64,000 nucleotides of DNA, from contig NZ_CP019630.1 of assembly GCF_001999245.1 (NCBI RefSeq), forward strand, positions 6,085,398 to 6,149,397, in the 5' to 3' direction. Each line of letters starts with the position of its first letter. Position 1 is the first letter of the stretch. Position numbers and translations under genes: made by a program. This document shows, piece after piece, positions 1 to 64,000 of the stretch. The notes beneath the pieces were generated by a model. The model saw nothing but the letters and a program-made list of their open reading frames with translations. It was not told where the DNA came from and ran no database searches. Origin of the DNA: Roseibium algicola. GTDB taxonomy: Bacteria; Pseudomonadota; Alphaproteobacteria; Rhizobiales; Stappiaceae.

Positions 1-572
1 TTCATGGCTTCGCTGTATTTGCTCACCACAGGGTCGTTGGATAGCTGGTAGGTCTCGAAACGGCTGACGACGGGTGCATACATGGCGTCGGCAATCGTGA
101 AATCGCCAAACAGAAAAGGACCTCCTGACGCTTCCAGGCATTCTTTCCAGACGGTCACGATGCGGTTGACCTCACCCTTAACCGCGTCGCTGACGGCTTT
201 TGCCGCTACGGGGCGCTGCATGTTCATGGAACATTCGCTGCGAAGAGCGGTAAAACCGGAATGCATCTCCGCCGAGATGGACCGTGCCCAGGCGCGTTTG
301 GCCTTGTCCGTTGGCCACAGGCCTTTGTCCGGAAAGCAGTCGGCGACATATTCCAGGATCGCCAGGCTGTCCCACACCGTCAGGGTGCCATCCTTGAGCA
401 CCGGTACTTTTCTGCTTGGTGAAAATGCCGCGAATTCCGGATTTCCATTCTCGAAATCGAAAGGAACCAGGGTCTCCCGGAAGGGAATATCCTTATGCCT
501 GAGAGCGATCCACGGTCTGAATGACCAGGAGGAGTAGTTCTTGTTTCCGATGAAAAGTTCGTAGTCCGACAT
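1..572 (-). CDS. Glutathione S-transferase family protein (3' end outside window)
   Basis: About 190 residues are visible. The start ATG is at 570-572, and the C-terminus lies beyond base 1. The N-terminal thioredoxin-like half has the GST opening (FIGNKNYSSWSLRPWIAL) and the cis-proline stretch RKVPVL near residue 55, followed by the glutathione-contact motif WDSLAI. The alpha-helical C-terminal half carries FLFGDFTIADAMYAPVV, the usual GST helix-6 N-capping region. The family conjugates glutathione or acts as a reductase or isomerase in the cytoplasm. The substrate cannot be read from the sequence. The fold assignment is strong. No neighbour on this side suggests a pathway. Confidence 0.85.
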   Translation of the reverse strand, partial: MSDYELFIGNKNYSSWSFRPWIALRHKDIPFRETLVPFDFENGNPEFAAFSPSRKVPVLKDGTLTVWDSLAILEYVADCFPDKGLWPTDKAKRAWARSISAEMHSGFTALRSECSMNMQRPVAAKAVSDAVKGEVNRIVTVWKECLEASGGPFLFGDFTIADAMYAPVVSRFETYQLSNDPVVSKYSEAM

Positions 573-758
573 TGCAGGGCCCTTTTCCGAAACCCGGCAG
601 AAATAACCATGTGTCACCGGGTAGTCTTTTCCTAGGAAGTTCGGCTTCCAGCATCAAATTCAATAAGTTCATGAGATTCATCAGGGTTTTTAATATCCCC
701 TCTCGGCACAATTTTTGCTTGCATATTTGGCAATGCTTGCAGCCAGAATGAGGATCCG

Positions 759-1172
759 ATGACATCTGCTCTGCCGCCCACGCCTTCCGTGTTACCGCAA
801 TCCGCCAAGGCGCTCCAAAAGCAGCCGAGCGAAACCGAAAGCCGGTTTCTGCAATTCCGCAGCATTCTTGCGGAACAATATGCAGATTGGCGTGAACTGC
901 CTGAAGAAGAGCGAATTCGGCACAAGTATCTTGAAGATCATGGGCTGACCGAACTCGGTCTGGACAACCTTTCCCCCAGAAACAGGGCTGTTCACGAAGA
1001 AAAGATCGCCGAAATGACGAAGCAGCCGGTTGTCTCGCCGACACCCTATCGTGGGGCCGATGCAGGGGACGCGCTTTCCCGCCCGGTGATTACCCTGCAA
1101 TCCGTTCTCGATGTTCACGACGCTTCCCAGGAAGCTGAAGCGGCAGAGGCAACAGCCGACTCAAAGGCCTGA
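759..1172 (+). CDS. Hypothetical hydrophilic protein, 137 aa
   Basis: No family is recognised. The ATG at 759 is preceded by an AGGA ribosome-binding stretch. The protein has no signal peptide or membrane segment. It begins with a Pro/Ser-rich stretch, has a charged central helix-prone part (about residues 25-90, many Glu/Arg) and an Ala/Glu-rich tail. It sits alone between the minus-strand GST gene and an ABC transporter operon that starts 264 bases downstream. Coding is inferred from length, codon pattern and the ribosome-binding site. Its function is unknown. Confidence 0.55.
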   Translation: MTSALPPTPSVLPQSAKALQKQPSETESRFLQFRSILAEQYADWRELPEEERIRHKYLEDHGLTELGLDNLSPRNRAVHEEKIAEMTKQPVVSPTPYRGADAGDALSRPVITLQSVLDVHDASQEAEAAEATADSKA

Positions 1173-1436
1173 TTTCTGCCCTTCGGCCGACATTCGTTTA
1201 AGGGTGACATGCTTCTACGACACGAAGAAACGGTCTCAGGAAACAGTCAGGTTTCCACAATGACTTGACGCTTCCCCAACGACATGCCGGAAAAATTGAA
1301 AATTCGGCGAAATCGCGCTGTGTTTTTTTCGTAGGCATGCTTGAAATTTGAACCGAAGTGTATGGAATAGAGCGCTCGGGCAAGAAGGCGGGACGAACCC
1401 GCTTGCGCCGCGAAGAAGATATTAGGGGAACAAAAT

Positions 1437-2213
1437 ATGCGTGTATTGCGTATGGCTGCGGCCGCAGTAGCAGTACTGGCTGCCGTGAGTGGCGCTGAGG
1501 CGAAAGACTGGTCAAAGGTGCGTATCGGCACCGAAGGCGCTTATCCTCCGTTCAACTCCCTGACCGCAGACGGCCAGCTGATAGGTTTCGACATCGATAT
1601 TGCCAAGGCACTCTGCGAAGAAATGAAAGTCGAGTGCGAATTCGTTACCCAGGATTGGGACGGAATGATCCCCGCCCTGCAGGCCGGCAAGTTCGACGCC
1701 GTGATCGCTTCCATGTCGATCACCGAAGAGCGCAAGGAAAAGGTCGACTTCACCAACAAGTACTACAACACCCCGCCGGCAATTGCCGTGCCGAAGGATT
1801 CCGCTCTGACCGGTACGTCGGATGAAGACCTCAAGGGTGTCGCACTTGGTGCACAGTCCTCCACCACCCACTCCAACTATGCTGAAGAAAAGCTGCCGTC
1901 CGCAGATCTGAAGCTTTATCCGACGCCGGATGAATACAAGCTCGACGTTGCCAGCGGCCGTGTCGATGCCGTCATTGACGACGTTGTGGTTCTGTCCGAT
2001 TGGCTGGCGACCGACGACGGTGCCTGCTGCAAGCTGCTGGGCACCCTGACGCCGGATCCGGTGATCAACGGTGAAGGCGCCGGCATTGCCATCCGCAAGG
2101 ACGACGGCGAGTTGAAGGAAATGTTCAACAAGGCCATCGAAGGCATCCTGGCGAACGGTAAGTACAAGGAAATCAACGACAAGTACTTCACGTTCGACGT
2201 TTACGGCGGCTGA
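1437..2213 (+). CDS. Polar amino acid ABC transporter, periplasmic binding protein
   Basis: This 258-residue protein has a Sec signal peptide (residues 1-22, MRVLRMAAAAVAVLAAVSGAEA) and then a family 3 solute-binding fold. Visible hallmarks are IGTEGAYPPFN near residue 30, LIGFDIDIAKALCEEM around 50, and DWDGMIPALQAGKFDAVIASMSIT around 75-95, as in the HisJ/ArtJ/lysine-arginine-ornithine/octopine binding proteins. It should capture a polar amino acid or opine in the periplasm for the two permeases downstream. ATG 1437 has an AGGGGA ribosome-binding site. An intercistronic stem-loop follows, which fits the higher expression usual for binding proteins. The exact ligand is not resolved. Confidence 0.9.
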   Translation: MRVLRMAAAAVAVLAAVSGAEAKDWSKVRIGTEGAYPPFNSLTADGQLIGFDIDIAKALCEEMKVECEFVTQDWDGMIPALQAGKFDAVIASMSITEERKEKVDFTNKYYNTPPAIAVPKDSALTGTSDEDLKGVALGAQSSTTHSNYAEEKLPSADLKLYPTPDEYKLDVASGRVDAVIDDVVVLSDWLATDDGACCKLLGTLTPDPVINGEGAGIAIRKDDGELKEMFNKAIEGILANGKYKEINDKYFTFDVYGG

Positions 2214-2237
2214 TTGGCCTCCAGTTGATCGCATTCC

Positions 2238-2264
2238 GGTGCAGCGCGCCCTGTGCGCTGCACC
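2238..2264 (+). promoter_or_regulatory. Intercistronic stem-loop between binding protein and permease
   Basis: A perfect 10 bp inverted repeat (GGTGCAGCGC / GCGCTGCACC) with a 7-base loop lies in the 129-base gap between the binding-protein stop and the first permease. There is no T-run, so it is more likely an mRNA-stabilising or attenuating structure than a full terminator. That is a common arrangement in importer operons, where the binding protein is made in excess. Confidence 0.6.
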
Positions 2265-2342
2265 ACCTGCAGGGAAAAATCCCGCAGTACGGCCGGAGGG
2301 GCGGCCGGAATAACAACGACAAACAGAAAGAAGCGCCGGCTT

Positions 2343-3056
2343 ATGAATGAAGCTTTGACGCTACTCTCCTTCGGACCAGAGGGTTGGGGAGACGAAATTG
2401 CCTGGGGCGTGGTTGTAACCGTCTGCCTGGCAATAGTAACTTTGCCGTTCGGATTGTTTCTGGGATTTCTGATTGCGCTTGCGAAAAAGTCATCGGAACC
2501 CAGCTTGCGCCTGGCGGCCAATATCTACACCACTCTTTTCCGGGGCTTGCCGGAACTGCTGACCTTGTTTCTGGTCTACTTCGGACTACAGATCGCGATA
2601 CAGGTCTTGCTGAAGATGGCCGGCTTCGACTTCTATTTTGAAGTCAATTCGTTTGTCGCCGGTGTCATCGCACTGTCCTTCGTCTTTTCTTCCTATGCTT
2701 CCGAAGCGTTTCTTTCCGCCTTTCGCGGGATCCCGCAGGGACAATACGAAGGCGGATATGCGCTTGGACTGTCGAAAGGCAAAACCCTTCGACTGGTTGT
2801 ACTGCCGCAATTGATCCGGCTCGCACTGCCCGCACTTGGAAACAGCTGGCTCGTCCTTCTCAAGGACACCTCACTCGTTTCGGTGGTCGGCTTGTCTGAC
2901 GTCATGCGCCAGTCCGGGATCGCCGCAAGGGTGACCAAGGAACCCTTCATGTTCTTTGGCATTGCCTGCCTGATCTACCTGGTCCTGGCAATGATATCGT
3001 CCACCGGTCTCGTGCGTATCGAGCGCTGGAGCAAACGCGGAGATACGGCACGATGA
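2343..3056 (+). CDS. Polar amino acid ABC transporter permease (first subunit)
   Basis: This 237-residue membrane protein has about five hydrophobic segments and the HisQ/HisM-family EAA loop (EGGYALGLSKGKTLRLVVLPQLIRLALPALGN region, residues 135-165), where the ATPase docks. The family signature YTTLFRGLPELLTLFLVYFG lies near residues 60-80. The start is the ATG at 2343, within the MNEALTLLSFGPEGW context, which fits the family N-terminus. The last four bases overlap the start of the second permease (ATGA), indicating translational coupling. With its partner it forms the heterodimeric inner-membrane channel. Confidence 0.88.
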   Translation: MNEALTLLSFGPEGWGDEIAWGVVVTVCLAIVTLPFGLFLGFLIALAKKSSEPSLRLAANIYTTLFRGLPELLTLFLVYFGLQIAIQVLLKMAGFDFYFEVNSFVAGVIALSFVFSSYASEAFLSAFRGIPQGQYEGGYALGLSKGKTLRLVVLPQLIRLALPALGNSWLVLLKDTSLVSVVGLSDVMRQSGIAARVTKEPFMFFGIACLIYLVLAMISSTGLVRIERWSKRGDTAR

Positions 3057-3880
3057 TCTCCGCAAACCCCGCCACAGGCCTGAAACGGCCGCCCGCACCG
3101 CCCCGTGGCTGGACCAAGACGCGAATTCTCGGCCATGTCCTCATGGCGCTCTGGATCGTCTCCGGTGCCTGGCTGCTCTACTATCTGGCGATAAACGTCG
3201 CCAGTCCTTTCGTGCTGAAGTATTGGCCCGAGTACCTCAGCGGTTTTCTGGTCACCCTTCAGATCGTCGGCCTGTCGTTGCTGATAGGTGCGGTGCTGAG
3301 CGTGCCCATCGCAGCTGCACGGGCGTCGAAATGGTGGCTTTTATCGAAGCCTGCCTATTGTTTCGTCTATTTCTTCCGCGGCACACCGCTGCTGGCACAG
3401 ACCTTCCTTGTCTACTATGGCGCAGGCACCTTCCAGGCACAGCTGGAGGCAGTCGGCCTGTGGGGTCTTTTCCGGGAAGCCTGGTTCTGCGTGATCTTCG
3501 CGTTTTCACTGAACACCTCCGCGTATCAGGCCGAAATCCTGCGCGGTGCCATTCAAAACGTGCCCAGAGGTCAGTGGGAAGGGGCTGCTGCTCTCGGCCT
3601 CAACAAGCAGATTACCTTCTTCAAGATCATCCTGCCGCAGGCACTGATCGTTGCCCTGCGGCCCTATGGCAACGAGATCATTCTCATGCTCAAGGGTTCC
3701 GCCATTGCGGCAATCGTGACGGTGTTCGATCTGTTTGGAGAAACCAGACGGGCCTACTCGAGATCGTATGATTTCCAGGCCTACATCTGGGCAGCGGTGA
3801 TCTATCTGTTCCTGGTAGAGATGCTGCGCCGCCTGTGGGACAAAATCGAAGCACGCCTGACGCGGCACCTGATACGCTGA
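3053..3880 (+). CDS. Polar amino acid ABC transporter permease (second subunit)
   Basis: At 275 residues this protein is longer than HisM-type permeases because of an N-terminal cytoplasmic extension (about 25 residues, Pro/Arg-rich). It has FFRGTPLLAQTFLVYYG around residues 105-120 and the EAA loop GQWEGAAALGLNKQITFFKIILPQALIVAL around 165-195. Its ATG overlaps the stop of the preceding permease by four bases. No ATP-binding subunit follows: the next gene is a separately promoted cystathionine beta-lyase beyond a terminator. The ATPase must come from elsewhere in the genome. Confidence 0.88.
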   Translation: MISANPATGLKRPPAPPRGWTKTRILGHVLMALWIVSGAWLLYYLAINVASPFVLKYWPEYLSGFLVTLQIVGLSLLIGAVLSVPIAAARASKWWLLSKPAYCFVYFFRGTPLLAQTFLVYYGAGTFQAQLEAVGLWGLFREAWFCVIFAFSLNTSAYQAEILRGAIQNVPRGQWEGAAALGLNKQITFFKIILPQALIVALRPYGNEIILMLKGSAIAAIVTVFDLFGETRRAYSRSYDFQAYIWAAVIYLFLVEMLRRLWDKIEARLTRHLIR

Positions 3881-3906
3881 GCAGACTTTCAGCGTTCGAA
3901 ATAATT

Positions 3907-3938
3907 GGGCCGGGCTTTTCAAGTACCGGCCCGTTTTT
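3907..3938 (+). terminator. Rho-independent terminator after the ABC permease operon
   Basis: A GGGCCGG / CCGGCCC stem (7 bp, 12-base loop) is followed after one base by five T residues. It lies 27 bases after the second permease stop and separates the importer operon from the cystathionine beta-lyase gene. Confidence 0.8.
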
Positions 3939-4077
3939 CTGTTACCTGTTCCGCGTACGCCTTCTCGATATTTCTTTGGAGGCAAGTCGGCACCGCTCTC
4001 CCAAATGGATTGATTTCATTTGATTATCCAAGCGGACGGCGATAACCCGAAGGGACACCCATTCACGGAGCTCTCCC

Positions 4078-5244
4078 ATGCCGAAAACGCCCTCCATTGC
4101 CCATGGCCTTCACCTGGACAGCCTGCTGGCCCATGGCGGCGGCGGTTTTGATGCAGCAACAGGCGCTGTCGTGCCGCCGATACAGACTGCTACCACATTC
4201 GTGCGTGACGAAACCTATGAGCTGGTCAACCCGGGGCATATCTACAGCCGTGACGACAATGCGCTTTTCAAGAAGACCGAAAAACTGATTGCCGCTCTTG
4301 AAGGGGGAGAAGACAGCCGGCTGTTTGCATCCGGCATGGCCGCTGTCGCCGCCGTCGCCCGCATCGTCAAGCCAGGCGGCACACTGCTTGCCCAGTCCGG
4401 CATTTACTGGGGGACCACGTTGTTCCTGCGCAAGATGTGTGCACGCAACAACATTGCCCTCGTAGAAGCTGATGCAAGCGACCTTCAGTCCTTCCAGGAC
4501 GAGATAGCCGTCACGCGCCCGGATCTTGTCTGGCTTGAAGTACCCAGCAATCCATTCTTGAAGGTTGCCGACATCAAGAGCATTGCCAACCAGTGCAAAC
4601 AGGCGGACGCCCTGCTTGCCGTCGATGCGACCGCCGCAACACCGCTGATCCTCAAGCCTCTGTCGCTCGGAGCGGACCTGGTGATGCATTCGGCGACCAA
4701 GGCCCTCAACGGTCATTCAGACCTTCTGGGTGGCGTCGTCACAACCGACAACGCGGGCAGCGAAGCCTGGGCGTTTCTGACCGAGGAACGCAAGTTGGCC
4801 GGCGCCGTGCTCGGTTCGTTCGAAACCTGGCTTTTGCTCCGGGGCCTCAGGACACTTGCCTTGCGTGTGGAGCGCATGAACAGATCGGCACAGGTTTTCG
4901 CGGAACACTTCGAAAAACACCCGAAAGTGGAAGCCGTGCTTTATCCCGGCGTCAAGAGCCACCCTCATCACGAACTTGCAAAAAGCCAGATGACCGGCGG
5001 TTTTGGCTCGCTCATGTCCATTCAGGTCAAGGGCGACAAAACGGCCGCCCTGAATGTCACCGGTGCGCTTGACCTGTTCCAGCGAGCAACCTCCCTCGGC
5101 GGCACCGAGAGTCTTGTCGAGCATCGTTTCACCATCGAGGGCGAAGGCTCCGGCATTCCGGAGAACCTGTTGAGGCTGTCCATCGGCATCGAGCATTGCG
5201 ACGACCTGATTGCGGACATGGAGCAGGCCCTCACTGCGATCTGA
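4078..5244 (+). CDS. metC: Cystathionine beta-lyase (PLP-dependent)
   Basis: This 388-residue Cys/Met-metabolism PLP enzyme is of normal family length. Visible features are the substrate/cofactor loop IYSRDDNALFKKTE near residue 60, the LFASGMAAVAAV helix near 83, and the PLP lysine in MHSATKALNGHSDLLGG (Lys about residue 207). The family cleaves cystathionine to homocysteine, pyruvate and ammonia in methionine biosynthesis. The pattern fits alphaproteobacterial MetC better than cystathionine gamma-synthase, but a gamma-lyase or another sulfur-amino-acid lyase cannot be excluded. The start has a GGAG site 7 bases upstream. The gene stands alone, convergent with the LysR gene. Confidence 0.82.
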   Translation: MPKTPSIAHGLHLDSLLAHGGGGFDAATGAVVPPIQTATTFVRDETYELVNPGHIYSRDDNALFKKTEKLIAALEGGEDSRLFASGMAAVAAVARIVKPGGTLLAQSGIYWGTTLFLRKMCARNNIALVEADASDLQSFQDEIAVTRPDLVWLEVPSNPFLKVADIKSIANQCKQADALLAVDATAATPLILKPLSLGADLVMHSATKALNGHSDLLGGVVTTDNAGSEAWAFLTEERKLAGAVLGSFETWLLLRGLRTLALRVERMNRSAQVFAEHFEKHPKVEAVLYPGVKSHPHHELAKSQMTGGFGSLMSIQVKGDKTAALNVTGALDLFQRATSLGGTESLVEHRFTIEGEGSGIPENLLRLSIGIEHCDDLIADMEQALTAI

Positions 5245-5256
5245 CGTCTGCCCAGG

Positions 5257-6147
5257 CTAATCGGCGAGCTGTTCGGCGCGCATGGCCCTGAGCCAGCTCA
5301 TGAAGGCCTTGAGCGGTGGACGGTTGACACCGGGGCGGGTCACCAGATGGTACCCCGTCCCCGGATAAACGCCGTCTTCAAATAGGACCCTGAGGTTACC
5401 TGCCTCGATTTCAGGTTCGACAAAGGTCTTGGCGGTGGCTGAAATACCATCGCCGCGCCGTAATCCTTCCAGCACCATGTAGCCAGGCAAATGGGTGATG
5501 TTGAGCTTGCCCTTGGGCACGACGCCTTGGCGCTCCAGCCAGATGGTCAATTCGTTGGTGCCGTATTCCTGCAACCAGGGAAACTCCAGAAGATCTTCAG
5601 GGCTTTCGATCTTCTTGTCTCCGATCAGGCAATTGGCACCGATCACCGCAAAATTCGTCGGGATGAACAGTTCCGATTCAAGCCCTGTCCAGTTGCCCTT
5701 GCCGAAACGGATCGCCAGGTCGACGCCGCCAGGTCTGAGTTCAACCACTTCGGCCGTCGGATTGAGCATCAGTTCGATGTCGGGATGCTTGTGCCGGAAA
5801 TCGCTGATCCGCGGCATCAGCCAACTTATGGCAAAGGACGGCGTCATGGTGATGTTGAGCGGACGGACCAGATCTTCCCGCGTCAATTCATCGACTGTCT
5901 CCCTGATGATTTCAAAGCCTTCGCTCAGACCTTCAAAGAGCTGCTTGCCTTCAGGGGTCAATGCAATGCCCCTGCCCTCACGGACAATCAGTTTCAACCC
6001 CAGAAACTGCTCCAGAGCCTTGACCTGTTGACTGACGGCCGCGTGAGTGACGTTCAATTCTCTTCCCGCGGCCGAGAGACTGCAGGTCTCGGCAACGGCA
6101 GTAAAGGTTCTCAGACTGTTCAGGGATGGGAGAGATCGCCAATCCAT
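5257..6147 (-). CDS. LysR-family transcriptional regulator (GcvA-like)
   Basis: This 296-residue regulator has an N-terminal winged helix-turn-helix (SLPSLNSLRTFTAVAETCSLSAAGRELNVTHAAVSQQVKALE, residues 3-45) and a periplasmic-binding-like effector domain from about residue 92. The opening (SLRTFTAVAE...) and the LPGYMVLEGLRRGDGISA segment resemble the GcvA group. ATG 6147 is preferred over the GTG at 6159 because AAGGTG lies 9 bases upstream. It is convergent with metC and divergent from the small ORF and dehydrogenase to the right, which are possible targets. The effector is unknown. Confidence 0.88.
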   Translation of the reverse strand: MDWRSLPSLNSLRTFTAVAETCSLSAAGRELNVTHAAVSQQVKALEQFLGLKLIVREGRGIALTPEGKQLFEGLSEGFEIIRETVDELTREDLVRPLNITMTPSFAISWLMPRISDFRHKHPDIELMLNPTAEVVELRPGGVDLAIRFGKGNWTGLESELFIPTNFAVIGANCLIGDKKIESPEDLLEFPWLQEYGTNELTIWLERQGVVPKGKLNITHLPGYMVLEGLRRGDGISATAKTFVEPEIEAGNLRVLFEDGVYPGTGYHLVTRPGVNRPPLKAFMSWLRAMRAEQLAD

Positions 6148-6247
6148 ATGTAATTTCACCTTACATTTTGAAAATCTTCCTGACTGGCATCAGCAGCCGT
6201 AAACAGCCACATTACTCTCACACAACGCAGCGAGAGGATGTAAGCAT

Positions 6248-6400
6248 ATGTTTGATATTTACGCACGTAGCTTCCTGGAAGCAACCCGGTTCTCCAGCAA
6301 CACCCGTCCGGATCCGCGCACCCAGCGGCACCTGGACGCCCAGTCGGCGAAGCGGGAACGTCATTTGCGGCTCTGGCAGCGCGGGCCCTATTGGATCTAA
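6248..6400 (+). CDS. Small ORF, 50 aa, basic Trp/Tyr-ended protein (candidate)
   Basis: The ATG at 6248 follows a GAGAGG ribosome-binding stretch, and the frame runs to TAA at 6398-6400. The product begins MFDIYARSFLEATRF and ends LRLWQRGPYWI. It is very basic (many Arg) with no membrane segment. It occupies the otherwise empty 350-base gap between the divergent LysR gene and the dehydrogenase gene. No family is recognised. Support comes from the ribosome-binding site, the position and a plausible composition, not from homology. Confidence 0.4.
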   Translation: MFDIYARSFLEATRFSSNTRPDPRTQRHLDAQSAKRERHLRLWQRGPYWI

Positions 6401-6451
6401 GCTGACAGCAAGAGGCAAATGGCCTAAAACCATGATGAACCAGTTCAATTA

Positions 6452-6486
6452 AAGGCCCGGCTCGTACCGGGCCTTCGCATGCGAAG
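6452..6486 (+). promoter_or_regulatory. Two abutting hairpins ahead of the dehydrogenase gene
   Basis: A 9 bp stem AAGGCCCGG / CCGGGCCTT with a 6-base loop (6452-6475) runs into a perfect 14 bp palindrome CTTCGCATGCGAAG (6473-6486). The two share CTT, so the structures are mutually exclusive in RNA. No T-run follows. The palindrome ends just before the ribosome-binding site and start codon of the next gene (ATG 6498). It could be a weak terminator for the small ORF, or a leader structure or operator for the dehydrogenase. Confidence 0.45.
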
Positions 6487-6497
6487 GGAGCGTCGTC

Positions 6498-7379
6498 ATG
6501 GCAAAGGTTGCATTTATCGGTCTGGGCGTCATGGGATATCCGATGGCCGGATACCTGAAAACCAAAGGTGGGCACGACGTCACGGTCTATAACCGCACGA
6601 CTGCGAAGGCCGAGAAATGGGCTGCCGAATATGGCGGCAACTTCGCCAAGACCCCGAAGGAAGCAGCTGAAGGTTGCGACTTCGTCTTTTCCTGCGTCGG
6701 AAACGACGACGATCTGCGCTCCGTGACGACCGGCGAAGATGGTGCCTTTCATGGATTGAAAGAAGGCGCGATTTTTGTCGACAACACCACCGCGTCTGCC
6801 GAAGTTGCCCGTGAGCTTTATGCAGCGGCCAAGGACAAGGGCTGCGGCTTCATCGATGCTCCGGTTTCCGGTGGCCAGGCAGGTGCCGAAAACGGCGTCC
6901 TGACAGTAATGTGCGGCGGAGATCAGGATGCTTTCGACAAGGCCAAGCCGGTCATCGAATGCTTCGCAAAATTCGTCGGTCTGATGGGAGAAAGCGGCGC
7001 AGGGCAATTGACCAAGATGGTCAACCAGATCTGCATTGCCGGCCTGGTGCAGGGCCTCTCCGAAGCCATCCACTTTGCCAAGAAAGCGGATCTCGACGTC
7101 GCCAAGGTCATCTCCGCAATTAAAGGCGGGGCTGCCCAATCCTGGCAGATGGAAAACCGGTGGGAGACCATGAATGCCGGCAAGTTCGACTATGGCTTTG
7201 CGGTCGACTGGATGCGCAAGGATCTCGGCATCTGCCTGAAGACCGCAAATGATACCGGTGCCCGCCTGCCTGTTACGGCGCTGGTCGATCAGTTCTATGC
7301 CGAAGTTCAGGCCATGGGCGGCAAACGTTGGGATACGTCCAGCCTGATTGCCCGCCTGGAAAATGCCGACAAGTCATAA
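6498..7379 (+). CDS. NAD(P)-dependent beta-hydroxyacid dehydrogenase (3-hydroxyisobutyrate dehydrogenase family)
   Basis: This 293-residue protein matches the family length. The N-terminal Rossmann motif is VAFIGLGVMGYPMAGYL (residues 4-20). The substrate motif is DAPVSGGQAGAENGVLTVMCGG around residues 122-143, and the catalytic lysine lies in GAGQLTKMVNQ near residue 172. These enzymes oxidise 3-hydroxyisobutyrate or reduce tartronate semialdehyde or related acids. The mmsA gene of valine catabolism lies 54 kb away, so a role in that pathway is possible but not shown by linkage. AAGGGAG precedes the ATG. The next gene starts 12 bases downstream. Confidence 0.82.
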   Translation: MAKVAFIGLGVMGYPMAGYLKTKGGHDVTVYNRTTAKAEKWAAEYGGNFAKTPKEAAEGCDFVFSCVGNDDDLRSVTTGEDGAFHGLKEGAIFVDNTTASAEVARELYAAAKDKGCGFIDAPVSGGQAGAENGVLTVMCGGDQDAFDKAKPVIECFAKFVGLMGESGAGQLTKMVNQICIAGLVQGLSEAIHFAKKADLDVAKVISAIKGGAAQSWQMENRWETMNAGKFDYGFAVDWMRKDLGICLKTANDTGARLPVTALVDQFYAEVQAMGGKRWDTSSLIARLENADKS

Positions 7380-7391
7380 ACGGGCACCCAT

Positions 7392-8102
7392 ATGCCCCAA
7401 GTCCCGGACACGACCTTCACGCTTGAAAACGTATTGAACGATCTGCGTGAAGCGGGAACGGAGCCGAACCGTGCTGGAATGGCGCGGTTCGGCATCGAAA
7501 CAGATCGGGCCTTCGGCGTTCCACTCTCAGTGCTGCGTCCGTTGGCCAGATCCATAGGCCCTTCCCCGGACCTTGCACGGGAACTCTGGGCCAGCGGCTT
7601 TCACGAAGCGCGGCTCTTGGCAATCCTTCTGACCCCACCCAGGCACCTGGCACCCGAGCTTGCCCTTCAATGGCTGAACGACATCAATTCCTGGGATCTG
7701 TGCGATCAGCTCATGAATGTTCTGGCCCGTCGTGCCGGTTCAAATGAACTGGTTCCAGCACTTGCCGCAGACGAACGCGAATTCGTCCGGCGGGCCGCCT
7801 TTGCACTGATCGCCTGGCGCGCCGTCCACGCCAAGACAGCGCCCGAATCCGAGTTTCTGGACTACTTTCCCTTGATCCGCGCTGCTGCCACGGACGAGCG
7901 AAACTTTGTCTGGAAAGCGGTGCACTGGGCCCTCCGCCAGATCGGCAAGCGCTCCTTGCCTCTGCATGGCGCCGCTCTCGCGATTGCCGAAGACCTTGCA
8001 GCATCCGAAAACCGGACAGCCCGCAAGGTCGGCAATGCGGCTGCCCGGGAGCTTTCGTCCAAGAAGGTTCTGAACCGCCTCAACAAGGCTGCAGACATCT
8101 AG
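7392..8102 (+). CDS. DNA alkylation repair protein, AlkD/HEAT-like
   Basis: This 236-residue all-helical protein has the AlkD-family pattern: GVPLSVLRPLARSIG near residue 42, HEARLLAILL near 70, the conserved WLNDINSWDLCDQL around 95-108, then REFVRRAAFALIAWRAVH and NFVWKAVHWALRQIGKRS, where Trp/Arg residues line the DNA groove. Family members excise positively charged alkylated bases (N3/N7 adducts). It lies 12 bases after the dehydrogenase stop, so the two may be cotranscribed. It is convergent with the DUF302 gene. Confidence 0.82.
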   Translation: MPQVPDTTFTLENVLNDLREAGTEPNRAGMARFGIETDRAFGVPLSVLRPLARSIGPSPDLARELWASGFHEARLLAILLTPPRHLAPELALQWLNDINSWDLCDQLMNVLARRAGSNELVPALAADEREFVRRAAFALIAWRAVHAKTAPESEFLDYFPLIRAAATDERNFVWKAVHWALRQIGKRSLPLHGAALAIAEDLAASENRTARKVGNAAARELSSKKVLNRLNKAADI

Positions 8103-8137
8103 TTAAATGTTGCTGTCGATCTATTATCGACTGCCGC

Positions 8138-8638
8138 TTACTGACCTGCCGCTTCCTTGGCGATGGCATCCAGCAAGGCATTCACTTCACCGATAGCCGC
8201 CTTGGATTCCTCAGAGCCTGTTTCGCCGAGGTGACGATATCCGACCGTTACGGTGCCAGGCTGGTCCGGAGTTTCGTAGACGAATACCGAATAGGGGCAA
8301 TAGGCGATGTTCGCAGCGTCAGCCTCCATCACCTTGCGCGAGAGATTGGCCGAGCAGAACAACATGGCCTGCGCCTTGACGAAGATCTGCTTCTGACCAC
8401 CGACATCTTGTGATGTGCGATCCAGCATGTCGCCTATGTGTGAGACGTAATCGATGACCAGGCCATGATTGACGATGGCATTTTCAAGATCGAAACGCAC
8501 ATCATCAAAGGCCGCAGAAACCTGGTAGGCGGTAACGCCTTCCGGAATTGACTGGGCGCTGGCGGCTCCGGTGCCGCAAACTGCGAGGCCCACAAATGCA
8601 ATTGCAATCCGAAACGGCTTCCTGAAACTTTCAAACAT
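8138..8638 (-). CDS. DUF302 family exported protein
   Basis: This 166-residue protein has a clear signal peptide (residues 1-28, FRIAIAFVGLAVCGTGAASAQS) and a DUF302-like domain. Supporting segments are FDDVRFDLENAIVNHGLVIDYVSHIGDML and AMLFCSANLSRKVMEADAANIAYCPYSVFVYE, with two conserved-looking Cys. Start 8638 has GGGAGGA 6 bases upstream and is better than an ATG further out. It should be periplasmic. The DUF302 function is not established. The gene stands alone and is convergent with the AlkD-like gene. Confidence 0.75.
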   Translation of the reverse strand: MFESFRKPFRIAIAFVGLAVCGTGAASAQSIPEGVTAYQVSAAFDDVRFDLENAIVNHGLVIDYVSHIGDMLDRTSQDVGGQKQIFVKAQAMLFCSANLSRKVMEADAANIAYCPYSVFVYETPDQPGTVTVGYRHLGETGSEESKAAIGEVNALLDAIAKEAAGQ

Positions 8639-8737
8639 GCGACGTCCTCCCGAGCATGAAGACCAGAATACTCCGCTCTTCATGCCCGCGCCATTGATAC
8701 ATCGCAAATTTTGAATATTTCCTCGACTATCTCCGGC

Positions 8738-9811
8738 TCAGATATCGACCTCGACGGTACCGATCGGATTCGAGCAGCAGGCCAGAATGAAACCGGCCTC
8801 GATATCTTCATCGCTGATGCCGCCAGAGTGGACCATGTGAACTTCACCGGAGAGTTTCTTCACCTTGCAGGTGCCACACACACCGAACGTACAGCCCGAC
8901 GGGATATTGAGCCCTGCATCCTTTGCAACTGCCAGAACCGTGTCGGTTTCCGAACACCAGGAAGACACCTTGGAGTTGGCAAAGACGATCTGGGCCTGCA
9001 CGTCGTCCTGAGGTACGACGTCATCGAACTCTGTCAGTTCAGCCTTGGTTTCTGCCGGCGCCTGGAAGCTTTCCTGGAAATAGTTTTCCATGTTGAAACC
9101 GAGCGAGTTCAGAATCTCGCGCACGGATTCCATGAAGCCTTCGGGGCCGCAGCAATAGACTTCGCGCTCCAGATAGTCGTTGCACATCAGGCCCAGCATC
9201 AGCTGGTTGAAGTGCCCGCGATAACCGGTCCAGACCTCGTAAGGATCGCTCTTCGTGACGACGAAGTGCAATTGCAAACCGTTCACGCGGCTTGCCATGT
9301 ACTCAAGCCGCTTGCGGAAGATCAGATCAACAGGCCGGGTTGCGCACTGGATGAAACAAATGTCCGGATCCTCACCGCGCTCGAAAAGCGTCGTCGCCAT
9401 CGACATCATGGGCGTAACGCCGGAGCCGGCTGAAATGAACAGGTACTTGTTGTCCGGATTGCGCGGCAGATGGAACAGCCCAGCCGGTCCATAAGCCTTG
9501 ATCTGCATGCCGGGAACAAGGTTCTCCAGCATCCATTTCGTACCGACGCTGTCCTGCTGGACCTTTACCGTAACCGAGATATAGGCGTTCGTCACCGGCG
9601 AAGAGGAAATCGTATAGGTGCGTTGAACGTTTCCGCCAGGCACCGGGAGATCGAGCGTGATGAACTGGCCGGCCCGATAGACGAAAGTCGCGCCTGATGG
9701 CGGACGGAAGGTGAAGGTTTTCACCCCCGGCGCCTCGGGCAGAACACTCACGCATTCCAGAACTTCACTGTCGGACCAGACCGGCGTATCGCGTCCGGGC
9801 ATCGGGATCAT
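8738..9811 (-). CDS. Ferredoxin-NAD(P)H reductase component of a Rieske demethylase (GbcB-like)
   Basis: This 357-residue reductase has a FAD-binding barrel first (YRAGQFITLDLPVPGG and RTYTISSSP around residues 40-75) and then a NAD-binding half (ISAGSGVTPMMSMATTL around 120). A C-terminal plant-type 2Fe-2S domain has SGCTFGVCGTCKVKK plus a distal Cys in LACCSNP. This is the domain order of GbcB and stachydrine demethylase reductases. It passes electrons from NAD(P)H to the Rieske oxygenase encoded just upstream. ATG 9811 is chosen because GGAG lies 8 bases before it and it starts 4 bases after the oxygenase stop. Confidence 0.85.
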   Translation of the reverse strand: MIPMPGRDTPVWSDSEVLECVSVLPEAPGVKTFTFRPPSGATFVYRAGQFITLDLPVPGGNVQRTYTISSSPVTNAYISVTVKVQQDSVGTKWMLENLVPGMQIKAYGPAGLFHLPRNPDNKYLFISAGSGVTPMMSMATTLFERGEDPDICFIQCATRPVDLIFRKRLEYMASRVNGLQLHFVVTKSDPYEVWTGYRGHFNQLMLGLMCNDYLEREVYCCGPEGFMESVREILNSLGFNMENYFQESFQAPAETKAELTEFDDVVPQDDVQAQIVFANSKVSSWCSETDTVLAVAKDAGLNIPSGCTFGVCGTCKVKKLSGEVHMVHSGGISDEDIEAGFILACCSNPIGTVEVDI

Positions 9812-9815
9812 CGTA

Positions 9816-11102
<1,287 letters not shown>

Positions 11103-11199
11103 TTAGGCCCACCCGACCCCACCGCCGTAGCGCAAAAGCGTCATTTGGTTATCCATGTAAGACGCTGCCCAAATTTTCCGCGTGCAGTGCAGCATCACG

Positions 11200-13236
11200 T
11201 CAAATGTCCTTGACCAAACGTAACGCATCATAGATTGCCGCATGGGTGTTACGAGCCGCAACCGCATCGCCAATGCGGAAAAGCGCGAATGTGCCATCCG
11301 GGTTGGCCTCGAGAGGCTGCGGGCGGCCAAAAATCAACGCTTCCTGCTGAACAGCACCAAGGTTTTTCGACATCGGCTTCAGCTCGAAATAGAGTTCGTC
11401 CATCGGTATTGTACCGTGATTGACGACGATTTGGTCAAACTCCCGCTCTTCCGTGTGGCTGGAATAGTCTGTTCCGACGACCGCGGTGATCAAGTTCCCG
11501 GAACGCTTTGCAGCTTTCAGGCGGTAGGTGACCGTGAAGCGAACGTCCTTGTCTTGCAGCGATCGCATGTAAGGCACCAGGTTCATTGCCATGACATCCG
11601 GGGCGAAGGACCTGTCCGGCGTCATGATCTCCACGTGAGCGCCGGATTTTGCGATCATCTCGGCCGCCTGAAGTGCGGGATGATCACCGGCATCGTCGTA
11701 GACGAGTACACGTTTGCCCGGCTTGACGTCGCCAGCAATGATATCCCAGGCAGAGACAACAAGATCATTGCCTTCGCTCAGGACTTCCGTATGCGGCAAG
11801 CCTCCTGTTGCGACGATCACCACATCCGGGTTTTCTCCCGTGATATCTTCTGCTTCTGCAAAAGTGTTGAAACGGAACTTCACGTCTTTCGCCAGGCACT
11901 GGTCCATTCGCCAGTCGATTATGGAGATCATTTCGCGCCTGCGCTCGGATTGCGCTGTCAGCCGGACCTGACCACCGGCATGTGGCGCTGCCTCGAACAC
12001 GATCACATCGTGCCCCCGTTCACCTGCAACGCGCGCCGCTTCCATGCCGGCGGGCCCTGCGCCAACGACGACCACCTTCTTTTTCGTGTCCGCGAGTGGG
12101 ATCTCGTGGGGCATGGTCAATTCCCGACCGGTTGCCGGGTTGTGGATGCAAAGTGCATCGCCAGCCTGATAGATGCGGTCGAGACAATAGGTTGCTCCCA
12201 CACAGGGGCGGATATCCCCTTCTCGCTTTTCGGCAATTTTCCTGACCACCATCGGGTCGGCCATATGTGCCCGCGTCATGCCGACCATGTCCAGAAGCCC
12301 TTCGGCGATCGCATGGCGCGCTGTTGCGACATCGGGGATCTTGGCCGCATGGAAGGTCGGCATGCCGACTTCCTTCTTGATGCGGCCGGCAAAATCCAGA
12401 TGCGGGGCGTTGCGCATGCCCTGGACGGGAATCACGTCGGTGAGCCCCGGATCAGTGTCGATGTGGCCCCGAATGACATTGAGGAAGTCGACCTGTCCCG
12501 TAGCCTTCAGGCGACGGGCAATTTCAAGACCTTCGTCTTGCGTGATGCCTCCGTCCAGATCCTCATCCGCGGTAAAACGGATGCCCAGAATGAAGTCGTC
12601 ACCAACCCTCTGCCGAACCGCCTCGATGACTTCGAGCGAAAAGCGCATCCGGTTTTCCAGTGAACCACCGTACGGCCCATCCAGCGTGTTGGTGACCGGC
12701 GACCAGAACTGGTCCATCAGGTGACCGTAGGCCTGCAGCTCTATGCCATCCATTCCGCCGGCCTTCATGCGTTCAGCCGCGTCGGCATAGTCGGCTATGA
12801 TGCGGGCGATGTCCCACTCTTCGACCTGCTTGGGAAAGGCCCGGTGCGCTGCTTCACGTTCATGGCTGGACGAAACCGCAGGTAACCAGTCCCCCTTGTT
12901 CCAGTGTGTCCGGCGACCAAGATGGGTCAGCTGGATCATCACCGCACAATCGTGTTCGTGGCAGGCATCCGTAAGCCGCTTGATCCACGGCACGACTTCG
13001 TCCTTGTAGGCAAGGATATTGTTGAAGACGGGCGGCGAGTTGCGAGAGACGGCCGCGGAGCCGGCGGTCATGGTCAGTGCGACACCGGCCTTTGCCCGGA
13101 CCTCGTGATAGGCGCGATACCGGTCCTTCGGCATGCCATCCTCAGGATACGCAGGCTCGTGCGACGTGATCATGATCCGGTTTTTCAGCGTCAAATGTTT
13201 CAGCTGATAGGGCTGCAACAACGGATCTTTCGACAT
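11200..13236 (-). CDS. FMN/FAD/Fe-S N-methyl amine demethylase (StcD/DgcA/HpbA-like)
   Basis: This 678-residue protein joins an N-terminal old-yellow-enzyme TIM barrel (residues 1-350; MIQLTHLGRRTHW near 105, DGIELQAYGHLMDQFWSP near 165) to a C-terminal pyridine-nucleotide-disulfide-type half (VVVVGAGPAGMEAARVAGERG near 390). A Cys-rich 4Fe-4S segment, RPCVGATYCLDRI plus a later Cys, lies between them. This is the layout of dimethylglycine dehydrogenase subunit DgcA and N-methylproline demethylase StcD. It would act on the product of the Rieske enzyme downstream. ATG 13236 follows GGAGAGGAAAGAG. Confidence 0.82.
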   Translation of the reverse strand: MSKDPLLQPYQLKHLTLKNRIMITSHEPAYPEDGMPKDRYRAYHEVRAKAGVALTMTAGSAAVSRNSPPVFNNILAYKDEVVPWIKRLTDACHEHDCAVMIQLTHLGRRTHWNKGDWLPAVSSSHEREAAHRAFPKQVEEWDIARIIADYADAAERMKAGGMDGIELQAYGHLMDQFWSPVTNTLDGPYGGSLENRMRFSLEVIEAVRQRVGDDFILGIRFTADEDLDGGITQDEGLEIARRLKATGQVDFLNVIRGHIDTDPGLTDVIPVQGMRNAPHLDFAGRIKKEVGMPTFHAAKIPDVATARHAIAEGLLDMVGMTRAHMADPMVVRKIAEKREGDIRPCVGATYCLDRIYQAGDALCIHNPATGRELTMPHEIPLADTKKKVVVVGAGPAGMEAARVAGERGHDVIVFEAAPHAGGQVRLTAQSERRREMISIIDWRMDQCLAKDVKFRFNTFAEAEDITGENPDVVIVATGGLPHTEVLSEGNDLVVSAWDIIAGDVKPGKRVLVYDDAGDHPALQAAEMIAKSGAHVEIMTPDRSFAPDVMAMNLVPYMRSLQDKDVRFTVTYRLKAAKRSGNLITAVVGTDYSSHTEEREFDQIVVNHGTIPMDELYFELKPMSKNLGAVQQEALIFGRPQPLEANPDGTFALFRIGDAVAARNTHAAIYDALRLVKDI

Positions 13237-13323
13237 CTCTTTCCTCTCCGGGCATTCCACCGCGTCACGGATTTCCTCAGGTTTGCAAAGATTAATTCCC
13301 GCCGATCATCTTTGAAAAGTCTA

Positions 13324-13347
13324 AAAAGCGACATATGTGTCGCTTTT
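13324..13347. promoter_or_regulatory. Operator 1, perfect 10 bp dyad (AAAAGCGACA-TATG-TGTCGCTTTT)
   Basis: Two 10-base arms are separated by 4 bases, in the gap between the divergent demethylase operon and the TetR gene. The core CGACA-N4-TGTC recurs 21 bases further on. The size and placement fit a TetR-dimer operator controlling both directions. Confidence 0.7.
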
Positions 13348-13349
13348 GT

Positions 13350-13362
13350 CGACATTGGTGTC
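13350..13362. promoter_or_regulatory. Operator 2, imperfect copy of the same dyad core (CGACA-TTGG-TGTC)
   Basis: This repeats the CGACA-N4-TGTC core of the neighbouring dyad. The centres are 21 bases apart, two helical turns, so two dimers could bind on the same DNA face. It lies 44 bases upstream of the TetR start. Confidence 0.55.
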
Positions 13363-13405
13363 AATTTTGATTGCCGGTAGGCCGGTGCTTTGTTATCGCA
13401 AGCAC

Positions 13406-14059
13406 ATGAGCGACCTATTGATCGAAAAAACGTCCGGTTGGCGCGGCACACGTGAAATCTGGATCGAAGCTGCCTACCAGGCGCTGATTGAACATGGCAT
13501 TGATGCCGTCAAGGTGATGCCCCTGGCCGACAGGCTCGGTCTGTCGCGGACCAGTTTCTACGGCCATTTCTCAGACCGGAACGACCTGCTCGACGCCTTG
13601 ATCACCCAGTGGCAAACGAAAAACACCGGCAATCTGGTCAAACGGACCGAGGATTACGCGGAGACAATCACCGAGGCGATCCTGAACCTTTTCGATTTGT
13701 GGCTGCTGCCGGAGCTGTTCGATTCCCGGCTGGAATTTGCGATGCGCAACTGGGCACATGCGGATCCGGACCTGACACCCATGCTGGAAGAAGCCGACCG
13801 TGTACGCATCGAGGCTTTTACGGCGATGTTCGAACGTTTTGGCTATGAACACGCCTCGGCCGACGTGAGAGCCAACACCATGTATCTGACGCAGATCGGC
13901 TATATCTCCATCGTCAAGGATCGGCCGAGCGAGCCGCTTGGCCCCAGGCTTCAGCGCATGCCCCACTACATCGAGATCTTTACCGGGAAAACCGTATCCG
14001 ATGCCGAATTCGCCAGGTTTCGCGCGCGTCATCCGCTGGGTCCCGGTAAGACTGAATGA
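13406..14059 (+). CDS. TetR-family transcriptional regulator of the demethylase operon
   Basis: This 217-residue protein has an N-terminal helix-turn-helix: WIEAAYQALIEHGIDAVKVMPLADRLGLSRTSFYGHFSDRNDLLDAL, residues 18-65. A helical ligand domain with family-variable sequence follows. ATG 13406 is taken as the start because the DNA-binding domain begins about 17 residues later. It is divergent from the StcD/DgcA-like gene across a tandem dyad that should be its operator. The inducer is probably a betaine or demethylation intermediate, by inference from context only. Confidence 0.85.
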   Translation: MSDLLIEKTSGWRGTREIWIEAAYQALIEHGIDAVKVMPLADRLGLSRTSFYGHFSDRNDLLDALITQWQTKNTGNLVKRTEDYAETITEAILNLFDLWLLPELFDSRLEFAMRNWAHADPDLTPMLEEADRVRIEAFTAMFERFGYEHASADVRANTMYLTQIGYISIVKDRPSEPLGPRLQRMPHYIEIFTGKTVSDAEFARFRARHPLGPGKTE

Positions 14060-14113
14060 TTATGGGTGACCACGACCCGAGTTGATCCTATCCTGCCCCG
14101 ACAAGGAAGGATC

Positions 14114-14977
14114 ATGACCACCTCGCAAGACGCCTCAACGCCCTCCTCCTCGGTTCCCCCCGGCATTGATGCCGGTTTCTGGCGCCGGACAGCACCGCCG
14201 GACTTGCGCAGCCTTTTCACCGACATCATCGGCTACGAAGAGCGAAACCCTCAGACGAACAGGCAGGTTGAAACCGCCTCGCTGACCATTCCGCTCATCC
14301 TGAGTTTCGGCGATCCGTTTGAAATCGCGCTCGGTCAGCATCCAACCGCTGAAAACGAGCGTCCCACCTTTCTGGCTGGGCTCAGCAGTTCTCCGGTTTT
14401 CATTCAGTCAAATGGCCGTGCCAAATGCCTGCAGATCAACTTTACTCCCATCGGTGCCCGTCATTTTTTCCGGTTCCCCATGGACCTGCTGACAGACCAG
14501 ATGTTGCCGTTTGCCGATGTCGCGGAACCGGAACTGGCTGAATTTGTCCGCTGGATCGAGGATCTGACAAGCTGGAATGCGCGGCTTGATCATGCCCTTG
14601 CCTACGTCATCAAACGCCTACGGCAAGACACCGTCCAACGAACGCCGGCGGACCATGTGTTGCGACGGCTACTTGAAACCGGAGGCCAGGTCTCAGTCAC
14701 ATCGTTGGCTAAGGAGATTGGCTGGAGCCGAAAGCACCTGGCACAAAAATTTCGGAAGGATATCGGCCTTCGACCCAAGACGGTTGCCCGGGTGATCCGC
14801 TTCGGCAAGGTACTCAAACATGCTCAGAACTGTTGCGACATCGATTGGGCCGGCTTGGCGGTCGATTGTGGTTACTCCGATCAGGCCCATCTCATTCGGG
14901 ACTTTTCCGAGTTTTCCGGTCAGTCACCGGAAGCCTGGCGCGCACGGCTGCTGAATGGCACTGCCAACACCTGGTAG
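14114..14977 (+). CDS. AraC-family transcriptional regulator
   Basis: This 287-residue protein has an N-terminal sensing region of about 180 residues and a C-terminal double helix-turn-helix. VTSLAKEIGWSRKHLAQKFRKDIGLRPKTVARVIRF is the first HTH, and IDWAGLAVDCGYSDQAHLIRDFSEFSGQSPEAWR is the second, carrying the AraC signature. ATG 14114 is preceded by AAGGAAGGATC and is preferred to the upstream in-frame codon at 14066. It lies 66 bases before a VOC-family gene, which is a likely target or partner. Confidence 0.87.
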   Translation: MTTSQDASTPSSSVPPGIDAGFWRRTAPPDLRSLFTDIIGYEERNPQTNRQVETASLTIPLILSFGDPFEIALGQHPTAENERPTFLAGLSSSPVFIQSNGRAKCLQINFTPIGARHFFRFPMDLLTDQMLPFADVAEPELAEFVRWIEDLTSWNARLDHALAYVIKRLRQDTVQRTPADHVLRRLLETGGQVSVTSLAKEIGWSRKHLAQKFRKDIGLRPKTVARVIRFGKVLKHAQNCCDIDWAGLAVDCGYSDQAHLIRDFSEFSGQSPEAWRARLLNGTANTW

Positions 14978-15043
14978 GTAACAAAACTTCAATCCCGCAA
15001 AATCGCGAAGAGCTATCACCTCCTTCATCAAAGGAGGTACGAC

Positions 15044-15454
15044 ATGTCTCATGAAGCAAGCAGAATTTATCCCGTTTTCCGGTTCGGCAATGCCAATGCG
15101 ATGATCAAGTGGCTCGCAGATTCATTCGGGTTTGTCGAACACGAAGTGCACAGGGACGACCAGGGCACTGTGGTGCATGCAGAGCTGGCTTTCGGATCAG
15201 CCATGGTCATGGTCGGTCAGGCTCGCGACGACGCTTTTGCAAAGATCATCGGGCATCCGGACGGCCCTTGCGGCAAGGCAATCTACCTGGCAGTGGAGAA
15301 TGCCGACAAACTGTTCGACCGCGCCACTGCGGCTGGGGCGACAATCCTGGAGGGGTTGACGAACCGGGACTACGGCAGCCGGGAATTCATTTGCCAGGAT
15401 CCTGAAGGAAACATCTGGAGCATCGGCACCTATTGGCCCAAAACGTCCACGTGA
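15044..15454 (+). CDS. VOC/glyoxalase-fold protein
   Basis: This 136-residue single-domain vicinal-oxygen-chelate protein opens with IYPVFRFGNANAMIKWLADSFGF, contains VVHAELAFGSAMVMVGQ, and ends DYGSREFICQDPEGNIWSIGTY with the metal-ligand Glu region. The start has a near-perfect Shine-Dalgarno (AAAGGAGGT, 7 bases upstream). Family members include glyoxalases, antibiotic-binding proteins and PhnB-like proteins. The pairing with an AraC regulator suggests an induced detoxification or binding role. Nothing identifies the ligand. Confidence 0.8.
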   Translation: MSHEASRIYPVFRFGNANAMIKWLADSFGFVEHEVHRDDQGTVVHAELAFGSAMVMVGQARDDAFAKIIGHPDGPCGKAIYLAVENADKLFDRATAAGATILEGLTNRDYGSREFICQDPEGNIWSIGTYWPKTST

Positions 15455-15519
15455 ACCAACCAGAAGACCGAATGAACCTCAGGGTTCGCTGGCCGGAACG
15501 GATCGTGTTGCCGGCCAGT

Positions 15520-16014
15520 TCACTTGTCCCGGTCGGGTTTAGGCTTTTCAGGTGCCACATAGCTGAGCGGCAAGGCCGTGGTGTTCTTGATCTGCTCCAT
15601 GGCGAAGGTGGTCGAGACATCCGAAATGTCGATCCGGGAAATCAGCTTCTTGTAAAAGGCGTCATAGGCCTCGATGTCCGGCACGGCGACACGCAACAGA
15701 TAGTCGACCTGACCTGCCATCCTGTAGAATTCGACCACTTCGGGAAACTCCCGGATGACATCGGCGAATTTCTTCAGCCAGTCTTCGGAGTGCTGGCTCG
15801 TGGTAATGGCGACGAAGGCCGTTACTTTCGCATTGACCTTTGCCGGGTCCAGCAAGGCGACGCGGCCGGTGATGACACCGTCCTCTTCCATTTTCTGGAT
15901 GCGCCGCCAGCACGGCGTGGTCGACAGCCCCACCCTGCGGCCGATTTCAGCCACCGGAACGGTACAATCTTCCTGGAGAATGGACAGGATGCGACGGTCG
16001 ATACGATCAATCAT
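15520..16014 (-). CDS. Lrp/AsnC-family transcriptional regulator
   Basis: This 164-residue regulator has an N-terminal winged HTH (IDRIDRRILSILQEDCTVPVAEIGRRVGLSTTPCWRRIQKMEEDG, residues 2-47) and a C-terminal RAM/AsnC effector domain (AFVAITTSQ and EFYRMAGQVDYLLRVAVPDI near residues 70-115). ATG 16014 gives the normal family length and N-terminus. In-frame extension to 16131 is possible but would add a non-family leader. It lies downstream of the uracil-DNA glycosylase gene, separated by 155 AT-rich bases that hold two inverted repeats and are probably its own regulatory region. Confidence 0.88.
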   Translation of the reverse strand: MIDRIDRRILSILQEDCTVPVAEIGRRVGLSTTPCWRRIQKMEEDGVITGRVALLDPAKVNAKVTAFVAITTSQHSEDWLKKFADVIREFPEVVEFYRMAGQVDYLLRVAVPDIEAYDAFYKKLISRIDISDVSTTFAMEQIKNTTALPLSYVAPEKPKPDRDK

Positions 16015-16080
16015 GAATTCAAGATCCGGCCAGGAGCAACAGAGATTCCCGACCGCGCAGACCGCAACATGTTGGGAAAT

Positions 16081-16127
16081 CATTTTCATTGAAGATAAAA
16101 ACTCGTAACTGAGTTTCAATGAAAATG
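16081..16127. promoter_or_regulatory. 13 bp inverted repeat upstream of the Lrp-family gene
   Basis: CATTTTCATTGAA (16081-16093) and TTCAATGAAAATG (16115-16127) are perfect complements with a 21-base centre. The pair lies 67-113 bases upstream of the Lrp-type start codon. AT-rich spaced dyads suit Lrp/AsnC multimers and autoregulation. Confidence 0.5.
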
Positions 16128-16129
16128 TC

Positions 16130-16151
16130 AATTCTCACCGAAATGAGAATT
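16130..16151. promoter_or_regulatory. 8 bp inverted repeat AATTCTCA-N6-TGAGAATT
   Basis: This is a second perfect dyad directly beside the 13 bp one, between the Lrp gene and the glycosylase stop. It may be a second Lrp-type site. Its right arm (AGAATTATTTTC) also loosely recalls alphaproteobacterial iron-control boxes, so iron-responsive control is an alternative. Confidence 0.4.
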
Positions 16152-16169
16152 ATTTTCGAATTCCAGCAA

Positions 16170-16832
16170 TTAGGGCACCATTGTAAGGCGCTGAACCTCG
16201 CCTCTAAGAACTGGCAGCAGCTCGGTTTCAAACCACGGGTTCTTTCTCAGCCACGCATTGTTGCGCCAGGAAGGATGCGGCAACGGCAGGACCGCCGGTT
16301 TGCCGTCCATCTGCCGAGCAAAATGCTGACGCCAGTTCGACACTGTCTCGGTAAGGGATTTCTGCCGGTTTGACCTAAGATGATAGGCTTGGGCGTATTG
16401 GCCGATAACCAGCACCAGTTCGATCTGCGGCATGGCGGCAAACAAGCGGTCATGCCAGGCCTTGCGGCATTCGGTGCGCGGCGGCAGATCGCCCCCTTTT
16501 GCGTCCAGTCCAGGAAAACAAAACCCCATCGGCACGATGGCCAGTTTACCGGCGTCGTAGAAAATATCCTCCTCGATGCCCATCCAGTTTCTCAACCGGT
16601 CACCTGAAGGATCGGTGAACGGTCTGCCGCTCTGGTGAACGCGTGTGCCTGGCGCTTGTCCGCAGACACAAAGCCTTGCTGTTCCAGACACTTGCAGAAC
16701 TGGTCTGGGCTCATGCGGTAACGCCGACTTTTCAGGGTTCTCAACGCAGATCCGGCACGACCGCACGTCAGCGGCAAGTCTGTCGAGTGTTTTCGAATTC
16801 GTCTTTTCTGACAATGAGTTGCACCTTGGCAC
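16170..16832 (-). CDS. Uracil-DNA glycosylase family protein
   Basis: This 220-residue protein has the UDG-superfamily motifs CVCGQAPGTRVHQSGRPFTD (motif 1, near residue 56, a family 4/5-like GQAPG) and LPLPHPSWRNN (motif 2, near residue 182). An N-terminal C-X2-C pair (CRIC) and other cysteines are present, but a full 4Fe-4S set is not evident. It would remove uracil or related bases in DNA repair. The start is a GTG at 16832 or a TTG at 16814. An in-frame stop just upstream rules out anything longer, and no nearby ATG exists. Confidence 0.8.
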   Translation of the reverse strand: MPRCNSLSEKTNSKTLDRLAADVRSCRICVENPEKSALPHEPRPVLQVSGTARLCVCGQAPGTRVHQSGRPFTDPSGDRLRNWMGIEEDIFYDAGKLAIVPMGFCFPGLDAKGGDLPPRTECRKAWHDRLFAAMPQIELVLVIGQYAQAYHLRSNRQKSLTETVSNWRQHFARQMDGKPAVLPLPHPSWRNNAWLRKNPWFETELLPVLRGEVQRLTMVP

Positions 16833-16944
16833 AGCCTGTTAACACTTCCCTTACCACGATCTTGAGGATGATCTTAAGGAATGGTGAGTCAGGTTGAATA
16901 AACACGCGGCAACGCGATAACAAAATCAAAACTTTGGGCAGCAA

Positions 16945-18501
16945 ATGGCATCGGTTGCGTCAGAAACCGGCGACGACAAAGTCACCATCAACGAACAGCG
17001 CGCCAAGCGCCGTCGTGAGATGGCGCGCTCGGCCAACGATGTGCGCAGCCGCCTTGGTACGCCTGAAAACTGGTACACGTCTTTCGATCTGGAACGGCAG
17101 CATCTGTTTGCCGACACCCGCATCAACGCTGCCTACGCGGTCCCCCTTCTCGCCCTGATCGTTGCCGCGATCTCCGTTCTGTGGATCAACCCGCTCTTCA
17201 TCGGCGCCTGGTTTACGGCGACGCTTTGCACCCACTTCATGATGGTGATCACCAGCCATTCCTACGAGAAGGCTCCGTCCGACCAGAAAGCCCGCATCTA
17301 CTGGCGGCGCAGGTTCGCCTTTGGTGACTTCGTCTACGGTTGCAGCTGGGCCAGCTTCTTTCTGCTGCCCCAGACCAGCGAATCCGGCGACGGATTTGTC
17401 ATCTTTCATTTCGCAACGCTGCTGATCGTGGTTGCCATGAACACGATGCAGTCGGCCACCCTGCCGAAATGCCTGCTTGCCAGCACCTTGCCCATGACAC
17501 TGATCGTCACCGTCAGCTTCCTGCAGCAGGTGAACCCGATCCACTATACACTCGCCGCCATGGCGATCGGCGCGCAGGGTTTCTTCCTGATCCTGGGCAA
17601 CCAGCTTCTGAAGAACGCCAACACGATGCTGGAATACCGGGCCGACAAGGATCACCTGATCGCCGAGCTGGAAACTGCGAACGCGATGTCGGACGAAGCA
17701 CGTCGCCGCGCAGAGGCTGCCAACCTTGCCAAGTCCCGCTTCCTGGCCACGATGAGCCATGAACTGCGGACACCGCTCAACGCCATCCTCGGATTTTCCG
17801 AAATCATGAAGGATGAAGTGCTCGGCAAGATGCACAACAAGAACTACCAGTCCTATGCCGAAGACATTCACGGCTCAGGACAACACCTGCTCAACCTGAT
17901 CAACGAAATTCTGGACCTGTCCCGCATCGAGGCCGGTCGGCACGAATTGCACGAGGAACCGATCTTCCTGGACGATATCGTCGAGGAATGCGGGACCATG
18001 ATGAAGGTTCGGGCAAAGGCCAAGACGATTTCGCTTCACCACACCCACGAGCCGGACTTGCCGCGCGTTTGGGCGGACGAGCGAGCCCTGCGTCAGGTGG
18101 TGCTCAACCTCCTGTCCAACGCCGTGAAGTTCACACCGGTGAACGGCGAAGTCTGGATCAAGGTCGGACCGACGTCAGATGGCGGACAATACGTCTCGAT
18201 AAAGGATACAGGCCCCGGCATTCCGGAAGACGAAATTCCGACCGTACTGGAAGCTTTCGGTCAGGGGTCTCATGCCATCAAGACGGCAGAACCGGGGACC
18301 GGTCTTGGCCTGTCTATCGTCCAGGCGCTGATCAACATGCACGACGGCAAGTTCTCGCTGAAGTCCAGGCCCGGCGAAGGCACGGAGGTGATCGTCACCC
18401 TGCCGAGAGCCAGGATCATGAACTATTCGCCGGATGTCATCTGGGTGGACCCGAACGACAAGGACAGCGGCGTCCCCTCCGGCAAGGCAAGATCGGCCTG
18501 A
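16945..18501 (+). CDS. Membrane sensor histidine kinase
   Basis: This 518-residue protein has about six hydrophobic segments between residues 60 and 225 (no periplasmic sensor domain), then a short coiled-coil. The HisKA domain has SHELRTPLNAILGFSEIM, with the phosphoacceptor His near residue 272. The HATPase domain shows an N box (LRQVVLNLLSNAVKFTP), G1 (DTGPGIPEDEI) and G2 (GTGLGLSIVQALINMHDG). The H-box type resembles the PleC/DivJ/PdhS kinases of alphaproteobacterial cell-cycle control, but the membrane part is different. No response regulator lies nearby, so it is an orphan kinase. Confidence 0.88.
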   Translation: MASVASETGDDKVTINEQRAKRRREMARSANDVRSRLGTPENWYTSFDLERQHLFADTRINAAYAVPLLALIVAAISVLWINPLFIGAWFTATLCTHFMMVITSHSYEKAPSDQKARIYWRRRFAFGDFVYGCSWASFFLLPQTSESGDGFVIFHFATLLIVVAMNTMQSATLPKCLLASTLPMTLIVTVSFLQQVNPIHYTLAAMAIGAQGFFLILGNQLLKNANTMLEYRADKDHLIAELETANAMSDEARRRAEAANLAKSRFLATMSHELRTPLNAILGFSEIMKDEVLGKMHNKNYQSYAEDIHGSGQHLLNLINEILDLSRIEAGRHELHEEPIFLDDIVEECGTMMKVRAKAKTISLHHTHEPDLPRVWADERALRQVVLNLLSNAVKFTPVNGEVWIKVGPTSDGGQYVSIKDTGPGIPEDEIPTVLEAFGQGSHAIKTAEPGTGLGLSIVQALINMHDGKFSLKSRPGEGTEVIVTLPRARIMNYSPDVIWVDPNDKDSGVPSGKARSA

Positions 18502-18544
18502 TCCGCATCAGCGGTTTCAGGCCGCTTCAATTTCAAAAAGAGCT

Positions 18545-19570
18545 TCAGTCGTCTTTTTCGGACACACCAGCGTCTGCGAAGGTGGCCATGCCGGAGTGCA
18601 TTTCGGCGGCGGCCTTGGCAATACCTGCAGCGAGTGCAGCACCGGAGCCTTCACCCAGACGCATGCCAAAATCGAGCAGCGCATCCTTGCCCATGTGCTC
18701 GAGCACCTTCGCATGGGCCTGCTCTGCCGAAACATGGGCGAAGAGGCAGTGGTCGAGACCGGCCGGGTCCATCGCATAGACAACAGCAGCAGCAGCCGTC
18801 GTGACAAAGCCATCGACAATCACCGGAACGCGCTGCAGGCGTGCGGCAATGATGAGGCCTGTCATGGCTGCAATCTCGCGGCCACCGATGCGACGCAGGA
18901 TCTCCAGCGGATCGCGTTCGCCGTTCAGTCGAGCAACTGCTTTTTCGACAGCATCGCGTTTGCGGGCAAGGCCCTCGTCGTCAACGCCGGTACCGCGCCC
19001 GATCCAGTCTTCAGCCTTGCCGCCGAACAGCGCATTGATGACCGCAGCAGCGACTGTGGTGTTGCCGATCCCCATTTCGCCAAGACAGATCAGGTCAATC
19101 CCGCCGGCGAGCGCTTCCATGCCGTATGCCATGGTCGCAGCGCAATTGGCTTCGTCCATCGCGTCTTCCCGCGTGATGCTGGGGGTCGGCATGTCGACCG
19201 CCAGGTCGAAAACCTTCAGGCCGATGTCATAAGCGCGGCAGATCTGGTTGATTGCAGCACCGCCAGCCGCGAAGTTCTCGACCATCTGCCGGTTGACAGC
19301 ACTTGGAAACGCGGACACGCCTTCATCCGCAACCCCATGGGCGGTCGCGAAGATGCCGACCATCGGTCGCGTGATCTTCGGCGGTGCCTTGCCGGACCAG
19401 GCAGCCAGCCATTCGGCAATTTCCTCAAGCCTTCCGAGCGAACCGGCAGGTTTGGTCAACTCCGCATCCCGGGCCTTCACCTTCGCGAGCGCATCCTCGT
19501 CCGGCCCCGGCATGGATTTCACCAGATTGCGGATATCGTCAAAGGGCAGCGCGGTCTCGGAGAGGGACAT
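18545..19570 (-). CDS. cobT: Nicotinate-nucleotide-dimethylbenzimidazole phosphoribosyltransferase
   Basis: This 341-residue CobT is of standard length. Recognisable segments are KPAGSLGRLEEIAEWLAAW near residue 35, ATAHGVADEGVSAFP near 75, AGGAAINQICR near 97, CLGEMGIGNTTVAAA near 165, and the C-terminal MRLGEGSGAALA, where the catalytic glutamate sits. It makes alpha-ribazole phosphate from dimethylbenzimidazole and nicotinate mononucleotide for the lower loop of cobalamin. It is divergent from cobS across 106 bases and convergent with the histidine kinase. Confidence 0.93.
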   Translation of the reverse strand: MSLSETALPFDDIRNLVKSMPGPDEDALAKVKARDAELTKPAGSLGRLEEIAEWLAAWSGKAPPKITRPMVGIFATAHGVADEGVSAFPSAVNRQMVENFAAGGAAINQICRAYDIGLKVFDLAVDMPTPSITREDAMDEANCAATMAYGMEALAGGIDLICLGEMGIGNTTVAAAVINALFGGKAEDWIGRGTGVDDEGLARKRDAVEKAVARLNGERDPLEILRRIGGREIAAMTGLIIAARLQRVPVIVDGFVTTAAAAVVYAMDPAGLDHCLFAHVSAEQAHAKVLEHMGKDALLDFGMRLGEGSGAALAAGIAKAAAEMHSGMATFADAGVSEKDD

Positions 19571-19676
19571 GTTCTTTTGGTTCCGGTTGTTCGCGGCCGT
19601 CGAGTGGCCACTTGGTCTCGCTTAGCCGCTGTTCTATAACTTCGCCCGGTAAAAACTCAAGCACGGGACCGGCCTG

Positions 19677-20549
19677 ATGAGCTCTGAAACCGACCAAGAG
19701 CCTGATTCACAGGTTGAAACGCGGTCCAGGAAAACCCGGGATCAACACCAGGTCTGGCTGGACGGGGGCAAGGCACTCGCCGCGGACACGGCAGCTTGCG
19801 TACGATTCTTCTCCCGGCTGCCGCTGCCTGCAGTCAACACCGAAGACGACCCGATGTCCCCTCCGGAATTTGTTCGGATCGCCCGTGCAGCGCCTCTGGC
19901 AGGTGCAATTATTGCCCTGCCCGCGGCCGGCATCGGTGTTGCGCTCGGTTTCACTCAACTGCCGCTTCTGGCCATTGCGGTTCTCCTGACCGCGGTTCTT
20001 GCGGCAACAACCGGAGCGCTTCACGAAGATGGTTTGAGCGACGTAGCCGACGGCTTCTTCGGCGGTGCAACCCGCGAAAGACGCCTCGACATCATGAAGG
20101 ACAGCCGCATCGGAGCCTTTGGGGCTCTCGCCCTGATGATCTCGGTACTCCTGCGCGCCGTCCTGCTTGCAGCGCTTTGGCAAAAATTCGGGCCGGCTGA
20201 TGCGGCGCTGCTTTTTCTTGCCGGAGAAGCCCTCAGTCGGTTGCTGCTTGTCTGGCAGTGGCAATGCCTGCCATCTGCAAGACCTGAAGGGCTTGGAGCT
20301 CGCTTTGGAAAGCCGTCCCGGTCAACCGTGCAACAAGCTTTTCTTGTGACGTTGCCCGTGATGCTGCCTGCGTTCTTCCTGCTCTCCCTGCCGGCCTTGC
20401 TGCTGGCCCTTGTCATCGCCATCGCCGCGGCACATGCGACCGGTCGGCTTGCCGTGTCCAAGATTGGCGGAGCCACTGGCGATGTTTTAGGCGCAGTTCA
20501 ACAACTCACTGGTCTTGGCTTTCTTGCAGGGATGCTTATGGTGCCGTGA
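19677..20549 (+). CDS. cobS: Adenosylcobinamide-GDP ribazoletransferase (cobalamin synthase)
   Basis: This 290-residue integral membrane protein has a cytoplasmic N-terminal stretch of about 35 residues. CobS hallmarks follow: RFFSRLPLP near residue 45, and ALHEDGLSDVADGFFGGATRERRLDIMKDSRIGAFGALA near 125-160, the acidic catalytic region. Five to six hydrophobic helices follow. It joins alpha-ribazole (phosphate) to adenosylcobinamide-GDP, the last step of B12 assembly, and so pairs with CobT across the divergent promoter. Confidence 0.93.
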   Translation: MSSETDQEPDSQVETRSRKTRDQHQVWLDGGKALAADTAACVRFFSRLPLPAVNTEDDPMSPPEFVRIARAAPLAGAIIALPAAGIGVALGFTQLPLLAIAVLLTAVLAATTGALHEDGLSDVADGFFGGATRERRLDIMKDSRIGAFGALALMISVLLRAVLLAALWQKFGPADAALLFLAGEALSRLLLVWQWQCLPSARPEGLGARFGKPSRSTVQQAFLVTLPVMLPAFFLLSLPALLLALVIAIAAAHATGRLAVSKIGGATGDVLGAVQQLTGLGFLAGMLMVP

Positions 20550-20586
20550 GTAGCGGATAGAGGCCTTGGTGGCGGGAATAGCTCAC

Positions 20587-21783
20587 ATGTCAGTATCGGG
20601 CAATTCAGTTAGACGAGAAGCAACAGGTTTGCGCGCAGCAACCCTGTTGATCGTTTTTGCCATCTTGTCCGCCTGTTCCGGAAGGCCGGAAGTCGGAGCG
20701 CTCGCGCTCAACGAAGACCCGGTCGTTGGTGCCAGGGTAAATGATATCCTGATCGTCACCACCCGCCAGCGGGACGACCGCCCCGACACCTATTTCAGCG
20801 GTGAGCGTTCAGCCGCGGTCAATTACGCTGAAGCCTCGATTTCGGTACCGCCTTCTCACAAACCGGGCCAGATCGAGTGGCCCGAAAGTCTGCCGGGTAA
20901 CCCCAAGACCGACTTTGTTGCTCGCAAGGCCGACTACATTGCCGACAAGGCCGCCTTCCGGCGTTCCGTCAACGCCAGGCTTGCCAGTTTGCCACGTGGC
21001 GAACGCGACATAATGCTGTTCATTCACGGCTACAACACGCGCTTTCCGGAAGGGCTTTACCGGTTCGCGCAGATTGTCAACGACAGTCAGTTCCAGGGCG
21101 TCCCGGTTCTGTTTACCTGGGCCTCGCGCGGCAAGCTTCAGGATTACGTCTACGACCTCAACAGCGCCGCGATTGCTCGCGGAGCCCTTGAAGAAACGCT
21201 TGTGGAACTTGCCAAGACCAATGCCGACAACATCACCATTCTTGCCCACTCAATGGGCAATTGGCTGTTGATGGAAACCGCGGTACAGGCACGACCGGAA
21301 AACCGCCGGCTTGTCGCAAAGCATGTCAACGACATCGTTCTGGCGGCGCCCGACATCGATATCGACCTCTTCAAGACCCAGCTCAAGCGAATTGGCCCGA
21401 TGCCTCGGCCCTTTACCGTTATCGTTTCGCGTGACGACAAGGCCCTGCGCATCTCGCGCACCATTGCAGGTGGTAAGGAACGTGTCGGGGCTTTTTCCAA
21501 CGATCAGGAACTGGCGGAACTCGGTGCTGTCGTTATCGACGTGACCGAGCTTGAATCGCTGGACAGCACGAACCATTCGAAATTTGCACAGCTTGCACAG
21601 CTGCAGCCTGACTTGCGCAAGGCACTCGGCAGCTCCGCACTCGGGTCCAGTGCCGACCACAACCGTGGCGCCAATCTTGGTGACGACCTGGGGTCCTTTG
21701 TGGGCACGACGGCACAGGCAGCAGTTACCTTGCCGATCAAGGTCATCACCGCGCCGTTCACCTATGCGTCAGGCGGCTATTGA
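20587..21783 (+). CDS. Lipoprotein alpha/beta hydrolase (DUF900 family)
   Basis: This 398-residue protein has a lipoprotein signal ending in the lipobox LSAC (Cys near residue 31). A DUF900 hydrolase domain follows: DIMLFIHGYNTRFPEGLYRFAQI, FTWASRG, then the nucleophile elbow AHSMGNWLLMETA and the acid region APDIDIDLFK. A Ser/Gly-rich tail ends the protein. It should be a membrane-anchored serine hydrolase of unknown substrate. ATG 20587 is chosen. An in-frame TTG at 20566 would lengthen the signal by 7 residues. The gene begins 38 bases after cobS. Confidence 0.8.
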   Translation: MSVSGNSVRREATGLRAATLLIVFAILSACSGRPEVGALALNEDPVVGARVNDILIVTTRQRDDRPDTYFSGERSAAVNYAEASISVPPSHKPGQIEWPESLPGNPKTDFVARKADYIADKAAFRRSVNARLASLPRGERDIMLFIHGYNTRFPEGLYRFAQIVNDSQFQGVPVLFTWASRGKLQDYVYDLNSAAIARGALEETLVELAKTNADNITILAHSMGNWLLMETAVQARPENRRLVAKHVNDIVLAAPDIDIDLFKTQLKRIGPMPRPFTVIVSRDDKALRISRTIAGGKERVGAFSNDQELAELGAVVIDVTELESLDSTNHSKFAQLAQLQPDLRKALGSSALGSSADHNRGANLGDDLGSFVGTTAQAAVTLPIKVITAPFTYASGGY

Positions 21784-21846
21784 TCCGGTCATTATTCGCT
21801 GTTTTCCGCCCAATACAGTCTTGGCAACGCCACAATCTGCGGCCAT

Positions 21847-22038
21847 ATGCGCTTCATGAAGTCACCTTGTATCAACATCTGCCAGATCGACGCCAAATCA
21901 GGCCTTTGCGCAGGCTGCCTGCGCACTCTTGACGAAATCGCGTCCTGGGCGAGTTACAGTGAGGCCAAGCGCAACCAGATCCTCGCAGAATTGGCGAACC
22001 GGCCTCAGTCGACCACTCCACCCGGAGTGCGAGGATGA
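21847..22038 (+). CDS. DUF1289 domain protein
   Basis: This 63-residue protein has the DUF1289 pattern SPCINICQID...GLCAGCLRTLDEIASW, four Cys that probably bind a metal or Fe-S centre, and the EIASW end. An alternative ATG lies three codons in. Its last four bases overlap the start of the aspartic protease gene (ATGA), an arrangement that implies coupled translation. Function is unknown. The family is common in proteobacteria. Confidence 0.85.
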   Translation: MRFMKSPCINICQIDAKSGLCAGCLRTLDEIASWASYSEAKRNQILAELANRPQSTTPPGVRG

Positions 22039-22748
22039 ACAATCCCAGAAACTACCGCGGCCTGATGGTTGTCATTCTGGTGCTGGTCATGGCCGTTGCC
22101 GCTTTCTATGCGTTTTTTGGTGACCCGACCGACCCGGCGAATGTCAACTTCGATGACACTGGCCCCCGGGTTGTTGCCCTTTCCGCACTCGCCTTCGTTT
22201 TTCTGGCCAGTTTCCTGTTCGGCCAGCCGAAAGCCCGCGAAATCCTGCATGGCACGGTTTTCTGGGGAGGGTTCTGTGCCCTGCTCGTTGTAGGCTATGT
22301 CTACAAGGCGGAACTGGTCCAGGCGGGTTACCGCGTTCTTGGAGCACTGGCACCCGGACTTGCCGTGACCCAGCCCGACGGCACCATTCTGATTGTCCGC
22401 GATGCTGGCGGACATTTTGTACTGGATGGACGCATCAACGGTGCCCGTGCGGAGTTTCTGCTTGATACAGGTGCCAGTGCCGTTGTCCTGACCTATGAAG
22501 ACGCGCTGCGTGCCGGCTATCGCCCACAAGACCTGACATTTTCAGTACCGGTTTCCACCGCCAACGGCCGTGCACTGGTCGCGCCGGTGAAGATCGACAC
22601 GATCACCATCGGCGATCACACGCTGCGCAACATCCGCGGTTTCGTCGGGCGCCAGGGGACGCTCGATTCCAGCCTTTTCGGCATGACCGCACTTGATCAT
22701 CTGCGCAGTTGGCGCATCGAAGGCGACAAGTTGATCATGACGCCTTGA
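22035..22748 (+). CDS. TIGR02281-type retropepsin-like aspartic protease
   Basis: This 237-residue protein has three N-terminal membrane segments (about residues 9-28, 50-68 and 78-95). A clan AA protease domain follows with the active-site triad in FLLDTGASAVVLT near residue 143, and a hydrophobic-hydrophobic-Gly partner in SLFGMTALDHL near 218. Single-copy retropepsin-like proteases of this kind are thought to work as dimers on the periplasmic side. The gene is translationally coupled to the DUF1289 gene. Confidence 0.85.
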   Translation: MNNPRNYRGLMVVILVLVMAVAAFYAFFGDPTDPANVNFDDTGPRVVALSALAFVFLASFLFGQPKAREILHGTVFWGGFCALLVVGYVYKAELVQAGYRVLGALAPGLAVTQPDGTILIVRDAGGHFVLDGRINGARAEFLLDTGASAVVLTYEDALRAGYRPQDLTFSVPVSTANGRALVAPVKIDTITIGDHTLRNIRGFVGRQGTLDSSLFGMTALDHLRSWRIEGDKLIMTP

Positions 22749-22773
22749 GCGGATCGGGAACCGCGCGATAGTC

Positions 22774-23775
22774 CTATTCGGCTGCCGCCAGTTCGGCTCC
22801 TGCAGGACTGACCGCTGCAAGCGCCTTTTCGACCACTTCCAGACCAGCACCGGGCTTGATCGCCTCAACTGTCAGAATGCGCCGCCAGGACCTCGCCCCC
22901 GGACGCCCGTGGAACAGGCCCAGCATGTGCCGCGTCATATGTGCCAGCTTTACGCCCTTGCCCAATTGTTCTTCCAGATAAGCCATATGCGCCTTCACCG
23001 CATCCCAGGGCGAGACGTCCGGCCCGCTGGCGCCATAGAGCCGCCGGTCGACCTCTCCCATGATCTGCGGAGTGTGATAGGCAGCGCGGCCAAACATCAG
23101 GCCATCCAGGGTCTCCAGGAATGGTTCCGCCTGGTCCAGCGTCTGCAAGCCACCGTTGAGGCCGATGAACCTGTCCGGCAGACGCTGCTTCAGGCGCAGA
23201 ACCCGCTCATAGTCGAGCGGCGGAATGTCCCGGTTTTCCTTTGGGCTGAGTCCCTTGAGCCAGGCCTTGCGCGCGTGCACCCACAAGGCATCTGCGCCCG
23301 CAGCAAAAACGGCATCCGCCATGGCGTCAAGCGCCGCTTCAGGGTCCTGTTCGTCGACACCGATCCGGCATTTCACGGTTACGGGAATATCGACGGCGGC
23401 CTTCATGGCCTCGACACATGCCGCCACCAAGGTGGGCTCTTCCATCAGGCACGCGCCGAAGCGGCCGGATTGAACCCGGTCGGACGGGCAACCAACGTTG
23501 ATATTGACCTCGTCATAGCCAAAATCAGCAACGATCCGCGCGGCTTCCGCCATGTCCTTCGGATCAGATCCGCCCAACTGACAGGCAACCGGGTGCTCAA
23601 TATCGGAAAAGCCTAGCAGATGCTGCCGGTCGCCATGGATCACCGCTCCAGTCGTCACCATCTCCGTATAGAGCAGCGCATGCCGCGTCAGTTGCCGGTG
23701 AAACGCGCGGCAATGGCGATCCGTCCACTCCATCATGGGGGCGATGGAAAACTTATGCTCTTGATACTGTTGCAT
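22774..23775 (-). CDS. dusA: tRNA-dihydrouridine synthase A
   Basis: This 333-residue flavoenzyme has APMMEWTDRHCRAFHRQLT at the N-terminus, NINVGCPSDRVQSGRFGACLM with the catalytic Cys near residue 100, KCRIGVDEQDP near 140, WVHARKAWLKGLSPKENR near 170 and IGLNGG near 225. It reduces uridines in the tRNA D-loop using FMN. It is of normal length. It lies downstream of the peptide cluster in the same orientation but is separated by a hairpin and 132 bases, so it is a core gene flanking the cluster. Confidence 0.93.
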   Translation of the reverse strand: MQQYQEHKFSIAPMMEWTDRHCRAFHRQLTRHALLYTEMVTTGAVIHGDRQHLLGFSDIEHPVACQLGGSDPKDMAEAARIVADFGYDEVNINVGCPSDRVQSGRFGACLMEEPTLVAACVEAMKAAVDIPVTVKCRIGVDEQDPEAALDAMADAVFAAGADALWVHARKAWLKGLSPKENRDIPPLDYERVLRLKQRLPDRFIGLNGGLQTLDQAEPFLETLDGLMFGRAAYHTPQIMGEVDRRLYGASGPDVSPWDAVKAHMAYLEEQLGKGVKLAHMTRHMLGLFHGRPGARSWRRILTVEAIKPGAGLEVVEKALAAVSPAGAELAAAE

Positions 23776-23898
23776 TTTTCTTCAACTGCAAGGAACTGGC
23801 TCCGGACGTCCACCGTCCAGGCTGGACACGCAGTGAGGTGCGTTATCCAAGTTTGTTCTCATGTCGACCGACTTTAGTAGACGCGAAATAACAAATTT

Positions 23899-23919
23899 CG
23901 GAGCTTTTCAAAAGCTCCG
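23899..23919 (-). terminator. Hairpin ending the peptide operon, with the PPTase stop codon in its loop
   Basis: On the minus strand CGGAGCTTT-TGA-AAAGCTCCG forms a 9 bp stem whose 3-base loop is the TGA stop of the phosphopantetheinyl transferase gene. An AAATTTGTTATTT stretch follows, which is only moderately T-rich. It is the only clear stop structure between the cluster and dusA. Confidence 0.55.
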
Positions 23920-24609
23920 CTTTTCACAAAGGATGATTTCAACGTCCCTAGCGTCTATTCCGCCAAAGACCGCCAGCGCGACACGCCAGTGCCCTGGACG
24001 CCGGCTGATCTGGAAGGAACTGGCCGGACGGCGGAGGTCGGGCGGCGCAGAAATAGCGATGTCCCGATCGTCAGCCAAGGTAAAGCTGACGGTGGTCAGA
24101 TCGGCTGTAATGCCCAGGCCAACAGCTTTCAGATACGCCTCTTTCAGCGTCCAGAAATCCAGAAATCTGGAGGTCTTGTGAGCTCCTTCAACCTTCGCCA
24201 GCTCTTGTCTTTCTCCGGGTGAACAAACGTCGCGCATCAACATGTCTACTTCGACCGCACGCTGATCCGTTTCCGCATCAATGCCGATCACGCTCTTCCT
24301 CGTCACGGCGCAGGCAACCAGGCCACGTGTATGCGTCAGGCTGAAGTCGAGGTCTGACCGTCCGGCGACTGCCGGCTTTCCCGCAGCCATTGGCACGAAC
24401 TGCCAGTCGCGCGGTGCCGTACCGGGTTCCAGATCACTCAGGGTTTTCCGCAGCAACGCATGTGCAAGCGCGTAGTCCTTCCGGTCCTGATCGAAATGAA
24501 ACGCATGAAACCGCTGTAGTTCATCCTCCGAGAGAATTTCCAGCGCAGATTCGAGATCCTCGGAGCTGCAGCCGGTCGTCTCCAGAATGATCGCCTTGGT
24601 GCCTGGCAA
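23908..24609 (-). CDS. 4'-phosphopantetheinyl transferase (Sfp-type)
   Basis: This 233-residue protein has the Sfp-family motifs LDFSLTHTRGLVACAV near residue 90, VIGIDAET with the Mg-binding Asp/Glu near 110, and FLDFWTLKEAYLKAVGLGI near 150. It transfers phosphopantetheine from CoA onto the conserved Ser of carrier domains and should activate the four T domains of the NRPS. The start appears to be TTG at 24609, with GGGAG six bases upstream. No in-frame ATG precedes the first motif. It is last in the cluster, 111 bases after the exporter gene. Confidence 0.9.
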   Translation of the reverse strand: MPGTKAIILETTGCSSEDLESALEILSEDELQRFHAFHFDQDRKDYALAHALLRKTLSDLEPGTAPRDWQFVPMAAGKPAVAGRSDLDFSLTHTRGLVACAVTRKSVIGIDAETDQRAVEVDMLMRDVCSPGERQELAKVEGAHKTSRFLDFWTLKEAYLKAVGLGITADLTTVSFTLADDRDIAISAPPDLRRPASSFQISRRPGHWRVALAVFGGIDARDVEIILCEKRSF

Positions 24610-24720
24610 GTTAACTCCCGGAACTCTGGAGATGGTAATCGGAGGGCAGACTGTTTCACCCTGTTGAGAAGTGACCTGGACACTGGCCAGGCCCTACCGT
24701 CAAGACCTCAGCCGAAGGTT

Positions 24721-26361
24721 TCAGACCGTGGCATCAGCCGGACTGGACACCTTGCTGATCCTGCCTTCTTCCATCCAGACGATCTTGTCTGCAACATCGA
24801 AATACCGGTCGTCATGCGTGATCGCGATGACTGTGCGGCCCTCTTTCTTCAGTTTCATTAGGAAATCTGTATAGAACCAGCGCCGATACTCCGGATCCTG
24901 ATCGGCGGCCCATTCGTCAAAGAGGTAGACATCCCTGTCTTCCAGCAGGGCAACGACCATGGCGAGCCGCTTTCTCTGGCCGGTGGATAGGTTCGTCGTG
25001 CTGAACCTGTTGTTCCGGTAGTGAACCTTCTCGTCCAGTTTCATGTCTTCCAGCAGGTCGTAAAGCTTCTGCTCGTCCGTCAGATCCACACCATAAAGCC
25101 GGTCGAAGAGGTGGAAATCGGAGAAGATGACCGAAAACAGGCTGCGATACCGGTCGATGTTTTCAGGTTTGACGACCTTGTCGTCCCAAGACAGATGACC
25201 GCCATCCGGCTCATAGAGACCGGTCAGGATCTTCGCGAGAGTCGACTTGCCGCTGCCGTTGCCCCCCACGATGAAGACCATTTCGCCCGATGCAATTTCC
25301 AGGTCACAAGGCCCGATCGAAAACGGGCGGTCGCCATCTTCGCTATGATAGGTGTAGGCAATCTTCTTCAGGGATATACCTTTGGAAAGCCTTGCCTGCC
25401 GCACTTCGCTGCGCTCATTCATGGCTTCGCTGTGTTTTTCCAGAAGCTCTCTCAATTCCTCGATATTGGACACCGCCAGATTGGCACGCGAAACCACCGG
25501 CAACATGCGGATGATCGAGGTGATTGCGCCGCTGGCAAAGACGATCACCGTGACAATCTTGCCTGGGATCGAGAGGTCCGACACATAAAACGGTATCGCA
25601 AAGACCAGCGTTCCCATGAGCGTATAGAAGAAGACATCACTGACAGACTGGCCATAGTTGAAGGAGCGGCCGGATTCCACACGTAGATCCTCGACCTGCT
25701 CTGATCGCGGAATGATGTAGTTGTGGAAGAGATCGTCGCTGCGCTGCGCGTTCAGTTTCACTTCCTTGAAGCCGCTGAGAATATTCTCGAAGCTGTTGTG
25801 AAAGGCCTGTTCGCTCAGGCTTGCCTGGCGCATCAGTTCCTCCGCATCGCGGTAGCTCTTGCGATAGAAGAAGATGGCGCCGGCCAGAAACGCCAGGGTG
25901 ACGACAAAGGCAAGCGGCGAGAGATAGCAGATGTAGAGCGCCGACATGACCAACTGCATGACGAAATAGATCAGACCGACAAGCGCAGGCGCTGTTTCCT
26001 CGATTGTCTGATGGTCACGACCAACTGCTGCCCTGATACGCGTCAGGCCGATTTCTTCTACGGTTGCGAGGTTCAGACTGCGGACTTGCGCGGTCACCCG
26101 GATCCGCAAGCGACACAGATAATCGGCGATGATTGCGGTTGCCATGTTGAGGGCGCGATTCATCGTGAAGAGAACGGTCGCGCAGCCAAGCACGAAGAGA
26201 CCGAGATACTGCCACTGCAGACCGGTGTTCTGCTGATAGTTCGTCACCGCGTTGATGACGGCGATGATCAGCCCCATGACCAGCCCGGGCACCAGGGAAA
26301 GCAGCAGGAAGGTGCGTTTGCTGTCGCCCGCTTCACGATACAAGAGACGAAAGAAATTCAT
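24721..26361 (-). CDS. ABC exporter of the cyclic-peptide type (SyrD/PvdE-like)
   Basis: This 546-residue half-transporter has six membrane helices over residues 15-290 and then a nucleotide-binding domain. The Walker A is GGNGSGKST (near residue 367), the signature LSTGQRKRLA and the Walker B DVYLFDEWAADQDPEYRR. The DEWAADQDP variant after Walker B is typical of siderophore and lipopeptide exporters such as PvdE and SyrD. It probably homodimerises in the inner membrane and exports the NRPS product or a precursor to the periplasm. Confidence 0.88.
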   Translation of the reverse strand: MNFFRLLYREAGDSKRTFLLLSLVPGLVMGLIIAVINAVTNYQQNTGLQWQYLGLFVLGCATVLFTMNRALNMATAIIADYLCRLRIRVTAQVRSLNLATVEEIGLTRIRAAVGRDHQTIEETAPALVGLIYFVMQLVMSALYICYLSPLAFVVTLAFLAGAIFFYRKSYRDAEELMRQASLSEQAFHNSFENILSGFKEVKLNAQRSDDLFHNYIIPRSEQVEDLRVESGRSFNYGQSVSDVFFYTLMGTLVFAIPFYVSDLSIPGKIVTVIVFASGAITSIIRMLPVVSRANLAVSNIEELRELLEKHSEAMNERSEVRQARLSKGISLKKIAYTYHSEDGDRPFSIGPCDLEIASGEMVFIVGGNGSGKSTLAKILTGLYEPDGGHLSWDDKVVKPENIDRYRSLFSVIFSDFHLFDRLYGVDLTDEQKLYDLLEDMKLDEKVHYRNNRFSTTNLSTGQRKRLAMVVALLEDRDVYLFDEWAADQDPEYRRWFYTDFLMKLKKEGRTVIAITHDDRYFDVADKIVWMEEGRISKVSSPADATV

Positions 26362-26407
26362 CGAAGACCAGGCGCTCCAGGTGGATCATCACCGTTTGAG
26401 AAATATG

Positions 26408-26617
26408 TCAGTTCAGGGCAGCATCCCGAAGGCTTTTCGGGCGGATGTCGGTCCAGTTGGCGTTGACGTAGTCCACGCAGTCCTGCCGCTTGCCGGGGCC
26501 GAAGACCGACCGCCAGCCATCGGGAATCGGCACGAATTCGGGCCAGAGAGAATGCTGTTCCTCGTCATTCACCAGCACATGGAAAATGCCGTCCGGATCG
26601 TCGAATGGATTTGTCAT
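26408..26617 (-). CDS. MbtH-like protein
   Basis: This 69-residue protein has the family signature: [33 protein letters not shown], then [16 protein letters not shown], with the conserved Trp residues in place. MbtH proteins bind NRPS adenylation domains and are often needed for their solubility or activity, particularly tyrosine-activating ones. The ATG at 26617 follows GGGAGAGACGGCG. An upstream in-frame codon adds five non-family residues. It lies 24 bases after the hydroxylase gene, inside the operon. Confidence 0.93.
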
Positions 26618-26641
26618 CGCCGTCTCTCCCAACCTTGCGCG

Positions 26642-28192
26642 TCAGTCTTTCCACGCCGTGTTGCACCAGCCGAATTCATCATAATCATCAAGGCACTGGT
26701 CAACAAGCGACAGCATCTGGTCCATTGAACCGTCGCGCCGTGCGATTGCAGGAAGCTGCAGTTTCACCTCTTCATGATTGCCGGCATAATTGCGCTCGTA
26801 AAGCTCGTGACGCCCTGCAAATTCCGAGCCCGTGGCGTCCCACAGCAGCTTCATCAGCTTGATACGGTCCTTGTAGCCAACGCCGTTGGAGCCGCGCACG
26901 TACCGTTCCAGATAACCGTCGATTTCAGGGTTCTGGAAATCCTTTGCGGAAGACGGCAGATAGATCAGCGCGGACGCGACGATCTTTTGGACAATCTCCT
27001 TCACACGACCGTAGGCATCGGGCGCAAGCGCGCGATAGGCCTGCGCGGCCGATAGTCCAGGCAGGAAAGCGCCGTCTGCAAAGGCTTCCGGTGTCCGGGC
27101 CATTGCATCCGACAACGACCAGAACAGGTGACGCAGGGCGATCACCTCCCCTTGCAGAACCTGATTTCCGCGAAACTCGTCACCACTGGTGATGTGCAAC
27201 GCCCTGGTCAGCAGACCGGCGAGAAAGTCCAGCTTCACCGCAAACCGGGTGCATCCGTGGAAACAGGTGCCTTGCAGGTAGCCCGTGTCCATCAGGAAGT
27301 CGATCGGCTTGTGTGCAGGCCCATAGACCAGCACGTTCTCCCAGGGCACGAAAACGTTGTCGAGAACGAGAATGGCGTCGTTTTCGTCGAAGCGGGAAGA
27401 CAGCGGACTGTCGAACGGCGTCGAGGATTGGCTCGCCGCATATTCGTAGGAGTTCCGGCAGATCAGCTTGATGCCCGGCGTCGACATGTCGAGAAAGAAC
27501 ATGAAAGCCGTAGGCGGTTCGTTGGTTTCCGAGACCGCGTGGTGGCTGAGAAAGTTGTAGTGGGTCAGTGCTGCCGAAGTCGCGACAACCTTTGCACCTG
27601 AAAGATAAAGCCCCGCGTCTGTTTCCTTGACAACGTGAACCAGGATGTCTTTTGCATCGCTGAAAGGCTTCGCCCGGTCAATCGGCGGATTGGCCACAGC
27701 ATGGTTCATGAAATAGGTGCGCTGCTGAGCCAGATGATACCAGCAACGCGCGTTGTCTGCGAAAGGCCCATAATAGGCCGCGTTGGCTTCCAGCGTGTTG
27801 ACGATCGCTGCCTTGTAGTCCGGTGAGCGCCCCATCCAGCCGTAGCTCATCTTTGCCCATTCCGCGATCGCCTTCTGTTGACCGAGCAGGTCCTCTGCCG
27901 ATCTGGCCACCTTGAAATATCGGTGTGTGTAACCGGTTGGATCGGCATCGGCAGGTGCGGTCAGGACATTGGTGCCGCTATCGTGATCCTGATGCAGGGC
28001 ATCGTAAAGCCGTGCCAGGGAACGTACCGAGTTGCGAAAGGCAGGATGACCCGTCAGGTCGGTCACCCGCTCTCCATTGAAATAGACACAGCGCTGGTCC
28101 TGGAGACTGTCGATGAACTCCGCGCCGGTCATGGGTATCGCGCGCTGTACAGCGTGTTCAGGTTCCACGGGATTGAGGATATCAACCGACAT
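26642..28192 (-). CDS. HpaB-type FADH2-dependent phenol 3-monooxygenase
   Basis: This 516-residue protein is of the size of 4-hydroxyphenylacetate 3-monooxygenase large subunits and has their segments: MTGAEFIDSLQDQRCVYFNGERV at the N-terminus, ILVHVVKETDAGLYLSGAKVVATSAALTH near residue 175-205, and AILVLDNVFVPWENVLVYG near 270. Relatives such as SgcC hydroxylate tyrosine rings on carrier proteins. With the Tyr-type module of the adjacent NRPS, ortho-hydroxylation to a DOPA-like residue is the likely role. The start overlaps the NRPS stop by 11 bases and uses a GGGAG site inside the NRPS gene. No flavin reductase lies nearby. Confidence 0.86.
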   Translation of the reverse strand: MSVDILNPVEPEHAVQRAIPMTGAEFIDSLQDQRCVYFNGERVTDLTGHPAFRNSVRSLARLYDALHQDHDSGTNVLTAPADADPTGYTHRYFKVARSAEDLLGQQKAIAEWAKMSYGWMGRSPDYKAAIVNTLEANAAYYGPFADNARCWYHLAQQRTYFMNHAVANPPIDRAKPFSDAKDILVHVVKETDAGLYLSGAKVVATSAALTHYNFLSHHAVSETNEPPTAFMFFLDMSTPGIKLICRNSYEYAASQSSTPFDSPLSSRFDENDAILVLDNVFVPWENVLVYGPAHKPIDFLMDTGYLQGTCFHGCTRFAVKLDFLAGLLTRALHITSGDEFRGNQVLQGEVIALRHLFWSLSDAMARTPEAFADGAFLPGLSAAQAYRALAPDAYGRVKEIVQKIVASALIYLPSSAKDFQNPEIDGYLERYVRGSNGVGYKDRIKLMKLLWDATGSEFAGRHELYERNYAGNHEEVKLQLPAIARRDGSMDQMLSLVDQCLDDYDEFGWCNTAWKD

Positions 28193-31100
28193 TCTTTAGT
28201 CTCCCTTCCGCAACGGCCTGCCTGAACGGCTGATCGCCAAGGTTCATCAAAGCATTCAGCCCCTCGCCGATTTCGCAAAGGGCCTGCTGCGATGTCATTT
28301 CATGGTGTGTACAGTCGAGTCCGTGCGCCTCGAATTGTCCGTTTGTCCGGTTTTCCCAGGGATCGGCCTCAACACCCAGCATACGCTTCGTATTGTTCGA
28401 AGCGTAATGCACCAGGGGACAGTTTAACGTCTTGGGCCGATAGCCATGTGCGAGCAGCGCGTTGTTTCGGGCGATCCGCAGCATGTTGTTGAAGTCGACT
28501 GGGCTGAGGTCTGCCAGAGGATGGGCACTGTCTTCCAGAAATCTCCGGACATCCTCAAAGGAAACGTCTTCGGGTACGCGTACATGCGGATCGAAGCCGA
28601 TCATTTCAAGGAACGCACCGCGCGCTCCACTATCTGAAAGATCCGGCAACGGGTCTTCTTCGTGCATCGGATAACTGTCCAGAAGAATCAGGAACTCGAC
28701 GTCTCTGCCGCTTTCTTCCAAAAGACGTGCCATTTCGAAGGCAGCCAGCCCTCCGAACGACCAACCAAGCAACCGAACCGGGCCCGTGCTGGCCACCTTG
28801 TTGACACTTGCGACGTAATCGGCCGCCATTTGGTTCAGCGTTGAAGGCAAAACGGCCTCGCCGATGTAGCCGCGCGCCTGAAGGGCGATGATCGGGACAT
28901 CGGCTGGCAGGACGGAAGCAAGACCGGCATACGTCCAACCAAGACCGAAGCCCGGATGAACGCAGAATAGTGGCGCCTGACATCCTGCCCGCCGGATCTG
29001 CAGCACCGGCTCCAGCAAACCGGTCTTGCGACCTTGCCCGAGCGACAGCAAACCGCGCACCGTCGGTGTTGCGAAAATATCTCGAAGGCTGACGTCCAGC
29101 CCCATGCGTTCCTTCATCAGTGCCTTCAGGCGTGCGGCGAGCAGCGAATGCCCCCCCATATCAAAGAAACTGTCTTCCGGTCCCGGCACTACGCCGGGCA
29201 GCAGTTCAGCGAAGAGATTGCACAACAACGTTTCCTGGAGTGTTGCCGGACTTGTTTCTCCCTGTTTCCAGACAGGATCCGGCAGCGCCAGACGGCTCAA
29301 CTTTCCATTTGGTGTCAACGGCAATTCCGGGAGTACGATAAAAGCGCCAGGCACCATGTAGTCAGGCAGGTTTCGCTGGAGCACGGAACGAAGCTCAGCA
29401 GTTTTGAGTTCAGCCCCTTCTTCCGGAACAACATAGGCAACGAGCGAAGAACCTCGCGCTCCATCCGGCCGGTCCAAGACCACCGCCTTCGCAATGTTTG
29501 TCATCGATGCGATAGTCGCCTCGATCTCGCCAAGCTCGATACGATGGCCTCGGATCTTGACCTGGCTGTCTCCGCGTCCCAGGAACACAAGCTCACCGTT
29601 GCTTCTGCGATAGACCGTGTCCCCGGTCCGGTACATGCGCGCTCCATGGCCTGCAAACGGATCGGCAACAAAGCGTTCGCTCGTCAGGTCCGAACGCCCG
29701 TGATAGCCACGTGCGAGCCCAAGCCCGCCGATGTAGAGTTCGCCGGAAATACCTTCGGCGACAGGCTGAAGGGTCTCATCAAGTACGTAGACCTGCGAGT
29801 TCCACAAAGGTTGCCCGATAGACGGAATGCCTGAACTTTCGGTGCGAACAGATGCGCTCACAGACCAGATCGTTGTCTCGGTCGGGCCATAGACATTCGT
29901 CACCGGCCCTGCGGCTTGCAGCTGCGACGCTAGTCCGCCGTCCAGAGCCTCACCGCCCACAAGAACCTGCAAACGCGGCAGTGGCCCAACCTCCAGAAGC
30001 GACCGCCAGAGCGATGGCGTTGCCTGCATGACCGTTGGTTTTTCCTGGCCGATCCAGTCATGGAGGCGATCCGCTTCGCGCTGATTGCCTTCAAACAGCA
30101 CTACGCCTGCACCAATCAGCAGCGGGCCGTAGAGCTCAAGCCCGGCAATGTCGAACCCGATCGTGGTCGCGCTGAGCACCTTGTCCTGCGGCAGAAAGCG
30201 AAGCTCGGTACTCAGGCAACACAGAAGGTTCTTGAGCCCCTCGCGTGTAACGACGACACCTTTCGGCTTACCGGTCGAGCCGGACGTGTAGATGACGTAG
30301 GCCGGGTGCTCGGGATCAATCGGCTGTTTCCGGTCGGCATCGGTCGGGGCCGAAGCGGACATTGCAGCCAGCTCAACACCGGTCACCTCGGCATCCAGCA
30401 GCAGAAGCGCCGATGTCGGCGCACCGTCCGTCAAGGCGGCTGCCGTTGCCGTCTCGGAGATCACAAGACGCGGCGCGGCATCGTCCAGCATCATCGCAAT
30501 GCGGGCTGCCGGATAGTCCGGATCCAGCGGCAGATAGGCGGCGCCCGTTTTCAGCACCGCCAGCAGCGCCACGATCATGTCCGGGTTTCTCGGTAAGGCA
30601 ATCGCGACCCGGTCCTCAGCACCAATGCCGCGCCGGATCAGAAGATGCGCCAGCCGGTTTGCCCGTGCCTCAAGCTCGGCATAGGTCAGCCGCTCCGTGC
30701 TGCCGATAACCGCTTCCCGCGTTCCAAACCGGGAAGCCGTTGCGGAGATCAGCTCCGTCAGATCCCCTTCCGGCAAGGCGTGCCGTGTTGCGTTCCACCG
30801 GTCTTGCACAGCCTTTCTTTCAGAAGCCGGCAGCATCTCGAGAGATCCGAGCGGCGCTTCCGGGCGGGAGGCCATCTGCGCCAGTACATTGCACAACTGC
30901 CCAAGAAGACTGCGGCCAAGGTCTCCGCCGATCCTTTCTTCCCGGCAATCCAGCCGCAGCAGCAGCCGTTTGCCCGGAACAACCATCAGGCTCAAAGGAT
31001 AATGGGTCTGGTCATGCACCTCGACACCGCTGATCCGCAGGCCATCCGGCGAAGCCTCATGGGTCTCGTCGCTGAAGGGATAGTTCTCGAACACCACCAG

Positions 31101-32169
31101 CGTGTCGAACAGGTCTCCAAGTCCCGCTTCTGCCTGGATCTCCGGCAGCCCCAGATGCTGGTGCGGCAGAAGTGCGGCCTGACGGGACTGCAGCTCCTTC
31201 AGGAAGGCGGTGACGGGTGTTGCCGGAACAGGCTTTGCCCTTACCGGCACGGTGTTGATGAAGAGACCCGCCATGGTTTCGACGCCGGTGATCTCGGCAG
31301 GTCGGCCGGAGACCGTCGTGCCGAAGACCAGATCATCCCGCCCGCAGATGCGGCCAAGCACGACCGACCAGGCACCCTGGAGCACCGTGTTCAAGGTGAT
31401 GTCCAGCGTGCGGGCCAGGCCTTCCAAGGACCGGGTTGCGTCCTCGCTCAGGAGATCGTCAAAGCGCAGCACCGCACTGCCTTCACCTGACGAGGAGCCG
31501 GTGGACGTGTTTGCAGACTGGCCACAGACAGAGGCCGCCAGCCGGGTCGGTTCTTCCAGACCGGACAGAGCTTCTTGCCAAGCCGCTTTCGCAGCCTTCT
31601 TGTCCTGCTGCTGCAGCCAGCCGAGATACCGGTCAAACGGCGTTACAGGCGGCAGCCCCCCTGCCCCGCCGGCTTCATAAATCTCCTTCAGCTCCCGCAT
31701 CAGCACCGGCAGCGACCAGCCGTCGAGAAGAATGTGGTGATTGCTCAACACCAGCCACGCACCGCCGTCCGGACGTTTTACGAGGCAGACACGCAGCAAT
31801 GGACCTTGAGCAAGGTCGAAACGGGTCTTCCTGTCTTCCCGAAGCAAGAGATCCAGCTCCGCTTCCGGATCTGCGTCCTCGGACAAGTCCACCTGCTCAA
31901 ACGGCAGCTCGACTTTCGACAGGACCACCTGAACGGGATCGCTCAGGCCTTCGTGGCAGAAGACGGCCCGCAGAGGTGCGTGCCAGGCAACGAGAGCCTG
32001 AAGGCTCGCCTCAAGACGCTGCGCATCCACCGGGCCATCCAGGCTGACCACCGTCTGCACCTTGTAGGCATCCTCACCCGTCTCAGCGTCCATCAAGGCG
32101 TGAAACAGCAAACCCGACTGAAGGCCCGTCAACGGCCACACCGTCGATAGCAAACCGCCGTAGCGTTGA
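28182..32169 (-). other. NRPS module 4: C-A-T-TE, Gly-like specificity and release
   Basis: The C domain (about 3260-3685) is of the type that accepts a D-configured donor, as expected after the epimerase. The A pocket reads D-I-L-Q-V-G-V-I-W plus Lys, close to the glycine code DILQLGLIWK. A T domain and type I thioesterase follow (CVHPGFGLGW, GWSFGG nucleophile, THHEM for the histidine). The thioesterase could release a linear acid or close a small ring. The sequence does not say which. Confidence 0.7.
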
Positions 32170-35100
32170 ACAAGCAGGTCGACATCGGCCCGGGAAACAG
32201 CAACCAGCGGGAAGTCCGAAGGTGACTGACCACCGGCTTTAGACCAGTTGCCGTGTGCTGCCAGCCGGATCAGAGCTTCTTCCCAGAGAGCCCTGAATTC
32301 AGCAATCTCTTTTTCCGAAAGATGTCTGCTGGCAAACCCGAACTCGGTGTGGAGGCAAAAGCCCTTTTCCTCTTCGATCGCCTGACAATCGATGGAAAGC
32401 ATGTGAGCAAGCGGTGTTGCCGGATCGAATCCGCCGCGCATTCCACCAAAGAACGGCGCCGCGCTCCAAGCACCACCAGCGCCCGCCGGAAAACGACCGA
32501 GATAGTTGAAGGCGATCTGCGCCTTGTTTTCGCTCGCAAGTTTGGCGGAGGACTCCTTGTTGAGATACCGCAGCATTCCATAACCAAGGCCATGATCGGG
32601 ACGTGCGGAGGCTTGCTCCTTGATCTCAATGATGAGCTGCTTGAGGTCCGCGTCGGACATACCGGAAATTCCATTTCCCGCCGTCGTGACCTCCAGTCGT
32701 GCCGGAAAGACGCTAGTGAACCAGCCGACAGTTCGGCTGAGGTCCGCGTCTCCAATCGCTTCGCGTCCATGCCCTTCGACATCGCACAGGATCGCCCCCC
32801 CCGGTTTTCCAAACCTGGAAGTTTTGAAAGCTCCAACGGCAAGGCCAAGTGCCGCCAGAAGCACATCCTGCGGTCCGCAGCTGTAAAGAGCAGGCAGTCG
32901 GGTCAGGATCTGCTCGGTTTCCTCAGCGCTCAGAAGGCTAGCAAGGGACTTCAACGTCTGAACCGTATCCTGCTTGCCGTCCAGATCACCTGCCAGAAAG
33001 CGCTCAGTGCCGGATGATAGAAGCGCGCTCCAGTAACCCTCTTCAGATACGCGCGCATCGGAGGCCGCATCGGCTTGCAGCAGCCTGCTCCATCCTGGGA
33101 AAGAAGTGCTTTCAGGTTCCAGGCTGATCGGGCGGTCGGCCGACCAATCGTCCCAAGCTGTCCGAAGATCCTCGCTCAGGATGCGCCAGGAGACACCATC
33201 GATCACCAGGTGGTGCGCCACAAGCAGAAGCAGACCCGGCTCCATGTGGCCACGGTCAAACCAGATGGCACTGAACACCTTGCCTCGGGAAAGAGACAAG
33301 GCCTCAACTGCGGCGGCATGCTGTTCTTCCAGGAGATCTTTCAGCCCGTTTTCGTTTTCGACCTCACTCAGGCTGATGTGCTTTATAGGGAAAACGTCAG
33401 TGAACTCGGCAACCGGACCAATCTTCATCGCCGGGGTAGTCTTGTTCGCTCGAGCCCGCAGCATCCCGTGCCGCTGAACGATTGCCCCCAGAGCTGTTTG
33501 CAGGAATTCGGCATTTACCCCTTTGGGAAGCATCAGACAGGTCGACTGGAAAAAGCCGTCGGCGGGACCACCCAGTTCTGCAAACCAGCGCAGGATTGGC
33601 GTCGGCAAAACGGTATCTGGCTCGAACTCCTTCAGTTCATTGACTTCCGGTCCTTCAAGCGTCCTTGCCACGCTCGCAAGCTTTGAAACCGTCTTGTGAT
33701 CGAAAACGTCTTTCGGTGTTGCCTTGAGACCCTTTCGACGCAACAGTCCAACAAGCCGGATTGCCGATATGCTGTCGCCGCCGAGACCGAAGAAGCTGTC
33801 GTCGAGCGTGGGAGGTGTAATGCCGAGCGTTTCGGCAAAAGCGGCGGCTACCGCCTGCTCTGCCGGAGACTGCCGTCTTGTTTCTTCAGCTCTTTGCGGG
33901 CGGCTGGGTGCCGGCAGGGCCTTCCTGTCGATCTTGCCGTTCGGAAGCCTTGGCAAGTAGGGCAAGAGGTCTATCTGTGCCGGAACCATATAATCCGGCA
34001 GACGGTCGGCGCAGTAGCGCTGCAGCTCTTCTGCACTTGGATCCGATCGTTCCTGCCCGATCACATAGGCAACAAGCCTCGAAGCGCCCTTCCGGTCGCT
34101 GTAGACGCTCACGAGACATTGGGCGACATCGCTGCGTTCCAGAAGCACGCGTTCGATCTCGCCCGGCTCGATACGTCGCCCCCGGACCTTGACCTGCGCA
34201 TCACTGCGGCCCAGGAAAAAGAGATTGCCGTCTTCCGCCCGATAGACGAGATCCCCTGTTCGGTACATTCGCCGTCCGGCACCGGCGAACGGGTCGGCGA
34301 CAAATCTGGAAGAGGTCAGATCCGCAAGGTTCTGATAGCCCCGCGCAAGGCCGGCACCGCCGATGTAAAGTTCTCCAGCCACACCGTTCGGGACGGGCTG
34401 AAGCGTTTGATCAAGAACGTAGAGGCTGGAATTCCAGATCGGCAACCCGATGGGCGCGATATCGCCTTCCTGAACAGGTGTCAGCGGCAAGCTCATGGAA
34501 CCGCACACAGTCACTTCTGTAGGGCCGTAAGCATTGACGAGGCAACAACGGTCAGACCATCTGCGAACTTCCGGCACGCTGATGGCTTCACCGGCCGTTA
34601 CCAGCACACAACCTTCGGGAAGGTCTGTCGTCGACATCACGCTCAAGAGGCTCGGCGACAACGTGATATGCGTTACCCTTTGCGCGTACATGAATGTCTT
34701 CAGGGCTGCGGGATCTGTGAATGCCTGTCTTGGCCAGATCACAAGAGTCGCACCGGAGACCAGTGCCGTGGCGATTTCCGAAAAGGCGGCGTCGAAACTG
34801 AAGGATGCGAACTGCGCGACCCGAGACTGTTCCGAAATCGCAAACCGTTCGATCTGGGCATAGGCGAGATTTGAAAGCCCCTCGCGTGTAACGACGACAC
34901 CTTTCGGCTTACCGGTCGAGCCGGACGTATAGATGACGTAGGCCGGGTGCGCGGGGTTAATCGGCTGTTTCCGGTCGGCATCGGTCGGGGCCGAAGCGGA
35001 CATCTTGGCCAACTCGGACCCGGTCGCGTCGGCATCCAACAGCAGAAGCGCCGATATCGGCGCACCATCCGTCAAGGCGGCTGCTGTTGCCGTCTCGGAG

Positions 35101-38100
35101 ATCACAAGACGCGGCGCGGCATCGTCCAGCATCATCGCAATGCGGGCTGCCGGATAGTCCGGATCCAGCGGCAGATAGGCGGCGCCCGTTTTCAGCACCG
35201 CCAGCAGCGCCACGATCATGTCCGGGTTTCTCGGTAAGGCAATCGCGACCCGGTCCTCAGCACCAATGCCGCGCCGGATCAGAAGATGCGCCAGCCGGTT
35301 TGCCCGTACCTCAAGCTCGGCATAGGTCAGCCGCTCCGTGCTGCCGATAACCGCTTCCCGCGTTCCAAACCGGGAAGCCGTTGCGGAGACAAGCTCCGTC
35401 AGATCCCCTTCCGGCAAGGCGTGCCGTGTTGCGTTCCACCGGTCCTGCACAGCCTTTCTTTCAGAAGCCGGCAGCATCTCGAGAGATCCGAGCGGCGCTT
35501 CCGGACGGGAGACCATCTGCGCCAGCACATTGCACAACTGCCCAAGAAGACTGCGGCCAAGGTCTCCGCCGATCCTTTCTTCCCGGCAATCCAGCCGCAG
35601 CAGCAGCCGTTTGCCCGGAACAACCATCAGGCTCAAAGGATAATGGGTCTGGTCATGCACCTCGACACCGCTGATCCGCAGGCCATCCGGCGAAGCCTCA
35701 TGGGTCTCGTCGCTGAAGGGATAGTTCTCGAACACCACCAGCGTGTCGAACAGGTCTCCAAGTCCCGCTTCTGCCTGGATCTCCGGCAGCCCCAGATGCT
35801 GGTGCGGCAGAAGTGCGGCCTGACGGGACTGCAGCTCCTTCAGGAAGGCGGTGACGGGTGTTGCCGGAACAGGCTTTGCCCTTACCGGCACGGTGTTGAT
35901 GAAGAGACCCGCCATGGTTTCGACGCCGGTGATCTCGGCAGGTCGGCCGGAGACCGTCGTGCCGAAGACCAGATCATCCCGCCCACAGATGCGGCCAAGC
36001 ACGACCGACCAGGCGCCCTGGAGCACCGTGTTCAAGGTGATGTCCAGCGTGCGGGCCAGGCCTTCCAATGACCGGGTTGCGTCCTCGCTCAGCAGATCGT
36101 CAAAGCGCAGCACCGCACTGCCTTCACCTGACGAGGAGCCGGTGGACGTGTTTGCAGACTGGCCACAGACAGAGGCCGCCAGCCGGGTCGGTTCTTCCAG
36201 ACCGGACAGAGCTTCTTGCCAAGCCGCTTTCGCAGCCTTCTTGTCCTGCTGCTGCAGCCAGCCGAGATACCGGTCAAACGGCGTTACAGGCGGCAGCCCC
36301 CCTGCCCCGCCGGCTTCATAAATCTCCTTCAGCTCCCGCATCAGCACCGGCAGCGACCAGCCGTCGAGAAGAATGTGGTGATTGCTCAACACCAGCCACG
36401 CACCGCCGTCCGGACGTTTTACGAGGCAGACACGCAGCAGTGGATCTTGAGCAAGGTCGAAACGGATCTTTCTGTCTTCCCGAAGCAATAGATCCAGCTC
36501 CGCTTCCGGATCTGCGTCCTCGGACAAGTCCACCTGCTCAAACGGCAGCTCGACCTTCGACAGGATCACCTGAACGGGATCACTCAGGCCTTCGTGGCAG
36601 AAGACAGCCCGCAGAGGTGCGTGCCGGGCAACGAGAGCCTGAAGGCTCGACTCAAGACGCTGCACATCCACCGGGCCATCCAGGCTGACCACCGTCTGCA
36701 CCTTGTAGGCGTCCTCGCCCGTCTCAGCGTCCATCAAGGCATGAAACAGCAAACCAGACTGAAGGCCCGTCAACGGCCACACCGTCGATAGCAAACTGCC
36801 GTAGCGGCTGCTGACAATGCTCAGATCTTCCTCGCTGATCCATCCTGACTTGAGATCAGTTCCGATCTCCGGCAATTGCTGCCTTTGCGCAACCGTTGCC
36901 AGCTCTGCAGGGGTCTTGTTGCTGAAGACATCTCTTGCCGAAAACACCAGCCCTGCTCGCCGTGCTCGGCTGACCAGTTGAATGGAGAGAATACTGTCGC
37001 CGCCAAGTGCGAAGAAGTTGTCGGCAGGCCCTACGGTTTCCAGACCCAGAACATCAGCAAACAACGCGCAGATATCGGTCTCGGTTTGCCCCGCGGGTAC
37101 CTTCGCTCCATCGCCGTGAATTTCAGGCGCAGGCAGGCGCTTGATGTCCAACTTGCCATTGGTCGTGAAAGGAAGTTGTTCCAGAAGAACAAAATGGGCT
37201 GGCACCATGAATGCAGGGAGTGTCTCGGCAAGCCTTTTTCGCAAGCCTGCAAGATCTGGTTCTCCTGTCCCCGTACCAACCACATAGGCAACGAGTTTCT
37301 TTTCCCCGGGCCTGTCTTCACGCACGATCACCGTGCACTGGCCTATGTCCGACTGCCTACCGATAGCGTTTTCAATTTCCTGCGGCTCGATACGGAAGCC
37401 ATTGATCTTGACCTGGTGGTCGGCACGTCCGACGAAGGTCAGCAAGCCGTCGCTGCGCCAGCGCACCAGATCCCCGGTCCGATACATTCTGCTGCCTGCG
37501 GGCCCCACGGGATCGGCAACGAAGCGCTCGGCCGTCAGACCAGTCCGGTCGAGATAGCCAAGCGTCAGGCAGTCACCGGCCAGGTAAAGCTCGCCCACCA
37601 TGCCGATACCGACAGGTTGCAGGCGGTCATCCAGAATTCGGACGCTACAATTGTCACGCGGCAACCCGATGGGAACCTTGTGCGCGGATTTCTCCAGCGT
37701 GTGCATTGCATGCCAGGTCACGAAGGTCGTGCCCTCTGCCGGGCCATAGCCATTGACGAACCGAGTCCCTGGCGAGGCTGCCGTTGCCCGGCGCAAGGCT
37801 TCTGCGGAAGCCGCCTCACCACCTATCAGCACTGACCTCAAAGGCTTGAATGCTTCGGGTTTTTCACCTGCAATGATGTTGAAAAGACGTGTCGTGATGC
37901 AGGCTGCAGACACCTTGCGCTCTTCGACAAGCCGCGCAATCGTTTCAGCATCGAGAATGCCAGGCGGCGCGATGAAAAGCTCCTGCCCCAACATGAGCGG
38001 CGTCCAGATTTCATAGGTCGAAGCGTCAAATGCATAGGGCGAATGCAGCAAGACCCGCTCATGAGAGCCTTCCGGCCAGCATCCGTCGAGCGCGAGGGCC

Positions 38101-41100
38101 TGAATATTGCGGTGGCTGATCGCGATCCCCTTCGGCTTGCCTGTGGAGCCGGAGGTGAAGAGAACGCAGGCGATCTGTCCACTGGCGATATTCGGTAAGG
38201 TCTCCTTTCCCGCCGCCACTTGCAGGTGGCTGAAAGGAACGCAGGGTGCATCATTGAAACTGACTGATATCGCGTCTTCACTGTCGGTCAGCACGAGGTG
38301 GGCCCGGGTGTCGGCAACAAGTTGTTGAAGTCTGTTGGCAGGATCGTTCCTGTTCAAGGGAACATATGCCCCGCCTGCCTTCACGATCGCGAGCGTTGCG
38401 ACGACAAGATCAATGGAACGGTCCATCAGGACCGCGACCCGCGCCCCGGGTGCAACACCCCGGCGGAGGAGGTTTTGCGCAACGCGGTCCGACAATGCAT
38501 CGAGCTCGGCATAGGAAAGCGTGCGGGTCTGGCTGGAGAGAGCGACCTTCTCGCCCTTTTCCCTGGCCAACAGACGAAACCGCTCGGGCAAAGCCATTTC
38601 GATCGCAGCTTTTTCGACCTGCTCGCCTTCGCACAAGGCGGCAAGGCGTGACGCTTCGTCGGGATCGACAATCATGAGGTGGTCGATCCGTTTGTCGGGA
38701 TTTTCCACGGCTGCGCGAAGCAGATCGATGAAACGCCGGGAAATATTACCCGCAACCTCCCGATCCAGGAGATCTGTCCGGAATTCGATCCGCCCGTCGA
38801 TACCGCCTGCGCCTCCGACCTCGTCGCGATGAGCAGTCAGGTCGAAGGAAAGATCGAACTTTGAGGCTTCGACAGGCACGTCTTCAACTTCGCAGTCCAA
38901 CCCCGGCAAGGTAAGAACAGTCTCTCCTGCCATATCGAGCGCCAGAACGGTCTGGAACACCGGATGAAAGGACAGGTCCCTGCGTGGAGCGACCTTGTCG
39001 ACCACGAGCTCGAATGGCACGTCCCGGCGGGAATAGGCGGCAAGGTTCCGCTGACGCGTATCGGCCAATAACGCGCGAAAGGTCGGCCTGCCGGAAAGAT
39101 CGCTCCGGAGCGCCAGCATGTTGACGAAGAGGCCTATGGTTTCTTCGAAAGAGCTGTCCGGGCGGCCATCGACAGGCGTTCCGATGACGATGTCTTCCCC
39201 TGCGCCGAGCCGCGACAAGGTCGCAGCCATCGCAGCCTGCAGTACCATGAACAGGCTGGTCCGAGTTTCCATTGCCAGTCGCTCAAGCTTGCAATGAAGC
39301 TCTGGCGGGATCGCGACGGCTACTCCGTCGCCTTGCCAATAGGTATTCTTTCGTTGCCCCTCGGCACAAGGCAAATCAACGCAATCCGGAGCGCCAGCGA
39401 GGTCTTCGCTTGCTTCGGCAAGACGAGCGGCAAGTTCCTGTTCTGCTGCCTCGGACAGCCGGGTATGCTGCCAACTTGCGAAGTCGGCATATTGGACTGC
39501 CGGCTTTTGCCAGACAGGTTCCTTGCCGCTCATTCTCGCCGCAAAGGCCGTCTCGAAGTCGGCAAGCAATGGGCGCAGGGCGCCACCGTCAATCGCGATA
39601 TGATGCACAACAATCTGCATCATGCATTGCGGTTCAGGACCGAAATTTTCGTCCGTAACGATGGACACTCTCACCGGCAGGTCCTTGCACAGATCGAACG
39701 GCCTGGAAGACTGACGGGTGAGTTCTGACCGGCCTTCAGCTGCCGGTACTGAAACAATCCGGATGACATCTTCCGAAACGAAACCCGTACGGATGTCCTG
39801 ATACGGCGCTCCGACCCCGTCTTGCGGATAAACGGTCCTCAAGACTTCGTGCCTGTCGATAACGTCTGACCAGGCTTGCCCAAGAACGGACGGATCGACA
39901 GCACCGGAAAGCCGGAAGCGGTAGACCAGATTGTAGGAAGTATCTTCCGGGTGAAGCCGCTGCAGGAACCAGAGACGCTTTTGAGCAGAAGACAGCGGAA
40001 GCTTGTCGGGTCGCGCAACGGATTTCTGTTTCAGGGAACATGGTTTCGCTGCCCCTATCAGACGGGCAAGCGCAGCCGGTGTCGGCGCGTCGAAAATCTC
40101 GCCTGGAGCGATCTGTACGCCAAAACGGTCTCTCAGTCGATATGCAAGACGAGCGGCCAGCAGTGAATGCCCACCCAGGAGAAAGAAATTATCATGGACT
40201 GAAACCGAGTGGACGCCGAGCAGCTCTGTAAATGCCTCACAGATTGCGGTTTCAAGGTCGCTCTGCGTTCCGCTTGCGCTCCGTCTAGCCGTCGGCACCG
40301 GATCCGGCAACGCTGCCCTGTCCAACTTGCCATTGGGTGTGAGCGGAAGTGCATCGAGAGCCATGATCGCCGACGGCAGAAAAGCTGGAGGGAGAGCTTC
40401 TGCCAAGGCGGCCATAAGCCTTGCGATATCCTTGTCGGCTCCCACTTCCCAGACAACATAGGCAGCAAGATAGACGTCCGTGTTGTCAGGTCGCTTCGCA
40501 ACGACAGCCGAACGGGCAACCTCCGGCAATCTGTCCAGGGCTGCTGCGACCTCTCCCGGCTCGACACGGACGCCGCGTATCTTCACCTGATGGTCGGAAC
40601 GCCCCAGATACTCGTAGCCACCGTCAGGCATTCGCCGCGCAACGTCGCCTGTTCTGTAAAGCAAGGCACCAGCGGGTCCGAACGGCGAAGCTATGAACCG
40701 TTCTGCGGTCTTGTCCGGTTGGCGATGATATCCAAGCGCAAGACCTGTGCCGGTTATGTAGAGTTCACCGGTCTCTCCGTCGGAGACAGGCTGAAGCAGA
40801 TCGTCGAGCAGGTAGACGACTGTTTCCCGTATAGGGTTGCCGATGGCAATTTTCCCGTCTGCTTCACATCGCGCCCAGAGGCTGTCCCCCGCAGCTTCTG
40901 ACGCACCGTAGAAGTTGAACAAGCGGGCGTCTGGCAGTTTTTCGCAGAATTTTTGCAGAAGACTTGATGGTAGAGGCTCGCCACTCGTGACCCAGGTCCG
41001 GCAGACCTTCAAGTCTGGCAAACAGTCGTCCTCGAGAAGACTTGCCAGCAGGCTCGGCACAACGGTCAACCGCGTGACGGCAAACGTCGCCACCGTCTCT

Positions 41101-41924
41101 GCCAGTCGCCTCGGGTCAGCGGAAACATTGCCGGTTGCAAGGACGACCGCACAGCCATTGCACAAGGCGCCCAACAGCTCCGTCGACCCGTCAATGAAGT
41201 TCAAGGAGGTCTTGAACAGCGTTCGCTCACCTGGCGCGAAGGGCAAGGCTTCCGATATCCAGGCCAGCCTGTTGGCAAGAGCGGCCTGCCGCCCGAGAAC
41301 GCCCTTGGGCCGCCCGGTGGAACCGGACGTATAGACCAGATAGGCAGGATCATCGCCAGTCAGCCGGCGAACAAGATCACCACCCACAGGTGCGGTATCA
41401 GGCTGTCCGGCGATGTCCCGGCTCAGCGAACCGTTTCCGAGAAAGACCGCCCGCGCTGTCTGACCAGCCGCCTCAACGACGCCGGCGACCGGTTGTTCCG
41501 CAAGGATCAGATCCGGTTCTGCGTCTTGAAGCATGTCAATCAGACGCTGTCGAGGATAGGTCGGATCGAGCGGCATGTAGCACGCTCCGGTCTTGATCAC
41601 GCCCAGCAGGCTTACGACGAGGTCCGGCCCGGTAGCACAGCCGAGTGCCACGATCTTGCCAGGCCCGATACCCCGGCCGATGAGGTACCACGCGACACGG
41701 TTCGCCTTCCGGTCCAGTTCCTCGAAGGTCAGAACCTTATCCGGCAGTATCAGTGCCGTGTCACCAGGTCTCGACTTCACCTGCCTGGCAAAAAGTGCGC
41801 GAACAGAATCAGTCTCATTGTCCGATGTTGCTTCCAACGGCAAATGGCTGGCATCCGGACGCGCAATGCTGCCTGAGGCAGCCTTTGCCCTTGCTGTCTG
41901 GAAACCACTTTCGCGGGATGTCAT
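28182..41924 (-). CDS. Four-module nonribosomal peptide synthetase (A-T / C-A-T / C-A-T-E / C-A-T-TE)
   Basis: This 4580-residue assembly line covers 13.7 kb. The carrier serines lie in GGHSLL, GGDSIL, GGDSIS and GGHSLL (near residues 583, 1641, 2713 and 4255). The four adenylation domains have SGSTGxPKG loops. Condensation histidines (HHxxxDG) are near 775, 1848 and 3395, the epimerase copy (HHLVIDGVSW) near 2908, and the thioesterase GWSFGG near 4385. It has no N-terminal condensation domain, so module 1 starts the chain. Reading the pockets gives unknown - Val-like - D-Tyr - Gly-like, a tetrapeptide released by the TE. ATG 41924 has GGAG nine bases upstream. The next gene overlaps its end by 11 bases. 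Modules 3 and 4 carry a nearly identical C/A segment. Confidence 0.93.
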   Translation of the reverse strand: MTSRESGFQTARAKAASGSIARPDASHLPLEATSDNETDSVRALFARQVKSRPGDTALILPDKVLTFEELDRKANRVAWYLIGRGIGPGKIVALGCATGPDLVVSLLGVIKTGACYMPLDPTYPRQRLIDMLQDAEPDLILAEQPVAGVVEAAGQTARAVFLGNGSLSRDIAGQPDTAPVGGDLVRRLTGDDPAYLVYTSGSTGRPKGVLGRQAALANRLAWISEALPFAPGERTLFKTSLNFIDGSTELLGALCNGCAVVLATGNVSADPRRLAETVATFAVTRLTVVPSLLASLLEDDCLPDLKVCRTWVTSGEPLPSSLLQKFCEKLPDARLFNFYGASEAAGDSLWARCEADGKIAIGNPIRETVVYLLDDLLQPVSDGETGELYITGTGLALGYHRQPDKTAERFIASPFGPAGALLYRTGDVARRMPDGGYEYLGRSDHQVKIRGVRVEPGEVAAALDRLPEVARSAVVAKRPDNTDVYLAAYVVWEVGADKDIARLMAALAEALPPAFLPSAIMALDALPLTPNGKLDRAALPDPVPTARRSASGTQSDLETAICEAFTELLGVHSVSVHDNFFLLGGHSLLAARLAYRLRDRFGVQIAPGEIFDAPTPAALARLIGAAKPCSLKQKSVARPDKLPLSSAQKRLWFLQRLHPEDTSYNLVYRFRLSGAVDPSVLGQAWSDVIDRHEVLRTVYPQDGVGAPYQDIRTGFVSEDVIRIVSVPAAEGRSELTRQSSRPFDLCKDLPVRVSIVTDENFGPEPQCMMQIVVHHIAIDGGALRPLLADFETAFAARMSGKEPVWQKPAVQYADFASWQHTRLSEAAEQELAARLAEASEDLAGAPDCVDLPCAEGQRKNTYWQGDGVAVAIPPELHCKLERLAMETRTSLFMVLQAAMAATLSRLGAGEDIVIGTPVDGRPDSSFEETIGLFVNMLALRSDLSGRPTFRALLADTRQRNLAAYSRRDVPFELVVDKVAPRRDLSFHPVFQTVLALDMAGETVLTLPGLDCEVEDVPVEASKFDLSFDLTAHRDEVGGAGGIDGRIEFRTDLLDREVAGNISRRFIDLLRAAVENPDKRIDHLMIVDPDEASRLAALCEGEQVEKAAIEMALPERFRLLAREKGEKVALSSQTRTLSYAELDALSDRVAQNLLRRGVAPGARVAVLMDRSIDLVVATLAIVKAGGAYVPLNRNDPANRLQQLVADTRAHLVLTDSEDAISVSFNDAPCVPFSHLQVAAGKETLPNIASGQIACVLFTSGSTGKPKGIAISHRNIQALALDGCWPEGSHERVLLHSPYAFDASTYEIWTPLMLGQELFIAPPGILDAETIARLVEERKVSAACITTRLFNIIAGEKPEAFKPLRSVLIGGEAASAEALRRATAASPGTRFVNGYGPAEGTTFVTWHAMHTLEKSAHKVPIGLPRDNCSVRILDDRLQPVGIGMVGELYLAGDCLTLGYLDRTGLTAERFVADPVGPAGSRMYRTGDLVRWRSDGLLTFVGRADHQVKINGFRIEPQEIENAIGRQSDIGQCTVIVREDRPGEKKLVAYVVGTGTGEPDLAGLRKRLAETLPAFMVPAHFVLLEQLPFTTNGKLDIKRLPAPEIHGDGAKVPAGQTETDICALFADVLGLETVGPADNFFALGGDSILSIQLVSRARRAGLVFSARDVFSNKTPAELATVAQRQQLPEIGTDLKSGWISEEDLSIVSSRYGSLLSTVWPLTGLQSGLLFHALMDAETGEDAYKVQTVVSLDGPVDVQRLESSLQALVARHAPLRAVFCHEGLSDPVQVILSKVELPFEQVDLSEDADPEAELDLLLREDRKIRFDLAQDPLLRVCLVKRPDGGAWLVLSNHHILLDGWSLPVLMRELKEIYEAGGAGGLPPVTPFDRYLGWLQQQDKKAAKAAWQEALSGLEEPTRLAASVCGQSANTSTGSSSGEGSAVLRFDDLLSEDATRSLEGLARTLDITLNTVLQGAWSVVLGRICGRDDLVFGTTVSGRPAEITGVETMAGLFINTVPVRAKPVPATPVTAFLKELQSRQAALLPHQHLGLPEIQAEAGLGDLFDTLVVFENYPFSDETHEASPDGLRISGVEVHDQTHYPLSLMVVPGKRLLLRLDCREERIGGDLGRSLLGQLCNVLAQMVSRPEAPLGSLEMLPASERKAVQDRWNATRHALPEGDLTELVSATASRFGTREAVIGSTERLTYAELEVRANRLAHLLIRRGIGAEDRVAIALPRNPDMIVALLAVLKTGAAYLPLDPDYPAARIAMMLDDAAPRLVISETATAAALTDGAPISALLLLDADATGSELAKMSASAPTDADRKQPINPAHPAYVIYTSGSTGKPKGVVVTREGLSNLAYAQIERFAISEQSRVAQFASFSFDAAFSEIATALVSGATLVIWPRQAFTDPAALKTFMYAQRVTHITLSPSLLSVMSTTDLPEGCVLVTAGEAISVPEVRRWSDRCCLVNAYGPTEVTVCGSMSLPLTPVQEGDIAPIGLPIWNSSLYVLDQTLQPVPNGVAGELYIGGAGLARGYQNLADLTSSRFVADPFAGAGRRMYRTGDLVYRAEDGNLFFLGRSDAQVKVRGRRIEPGEIERVLLERSDVAQCLVSVYSDRKGASRLVAYVIGQERSDPSAEELQRYCADRLPDYMVPAQIDLLPYLPRLPNGKIDRKALPAPSRPQRAEETRRQSPAEQAVAAAFAETLGITPPTLDDSFFGLGGDSISAIRLVGLLRRKGLKATPKDVFDHKTVSKLASVARTLEGPEVNELKEFEPDTVLPTPILRWFAELGGPADGFFQSTCLMLPKGVNAEFLQTALGAIVQRHGMLRARANKTTPAMKIGPVAEFTDVFPIKHISLSEVENENGLKDLLEEQHAAAVEALSLSRGKVFSAIWFDRGHMEPGLLLLVAHHLVIDGVSWRILSEDLRTAWDDWSADRPISLEPESTSFPGWSRLLQADAASDARVSEEGYWSALLSSGTERFLAGDLDGKQDTVQTLKSLASLLSAEETEQILTRLPALYSCGPQDVLLAALGLAVGAFKTSRFGKPGGAILCDVEGHGREAIGDADLSRTVGWFTSVFPARLEVTTAGNGISGMSDADLKQLIIEIKEQASARPDHGLGYGMLRYLNKESSAKLASENKAQIAFNYLGRFPAGAGGAWSAAPFFGGMRGGFDPATPLAHMLSIDCQAIEEEKGFCLHTEFGFASRHLSEKEIAEFRALWEEALIRLAAHGNWSKAGGQSPSDFPLVAVSRADVDLLVQRYGGLLSTVWPLTGLQSGLLFHALMDAETGEDAYKVQTVVSLDGPVDAQRLEASLQALVAWHAPLRAVFCHEGLSDPVQVVLSKVELPFEQVDLSEDADPEAELDLLLREDRKTRFDLAQGPLLRVCLVKRPDGGAWLVLSNHHILLDGWSLPVLMRELKEIYEAGGAGGLPPVTPFDRYLGWLQQQDKKAAKAAWQEALSGLEEPTRLAASVCGQSANTSTGSSSGEGSAVLRFDDLLSEDATRSLEGLARTLDITLNTVLQGAWSVVLGRICGRDDLVFGTTVSGRPAEITGVETMAGLFINTVPVRAKPVPATPVTAFLKELQSRQAALLPHQHLGLPEIQAEAGLGDLFDTLVVFENYPFSDETHEASPDGLRISGVEVHDQTHYPLSLMVVPGKRLLLRLDCREERIGGDLGRSLLGQLCNVLAQMASRPEAPLGSLEMLPASERKAVQDRWNATRHALPEGDLTELISATASRFGTREAVIGSTERLTYAELEARANRLAHLLIRRGIGAEDRVAIALPRNPDMIVALLAVLKTGAAYLPLDPDYPAARIAMMLDDAAPRLVISETATAAALTDGAPTSALLLLDAEVTGVELAAMSASAPTDADRKQPIDPEHPAYVIYTSGSTGKPKGVVVTREGLKNLLCCLSTELRFLPQDKVLSATTIGFDIAGLELYGPLLIGAGVVLFEGNQREADRLHDWIGQEKPTVMQATPSLWRSLLEVGPLPRLQVLVGGEALDGGLASQLQAAGPVTNVYGPTETTIWSVSASVRTESSGIPSIGQPLWNSQVYVLDETLQPVAEGISGELYIGGLGLARGYHGRSDLTSERFVADPFAGHGARMYRTGDTVYRRSNGELVFLGRGDSQVKIRGHRIELGEIEATIASMTNIAKAVVLDRPDGARGSSLVAYVVPEEGAELKTAELRSVLQRNLPDYMVPGAFIVLPELPLTPNGKLSRLALPDPVWKQGETSPATLQETLLCNLFAELLPGVVPGPEDSFFDMGGHSLLAARLKALMKERMGLDVSLRDIFATPTVRGLLSLGQGRKTGLLEPVLQIRRAGCQAPLFCVHPGFGLGWTYAGLASVLPADVPIIALQARGYIGEAVLPSTLNQMAADYVASVNKVASTGPVRLLGWSFGGLAAFEMARLLEESGRDVEFLILLDSYPMHEEDPLPDLSDSGARGAFLEMIGFDPHVRVPEDVSFEDVRRFLEDSAHPLADLSPVDFNNMLRIARNNALLAHGYRPKTLNCPLVHYASNNTKRMLGVEADPWENRTNGQFEAHGLDCTHHEMTSQQALCEIGEGLNALMNLGDQPFRQAVAEGRLKNVG
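30236..32165. repeat. 1.93 kb near-identical repeat, copy in module 4 (C domain to A3 motif)
   Basis: This segment matches 34877-36806 with a constant 4641-base offset at both ends, so there is no net insertion or deletion. The encoded 640-odd residues differ at about 17 places by my count. It covers the whole C4 domain and the N-terminal part of A4 up to GVVVTREGL just after the A3 motif. Confidence 0.92.
32170..36809 (-). other. NRPS module 3: C-A-T-E, D-tyrosine
   Basis: The C domain (about 1712-2135, HHILLDGW) and the first part of the A domain nearly match module 4. The A pocket reads D-A-S-T-V-A-A-V-C plus Lys, one of the published tyrosine codes (DASTVAAVCK). The E domain (about 2768-3222) has HHLVIDGVSW, CDVEGHGRE and SRTVGWFTSVFP plus NYLGRF, the full epimerase set. 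The bound tyrosine, or the peptide ending in it, is therefore converted to the D form before module 4. Confidence 0.82.
34877..36806. repeat. 1.93 kb near-identical repeat, copy in module 3 (C domain to A3 motif)
   Basis: This is the partner of 30236-32165. Similarity starts at the beginning of C3 (YGSLLSTVWPLTG) and stops abruptly after the A3 motif of A3. The next residues, which hold the substrate pocket, differ strongly between the modules. The third and second A domains do not share this level of identity. Confidence 0.92.
36810..40014 (-). other. NRPS module 2: C-A-T, Val-like specificity
   Basis: The C domain covers about residues 643-1075, with HHIAIDGG. The A domain (about 1115-1590) has the pocket D-A-Y-C-I-G-G-T-F plus Lys. 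This differs from the known valine code DAFWIGGTFK at two places, notably Cys for Trp at the third-shell position, which would enlarge the pocket. A branched or small hydrophobic residue is likely. The carrier is GGDSIL. There is no epimerase, so the residue should stay L. Confidence 0.6.
40015..41924 (-). other. NRPS module 1: loading A-T, unassigned substrate
   Basis: The adenylation domain covers about residues 42-555 and the carrier domain follows. Aligned by eye to GrsA, the pocket reads D-G-E-V-V-S-F-G-D plus the A10 lysine. I cannot match this to a known code. The A4-A5 region (NFIDGSTELLGAL and FYGASEAAGDSLW) is clearly different from modules 2-4, including an altered GASEA in place of the usual GPTE. 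The starter could be an unusual amino acid. The C2 domain that follows expects an aminoacyl or acyl donor. Confidence 0.75.
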
Positions 41925-41994
41925 TGAGATCAACTCCGTCGAAGAATTGCCGTTTCTGTTTTGCTTGTCCGGCCGAAACCGAATTGAAATATCG

Positions 41995-43338
41995 TCAGCC
42001 TTGCAGCCCGAGGCGCTGCCTGAGTGTCAAAGGGTCGTGCCCCGCCGGCCGTACGTGCCCTCGCTGGCGGAGAATTGGCACGACGGAGCGGGAAAACTCG
42101 TCAAAGCTTCCGGGAAAGTGGGTCGGGGTAATCACGAAGCCGTCGCAAGCGCCGCTTGTAAAATAGCTCTCAAGCTGATCGGCCACCTGTTCCGGCGTTC
42201 CGACAAGACGCGGCGTCGACGTGCTCCGCGCCATCCGAATGGCAATGTCGCGAAGCGTCCAGAGCCTTCCCCTGTCCTCTTCCCGGATCCTCTCCAACCA
42301 GGGAAATGCGGCTCCGCCATCGACAGCCGCCTTGTTTGGCGACTTGCCAGAACTCTCCAACACCTTGTCGATTGGCGTATCAGGATCGAAACCTGTCGCG
42401 TCGACGCCGATCATGCCCGACAGAAAGGCGATGGCGACATCCGGATGGATCAGCTCGTCCAGATATTCGGCCCGCGCTTTTGCAATGGCTTCGGTTTCAC
42501 CGATCACAGGCTGCACCGCCGTCAGCAGGAATATCTTCTCCGGGTCGCGCCCCATCTCTGCAGCCCGGCGGCGAACATCGGCACGCAGTTCCGACATGCC
42601 CTCGGCATCTGCCTGAATGGCGAAAACGACATCAACCCATTTGGCGGAAAAATCACGACCCCGCGGAGAAACGCCGACACTCATCAGGATCGGTTCACCG
42701 TCCGGTCCGGCGGGAAGTGACAAGGGACCTCGAAGTTTGAAGCGTTCGCCTTCGTGATCAATGGGATGGATCTTGCCGGTGTCCGCGTAAAGCCCGGACG
42801 CCTTGTCGCTTACCAGCGCGTCCGGTTCCCAGGACTTCCAGAGCTTGCGGCAGATCTCCAGGATCTCTTCCGCCCTGTCATAGGCTTCGGGAGAAATGAG
42901 CTTTGGGAAATGACCGAAATTGTGCCCGTTGCTCGGACCAGCGGAGGTTACGACATTCCACGAGATCCGGCCCCTGCTGAAATGGTCCAGCGTACTGAGC
43001 GTACGGGCCAGATGATAAGGTTCCATGTAGGTGGTCGATAGCGTGACGGTAAAACCGAGCGACTTCGTTACCGAGGCCATGAGGGAAACCAGCAGGTTCG
43101 GGTCATGGCGAATGGCACCAACCGCACCGTGTTTCAAAAAGGTTTCGTAGTTGTCGTTCAGTCCGGTTGTCACGCTGAGCGATTCTGGAATGAATGCGAG
43201 GTCGAACCCGCCCCGTTCCAATGTGACCGCCGTATCCTTGAAGAGATCGGGATCACAGAAATCCGTTTCGCTGTACGGGTGGCGCCACATGCCGGCGAAA
43301 TGGCTTCCAGGCACCAGAATATACCCGGCCAGAAACAT
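41995..43338 (-). CDS. LLM-class flavin-dependent monooxygenase (NtaA/SnaA/DszA type)
   Basis: This protein of about 447 residues shows the NtaA-group features GSHFAGMWRHPYSE at the N-terminus, TLERGGFDLAFIPES near residue 45, STTYMEPYHLARTLSTLDHFSRGRISWNVVTS around 105-135, and RAEEILEICRKLW near 160. Such enzymes use FMNH2 supplied by a separate reductase to oxidise small organics or, in peptide pathways, amines and carbons. The start is uncertain: ATG 43338 is given, but TTG codons at 43365 (after GGGGGG) and 43377 would keep a few more family-like residues. It lies 70 bases before the NRPS start. Confidence 0.82.
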   Translation of the reverse strand: MFLAGYILVPGSHFAGMWRHPYSETDFCDPDLFKDTAVTLERGGFDLAFIPESLSVTTGLNDNYETFLKHGAVGAIRHDPNLLVSLMASVTKSLGFTVTLSTTYMEPYHLARTLSTLDHFSRGRISWNVVTSAGPSNGHNFGHFPKLISPEAYDRAEEILEICRKLWKSWEPDALVSDKASGLYADTGKIHPIDHEGERFKLRGPLSLPAGPDGEPILMSVGVSPRGRDFSAKWVDVVFAIQADAEGMSELRADVRRRAAEMGRDPEKIFLLTAVQPVIGETEAIAKARAEYLDELIHPDVAIAFLSGMIGVDATGFDPDTPIDKVLESSGKSPNKAAVDGGAAFPWLERIREEDRGRLWTLRDIAIRMARSTSTPRLVGTPEQVADQLESYFTSGACDGFVITPTHFPGSFDEFSRSVVPILRQRGHVRPAGHDPLTLRQRLGLQG

Positions 43339-43377
43339 ATGACGATTTGCAACACCAGAACTCAAATCACCCCCCAA

Positions 43378-43538
43378 GACCGGCTTTAAGCAAAGTAATC
43401 GATCGTTTAAATTCGCTACCTACTCACTTTTCATTCTCATGACCTAACGGCAATAAAAAACAATTCACGAATTTTTCGCAGAAGATAAGTTAATTTTTAT
43501 TCACATTCGTCGTTCAACATATCTCTTTTCGACGTTTA
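43378..43538 (-). promoter_or_regulatory. AT-rich gap, probable promoter region of the NRPS operon
   Basis: These 161 bases between the methyltransferase stop and the monooxygenase start are far richer in A/T than the flanks, with several A- and T-runs. No single -35/-10 pair or dyad stands out. A promoter for the monooxygenase-NRPS-hydroxylase-MbtH-exporter-PPTase run is the simplest reading. Confidence 0.4.
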
Positions 43539-44210
43539 CTAAATTTTTCGAAAAACCCTCAGGGTGTTGCCGTAAAAGACCCTTGGTATTTCGAGACTCT
43601 CGACCAGTTCAAAGCCCGCAGCCCTTACCTGCTTCTCAACTTCTGCGGTTTTCACCTGCTTCACCCATTCACCGGAAAAAATCAGGTCATCGATATTGTG
43701 GGCCAGGCGGCGCCAGAAAGGTGCTTCGACCATATCCTTGAAAAGAAACACTCCTGCGGGACCGACCCGTTTGATCGCCTCTTCAACAGCCGTCATCCGT
43801 TCAGGTTCGGCAACATGGTGCAGCACGTCGACCATGGTCACCACATCGAAGCAGTCGTCCGGCAGCTCCGCGAAGCTGCCAATTCGCAGGAAGGATACTT
43901 CCGCTGAGTGCCCCGTTCTCCCCGCTGCCTTGCGGGCCGAGGCAAGAGCGCCTTCGTGGACATCGCAGCCGGTTGCTTCGCTTATCCTTCCGGATGCCAG
44001 CAGAATCGCCAGCAACGCGCCATTGCCGCAGCCTACATCCAGAACCTTTGCATTTGCTGGAACATGCCGCTCCATCTCTTCGAATGGGCAAACGTAGGGC
44101 CTGGCGGAGATCAGCTTGCGCAAGAGCCTTGGCTCATAATCGTAAAGGTCGAAAAGGAACCGGCTAAGGTCCTTGCGATCGAAACTGAATGACTCTGTGC
44201 TGGCTGACAC
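43539..44210 (-). CDS. Class I SAM-dependent methyltransferase
   Basis: This 223-residue protein has SAM motif I VLDVGCGNGALLAIL near residue 56, an acidic motif II (ATGCDVHEGAL), DVVTMVDVLHHV for motif IV near residue 118, and GVFLFKDMVEAPF. GTG 44210 with GGGAG six bases upstream is the start. It is first in the run of minus-strand genes leading into the NRPS, so O- or N-methylation of the peptide is plausible. The 160-base AT-rich gap after it means cotranscription is not certain, and it could be an independent gene. Confidence 0.78.
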   Translation of the reverse strand: MSASTESFSFDRKDLSRFLFDLYDYEPRLLRKLISARPYVCPFEEMERHVPANAKVLDVGCGNGALLAILLASGRISEATGCDVHEGALASARKAAGRTGHSAEVSFLRIGSFAELPDDCFDVVTMVDVLHHVAEPERMTAVEEAIKRVGPAGVFLFKDMVEAPFWRRLAHNIDDLIFSGEWVKQVKTAEVEKQVRAAGFELVESLEIPRVFYGNTLRVFRKI

Positions 44211-44491
44211 TCACCACTCCCATAGTCTGTTTCGATCTTGGTTTCACAAACCGTGAAATTAACCATACGTTGTAGTGACGCAACGCTACACAACACAACT
44301 TAAGCAAATTCTTTGGCTCTTGCCTAGCTCAAGAAACACGCTTGCCACAGAGTTGTTTTCTTGCAACTGTGCTGCAATTGACGCAGACAAGACTGCTCGG
44401 AAAGCATTGAGAGTTCTTGTTTTTATGCGTTTCTTGGCCGCTAGGTCACTTTAACGAGCTGCGGAGCCGTTTCAATTCCTGGGAGCGCTGA

Positions 44492-45622
44492 ATGAGCGTT
44501 GCGGAAGACGACGTCGAAGTTGGTAAGCCGAAAAAGAAGCCGCGCAAGATCCACAGGATGAGCCGGACCGACAAGGCCATCGCCTATCTGCTGCTGCTTG
44601 GTTTCGTCTCGATTGTCTTGTGGCCTCTGACGTTCTTTGTCATCGGGCCGGGTGAAGTCGGCGTCCTGTTCAGAACCCTCACCGTCGGCACCGAAACCAG
44701 GTTTGTTTATCCCGAAGGCATCAACATCAAATGGCCGTGGAACCGCATCTACCGGTACGAAGTCCGCATCCAGAAACAGGATGAAACGGTCCACGGCCTG
44801 GCAGCGGACGGCTTGCGCATCACATCCGATATTTCGGTTCTGTATTACCCGAAGGCGGATAATGCCGGCAAACTGCATCGGGCGATCGGGCCGGAATACG
44901 CCGACCGTTTCGTCCGCCCGACCGCCGTGGAAGCGGTTCGCTCGGTGATAGGCAAATACGACCCTCATGAGCTTTATCAGGTCGACATGACGCGCCTCGA
45001 AAAGGAAGTCATGGAGACCATTGAAGCCAACAATCAGGATCTCATCGTCTTCGACCAGGTTATCATCCGGCGGATCGAGCTGCCGAAGGAAATCAATCAG
45101 GCGATTTCACGTAAGCTGACCGAGGAACAGAACGCCCTCGCCTATGAATACGTGCTGGAACAGGCCCGCAAGGAAGCGGAGCGCAAGCGGATCGACGCCA
45201 TCGGCTACCAGACATTCTACTCGATTGTTGCAGATGCCCTGACGCCGCAACTGCTGACCTGGCGCGGAATTGAAGCGACCGTCGAACTGTCCAAGTCCAA
45301 CAACAGCAAGATCGTGATCGTCGGTGGCGGGAAAGATCAGCTTCCGCTCATCCTGGGCAGCGACATTGCAAACCAGCCGAATTTACCAGCGCCCGCTCCG
45401 GTTAATCCGCAGCGCTACCGATTGCCTGATTTCGATAACCTGCCACAGCTTTTCCCGAACGCTCCTACAGCAGAGGCAGATACATCTCAGGATCAGGAGA
45501 CACAGCTGAGGCCTGACGAAAATTCGACCGGCGACAGTACATCAAGCGAAAGCACGACGTCAGGTGAGACCGCGCCTGCTTCGAATGATCAAAACACGGA
45601 AAAGCCGCAAACTGACAATTGA
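44492..45622 (+). CDS. SPFH/band 7 (prohibitin-like) membrane protein
   Basis: This 376-residue protein has one membrane helix (about residues 30-52) followed by GPGEVGVLFRTLTVGTETRFVYPEGINIKWPWNRIYRYEVR, a band 7 domain to about residue 215. A coiled-coil EEQNALAYEYVLEQARKEAERKRIDAIGYQTF follows, and a Pro/Asn- then Ser/Thr/Glu-rich tail (residues 300-376). SPFH proteins form membrane scaffolds that often regulate proteases. ATG 44492 follows TGGGAG. It starts a three-gene set with the DUF697-type and small membrane genes. Confidence 0.85.
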   Translation: MSVAEDDVEVGKPKKKPRKIHRMSRTDKAIAYLLLLGFVSIVLWPLTFFVIGPGEVGVLFRTLTVGTETRFVYPEGINIKWPWNRIYRYEVRIQKQDETVHGLAADGLRITSDISVLYYPKADNAGKLHRAIGPEYADRFVRPTAVEAVRSVIGKYDPHELYQVDMTRLEKEVMETIEANNQDLIVFDQVIIRRIELPKEINQAISRKLTEEQNALAYEYVLEQARKEAERKRIDAIGYQTFYSIVADALTPQLLTWRGIEATVELSKSNNSKIVIVGGGKDQLPLILGSDIANQPNLPAPAPVNPQRYRLPDFDNLPQLFPNAPTAEADTSQDQETQLRPDENSTGDSTSSESTTSGETAPASNDQNTEKPQTDN

Positions 45623-45722
45623 TACCGCGCTGATTGTAAGATTGAAATCGGACCGCACTCAAGCTACGCTCACGTAGAGTAAGCAGCGGGGAGCTGCGAC
45701 GCTGAAGGAAGGAAACTGTGAA

Positions 45723-46301
45723 ATGACAACGAAGTCCACTCGCACAAGTTCCGCAAAATCAGAAGCTGAGGACACTGTTGATGCAGCTGAAAAGCTGGCA
45801 GATGGCAAGGCTCAGACCGAAAGTGCTCCGCTGACCCCGGAAGAACGCACGCTGGCAGCCGAAAAGATCATTCGGGACCATGTTATCGTCGGCACAGGTA
45901 CCGGCCTCATTCCAGTTCCGATCTTCGATCTCGTCGCCGCAATCGGAACGCAGCTCAACCTCATCCGCAAGCTGGCAGCCGTTTATGACGTGCCATTCTC
46001 GGAAAATCGCGCAAGAACCGCAGTAACCACGCTTCTGGGAAGTCTCGGCGGTGTCGGTGCAGGAACCTTTATTGCCACCAGCTTCATGAAAACCATTCCC
46101 GTGCTCGGCACTGCGCTCGGTATCGTCGGATCAGGCGCTACGCTTGGTGCCTTCACCTTTGCCGTCGGCAAGGTATTCCAGCAGCATTTTGAAAAGGGTG
46201 GAGATTTCCTGAGCTTCGACGCGGCTGCCTACAAGGAGCATTTCAAGAAGATGGTGAAGAAGGGCGAAGACATCGCGGAAGAGAAGTCGGAAGCCGCCTG
46301 A
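45723..46301 (+). CDS. YcjF/DUF697-like membrane-associated protein
   Basis: This 192-residue protein has a hydrophilic N-terminal 40 residues, then the DUF697-like core: IIRDHVIVGTGTGLIPVPIFDLVAAIGTQLNLIRKLAAVYDVPFSE, two Gly-rich hydrophobic stretches (VTTLLGSLGGVGAGTFI and IPVLGTALGIVGSGATLGAFTFAVG), and a basic tail. Function is unknown. The family is associated with membranes. It follows the SPFH gene by 100 bases, with a GAAGGAAGGAAA ribosome-binding site, and its stop overlaps the start of the next small gene. Confidence 0.78.
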   Translation: MTTKSTRTSSAKSEAEDTVDAAEKLADGKAQTESAPLTPEERTLAAEKIIRDHVIVGTGTGLIPVPIFDLVAAIGTQLNLIRKLAAVYDVPFSENRARTAVTTLLGSLGGVGAGTFIATSFMKTIPVLGTALGIVGSGATLGAFTFAVGKVFQQHFEKGGDFLSFDAAAYKEHFKKMVKKGEDIAEEKSEAA

Positions 46302-46477
46302 TGTTTGTCGCGCCACTGGTCATCTATCTGCTCTTGTGTGTCCTGGTCGGTTACCGCGGTCGGGACACACGGCTTGGTTCGTTCGGCTGCTTCCTGGCAA
46401 GCGTGGTGCTGACACCCGTTCTGGTGTTCGTCATCCTTTTGCTGACAGAACCTGCCGGTTTTCAGTCGCAGAAGTAA
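46301..46477 (+). CDS. Small membrane protein, 58 aa
   Basis: The ATG overlaps the TGA of the DUF697-like gene by one base (TGATG). The product has two hydrophobic helices, VAPLVIYLLLCVLVGY and CFLASVVLTPVLVFVILLLT, joined by a basic YRGRDTRLGS turn, and a short polar end. It resembles no named family that I recognise, though two-helix proteins with the GSFGCFLASV pattern are known as uncharacterised membrane proteins. The tight coupling suggests it works with the preceding protein. Confidence 0.7.
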   Translation: MFVAPLVIYLLLCVLVGYRGRDTRLGSFGCFLASVVLTPVLVFVILLLTEPAGFQSQK

Positions 46478-46493
46478 TCTGACCGAAAAAAGC

Positions 46494-46519
46494 AAACCGG
46501 GTAACACCGTTCCCGGTTT
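46494..46519 (+). terminator. Hairpin after the SPFH/DUF697/small membrane gene set
   Basis: AAACCGGG / CCCGGTTT (8 bp, 10-base loop) lies 16 bases after the last stop and is followed by the pyrimidine-rich CTCTTC. This is a reasonable though weak-tailed terminator. Confidence 0.55.
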
Positions 46520-46600
46520 CTCTTCAGCTGCCTCAAAAGCCTCATCAGCTTACGAGCAGCACGATGCTGTTGAGGTACCCCAAACAATAGCGCTGCAATC

Positions 46601-46636
46601 TACCCTGACCTTAACGAACTCCAAAAGGTCAGGGTA
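46601..46636. repeat. Perfect 12 bp inverted repeat between convergent genes
   Basis: TACCCTGACCTT and AAGGTCAGGGTA enclose 12 bases (AACGAACTCCAA). There is no T-run on either side. It lies between the end of the small membrane gene and the end of the minus-strand cupin gene, so it may block read-through in both directions or be a protein-binding dyad. Confidence 0.6.
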
Positions 46637-46703
46637 CGTGCTCATATGCGTTCGCAGCTAATCCTGAAAAGTCACGTTGCTCAGCTCCTGGAATGCCCCA
46701 TCG

Positions 46704-47057
46704 TCAAGACGGCAGGCGGATCACAAAAAGCTTGCGAGTGGTTTCAAGGACTTCCCAGGTTCCGGAGAAACCGGGCTGCAGGACAAAGCTGTCTCCGGGG
46801 CCAATTTCCCGGGTGACGCCGTCCTTGTCGGTCAGCACCGACCTGCCGGAAAGGATCGAACAGAACTCCCATTCGTCATAAGAGATTTTCCAGGCTCCCG
46901 GTGTTGCTTCCCATACGCCCGAGAACAGGGTCTCGTTGTCCGTCGTTTCAACCAACCAGGTGGTAAACTTAGGATCGCCCGCAATAACCTTTTCCGGTGC
47001 TGGCGCATCTTGTTCGGAAACGATGTCGTCTAGATTGAACGGCAGGAAGGCGTGCAT
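46704..47057 (-). CDS. Cupin-domain protein
   Basis: This 117-residue single-domain protein of the small cupin type is related to DUF861/EutQ-like sequences: ETLFSGVWEATPGAWKISYDEWEFCSILSGRSVLTDKDG, then GPGDSFVLQPGFSGTWEVLETTRKLFVI. The metal-binding Glu/His positions are partly replaced (EWE rather than HxH), so metal binding is uncertain. ATG 47057 follows GAGAGAC. Its function is unknown. It stands alone. Confidence 0.75.
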   Translation of the reverse strand: MHAFLPFNLDDIVSEQDAPAPEKVIAGDPKFTTWLVETTDNETLFSGVWEATPGAWKISYDEWEFCSILSGRSVLTDKDGVTREIGPGDSFVLQPGFSGTWEVLETTRKLFVIRLPS

Positions 47058-47155
47058 GCGGGTCTCTCTGTCAAAGATGGATCAGTTTGAACTGCCGGAT
47101 GCTAGCCTCCGCTAACGATGCTGACCAGATGACCTTGGCCTTCAATTGTCCGTCG

Positions 47156-47986
47156 TCACGCCCGCAACAGCCGAATGTTGCGCCGCATCTGCTGAATCTG
47201 TTCGAAACTCAACACAAAGGGCGTGGTCCGGGGCAGCGTCGCCAGGATGTTCTGCTTGTGCGCCACATGCTCGCTCACACCCCGTGGACTGTCGATCAGA
47301 TTATGGGCGACCTCATGGGCAAGTGTGCTGGCATCCGCGTTCTTCTTGATTCGGGTAACAGCACCCGTGTGGTTGGCCTTGGACAGGGCCAGGTCCGTGT
47401 CGGGATTGAAGCGACGGATATAGAACACCATGATTTCGTTCGGACGAATCCTGACGGACGTATGCGCCTCGGCAAGTTCCTTCATCCGGGCAAACAAGAG
47501 GCCATGCTGCGAAAACTCCGTCTCCTCGGCAGCGGTCAATGCCAGCGACTGGATGGAAGCAACCTCGAAGTCGATACCGTAATGTCCGTAAAGCTCCTTC
47601 GCAGTCGTTTCCGCAGTTGCCACCGGAGCATCCGGCGTCACCACGACAAAGATGTGCACCCGAACCTTGTGAGTGAAGGACGCGAGCGCCCGGTCCAGCT
47701 TGGCCATGGTATTTCGTCCGACGGCGCCGTCGTCCTTGATCGGGGCTCCGCCATGCGTTGAACGCTGGAACTCCTTGACCTTTTGTACGGTTTCACTGCC
47801 GTAGACCCCATCCGGACTGAGCCCCGTTCCACCAACGGATTTTGGCATGGGAAACCCCAGGTCAATCAACCCGAACTGAACCAGATGCACTCCATGACCG
47901 CTTGACCCGCTGCCGAGCCAAGGGCTGTTGGTGGACGCTGCGGTGAGCTGCGGCACGTTGCGGAAATAGGGAGACGTCAATGCCAT
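47156..47986 (-). CDS. Peptidoglycan-binding domain protein with HExxH metalloprotease-like region
   Basis: This protein of about 276 residues has a PG_binding_1-like domain at residues 20-80 (GSGSSGHGVHLVQFGLIDLG, then PDGVYGSETVQKVKEFQR and DGAVGRNTMAKL). A second part contains ASTLAHEVAHNLIDSPRG, a zinc-protease HEVAH motif near residue 225. No signal peptide is visible with ATG 47986, and longer starts up to 48058 do not create one. It could be a non-classically exported cell-wall or contractile-system-associated protein. Nothing adjacent supports a specific role. Confidence 0.7.
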   Translation of the reverse strand: MALTSPYFRNVPQLTAASTNSPWLGSGSSGHGVHLVQFGLIDLGFPMPKSVGGTGLSPDGVYGSETVQKVKEFQRSTHGGAPIKDDGAVGRNTMAKLDRALASFTHKVRVHIFVVVTPDAPVATAETTAKELYGHYGIDFEVASIQSLALTAAEETEFSQHGLLFARMKELAEAHTSVRIRPNEIMVFYIRRFNPDTDLALSKANHTGAVTRIKKNADASTLAHEVAHNLIDSPRGVSEHVAHKQNILATLPRTTPFVLSFEQIQQMRRNIRLLRA

Positions 47987-48202
47987 GGGACGGGGCTTCC
48001 GGACAGTGGACCTGGGAACGTCGAAAACAATCGATGATTGCATCTTACCGCAAAACACTATCGTCCCGAAGCGAATTACGTAGCGGCATCAACAATTTCC
48101 GTATTCCAGTTTCTCCTGGTGTCCGGACAGGCCTGATTTCGTCAAATCGTGCCTTGCCGCCCTGCCTGCCCCGATGCTTCACTGCGCCAAAACCAGGGAG
48201 AC

Positions 48203-49090
48203 ATGGGAATGGAAACGGCCATGACCGGCGGTCGCAATCAGGTGACCACCGGAATCGGAATGATGTGTGCAGGTGTCGTGTGCCTATGCCTCAACGACGC
48301 CATTGCCAAAACACTGACGGCTGACTACAGCCCCATCCAGATCCTGTTTCTGCGCAATTTGATCGCGCTTCCGATTGCGGTTCTGATCGCACTGAAAATG
48401 GGTGGAAGATCTGCCTTGATCTCGCACCGCCCGGCAGCCCATCTTCTGCGCGGAGTGTTGTGGCTCTGCGCCGCCACGCTGTTTTTCACCGGGTTGAGCC
48501 TTCTTGGCCTCGCCGAAGCAACAGCTCTGATTTTTGTCATGCCTGTTTTTGTGACAGCGCTTTCCGCCCTGGTCTTGCGAGAGCAAGTGGGCTGGCGTCG
48601 ATGGACGGCAGTGCTCGTGGGATTTCTGGGCGTTCTGGTGGTTGTCCGTCCGGGTTCAGGCACTTTCCAGGCAGCATCGCTCCTCCCAATCGCAACGGCT
48701 TTCTTCTATGCCGCGCTCATGCTCAGCGCCCGCCTTGTCGACCCGCGCGAGAGTGTCTGGACCCTGATGCTTTATCTGGTGGGGGCCGGCGCAATCATGA
48801 GTGCCTTTGCGATGCCCTTCGTCTGGGTGCAGCCACGCGCGGAGGACATCTGGCTGTTTCTTGGCATCGCGCTATTCGGCACGGCCGGCATCACCCTGAT
48901 GACACAGGCCTTTCGCTTTGCCCCGGCAGCCGTTGTCGCGCCATTCGATTATACCGCGCTCTTGTGGGCGACACTGCTCGGCTGGCTCTTGTGGGGGGAA
49001 ATTCCCGACATTGCGACTTATGTCGGTGCCTCGATCATCATCGCGAGCGGCATCGCCATCGTCCTGCGCGAACGGCAGCTGGAAACCTGA
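48203..49090 (+). CDS. EamA/DMT-family transporter
   Basis: This 295-residue protein has about ten membrane helices in two EamA repeats. It starts MMCAGVVCLCLNDAIAKTL and ILFLRNLIALPIAVLIALKMGG, with the second repeat from about residue 145. The conserved ends of each repeat, WRRWTAVLVGFLGVLVVVRPG and ATYVGASIIIASGIAIVLRERQ, are present. DMT carriers export or import small metabolites. The substrate is unknown. ATG 48203 has GGGAG 4 bases upstream, and a second ATG lies two codons in. It is convergent with the TRAP operon. Confidence 0.85.
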   Translation: MGMETAMTGGRNQVTTGIGMMCAGVVCLCLNDAIAKTLTADYSPIQILFLRNLIALPIAVLIALKMGGRSALISHRPAAHLLRGVLWLCAATLFFTGLSLLGLAEATALIFVMPVFVTALSALVLREQVGWRRWTAVLVGFLGVLVVVRPGSGTFQAASLLPIATAFFYAALMLSARLVDPRESVWTLMLYLVGAGAIMSAFAMPFVWVQPRAEDIWLFLGIALFGTAGITLMTQAFRFAPAAVVAPFDYTALLWATLLGWLLWGEIPDIATYVGASIIIASGIAIVLRERQLET

Positions 49091-49132
49091 AGCCCCGCCG
49101 GTGGCCCATGCCACCGGCAGGATCAACTCTGC

Positions 49133-50197
49133 TTACATGCGCTGGGTGAAAGTGGTTGCCTTCACCAGTGCCGCGTAGTCCTTGGCAAGCTCGAGGAACG
49201 CGTCATAGCTTTTCTGCACTTCGGCAAACTTCGGATTGGCGGCAGCGTTTTCCGCCATCACTTCCGCAACCGCCGTCTTCAGCGCAGCCAGGACATCATC
49301 CGGGAAGTTGGCAAAGGTAACGCCGTCTTCCTTCAGTTTCTTCATGGCAACCGCGTTGTAATAATCGAACTGTGCGGTGGTCTCGACGGAAGCCGCTTCC
49401 GCAGCATAGGCGATGATTGCCTGAAGGTTCGCCGGCAGGCTGTCGTAGGCTTCCTTGTTGACGACGATTTCCAGTGCGGCTGACGGCTCGTGGAAGGCCG
49501 GCACATAGCAGTAGCTGGCGACCTTCTGCAGGCCGAATGCCTGGTCCAGCATGGGACCAACCCACTCGGCCGCATCGATGGCGCCAGACTGGAAGGCCGG
49601 GAAGATTTCCGGAGGCGGCAGCAGGACAGCGTTGACGCCGAGCTTGCGCATGGCTTCGCCGCCCAGACCGGCAATACGCATGTTGAGGCCGGCAAGATCG
49701 TTGAGGCTTTTCACCGGGTTCTTGAACCAGCCGGCCGCCTGTACGCCCGAACTGCCGGAATAAAACGGCTTGAGGCCGCGTTCTTCATAAAGGCTGTCCC
49801 ACAGGTCCTGTCCGCCGCCATAGCGAAGCCAGGCGGTTGTTTCGACCGCGGTCATGCCGAAAGGAACGGCAGAGAAGAAGTGCATGGCGGTGTTCTTGGA
49901 CGCGGCATAGTAAGGCGTCGAATGACCGATCTCGGCAGTGCCCTGCTCCACGGCATCTTCAACACCGAACGGCGGTACGAGCTCACCACTGGAATAGACC
50001 TTGAAAGTCAGCTGGCCATCGGACATTGCAGCCACGCGGTCGGCAAAGGCGGTCACGTTGGTGCCGACACCCGGCGCCTTCGCCGGAAAGGAGGTCGGCA
50101 ACTTCCATTCGATCTTGCCTTGCGCAATTGCCGGTGCTGCCAGCAGGCTGGCAGGTGCGGCGACGGCACCAGCCTTCAGAAAATCACGTCTTTTCAT
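49133..50197 (-). CDS. TRAP transporter solute-binding protein (DctP, TakP-like)
   Basis: This 354-residue protein has a twin-arginine-like leader MKRRDFLKAGAVAAPASLLAAPAIAQ (residues 1-26). The DctP domain shows KVYSSGELVPPFGVEDAVEQGTAEIGHSTPYY near residue 75 and AFQSGAIDAAEWVGPMLDQAFGL near 200. The AAEWVGP stretch and the leader resemble the TakP group, which binds 2-oxo acids with a cation, so a 2-oxo acid ligand is plausible. ATG 50197 follows GGGAGACA. It is the last gene of the dctQ-dctM-dctP order. Confidence 0.85.
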   Translation of the reverse strand: MKRRDFLKAGAVAAPASLLAAPAIAQGKIEWKLPTSFPAKAPGVGTNVTAFADRVAAMSDGQLTFKVYSSGELVPPFGVEDAVEQGTAEIGHSTPYYAASKNTAMHFFSAVPFGMTAVETTAWLRYGGGQDLWDSLYEERGLKPFYSGSSGVQAAGWFKNPVKSLNDLAGLNMRIAGLGGEAMRKLGVNAVLLPPPEIFPAFQSGAIDAAEWVGPMLDQAFGLQKVASYCYVPAFHEPSAALEIVVNKEAYDSLPANLQAIIAYAAEAASVETTAQFDYYNAVAMKKLKEDGVTFANFPDDVLAALKTAVAEVMAENAAANPKFAEVQKSYDAFLELAKDYAALVKATTFTQRM

Positions 50198-50217
50198 ACT
50201 TGTGTCTCCCTCGATGT

Positions 50218-51783
50218 TCAAAACAGGACGTCCGGCAACAGGGTTGCCAGAGCCGGAAAGGCGGCGACCAGACCGAGCGCCAGAAGCTGGATGGCGACAA
50301 ACGGGATCACCGAAACATAAATGTCAGAAGTGCGGATATCCGCCGGTGCAACCGATCGAAAATAGAAAAGCGCAAACCCGAATGGCGGCGTCAAGAACGA
50401 AGTTTGCAGGTTAAGCGCAATCAGGACCGCAAACCAGACCGGGCTTATGTCGCTTTGCAGGATAATCGGCCCGACAATCGGAACAACAATGAAAATGATC
50501 TCCACGAATTCCAGAATGAATCCGAGCAGGAAGATCACCAGCATTGTCAGCAACAACATGCCATAAGCACCGCCCGGCAAGGCGTGCAGCAACTCGGCCA
50601 CATGTTCATCACCGTTGAACCCTCGGAACACGAGCGACAGGATGCTGGCAGCAATCACGATACCGAAGATCATTCCGGTGATGGTGACGGTTTCCCGCAG
50701 CGCGGGCACAAGAACCCCTCCTCGGATCAGAGAAGCTGCTGCGATGGCCAGCATGACAAGGGCAGCGGCCGTCATAGCGACGGATACGATCGTCAGTGTC
50801 GTCCAGCTGATCCGGCCTCCTTCAAACTCCAGACCGAACAGACCGAGCCTGCGCAGGATCAACAGCAGAATAGCAAAGGCAGCGCAGGCCATGGCAACAC
50901 GCGCCACCTTGCCATCGCTTCCTGCAGCCGCGATCAGCACAGCCCCCGCGACACCGACACTTGCGGCTTCCGTTGGCGTTGCAATGCCAATCAGGATGCT
51001 GCCGAGCACGGCGATGATCAACCCGAGCGTGGGCGCGATATCCCGGAATAATTCCCGGCCTGACACGCGAGGCTTTGGTGTCGGGGTCTTAGCTTCCTGT
51101 CCCTTCGGAGAGGCCCGGCGCAGTCGCAGCAGGACGTATGCCGCATATAGCGCGACCAGGAGCAGCCCCGGGATCAGCGCACCGGCAAAGAGATCCCCCA
51201 CCGTGACCGGGTCTGGCGCGAAGTTGCCGGCTTCCTGCTGCGCTTCGAAGTAGGCATTGGACACCTGATCTCCCAGGAGGATCAGAACGATCGACGGCGG
51301 AATGATCTGACCGAGCGTGCCGCTGGCGCAAATGAGGCCACTGCTCATGTGCTTGTTCACGCCCGCGGCCAACAGAGCCGGGAGTGTGATCGTGCCCAGC
51401 ATGACGATGGTTGCCCCGATGATACCGGTCGAGGCGGCAATGAGTGCGCTTACCAGAACCACAGAAAGCGCCAGAGCGGACTGCTGCCCGCCCATTGCGG
51501 CCGTCAGGCTCTGGAGCATCCGCTCTGCCTGGCGTGACTTTTCAAGAAGCAACCCCATCAGCACGAAAAGCGGCACCGCCAACAGGAGCGGATTTGTCAT
51601 CACGCCATAAACGCGCTGGGGAACAGCCTGGAAGAACACGAGGTCAAAATGCCCGGTGGCGGCGGCAACCAGCGCGACAATCGTCGGTGCGCCGGCGATT
51701 GCAAGCAGGACCGGCACGCCGGAAAGAATACAGGCAAATACGGAAAGGGCCAGAATGATGAGCCAGATGATATCGGCAGTCAT
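50218..51783 (-). CDS. TRAP transporter large permease (DctM)
   Basis: This 521-residue membrane protein is of the long DctM type. Segments include LAIAGAPTIVALVAAATGHFD near residue 25, LFVLMGLLLEKSRQAERML near 70, SALIAASTGIIGATIVMLGTITLPALLAAGVNKHMSSGLICASGTLGQIIPPSIVLILLGD around 110-170, and NLQTSFLTPPFGFALFYFRS near 465. An extra hydrophobic stretch in the middle (about residues 300-370) explains the length. ATG 51783 is the true start. It overlaps the DctQ stop by four bases and is 20 bases from dctP. Confidence 0.88.
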   Translation of the reverse strand: MTADIIWLIILALSVFACILSGVPVLLAIAGAPTIVALVAAATGHFDLVFFQAVPQRVYGVMTNPLLLAVPLFVLMGLLLEKSRQAERMLQSLTAAMGGQQSALALSVVLVSALIAASTGIIGATIVMLGTITLPALLAAGVNKHMSSGLICASGTLGQIIPPSIVLILLGDQVSNAYFEAQQEAGNFAPDPVTVGDLFAGALIPGLLLVALYAAYVLLRLRRASPKGQEAKTPTPKPRVSGRELFRDIAPTLGLIIAVLGSILIGIATPTEAASVGVAGAVLIAAAGSDGKVARVAMACAAFAILLLILRRLGLFGLEFEGGRISWTTLTIVSVAMTAAALVMLAIAAASLIRGGVLVPALRETVTITGMIFGIVIAASILSLVFRGFNGDEHVAELLHALPGGAYGMLLLTMLVIFLLGFILEFVEIIFIVVPIVGPIILQSDISPVWFAVLIALNLQTSFLTPPFGFALFYFRSVAPADIRTSDIYVSVIPFVAIQLLALGLVAAFPALATLLPDVLF

Positions 51784-52253
51784 GAAAATTTCCGTCGCAT
51801 CGCGCCGAACAGCTTTTGAAGGATGTAGATCACCACCAGCGCAGGCAGGATCACCAGACAGGTCTTGACCAGAAACAGGCCGGGCAGACCGCCGGTTTCC
51901 GGAGAACCTTCCAATATCGCCCAGGAGCTTTTGACGAGCGGGAATGCCGTCCAGAGCATGATTGCAAAGACCGGCAGCGCGAGCAGGAGGTCTCCAAGCC
52001 AGTCGATACGCCGGTTTGTCCGCTCGCTCCAGTTCTGGCGAAATACATCGACCCGCACGTGCTTGTCTGCATCGAAGGAAACGGCGACAGAAAGGGCCAC
52101 GAGGGCTGCAAAAGCGTAGTTGACCGCGTCCTGGATTTCCAGAAGACCGAAGCCAAGCAGATAGCGCATGAGCACCATGGCCAGCTGGCCGAAAAAGACG
52201 ATCGCGGCAAACCCCATGCAAAGCATGTGTACCGCCCGAAAGACCCTACGCAT
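51780..52253 (-). CDS. TRAP transporter small permease (DctQ)
   Basis: This 157-residue protein has four membrane helices, as is usual for DctQ: residues 8-30 (AVHMLCMGFAAIVFFGQLAMVLMRYLLG), about 40-60, 85-105 and 128-148. LLEIQDAVNYAFAALVALSVAVSFDADKHVRVDVF is the family core with the HVRVD motif. It is first in the TRAP operon, with its stop overlapping dctM by four bases. Confidence 0.87.
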   Translation of the reverse strand: MRRVFRAVHMLCMGFAAIVFFGQLAMVLMRYLLGFGLLEIQDAVNYAFAALVALSVAVSFDADKHVRVDVFRQNWSERTNRRIDWLGDLLLALPVFAIMLWTAFPLVKSSWAILEGSPETGGLPGLFLVKTCLVILPALVVIYILQKLFGAMRRKFS

Positions 52254-52686
52254 TCATCACTCTTGCTGCTGGAAGTCGCATTTCGCTCTGGTCACGTCGT
52301 CAAGACCCGACCTTCTGGAGCCCCCTCCTCAGCCCCGCATTGCGCCAAAGGCGAACCGCACGGGACGTGGTTAGCTTAATGACCGAAATTAAGCGTGTAT
52401 ACAATGATTTGAGTGCTTTTTCCGGAAAAGGCGGACCACCCACAGAAGTCCGCCAACCGTGCCCCTGGAAATGCCGACCAGCGGCATATCGCCTCGATTG
52501 AGTGCTTCGCACAGGCTTCTTGTCTATTGCGGAGCAAAATGGATTGCGGCATTGCAGCAAATGGGCTAGGCCGAACTTCTCCTCCACTTTCAGGGCGCTT
52601 GTGCCCTGCCCGGTTCTCCTCCCGCGGGCAAGGCACGATTTCGGCGCTCTGGACAGTTTGCAACCGTTCAATTTCTGGAGTTTGCG
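52254..52686. other. 433-base intergenic region between divergent TRAP and peroxiredoxin genes
   Basis: No gene is supported here. It must carry the promoters for dctQ (minus) and the peroxiredoxin (plus). I looked for OxyR-like and other dyads and found none convincing. Short reading frames present have no ribosome-binding site. Confidence 0.5.
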
Positions 52687-53229
52687 ATGCTCAGCAAAAA
52701 AGTTCCGTTCGTTACCTTCCGCACCCGCGTTCGTGATGATTCCATTGAAGGTCCGAACCCGTTCCGCTGGGAAGACAACACCAGCGACGACTACTTCAAG
52801 GGCAAGAAGGTCGTTCTGTTTTCGCTTCCAGGCGCATTCACTCCAACCTGCTCCACCTATCAGCTTCCGGATTTCGAAAAGCTGTTTGAAGAGTTCAAGG
52901 CTGAAGGCGTTGATGAAATCTACTGCATCTCCGTCAACGACGCTTTCGTGATGAATGCCTGGGCAAAGGCCCAGGGCGTCGAAAACGTCAAGGTTATTCC
53001 GGATGGATCCGGCGAGTTCACCCGCAAGATGGGCATGCTGGTTGCCAAGGACAATCTCGGGTTCGGCATGCGCTCCTGGCGCTATGGTGCGGTCATCAAT
53101 GACGGCATCGTCGAGCAGTGGTTCGAAGAAGAAGGCTTCTCCGACAACTGCGAAAGCGATCCTTACGGAGTTTCCTCGCCGCAGAACATCCTGGAAAAGC
53201 TGCGCGCTGCAAAAGTGCAGGCCGCCTGA
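52687..53229 (+). CDS. Prx5-type peroxiredoxin
   Basis: This 180-residue protein opens VPFVTFRTRVRDDSI...PFRWEDNTSDDYFKGKKVVLFSLPGAFTPTCSTYQLPDF. The peroxidatic Cys lies in PTCS (near residue 57), preceded by the Thr of TPT, with the catalytic Arg in GFGMRSWRYGAVI near residue 130. The family reduces peroxides with glutaredoxin or thioredoxin. The C-terminal glutaredoxin fusion seen in some relatives is absent. It has its own promoter and a strong bidirectional terminator. Confidence 0.9.
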   Translation: MLSKKVPFVTFRTRVRDDSIEGPNPFRWEDNTSDDYFKGKKVVLFSLPGAFTPTCSTYQLPDFEKLFEEFKAEGVDEIYCISVNDAFVMNAWAKAQGVENVKVIPDGSGEFTRKMGMLVAKDNLGFGMRSWRYGAVINDGIVEQWFEEEGFSDNCESDPYGVSSPQNILEKLRAAKVQAA

Positions 53230-53250
53230 TCCACCAGGAACAGGTCCAGC

Positions 53251-53280
53251 AAAAAGCCCCGGAGCAATCCGGGGCTTTTT
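53251..53280. terminator. Strong bidirectional terminator between peroxiredoxin and cydX
   Basis: AAAAAGCCCCGGA-GCAA-TCCGGGGCTTTTT is a 13 bp perfect stem with a 4-base loop, with a T-run on each strand. It serves the plus-strand peroxiredoxin and the minus-strand cyd operon, whose last gene ends 34 bases away. Confidence 0.9.
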
Positions 53281-53313
53281 CATTTTCCAATACGATTTCC
53301 AGAAAAGCCGGAA

Positions 53314-53433
53314 CTACTTGCGGCCTTCCAGACGGCGGCGTTCGTCCTCCGACCTCAGCTCCAGCCACATCGCGTTCAGGATCGCCATGGCGCAGGCCAA
53401 AGGCATTCCGAGGACCCAGGCAAAATACCACAT
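53314..53433 (-). CDS. cydX: Cytochrome bd small subunit CydX
   Basis: This 39-residue protein begins MWYFAWVLGMPLACAMAILNA, a single membrane helix, and continues MWLELRSEDERRRLEGRK. This is the CydX/YbgT pattern of an aromatic start, one helix and a charged tail. CydX stabilises the hemes of cytochrome bd-I. It lies 12 bases after cydB in the same direction, as expected. Confidence 0.9.
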   Translation of the reverse strand: MWYFAWVLGMPLACAMAILNAMWLELRSEDERRRLEGRK

Positions 53434-53445
53434 GTTGCAGTCTCC

Positions 53446-54603
53446 TCAGTAAGCGCTGTGGTTGTCACGTTCGATGGTTTCTTCATCCACCTTGCCCCAC
53501 AGGACCTTGTACACCCAAGCGGTGTAGACAAGGATGATCGGCAGGAAGATAAGCGTCGCCACCAGCATGTTGAACAAGGTCCGGTGGCTGGAAGATGCGT
53601 CCCAAACCGTCAGGCTGGCTTCGGGCTGTATCGATGACGGCAGGATGAACGGGAACATCGAGACACCGACTGTCGAGATGATCCCGAAAATCGCCAGCTT
53701 CGAGAAGAGGAAGATCGGCATTTCGAAACGTGTCTGCAAAAGCACGAGCGTTCCGAACAGGCCAAGGAACCCGAGACCGGGGGCCAGCCAGAGGATGGGG
53801 TGGACTGTGTAGTTGTACATCCACGCCCCACCTTCGGTGATCGCCTGCTTCGCCAGTGGATTGGCCGCCATGTTCGGATCGATTTCGGATGTAATGCGGA
53901 AACCTTCCACATAGCCGCTGGCAACGAGATACCCGCCTAGAGCGAACAGAGCGATGCTGAGGCCTGCCGTTACCGTGCCGAACCGCCGCGCGCGCGCAGC
54001 AATATCACCTGACGCCCGCATCACCAGCCAGACAGACCCATGCGTGACGAGCATCGTCACCGACAACAGCCCGCACAGCAGCGAGAACGGCGAAAACAGA
54101 GCGAAGAACGACCCTTCGTATGTCATGCGCAGATCGTTATCGAGCGAGAACGGGACCCCGAGCAACACATTGCCGACGGCAACACCGAAGACAAGCGCCG
54201 GCACGAAAGACCCCGTGAACAGTGCCCAGTCCCAGGCGTTGCGCCAGGAGGGATCCGGCCGCTTGGACCGATACTTGAAGGCCACCGGCCGCAGGATCAT
54301 CGCGGCCAGTACCACGAACATCGCCAGATAGAACCCCGAGAAGCTGATGGCATAGAGCGGCGGCCAGGCAGCAAAGATCGCCCCGCCCCCCAGGATGAAC
54401 CAAACCTGATTTCCTTCCCAGGTCGGGCCGATGGTGTTGATGACGACACGCCGTTCGATATCTGTCTCGGCAACAAAGGGCAGCATCGCGCCAACGCCCA
54501 TGTCGAAACCGTCCATCACGGCAAAGCCGATCAGAAGGACGCCGAGCAGCAGCCACCAGATCATCTTCAGGATGGAGTAGTCGATCATTTCATAGAGGAT
54601 CAT
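53446..54603 (-). CDS. cydB: Cytochrome d ubiquinol oxidase subunit II
   Basis: This 385-residue membrane protein has the CydB opening YSILKMIWWLLLGVLLIGFAVMDGFDMGVGAMLPFV and GPTWEGNQVWFILGGGAIFAAWPPLYA near residue 55-80. TGSFVPALVFGVAVGNVLLGVPF lies near 130, and the C-terminal VYTAWVYKVLWGKVDEETIE. It is of normal length. With CydA it forms the quinol oxidase that reduces oxygen at low tension. It starts 6 bases after cydA. Confidence 0.94.
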   Translation of the reverse strand: MILYEMIDYSILKMIWWLLLGVLLIGFAVMDGFDMGVGAMLPFVAETDIERRVVINTIGPTWEGNQVWFILGGGAIFAAWPPLYAISFSGFYLAMFVVLAAMILRPVAFKYRSKRPDPSWRNAWDWALFTGSFVPALVFGVAVGNVLLGVPFSLDNDLRMTYEGSFFALFSPFSLLCGLLSVTMLVTHGSVWLVMRASGDIAARARRFGTVTAGLSIALFALGGYLVASGYVEGFRITSEIDPNMAANPLAKQAITEGGAWMYNYTVHPILWLAPGLGFLGLFGTLVLLQTRFEMPIFLFSKLAIFGIISTVGVSMFPFILPSSIQPEASLTVWDASSSHRTLFNMLVATLIFLPIILVYTAWVYKVLWGKVDEETIERDNHSAY

Positions 54604-54609
54604 TTTCGA

Positions 54610-56214
54610 TTACTCCGCTGGTACAGAGGCTGCGGCCGGGACCGGCTGCTTTGGCGCGGCCGGAACCGCATCCGGGTTCTCGCCGTCTTCCGGACCGATC
54701 TTGATGTATTTGATCATCAGCGTGATCTCGATCACCAGAAGCGTGCTGTAGAGTGCAACAAAGCCGGCAAGCGTCAGCAGGACCTCGGTCACGCTAAGGC
54801 TCGAGACACCGGCAGAGGTCGGCAGCATACTTTCGATGATCCAGGGCTGACGGCCATACTCGGCGACGAACCAGCCCATTTCGCAGGCGATCCACGGCAA
54901 CGGGATCGACCAGACTGCGACATGCAGCAGCCAACGGCGCTTTTCTCTCAGAACGTCCAGCCGTCCGGACGACGAATAGTAGAAGAACACCGTGGTCATC
55001 AGGATGAAGAAGAAGCCGCACGCCACCATGATCCGGAAGGAATAGAACATCGGCATGACTTCCGGCACGGTGGACCAGGCGGCCGCGTCTACCTGAGCGG
55101 TGGTCGCTTCCATCGGATTGTCCGTGAACGGCAGCAGCAGATAGGCGTACCCGAGCGAGTTCTCGTTCTGCAGGAAGGTCTCGCGGACATCCGCACTTGC
55201 ATTTGCCGGATCCTGCCGGATTTTCTGCAGCGCATCCCAGGCTATGGCACCCTGCCGGATGCGGTCCTTTGTCCGCTCAACCAGATCCTTGATGCCGGGA
55301 ATGATCGTATCGAGGGAACGCGTTGCGATCAGGCCCATGACATAGGGCACTTCGATGGCAAAGACGTTCTCCCGCTTCTCCATATCCGCCCAGGCAATCA
55401 CGTTGAACGAGGCCGGAGCCGGCTCCGTCTCCCACATGGCTTCGATCGTCGCCAGTTTCATCTTCTGGTTCAGGTTGGCCTCGTAGCCGCTTTCATCCCC
55501 GAGAACGACAACCGAAAGTGCTGATGCAAAGCCGAATGCGGACGCGATGGCCATGGATCGTTTGGCGATCGGAATATGTCGGCCTTTCAACATGTACCAG
55601 GCAGAGATACCCAGAACGAACATGGATGCGGTGACATAACCTGCAGAAACGGTGTGCACGAACTTGGCCTGCGCCACCGGATTGAACAGCACTTCATAAA
55701 AACTGGTGACTTCCATGCGCATGGTGTCGGGGTTGAATGCGGACCCGACAGGGTGTTGCATCCAGCCGTTGGCGATCAGAATCCAGAGTGCCGACAGGTT
55801 TGTTCCAATCGCGACGGCCCACGTGGCAGCCAGATGCTGGCGCTTGGAGAGCCTGTCCCAGCCGAAGAAGAACAGACCAACGAATGTGGCTTCCAGAAAG
55901 AAAGCCATCAGGCCCTCGATCGCCAGAGGCGCACCAAAGACATCGCCGACATACTGACTGAAGTAGGCCCAGTTCATGCCGAACTGGAACTCCATCGTCA
56001 GACCGGTAGCGACCCCCAGGACGAAGTTGATCCCGAACAAGGTGCCCCAGAACTTGACCATGCGCTTCCAGACCTCTCGGCCGGTCATCACATAGACAGT
56101 TTCCATGGTGGCCAGCAGGATCGACAGGCCGATGGTCAAAGGCACAAACAGGAAGTGGTAGAGCGCTGTCATGGCAAATTGCAGCCGGGACAGGTCAACG
56201 ACGTTCAGTTCCAT
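54610..56214 (-). CDS. cydA: Cytochrome d ubiquinol oxidase subunit I
   Basis: This 534-residue protein opens LSRLQFAMTALYHFLFVPLTIGLSILLATMETVYV, with the heme-ligand His near residue 18, and continues VATGLTMEFQFGMNWAYFSQYVGDVFGAPLAIEGLMAFFLEATF. The quinol-site GRQPW is in VAEYGRQPWII near residue 445. The 534 length and the long stretch between residues 250 and 380 indicate the long Q-loop type seen in bd-I enzymes. The start has AAGGGGGAA. It is the first gene of cydABX. Confidence 0.95.
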   Translation of the reverse strand: MELNVVDLSRLQFAMTALYHFLFVPLTIGLSILLATMETVYVMTGREVWKRMVKFWGTLFGINFVLGVATGLTMEFQFGMNWAYFSQYVGDVFGAPLAIEGLMAFFLEATFVGLFFFGWDRLSKRQHLAATWAVAIGTNLSALWILIANGWMQHPVGSAFNPDTMRMEVTSFYEVLFNPVAQAKFVHTVSAGYVTASMFVLGISAWYMLKGRHIPIAKRSMAIASAFGFASALSVVVLGDESGYEANLNQKMKLATIEAMWETEPAPASFNVIAWADMEKRENVFAIEVPYVMGLIATRSLDTIIPGIKDLVERTKDRIRQGAIAWDALQKIRQDPANASADVRETFLQNENSLGYAYLLLPFTDNPMEATTAQVDAAAWSTVPEVMPMFYSFRIMVACGFFFILMTTVFFYYSSSGRLDVLREKRRWLLHVAVWSIPLPWIACEMGWFVAEYGRQPWIIESMLPTSAGVSSLSVTEVLLTLAGFVALYSTLLVIEITLMIKYIKIGPEDGENPDAVPAAPKQPVPAAASVPAE

Positions 56215-56560
56215 CGTATTCCCCCTTTACGGACCGGAGAGGCCCGAGCATTTCGGCAGTCGTGTCCAACGTTCTATCGAACGCCAACAGGCACGTCTGC
56301 ACATCAGGACGATCGACGGGTAAACGCCCTGTCGGAGGAGACCGGGCCTGTGTCGATCTTGATTGAAAACCCGGTTTTCGTCCCGATCCGGCAACGGCAA
56401 TCAACTTCACAGTGAATGCGGATTGCGGCCGCCAATCCCGTCAATGAACCGGCTTGGAAAACGAGTCTTCCTATGGGCTGATCGTGGCCCACCGCCCCCC
56501 CAAGGTCAATGCGACAGTTAGGACGCGACAACCTCAAGATGCGGAAAACTGCAGGAGAAC
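56215..56560 (-). promoter_or_regulatory. 346-base region upstream of cydA
   Basis: No gene is supported. It should hold the cydA promoter. A short dyad CGTTC-TATC-GAACG (56270-56283) lies 56 bases upstream of the cydA start and is a possible regulator site. I found no convincing FNR/Anr box (TTGAT-N4-ATCAA). Confidence 0.35.
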
Positions 56561-58267
56561 TCATTGAAATTCGGAAAGAATTATTTCCGGCGACCGAATG
56601 CCGCTGCTGCATGGCGCCGTCAGATCCAGTACGCGGTCTGCCCGCTCCAGCTCCTGTCGACGGTGCGCAATCATCAGGACGGCCGCATCGCCGCGATAGG
56701 ACAAAAACCGGTCCAGAACATCCGCAGCGGTTGCGGCGTCCAGTCCCTCGGTCATCTCGTCCAGAACAAACAGGGCCGGCCGCGTCAGAAAGGCACGCGC
56801 CAGGGCAAGACGCCTCTGCTCTCCACCGGACAGTCCGAGTCCCCCCTCACCGAGAATGGTCTGCAGGCCTTCCGGATTTTCAGAAATACGTTCAGCAAGC
56901 GCCGCCTGTTCAAGCGCACGCCAAAGTTCCGTGTCGCCAGCATCTGGGTTTGCAACACGCAGGTTCTCGGCAACGGTCACGTTGAAGAGATAGGCCTTTT
57001 GACCAATGACGGTAACCTTGCGGCGTAGCTCTTTCTCGGAGATACGGTCGATTTCCAGCCCACCCAGATGTATCTTCCCCTGCCCTGGCTTTCGTAACCG
57101 CGCGGCCAATGCCCCAATCGTCGACTTGCCGCAACCGCTGCGCCCTGCCAATGCGAGAATTTCGCCCTGATCGAGGTGAAAGGAGAGCCCCTCCAGAACG
57201 CTTCTGTCAGCACCGGGATATCCAAAACTGACGCCTTCGAAAGCGAGCGCAGGCGCGGCGCCTTGGCGTCTTGTCTCTGGTACGGAAAGGCTCTGCGAAG
57301 GCTCGACCTCATCGGGGCGACGCATCAAGTGCATGATCCGACCAGCTGCCAACGCGACGCGAGGCAGTCTGGAAAGGCCAGGCAAGCTCATCGAAAATAT
57401 TTCCGGAAGCCCCATCACCACCAGTATCAGACCGACGCTGAAAGCCGCTGTCAGCGCGCCATTTCCGACTTCGTGCAGACAGACAAGAAGCATGACGGCA
57501 AGAAACAGCTGTCCAAGGAGCGTGGAACCCGCTGTCAGCTTGCTGGTACGGCGATCCTCAACCTCCTGGGCTTCCGCCAATCGCGTGTCGGCGACAAGGA
57601 CCGAGTCGGCCGCCGCTTCCAGACCGCCGTAAATCGCAAGATCCCGCCGGCCTGCTGCCAGATCCGCAGCTCGAAGCCGCATGGCATCCAGCGCCGCGTC
57701 AGAGCGGCGGGCGGTTTTGGTGTCGGACCGTGCAAACGTCCAGACCGCGAGCCCGAGCCAGGCCAAAACGAAGACTGCTCCGGTAAGCAACAAAAGCGGC
57801 GATACGCTGCTCCAGACCAGAAGCAACGAGACAGCAACAACCAGCGACAGCACCAGAGGAACCACCAGACGCAAATAAACCGTATCGAGGACGGCAACGT
57901 CGAGTGTCAGACGATTGAGCAGCAATCCGGATCGCTGACCGTCGTTTGTCTTAAGTGCCATCGCCGCAAACAGCCGGTTTCTGAACCCGGTCAGAAACCG
58001 GAATGTGGCGTCATGTGTCAGGACCCTTTCACCGTAACGGCCGGCGGTACGGACAATCGCAAAAGCGCGAATGAGCGCGCTTGGCGCAAAGATGTTCAAG
58101 AACGCGCCACTCAAACCCGCAATCGCCGCAGCGGTGATGAACCAGCCGGAAACGCCGAGCAGAAGAAGCCCGGCGGCCGCAGGCAGCAACGCCACAAGAA
58201 TGCCAAGCCAGAAATGGAAGCTGTCGTACCGGTGCTGGGTGCGAATGATATGCCAGACAGACCTCAC
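56561..58267 (-). CDS. cydC: Thiol reductant ABC exporter subunit CydC
   Basis: This 568-residue half-transporter has six helices over residues 20-310 and a nucleotide-binding domain. The Walker A is GRSGCGKST near residue 382, the signature LSGGEQRRLALARAFL and the Walker B LFVLDEMTEGLD. CydDC exports cysteine and glutathione to the periplasm and is needed to assemble cytochrome bd. The GTG start overlaps the cydD stop by four bases (GTGA). The cydABX genes lie directly downstream. Confidence 0.92.
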   Translation of the reverse strand: MRSVWHIIRTQHRYDSFHFWLGILVALLPAAAGLLLLGVSGWFITAAAIAGLSGAFLNIFAPSALIRAFAIVRTAGRYGERVLTHDATFRFLTGFRNRLFAAMALKTNDGQRSGLLLNRLTLDVAVLDTVYLRLVVPLVLSLVVAVSLLLVWSSVSPLLLLTGAVFVLAWLGLAVWTFARSDTKTARRSDAALDAMRLRAADLAAGRRDLAIYGGLEAAADSVLVADTRLAEAQEVEDRRTSKLTAGSTLLGQLFLAVMLLVCLHEVGNGALTAAFSVGLILVVMGLPEIFSMSLPGLSRLPRVALAAGRIMHLMRRPDEVEPSQSLSVPETRRQGAAPALAFEGVSFGYPGADRSVLEGLSFHLDQGEILALAGRSGCGKSTIGALAARLRKPGQGKIHLGGLEIDRISEKELRRKVTVIGQKAYLFNVTVAENLRVANPDAGDTELWRALEQAALAERISENPEGLQTILGEGGLGLSGGEQRRLALARAFLTRPALFVLDEMTEGLDAATAADVLDRFLSYRGDAAVLMIAHRRQELERADRVLDLTAPCSSGIRSPEIILSEFQ

Positions 58268-60072
58268 GCGAACACCTCCCCTTCGGCGAGGACGCCGAGC
58301 GCCTTCAGGTCAATCCGCCGCGAGGCGATTTTCCGAAGGGCCGGGTCGTGTGTGGCGATCACGGCGGTCCGGCCATCGCAAAGTTTCCGCAATCCCTCGA
58401 TGACATCTGCTGCCGTTTCTTCATCCAGCGAGGCTGTTGGTTCGTCCGCCAGCAGCAGGACAGCATCCTTGCGCATTGCCGCCCTCGCGAGAGCCACCCG
58501 GCGGATCTCCCCAACCGAGAGGCCGAAACCGTCTTCTCCCAAAGGTGTTTCCAGACCACGAGGCAGGCGCTGGACGAGCGCTTCGGCCCCGGCAAGGCGA
58601 AGGGCTTGCCAGAGATCGTCCTCCGTAACCGCTGCAGATGTATCAACAGCTCTCAGGAGGTTGGCCTTGAGACTGCCATGGAACAGCCTGGGCGACTGGC
58701 CGAGCCATATAACCTTTCGACGCAGCAATGATGCAATCGCGGTTGCAGTAAGGTCGTTCACCTGAATTTTGCCGGAATCAGGCTCCTGGAAGCCCAGTAT
58801 CCCGTCAATCATTGTGGTCTTGCCGCTGCCGCTCGGCCCTTCGACCAAAAGCGTTTCATCCGGCTCAATCGTCAGATTGAACTCCTTGAAGACACAGCGC
58901 TCATCATGGGTAATGCTGACAGACCTGAACTGAATGGCGGGCGGGCCTGAAAGTGAAATGGAACCGACCGGCACGTCTGATCCATCAGCGCGCTTAGGGT
59001 TTCCGGGGGTGTTCTGCGACGGAAAAAGTGTCGCCAGCTTCTTCCGCGCGGCAAGTCCGCCTGCCCTGTCATGATAGGCTGCCGCGTAGGCACGCAAGGG
59101 GGCAAAGAACTCCGGTGCGAGCAGCAGAATGAACAGGCCCTGCGCAAAGGTCAGGGGCCCGCCCCAGGTTCCAGCCTGGATTTCACCCAATAGCGAAAAC
59201 CCCACATAGACCGCGCAGAAGGCTATTCCGAGTGCGGAAAAGAGTTCCAGAACGGTTGAGGAGAGGAATGCGATCTTCAGGACGCGCATGGTGCCGGATC
59301 TGAACCGTTCGCCCGCGTCAGCGATTTGCCGCTGGGTACGCTCGATTGCGCCAAACAAGGTCAGTGTTTCCAGGCCCCTGATCCTGTCCAGCAGACTGCC
59401 GCTCAGCCGCACCAGTTCCTCCTGTTGCGTCTCGCTCGCAGCCTTGGCACGCATACCAATCAGCGCCATGAAAACAGGAATGAGCGGCCCGCAGACAACC
59501 AGGATCAGCGCGCCGACCCAACTGAACACGGCAGTGGCGGCAACGATCCCGAGGGGCACAAGACGAAGCCGAACCTTCTGAGGTTCGAAATTCCGATAGT
59601 ACGGTCCGAGCAGGTCGACCTGTTCGGTAACATGGGCGGCAAAGGCACCGGAAGATGGGAATTCTGCAGATGGCGACGTTCTGGCGGCAACGGAAAGCAG
59701 CTCTGCACGTGCCCTGCTCTGGATTGCACGGGCAGTTTGCCGGGCAACCGTTTCGGCTCGGTTTTGCAGAAACACTCTCAACACAGCAACCAGCGCGATG
59801 CCGGCGGCAGCCTGGAAAGCCAAGCCTGTCAGATCGCCTTCGATGACCTGGCCGTCATCCGCGACGGAAAACATCATGGGGAGCGATCCGAGCGCCCAGG
59901 AAATCAGTCCGGCCTGTGCAATCCACAGCAGATCGGATACGGCCAGCAGCCGACCAGCCCGTTTCAGGCTGCGGCTTTCTCCTTTGTCCGGCCAGCCGAA
60001 AGCAGCTGCTGCTCCGCTGTCCTGCCCCTCACCCTCAGCCACCGTCCCGATCTTTTCCCTTTTTATTGTCAT
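58264..60072 (-). CDS. cydD: Thiol reductant ABC exporter subunit CydD
   Basis: This 602-residue partner of CydC has membrane helices over residues 50-320, including GPLIPVFMALIGMRAKAASETQQEELVRLSGSLLDRIRGLETLTLFG, a hallmark of CydD. The nucleotide-binding domain has GPSGSGKTT near residue 392, LSVGEIRRVALARAAM as an altered signature (VGE rather than GGQ) and LLLADEPTASLDEET. ATG 60072 is preferred to the further upstream in-frame codon at 60147. Confidence 0.92.
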   Translation of the reverse strand: MTIKREKIGTVAEGEGQDSGAAAAFGWPDKGESRSLKRAGRLLAVSDLLWIAQAGLISWALGSLPMMFSVADDGQVIEGDLTGLAFQAAAGIALVAVLRVFLQNRAETVARQTARAIQSRARAELLSVAARTSPSAEFPSSGAFAAHVTEQVDLLGPYYRNFEPQKVRLRLVPLGIVAATAVFSWVGALILVVCGPLIPVFMALIGMRAKAASETQQEELVRLSGSLLDRIRGLETLTLFGAIERTQRQIADAGERFRSGTMRVLKIAFLSSTVLELFSALGIAFCAVYVGFSLLGEIQAGTWGGPLTFAQGLFILLLAPEFFAPLRAYAAAYHDRAGGLAARKKLATLFPSQNTPGNPKRADGSDVPVGSISLSGPPAIQFRSVSITHDERCVFKEFNLTIEPDETLLVEGPSGSGKTTMIDGILGFQEPDSGKIQVNDLTATAIASLLRRKVIWLGQSPRLFHGSLKANLLRAVDTSAAVTEDDLWQALRLAGAEALVQRLPRGLETPLGEDGFGLSVGEIRRVALARAAMRKDAVLLLADEPTASLDEETAADVIEGLRKLCDGRTAVIATHDPALRKIASRRIDLKALGVLAEGEVFA

Positions 60073-60376
60073 CAGCCGTTTAGTGTCGCCCCGTCCGCCC
60101 AAATTCAAGAGGCAGATTGCCACGGTGGCAATGGGAATGCCATGCAAGGGCGACTGGTATCGGCGCAGTACTGCGCCGGCAAATGCCTATTTTCTTTCAC
60201 CGGATGCACAATCCTGACAAGAGGTTTTCAGGACGCTTGTGAGATCTTCGTTCATGAAATCATCTCCTGAAACTCCAGAAGACAGCTTTGTGCAGGCCTT
60301 GCTTCCAACAAACGCCCGAAAAAGGCAGCTGCTGCGTCTAACAGCCAGTGCCTTTAGCGGAGGTTCGCGGTGACAG
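60073..60376 (-). promoter_or_regulatory. 304-base leader region of cydD
   Basis: This holds the presumed cydD promoter and a possible 22-codon leader ORF at 60187-60255. I see no other gene or clear dyad. Confidence 0.4.
60187..60255 (-). other. Candidate 22-codon leader ORF upstream of cydD
   Basis: ATG 60255 has AGGAG eight bases upstream. The peptide starts MNEDLTSVLKTSCQDC and ends in GERK before TAG. It contains two cysteines three residues apart. It could be a leader peptide or a chance frame. No family is recognised. Confidence 0.28.
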
Positions 60377-60967
60377 CTATCGCACGAGACGATGCTCCAA
60401 TTCGGAAAGCACCGCGGCGAGAACCGCTTCGGCGCGTTCTTCCGTGCACCTTGGCCTAAGGCGGGCAATCAGAAACGGGTCCCTGAACAGTTGCGTTGCG
60501 TCTTCAACCAATTCGCACGCCCTTTTCAGTTCGCGTCCTTCAAATACGGCGCCAAGGATCCCTTCCAGCATTTTCCGTAATCTGCTCACATGGATGGTGA
60601 CAGGTTCGGGATGCTCTCCAGCCAGAGTCAGATAGGCCCGGAACAAGTCCGGATCGTCGTCAAACCTTTCTGACTTGATTACGAGCTGCACCCTGACAAA
60701 AGCTGCCAGTTTCGATTGCCAGCTTTCCGCAGCTGAAATTTCCACCTGAAGCGCAACTTCCACGTCTGCGAACCAGCGTTCCGCCAAGCCGGCCATGAGA
60801 GCCGCCTTGTTGGGAAAAAACCGGTAGACATTCGATTGCGACATCCGACAATCGGCCGCCAGATCAGTCACGGAAAAACGCGGCGAACCTTGCCGCCGCA
60901 AGCGGTTTTCCGCAGCCTGCAACAGGCTCTCCCGGATTTCGGCGTTTTCAACCTTCGGTCTTGCCAT
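60377..60967 (-). CDS. TetR-family transcriptional regulator
   Basis: This 196-residue protein has an N-terminal HTH in RESLLQAAENRLRRQGSPRFSVTDLAADCRMSQSNVYRFFPNKAALMAGLA (residues 12-60) and a helical ligand domain with a TetR C-terminal-like pattern. ATG 60967 lies just after the stop of the membrane methyltransferase gene, and an in-frame ATG at 60979 would overlap it. The two are therefore coupled. The membrane protein or the downstream cydDC genes are possible targets, by position only. Confidence 0.85.
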   Translation of the reverse strand: MARPKVENAEIRESLLQAAENRLRRQGSPRFSVTDLAADCRMSQSNVYRFFPNKAALMAGLAERWFADVEVALQVEISAAESWQSKLAAFVRVQLVIKSERFDDDPDLFRAYLTLAGEHPEPVTIHVSRLRKMLEGILGAVFEGRELKRACELVEDATQLFRDPFLIARLRPRCTEERAEAVLAAVLSELEHRLVR

Positions 60968-60969
60968 TT

Positions 60970-61413
60970 CTAAAGCCAACGCCTCACATTTTTTCTGTAG
61001 TCCAGGTAAGGCTGGCCAAACGTCTTCGCGGCTTTCCGCTCCTCAAGCGGGATGTACCAAAACTGCGCGGCCAGAAAAAAGACGATTGCGAAATGAACGT
61101 TCAATGCTTCGTTGGTGCAGACAGCAACCCCGAGCAGCATCAACAAAAACCCAAGATACATCGGATTGCGCGAAAGCGCGTAGATGCCGGAGGTGACCAA
61201 GCGGGTTGGCTGCCGGAACGTATGGATTTCCGTTTCTTGCGAAAGGAACGTGCCATGCCCCTTTTTGAGGAAAAACAACCCCAGGGCGACGACTGCCAAA
61301 CCGGTCCACTGGAACGGTGCAGGAAGCATGGGCGAACCGGGAAACAAGATCGTGACCGGGACCATCAACAACAGGAACAGGCCGAAGAGGACAGGCGGAA
61401 TTATCTGAGGCAC
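60970..61413 (-). CDS. Isoprenylcysteine carboxyl methyltransferase-like (PEMT/NnrU group) membrane protein
   Basis: This protein of about 147 residues has four hydrophobic segments. Its C-terminal ICMT-like signature is TSGIYALSRNPMYLGFLLMLLGVAVCT and YIPLEERKAAKTFGQPYLDYRKNVRRWL, including the RNPMYLG and LEERKAxxxFGxxYxxY motifs. These bind SAM in phospholipid or isoprenylcysteine methyltransferases. The bacterial substrate is unknown. GTG 61413 has GGAG seven bases upstream. ATG 61437 lies in A/T-rich sequence with no ribosome-binding site. The TetR gene follows. Confidence 0.8.
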   Translation of the reverse strand: MPQIIPPVLFGLFLLLMVPVTILFPGSPMLPAPFQWTGLAVVALGLFFLKKGHGTFLSQETEIHTFRQPTRLVTSGIYALSRNPMYLGFLLMLLGVAVCTNEALNVHFAIVFFLAAQFWYIPLEERKAAKTFGQPYLDYRKNVRRWL

Positions 61414-61477
61414 GAGAGGTCTCCAAGCACATTTCATAATAAATAATAAAATTCATCTTTTATCATTTTACAAGTCA

Positions 61478-61512
61478 AAAAAGAGGCGCTCCAGGCGAAA
61501 CCGGGAGCGCCA
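61478..61512 (-). terminator. Rho-independent terminator after mmsA
   Basis: On the minus strand GGCGCTCC / GGAGCGCC (8 bp, 11-base loop) is followed by TC and six T. A second small hairpin CCGGAC-TTG-GTCCGG (61516-61530) lies directly before it, nearer the stop codon. Confidence 0.85.
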
Positions 61513-61535
61513 GACCGGACTTGGTCCGGGAGGAA

Positions 61536-63035
<1,500 letters not shown>

Positions 63036-63375
63036 GTCGCGTTTCTCCCAATATGTCCTGACACCAACCAAAAGGATTTTGGGCGAGCGTCCGAGATTAT
63101 GTCTTTTTGACTTTTATTTTTGCTACAAACAAGAACCAGATTTCCGGACCCGTTGTGCGTTTTTTGAAGTTATGCAATAAAACGCCACGAAGCGTCTGAG
63201 ACAAACGATAGGTCCAATCCCCCTCGGTTGTCATCCCGGCTGAAACTCTACCAAAAGCCGGTGTACAGCAAGGCGTGATCTCAACAACATGAACGCGGCG
63301 GCATCGTGCCTGGTATCTGACATCAGCTGAAAAAACAAATCGGAGCGGGCTGGTCATCGCGGAAAGAAAATCGAC
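63036..63375. promoter_or_regulatory. 340-base divergent promoter region, mmsA / LysR
   Basis: No gene is supported in this gap. A/T-rich stretches near mmsA (63100-63180) are the likely promoter. A small ACGC-N6-GCGT dyad near 63182 and T-N11-A spaced motifs could be LysR sites, but none is clear. Confidence 0.45.
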
Positions 63376-64000
63376 ATGAACTGGGACGACATCCGTATCT
63401 TTCTCGCGATCGCTCGAACAGGACAAATCCTGGCGGCAGCGCGCCGTCTCGGCCTCAACCACGCCACGGTGGCGCGCAGGCTGACGAGCCTCGAAGACAG
63501 CATCGGCACACGCCTCTTCGACAGATCAACATCCGGCTGCCTTCTGACGGAAGCCGGCAGCCGGTTCTTTGACCGGGCAGAACGGATCGAAGCCGAGGCG
63601 GTGGCAGCGGAAGCCGACCTGACAAACAACACGCCGGAAATTTCCGGAACCGTTCGCATCGGCGCGCCCGATGGTTTCGGTGTCGCGTATCTTGCGCCCC
63701 GGCTTGGCAAGCTCACGGAAAAACATCCCGGACTGACTGTGCAGCTCGTTCCCGTACCCCGCTCCTTCTCGCTCTCGCGCCGTGAAGCTGATATCGCCGT
63801 GACAATAGACAGGCCGGAAACAGGCAGGGTGGTTGCCGGCAAGCTCGTCGACTATTCGCTCGGTCTTTATGCGTCAAAAACCTATCTGGAAAGCCGGGGA
63901 ACACCTGCCTCCGCAAGCAATCTGATCGACCACGATCTTATTGGCTACGTGGAAGACCTGCTCTATTCGCCATCGCTGAACTATGGCACCGAGATCCTGA
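63376..64000 (+). CDS. LysR-family regulator (3' end outside window), probable mmsA regulator
   Basis: 208 codons are visible. The HTH is WDDIRIFLAIARTGQILAAARRLGLNHATVARRLTSLE, residues 3-42, followed by the start of the effector domain (GTVRIGAPDGFGVAYLAPRLGKLTEKHP near residue 93). LysR genes of this type are found divergent from mmsA in alphaproteobacteria. ATG 63376 follows GGAAAG. The C-terminal third lies past the window end. Confidence 0.88.
   Translation, partial: MNWDDIRIFLAIARTGQILAAARRLGLNHATVARRLTSLEDSIGTRLFDRSTSGCLLTEAGSRFFDRAERIEAEAVAAEADLTNNTPEISGTVRIGAPDGFGVAYLAPRLGKLTEKHPGLTVQLVPVPRSFSLSRREADIAVTIDRPETGRVVAGKLVDYSLGLYASKTYLESRGTPASASNLIDHDLIGYVEDLLYSPSLNYGTEIL

Follow-up and report, generated by a model that had tools for sequence, protein, structure and literature searches.

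The 64,000-nucleotide stretch of Roseibium algicola DNA analysed here (the window) holds a seven-gene operon, all on the minus strand, and open reading frame and domain searches confirmed in place all seven of the genes listed in an earlier note on this DNA. They encode a class I SAM methyltransferase (43539..44210; domain search), a luciferase-like flavin monooxygenase of the NtaA/SnaA/DszA family (LLM; 41995..43377; TIGR03860, 424.8 bits against a cut-off of 279.7), a nonribosomal peptide synthetase of 4583 aa (NRPS; 28182..41933; domain searches), an HpaB-type two-component flavin hydroxylase whose gene overlaps the NRPS stop (26642..28192; PF11794/PF03241), an MbtH-like protein of 69 aa (26408..26617; PF03621), a cyclic-peptide-type ABC exporter (24721..26361; TIGR01194, 355.7 bits against a cut-off of 286.2) and an Sfp-type 4'-phosphopantetheinyl transferase (PPTase; 23908..24609; Pfam ACPS). 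Divergent from the operon lies a gene for a prohibitin-like SPFH/Band_7 membrane protein (44492..45622, plus strand; PF01145, 95.4 bits against a cut-off of 23.6). All seven solved sequences that this protein matched are prohibitins (best 51 bits), and its scores with the HflC models, 27 and 21 bits, are under the cut-off. A DUF697 protein (45723..46301, plus strand; PF05128) and a EutQ-like cupin (46704..47057, minus strand; PF05899) follow.

An inserted block and its SPFH gene

The whole system sits on an accessory island at 23947..47115 (ends approximate, without strand), as delimited by DNA alignment to a relative (G026), in which the stretches matching window positions 18639-23946 and 47116-52000 are 195 bp apart and form an empty site. 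As an insertion, the block separates dusA from the genes to the right of 47116. Of the two core boundaries that the earlier note had proposed, dusA stands (it occurs in 45 of 45 genus genomes), but the SPFH set does not: the SPFH gene accompanies the cluster, and at 8 of 30 dusA loci one right-flank gene that was tested is found about 1.5 kb or less from dusA. Likewise, no mobility gene is recognised among the annotated block genes, as that note had said, but the block itself is an insertion. In a check for a mobile-element origin, a short-word comparison of the two island ends found no exact repeat of more than 9 bp in common, and the GC content of the island (0.583) is set between flanks of 0.576 and 0.584.

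The SPFH gene is cluster-linked. It was found in all 13 LLM carriers (five Roseibium and eight Caballeronia), in each case divergent and adjoining the LLM end of the cluster with a gap of 1.1 or 1.5 kb; co-occurrence was scored against the LLM gene, complete clusters were read for 5 of these carriers and a part of one for C. glathei, and the counts are not independent because the carrier genomes are related. Among the LLM non-carriers, 40 Roseibium genomes gave no SPFH match above 41% identity and 50 Caballeronia genomes none at E 1e-30. The Caballeronia proteins are 54-59% identical to that of the window and their genes occupy the same divergent position.

The HpaB-type protein misses both equivalog cut-offs (TIGR02310, 641.6 against 885.2 bits; TIGR02309, 277.5 against 480.2), and we regard it as HpaB-like and do not file it as a 4-hydroxyphenylacetate 3-monooxygenase; residues R122, Y126 and H164 are invariant in 13 of 13 aligned sequences, its own included. 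In a midpoint-rooted tree of 125 sequences, the six HpaBs of these clusters belong to a group of 18 leaves, and a dedicated HpaB lineage for such clusters is only suggested because this group is weakly supported (0.184) and includes 12 homologues of unseen context. The NRPS gene stands beside HpaB at two (L065 and L066) of the 80 loci kept out of 578 confirmed, several of which are on short contigs. The LLM protein shares membership of TIGR03860 with DszA and SnaA, and its best solved relative is DszA (5tlc); among the 120 homologues listed, identity is at least 49% for the first 33, 52-61% for three shorter ones further down and at most 47% for the remaining 84. Order-wide, a search at E 1e-115 found the LLM in 2 of 397 genomes, the present one and G002. 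Both oxygenase families need reduced flavin; no PF01613 flavin reductase was found within the cluster, and four are encoded elsewhere in the genome.

Domain order, pocket codes and predicted peptide

The NRPS has the layout A-T-C-A-T-C-A-T-E-C-A-T-TE, that is four adenylation, four condensation-type and four carrier domains in four modules with one thioesterase, and so shows the module order and release domain of a modular NRPS. All its domains are read on the minus strand. The pockets, re-read by alignment, have the codes IDTTVSFGDK for A1 (40230..41783), DAYCLGGTFK for A2 (37059..38567), DASTVAAVCK for A3 (33837..35378) and DILQLGVIWK for A4 (29211..30737). We take A2 to be Val-like, A3 to select Tyr and A4 Gly, from specificity codes together with the antiSMASH and PRISM calls published for a matching cluster. 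A condensation-type domain of the E kind (32256..33623) follows A3, and the final module ends in a thioesterase domain with the motif GWSFGG (28188..29048; domain searches), in line with the release step proposed earlier.

Adenylation domains that activate beta-amino acids lack Asp235 and have an Asp at 236. A1 shows this combination, and 5 of 765 sampled A domains do so, one of the five coming from the present NRPS family. Since the pocket is of beta-amino-acid type, residue 1 is predicted to be beta-Ala-like, the name beta-Ala itself being tentative. The predicted peptide is therefore beta-Ala-like - Val-like - D-Tyr - Gly; residues 2-4 agree with the earlier reading, on the re-read codes and the E domain after A3, while the first residue, which had been left without a name, now has a type. 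Against beta-Ala, PRISM called Ser for the first A domain of the matching Labrenzia aggregata cluster, to which antiSMASH gave no name (PMC7321072). A legend of the PARAS paper mentions beta-Ala.

Related clusters and published precedents

The gene order methyltransferase-LLM-NRPS-HpaB-MbtH-exporter is common to three other Roseibium genomes (G002, G017 and G035) and to Caballeronia sp. NK8, and their NRPSs are 84%, 69%, 66% and 42% identical, respectively, to that of the window. The NK8 cluster, on plasmid pNK81, has the same NRPS domain layout, and its other proteins are similar to differing degrees (SPFH 54-58%, methyltransferase 46%, LLM 55%, HpaB 67%, MbtH 63% and exporter 51%). In C. glathei DSM 50014 we read NRPS-HpaB-MbtH-exporter on a contig that also carries SPFH and LLM a short way upstream, and the part of the NRPS covered agrees from A2 to TE. 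The A3 code is identical across the related clusters and those of A1 and A4 are identical or one residue apart; the A2 code of the Caballeronia cluster, however, is DAYLLGCVFK, and because the A2 pockets differ the products of the two genera may differ. The methyltransferase is present in the four Roseibium copies read and in NK8. PPTase is also in G002 and G017 but has no match in the G035 region or in the 41-kb NK8 stretch, in which a second MbtH and NRPS follow.

Within the literature searched, the claim that the cluster matches no nameable known product still holds. Papers on Labrenzia/Roseibium NRPSs, Caballeronia NRPSs, and prohibitin or stomatin with clusters yielded no product, the pocket code strings matched no paper, and SPFH is not mentioned among the matches listed for SPFH with NRPS self-resistance. 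The present cluster is nevertheless not the first sighting, because a matching 'NRPS-T1PKS' cluster without product was reported from L. aggregata USBA 371 in 2020, its nearest known cluster being 4% similar (PMC7321072). It is alike in its four A domains (nrp-Val-Tyr-Gly by antiSMASH, Tyr and Gly with complete Stachelhaus matches; Ser-Val-Phe-Gly by PRISM), E, TE and PPTase, the match being one of description, and the available excerpts of that account contain no beta-amino-acid reading, SPFH gene or Caballeronia homologue (PMC7321072). AFC-BC11, itself a beta-amino-acid tetrapeptide and considered for that reason, was rejected, as its machinery is described without condensation domains (PMC12186527).

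SPFH-type genes or proteins have also been seen near parts of other pathways. In Thalassobaculum sp. OXR-137, the island GI13 has a prohibitin gene adjoining an NRPS/PKS cluster whose exporter is of the type seen here, and the authors of that study raise a possible interaction between the two; likened by description, that cluster differs in its 12 NRPS and three PKS modules, its 95 kb and its occurrence in one genome (PMC12016528). A legend for the palmerolide cluster lists a Band7 stomatin-like gene, an LLM, a PPTase and an ABC transporter, but this is a trans-AT PKS-NRPS of another kind and the Band7 genes are likened by description (PMC8739492). In the balhimycin producer, a glycopeptide system and thus different, proximity labelling placed an SPFH protein (paraslipin) near the exporter Tba, and a membrane microdomain was suggested as anchor for the biosynthetic enzymes (PMC11960670). 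Novelty is limited accordingly, as both a matching cluster and a prohibitin-beside-NRPS/PKS pairing are in print already. What is new here is that the SPFH gene stays with the cluster in every carrier examined, including the distant Caballeronia.

Proposed function and alternative readings

We read the block as a self-contained peptide-making island whose product is exported, with the SPFH protein as constant accessory, and give this reading as a whole a probability of about 0.6. From the gene content, domain order and pocket codes we infer the following steps. PPTase and MbtH would activate and support the single NRPS, which would build the predicted tetrapeptide. Its Tyr ring, whether free, carrier-bound or in the peptide, is probably hydroxylated to a DOPA unit by the HpaB-type enzyme, and the LLM enzyme and the methyltransferase may tailor the product further. 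Release by the thioesterase would give an acid or a ring, which the ABC protein would export. The SPFH protein, read divergently from the operon's intergenic region, most likely serves the synthesis or export of the compound as a membrane scaffold, a role for which the balhimycin finding speaks, or as a self-protection factor.

The same genes could also make a siderophore or metallophore, in which the catechol of an HpaB-made DOPA binds iron and the exporter secretes the product. PvdE belongs to the exporter family TIGR01194, and one HpaB homologue is annotated as pyoverdin chromophore PvcC; this seems unlikely to us, however, as one catechol only is predicted, no receptor gene is among the ten annotated block genes, and L. 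aggregata strains carry another NRPS, on a plasmid, that has been described as turnerbactin-like (PMC8712697). A degenerating or silent cluster would agree with the facts that the present cluster has no known product and that the NRPSs of USBA 371 are stated not to account for the peptides isolated there (PMC7321072), but the NRPS frames are open over 4393-4583 aa in four Roseibium copies and NK8 with conserved pocket residues, and we consider it very improbable. The surroundings of the cluster do vary, for DUF697, present in all four Roseibium copies read, has no match in the NK8 stretch, and the cupin, which aligns in R. aggregatum, has no DNA alignment in G017 or G035; SPFH and DUF697 might thus be hitch-hiking neighbours without link to the peptide. 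The similarity of the SPFH proteins and their identical divergent site across both genera, in every LLM carrier, make this as doubtful as the siderophore.

The predicted residue 2 carries a difficulty of its own. Module 2 combines an E-type carrier (GGDSI) with a D-donor-type condensation domain downstream (C2, 35439..36788, by domain typing) without an E domain before it, and a sample of 630 cases contains four in which GGDSI precedes C without E, every one of them from the present NRPS family; judged by these motifs, a plain L-Val reading of module 2 does not fit well. The module may simply tolerate L-Val, with C2 a relic of duplication with C4 (30798..32147) and residue 2 ordinary, to which we give slightly less than even odds. 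By alignment, C2 and C4 are 98.4% identical at the protein level in the window; the corresponding figure for three further Roseibium copies is 94-95%. Identity within each of the four genomes (94-98%) exceeds that of orthologues between genomes. On the other hand, the two domains are only 52% alike in NK8 and 51% in C. glathei, yet both retain a D-donor C2 and the GGDSI carrier. In either case, this E-less module with its near-identical C2/C4 pair offers a natural test of how strict the stereocontrol of condensation domains is.

Returning to the peptide-making island, a broader idea, which we regard as a long shot, is that peptide assembly lines have SPFH proteins as dedicated components, which form a membrane ring or microdomain that joins synthetase and exporter in completing the peptide and pushing it out; more boldly, the peptide might target SPFH-type membrane assemblies, its own copy being the resistance partner. 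If true, the Thalassobaculum, palmerolide and balhimycin sightings would be instances of one recurring principle. The product itself may carry ecological weight. A prohibitin-like partner is kept with one peptide cluster in both Roseibium and Caballeronia, and similar pairings have been published from elsewhere; what SPFH proteins do in peptide synthesis can thereby be tested directly in a marine bacterium that grows in culture.

The cluster and its accessory island

The seven minus-strand genes that the earlier note had recognised as a peptide cluster were confirmed, with the transcription order methyltransferase, luciferase-like flavin monooxygenase (LLM), NRPS, HpaB-type hydroxylase, MbtH, cyclic-peptide-type exporter and PPTase. 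The four-module NRPS is indeed one protein of 4583 aa (A-T-C-A-T-C-A-T-E-C-A-T-TE; A, adenylation; T, carrier; C, condensation), whose thioesterase has a GWSFGG motif. A listed homologue labelled Roseibium aggregatum (P0200, representing 56 member sequences) has 96% identity across residues 1-1100, and the NRPS of R. aggregatum IAM 12614 (G002) is 84% identical, which makes the window's genome that of a Roseibium near R. aggregatum or labelled as such. In the window's genome (6.65 Mb in 3 contigs), the second contig has more condensation domains at 131348-137260 and 308805-311648, the latter near an LLM homologue (34%) at 316070.

The suggestion that the prohibitin-like SPFH gene (44492-45622, plus strand) is a core flank of the cluster was not borne out. 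In two further Roseibium carriers, G017 and G035, the cluster lies megabases away from dusA and SPFH stays with it, and SPFH and the DUF697 gene (45723..46301, plus strand) are still divergent from and adjoining the methyltransferase. The island spans about 23947-47115, because in a relative with an empty site (G026) a gap of 195 bp separates the counterparts of the left flank (ending at 23946) and the right flank (starting at 47116), and because 8 of 30 dusA loci, including that of G035, have a tested right-flank gene less than ~1.5 kb off. None of the tested right-flank genes is found in the remaining 22 loci, all 30 being short loci that do not exceed 4.0 kb; the window's own genome and G002, which bear the cluster there, account for two of the 22. 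An EutQ-like cupin gene (46704-47057) is within the island in these same two genomes and gave no DNA alignment in G017 and G035. Directly outside the island, 47156-48058 encodes a 300-aa protein with a peptidoglycan-binding domain, a homologue of which (90%) adjoins dusA in G026. Farther along, 53446-60147 holds an ordinary set of cytochrome bd oxidase subunits I and II beside two ABC transporter genes.

A prohibitin-like partner in Roseibium and Caballeronia

Two of 397 genomes in the window's order carry the LLM at E 1e-115, and HpaB at an identity of at least 92% occurs in 4 of 61 relatives searched (own genome counted), 10 others giving matches of 34% or less. Searches with LLM and HpaB on plasmids reached Caballeronia sp. 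NK8 (plasmid pNK81), and a genome scan with HpaB reached C. glathei DSM 50014. NK8 has SPFH, methyltransferase, LLM, a four-module NRPS (4393 aa) of the same domain order, HpaB, MbtH and exporter, arranged as in the window. Behind the Caballeronia cluster come a further MbtH and a further NRPS, which opens with a C domain (L145:37985-41296; L066:13589-19385); the gene between these two in NK8 encodes 298 aa and, as a guess from the start of its sequence, is JmjC/cupin hydroxylase-like. LLM homologues at 55-66%, compared as protein sequences, carry the source names Chelatococcus, Microvirga brassicacearum, Pseudomonas palleroniana and Burkholderia sp. SFA1.

SPFH accompanies the LLM in both genera. 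Five of 45 Roseibium genomes encode an LLM with at least 86% identity, and these five are also the ones with SPFH at 75% or above; SPFH matches of any kind occur in 23 of the 45, none above 41% outside these five. For Caballeronia, the LLM (E 1e-100) is present in 8 of 58 genomes and SPFH in the same eight, counting only matches at E 1e-30. The two genes are divergent in 13/13 carriers, with 1109-1121 bp between them in the Roseibium genomes and 1455-1523 bp in those of Caballeronia. The chance values computed for this co-occurrence (8e-7 and 5e-10) presume that the genomes are independent and make the association look stronger than it is. The whole cluster was read in four of the five Roseibium carriers and NK8, and partly in C. 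glathei; in the other carriers LLM and SPFH were located. The window's SPFH protein matches the Band_7 Pfam model (95 bits), and all seven solved sequences matching it are prohibitins (best 51 bits).

Pairing of SPFH genes with biosynthetic clusters has already been noticed singly: a prohibitin gene has been reported beside an NRPS/PKS cluster with an exporter of this type in Thalassobaculum sp. (PMC12016528), the legend of a palmerolide cluster figure names a Band7 gene (PMC8739492), and an SPFH protein detected near the balhimycin exporter led to the proposal of a membrane microdomain (PMC11960670). Among the papers listed by searches on SPFH with NRPS self-resistance and on prohibitin/stomatin with clusters, none was seen to describe the pairing as a conserved, co-inherited part.

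Predicted substrates and the unusual second module

The pocket codes of A1 to A4 are IDTTVSFGDK, DAYCLGGTFK, DASTVAAVCK and DILQLGVIWK, and literature searches found no paper containing these strings. Among six copies, the A3 code is identical and the A4 code identical or one residue off; A1, read in five copies, varies only by V/I, and A2 has one form in four Roseibium copies and another (DAYLLGCVFK) in NK8 and C. glathei. In A1 the Asp responsible for alpha-amino binding is missing and an Asp stands one position later, a pattern known from beta-alanine domains. Of 765 A domains in 120 listed NRPSs, 5 share this pattern: one in the R. aggregatum copy and the last A domain of each of four NRPSs from Streptomyces (P0220, P0221, P0228 and P0231), with a code identical or almost identical to that of A1. 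From its pocket, A1 is predicted to give a start of the beta-amino-acid type.

Condensation domains were compared among the 120 listed NRPSs (mostly actinobacterial, from one search) plus the window's own, NK8 and C. glathei proteins. A D-donor-type opening motif occurs in 8 of 641 C domains directly after A-T; four of these are C2 of the window's NRPS family (own, P0200, NK8 and C. glathei), and the other four (three in P0156, one in P0177) are without GGDSI. Among 630 cases of a C domain without E, the GGDSI carrier, the commonest kind ahead of E domains in this sample, stands in front in 4, each of them within this family. Among the 15 nearest neighbours of the window's C2 are 11 post-E C domains, two E domains, one C after A-T and one first C, and 12 of the 15 nearest to C1 are C after A-T. 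The D-donor motif is not strict: among 34 post-E C domains, 14 show the D-donor and 14 the L-donor form. Three readings fit the second module: A2 may load a residue that is D-configured or achiral, an E domain situated elsewhere may act, or C2 may tolerate an L residue.

C2 and C4 are nearly the same within each Roseibium protein (98.4% identity in the window, 93.6% in G002, 93.7% in G017 and 95.1% in G035), while orthologues from different genomes of this set share 70-90%. Along the window's DNA, identity is 89-100% in twelve consecutive bins of 150 columns that begin near residue 1740 and take in most of C2 and the A3 start; it drops to 35-63% in the bins that come next. The tract (within 30798-36788) enters the start of A3 and ends ahead of its pocket. 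C2 and C4 share 52% in NK8 and 51% in C. glathei. The Roseibium pattern is one of concerted evolution, through gene conversion or repeated duplication.

HpaB is HpaB-like, falls under the HpaB equivalog cut-offs and has a chlorophenol monooxygenase as its best solved relative; it retains R122, Y126 and H164, which form the flavin-oxygen site in HpaB structures. The LLM is a member of TIGR03860, with DszA as best solved relative. No PF01613 flavin reductase is encoded within the window, and four are in the genome.

Published sightings and what is new

The cluster forms a genuine peptide island, conserved among its carriers, which has been sighted in print before and to which no known product has been tied. 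Published work on L. aggregata USBA 371 describes a cluster that combines four A domains with E, TE and PPTase, called nrp-Val-Tyr-Gly by antiSMASH, 4% similar to the nearest known cluster and with no product assigned there; it matches ours by this description (PMC7321072). PRISM predicted Ser for its first A domain in the same paper (PMC7321072), which counts against the beta-amino-acid reading of A1. Another paper reports a chromosomal NRPS common to five L. aggregata strains, with 2% similarity to a known cluster (PMC8712697). The product of the cluster and the roles given to its genes are inferences. New here are the Caballeronia homologue and the empty site of the island, the predicted beta-amino-acid-type start and the E-less D-donor module, and the prohibitin-like partner as a constant part across two genera of different classes.
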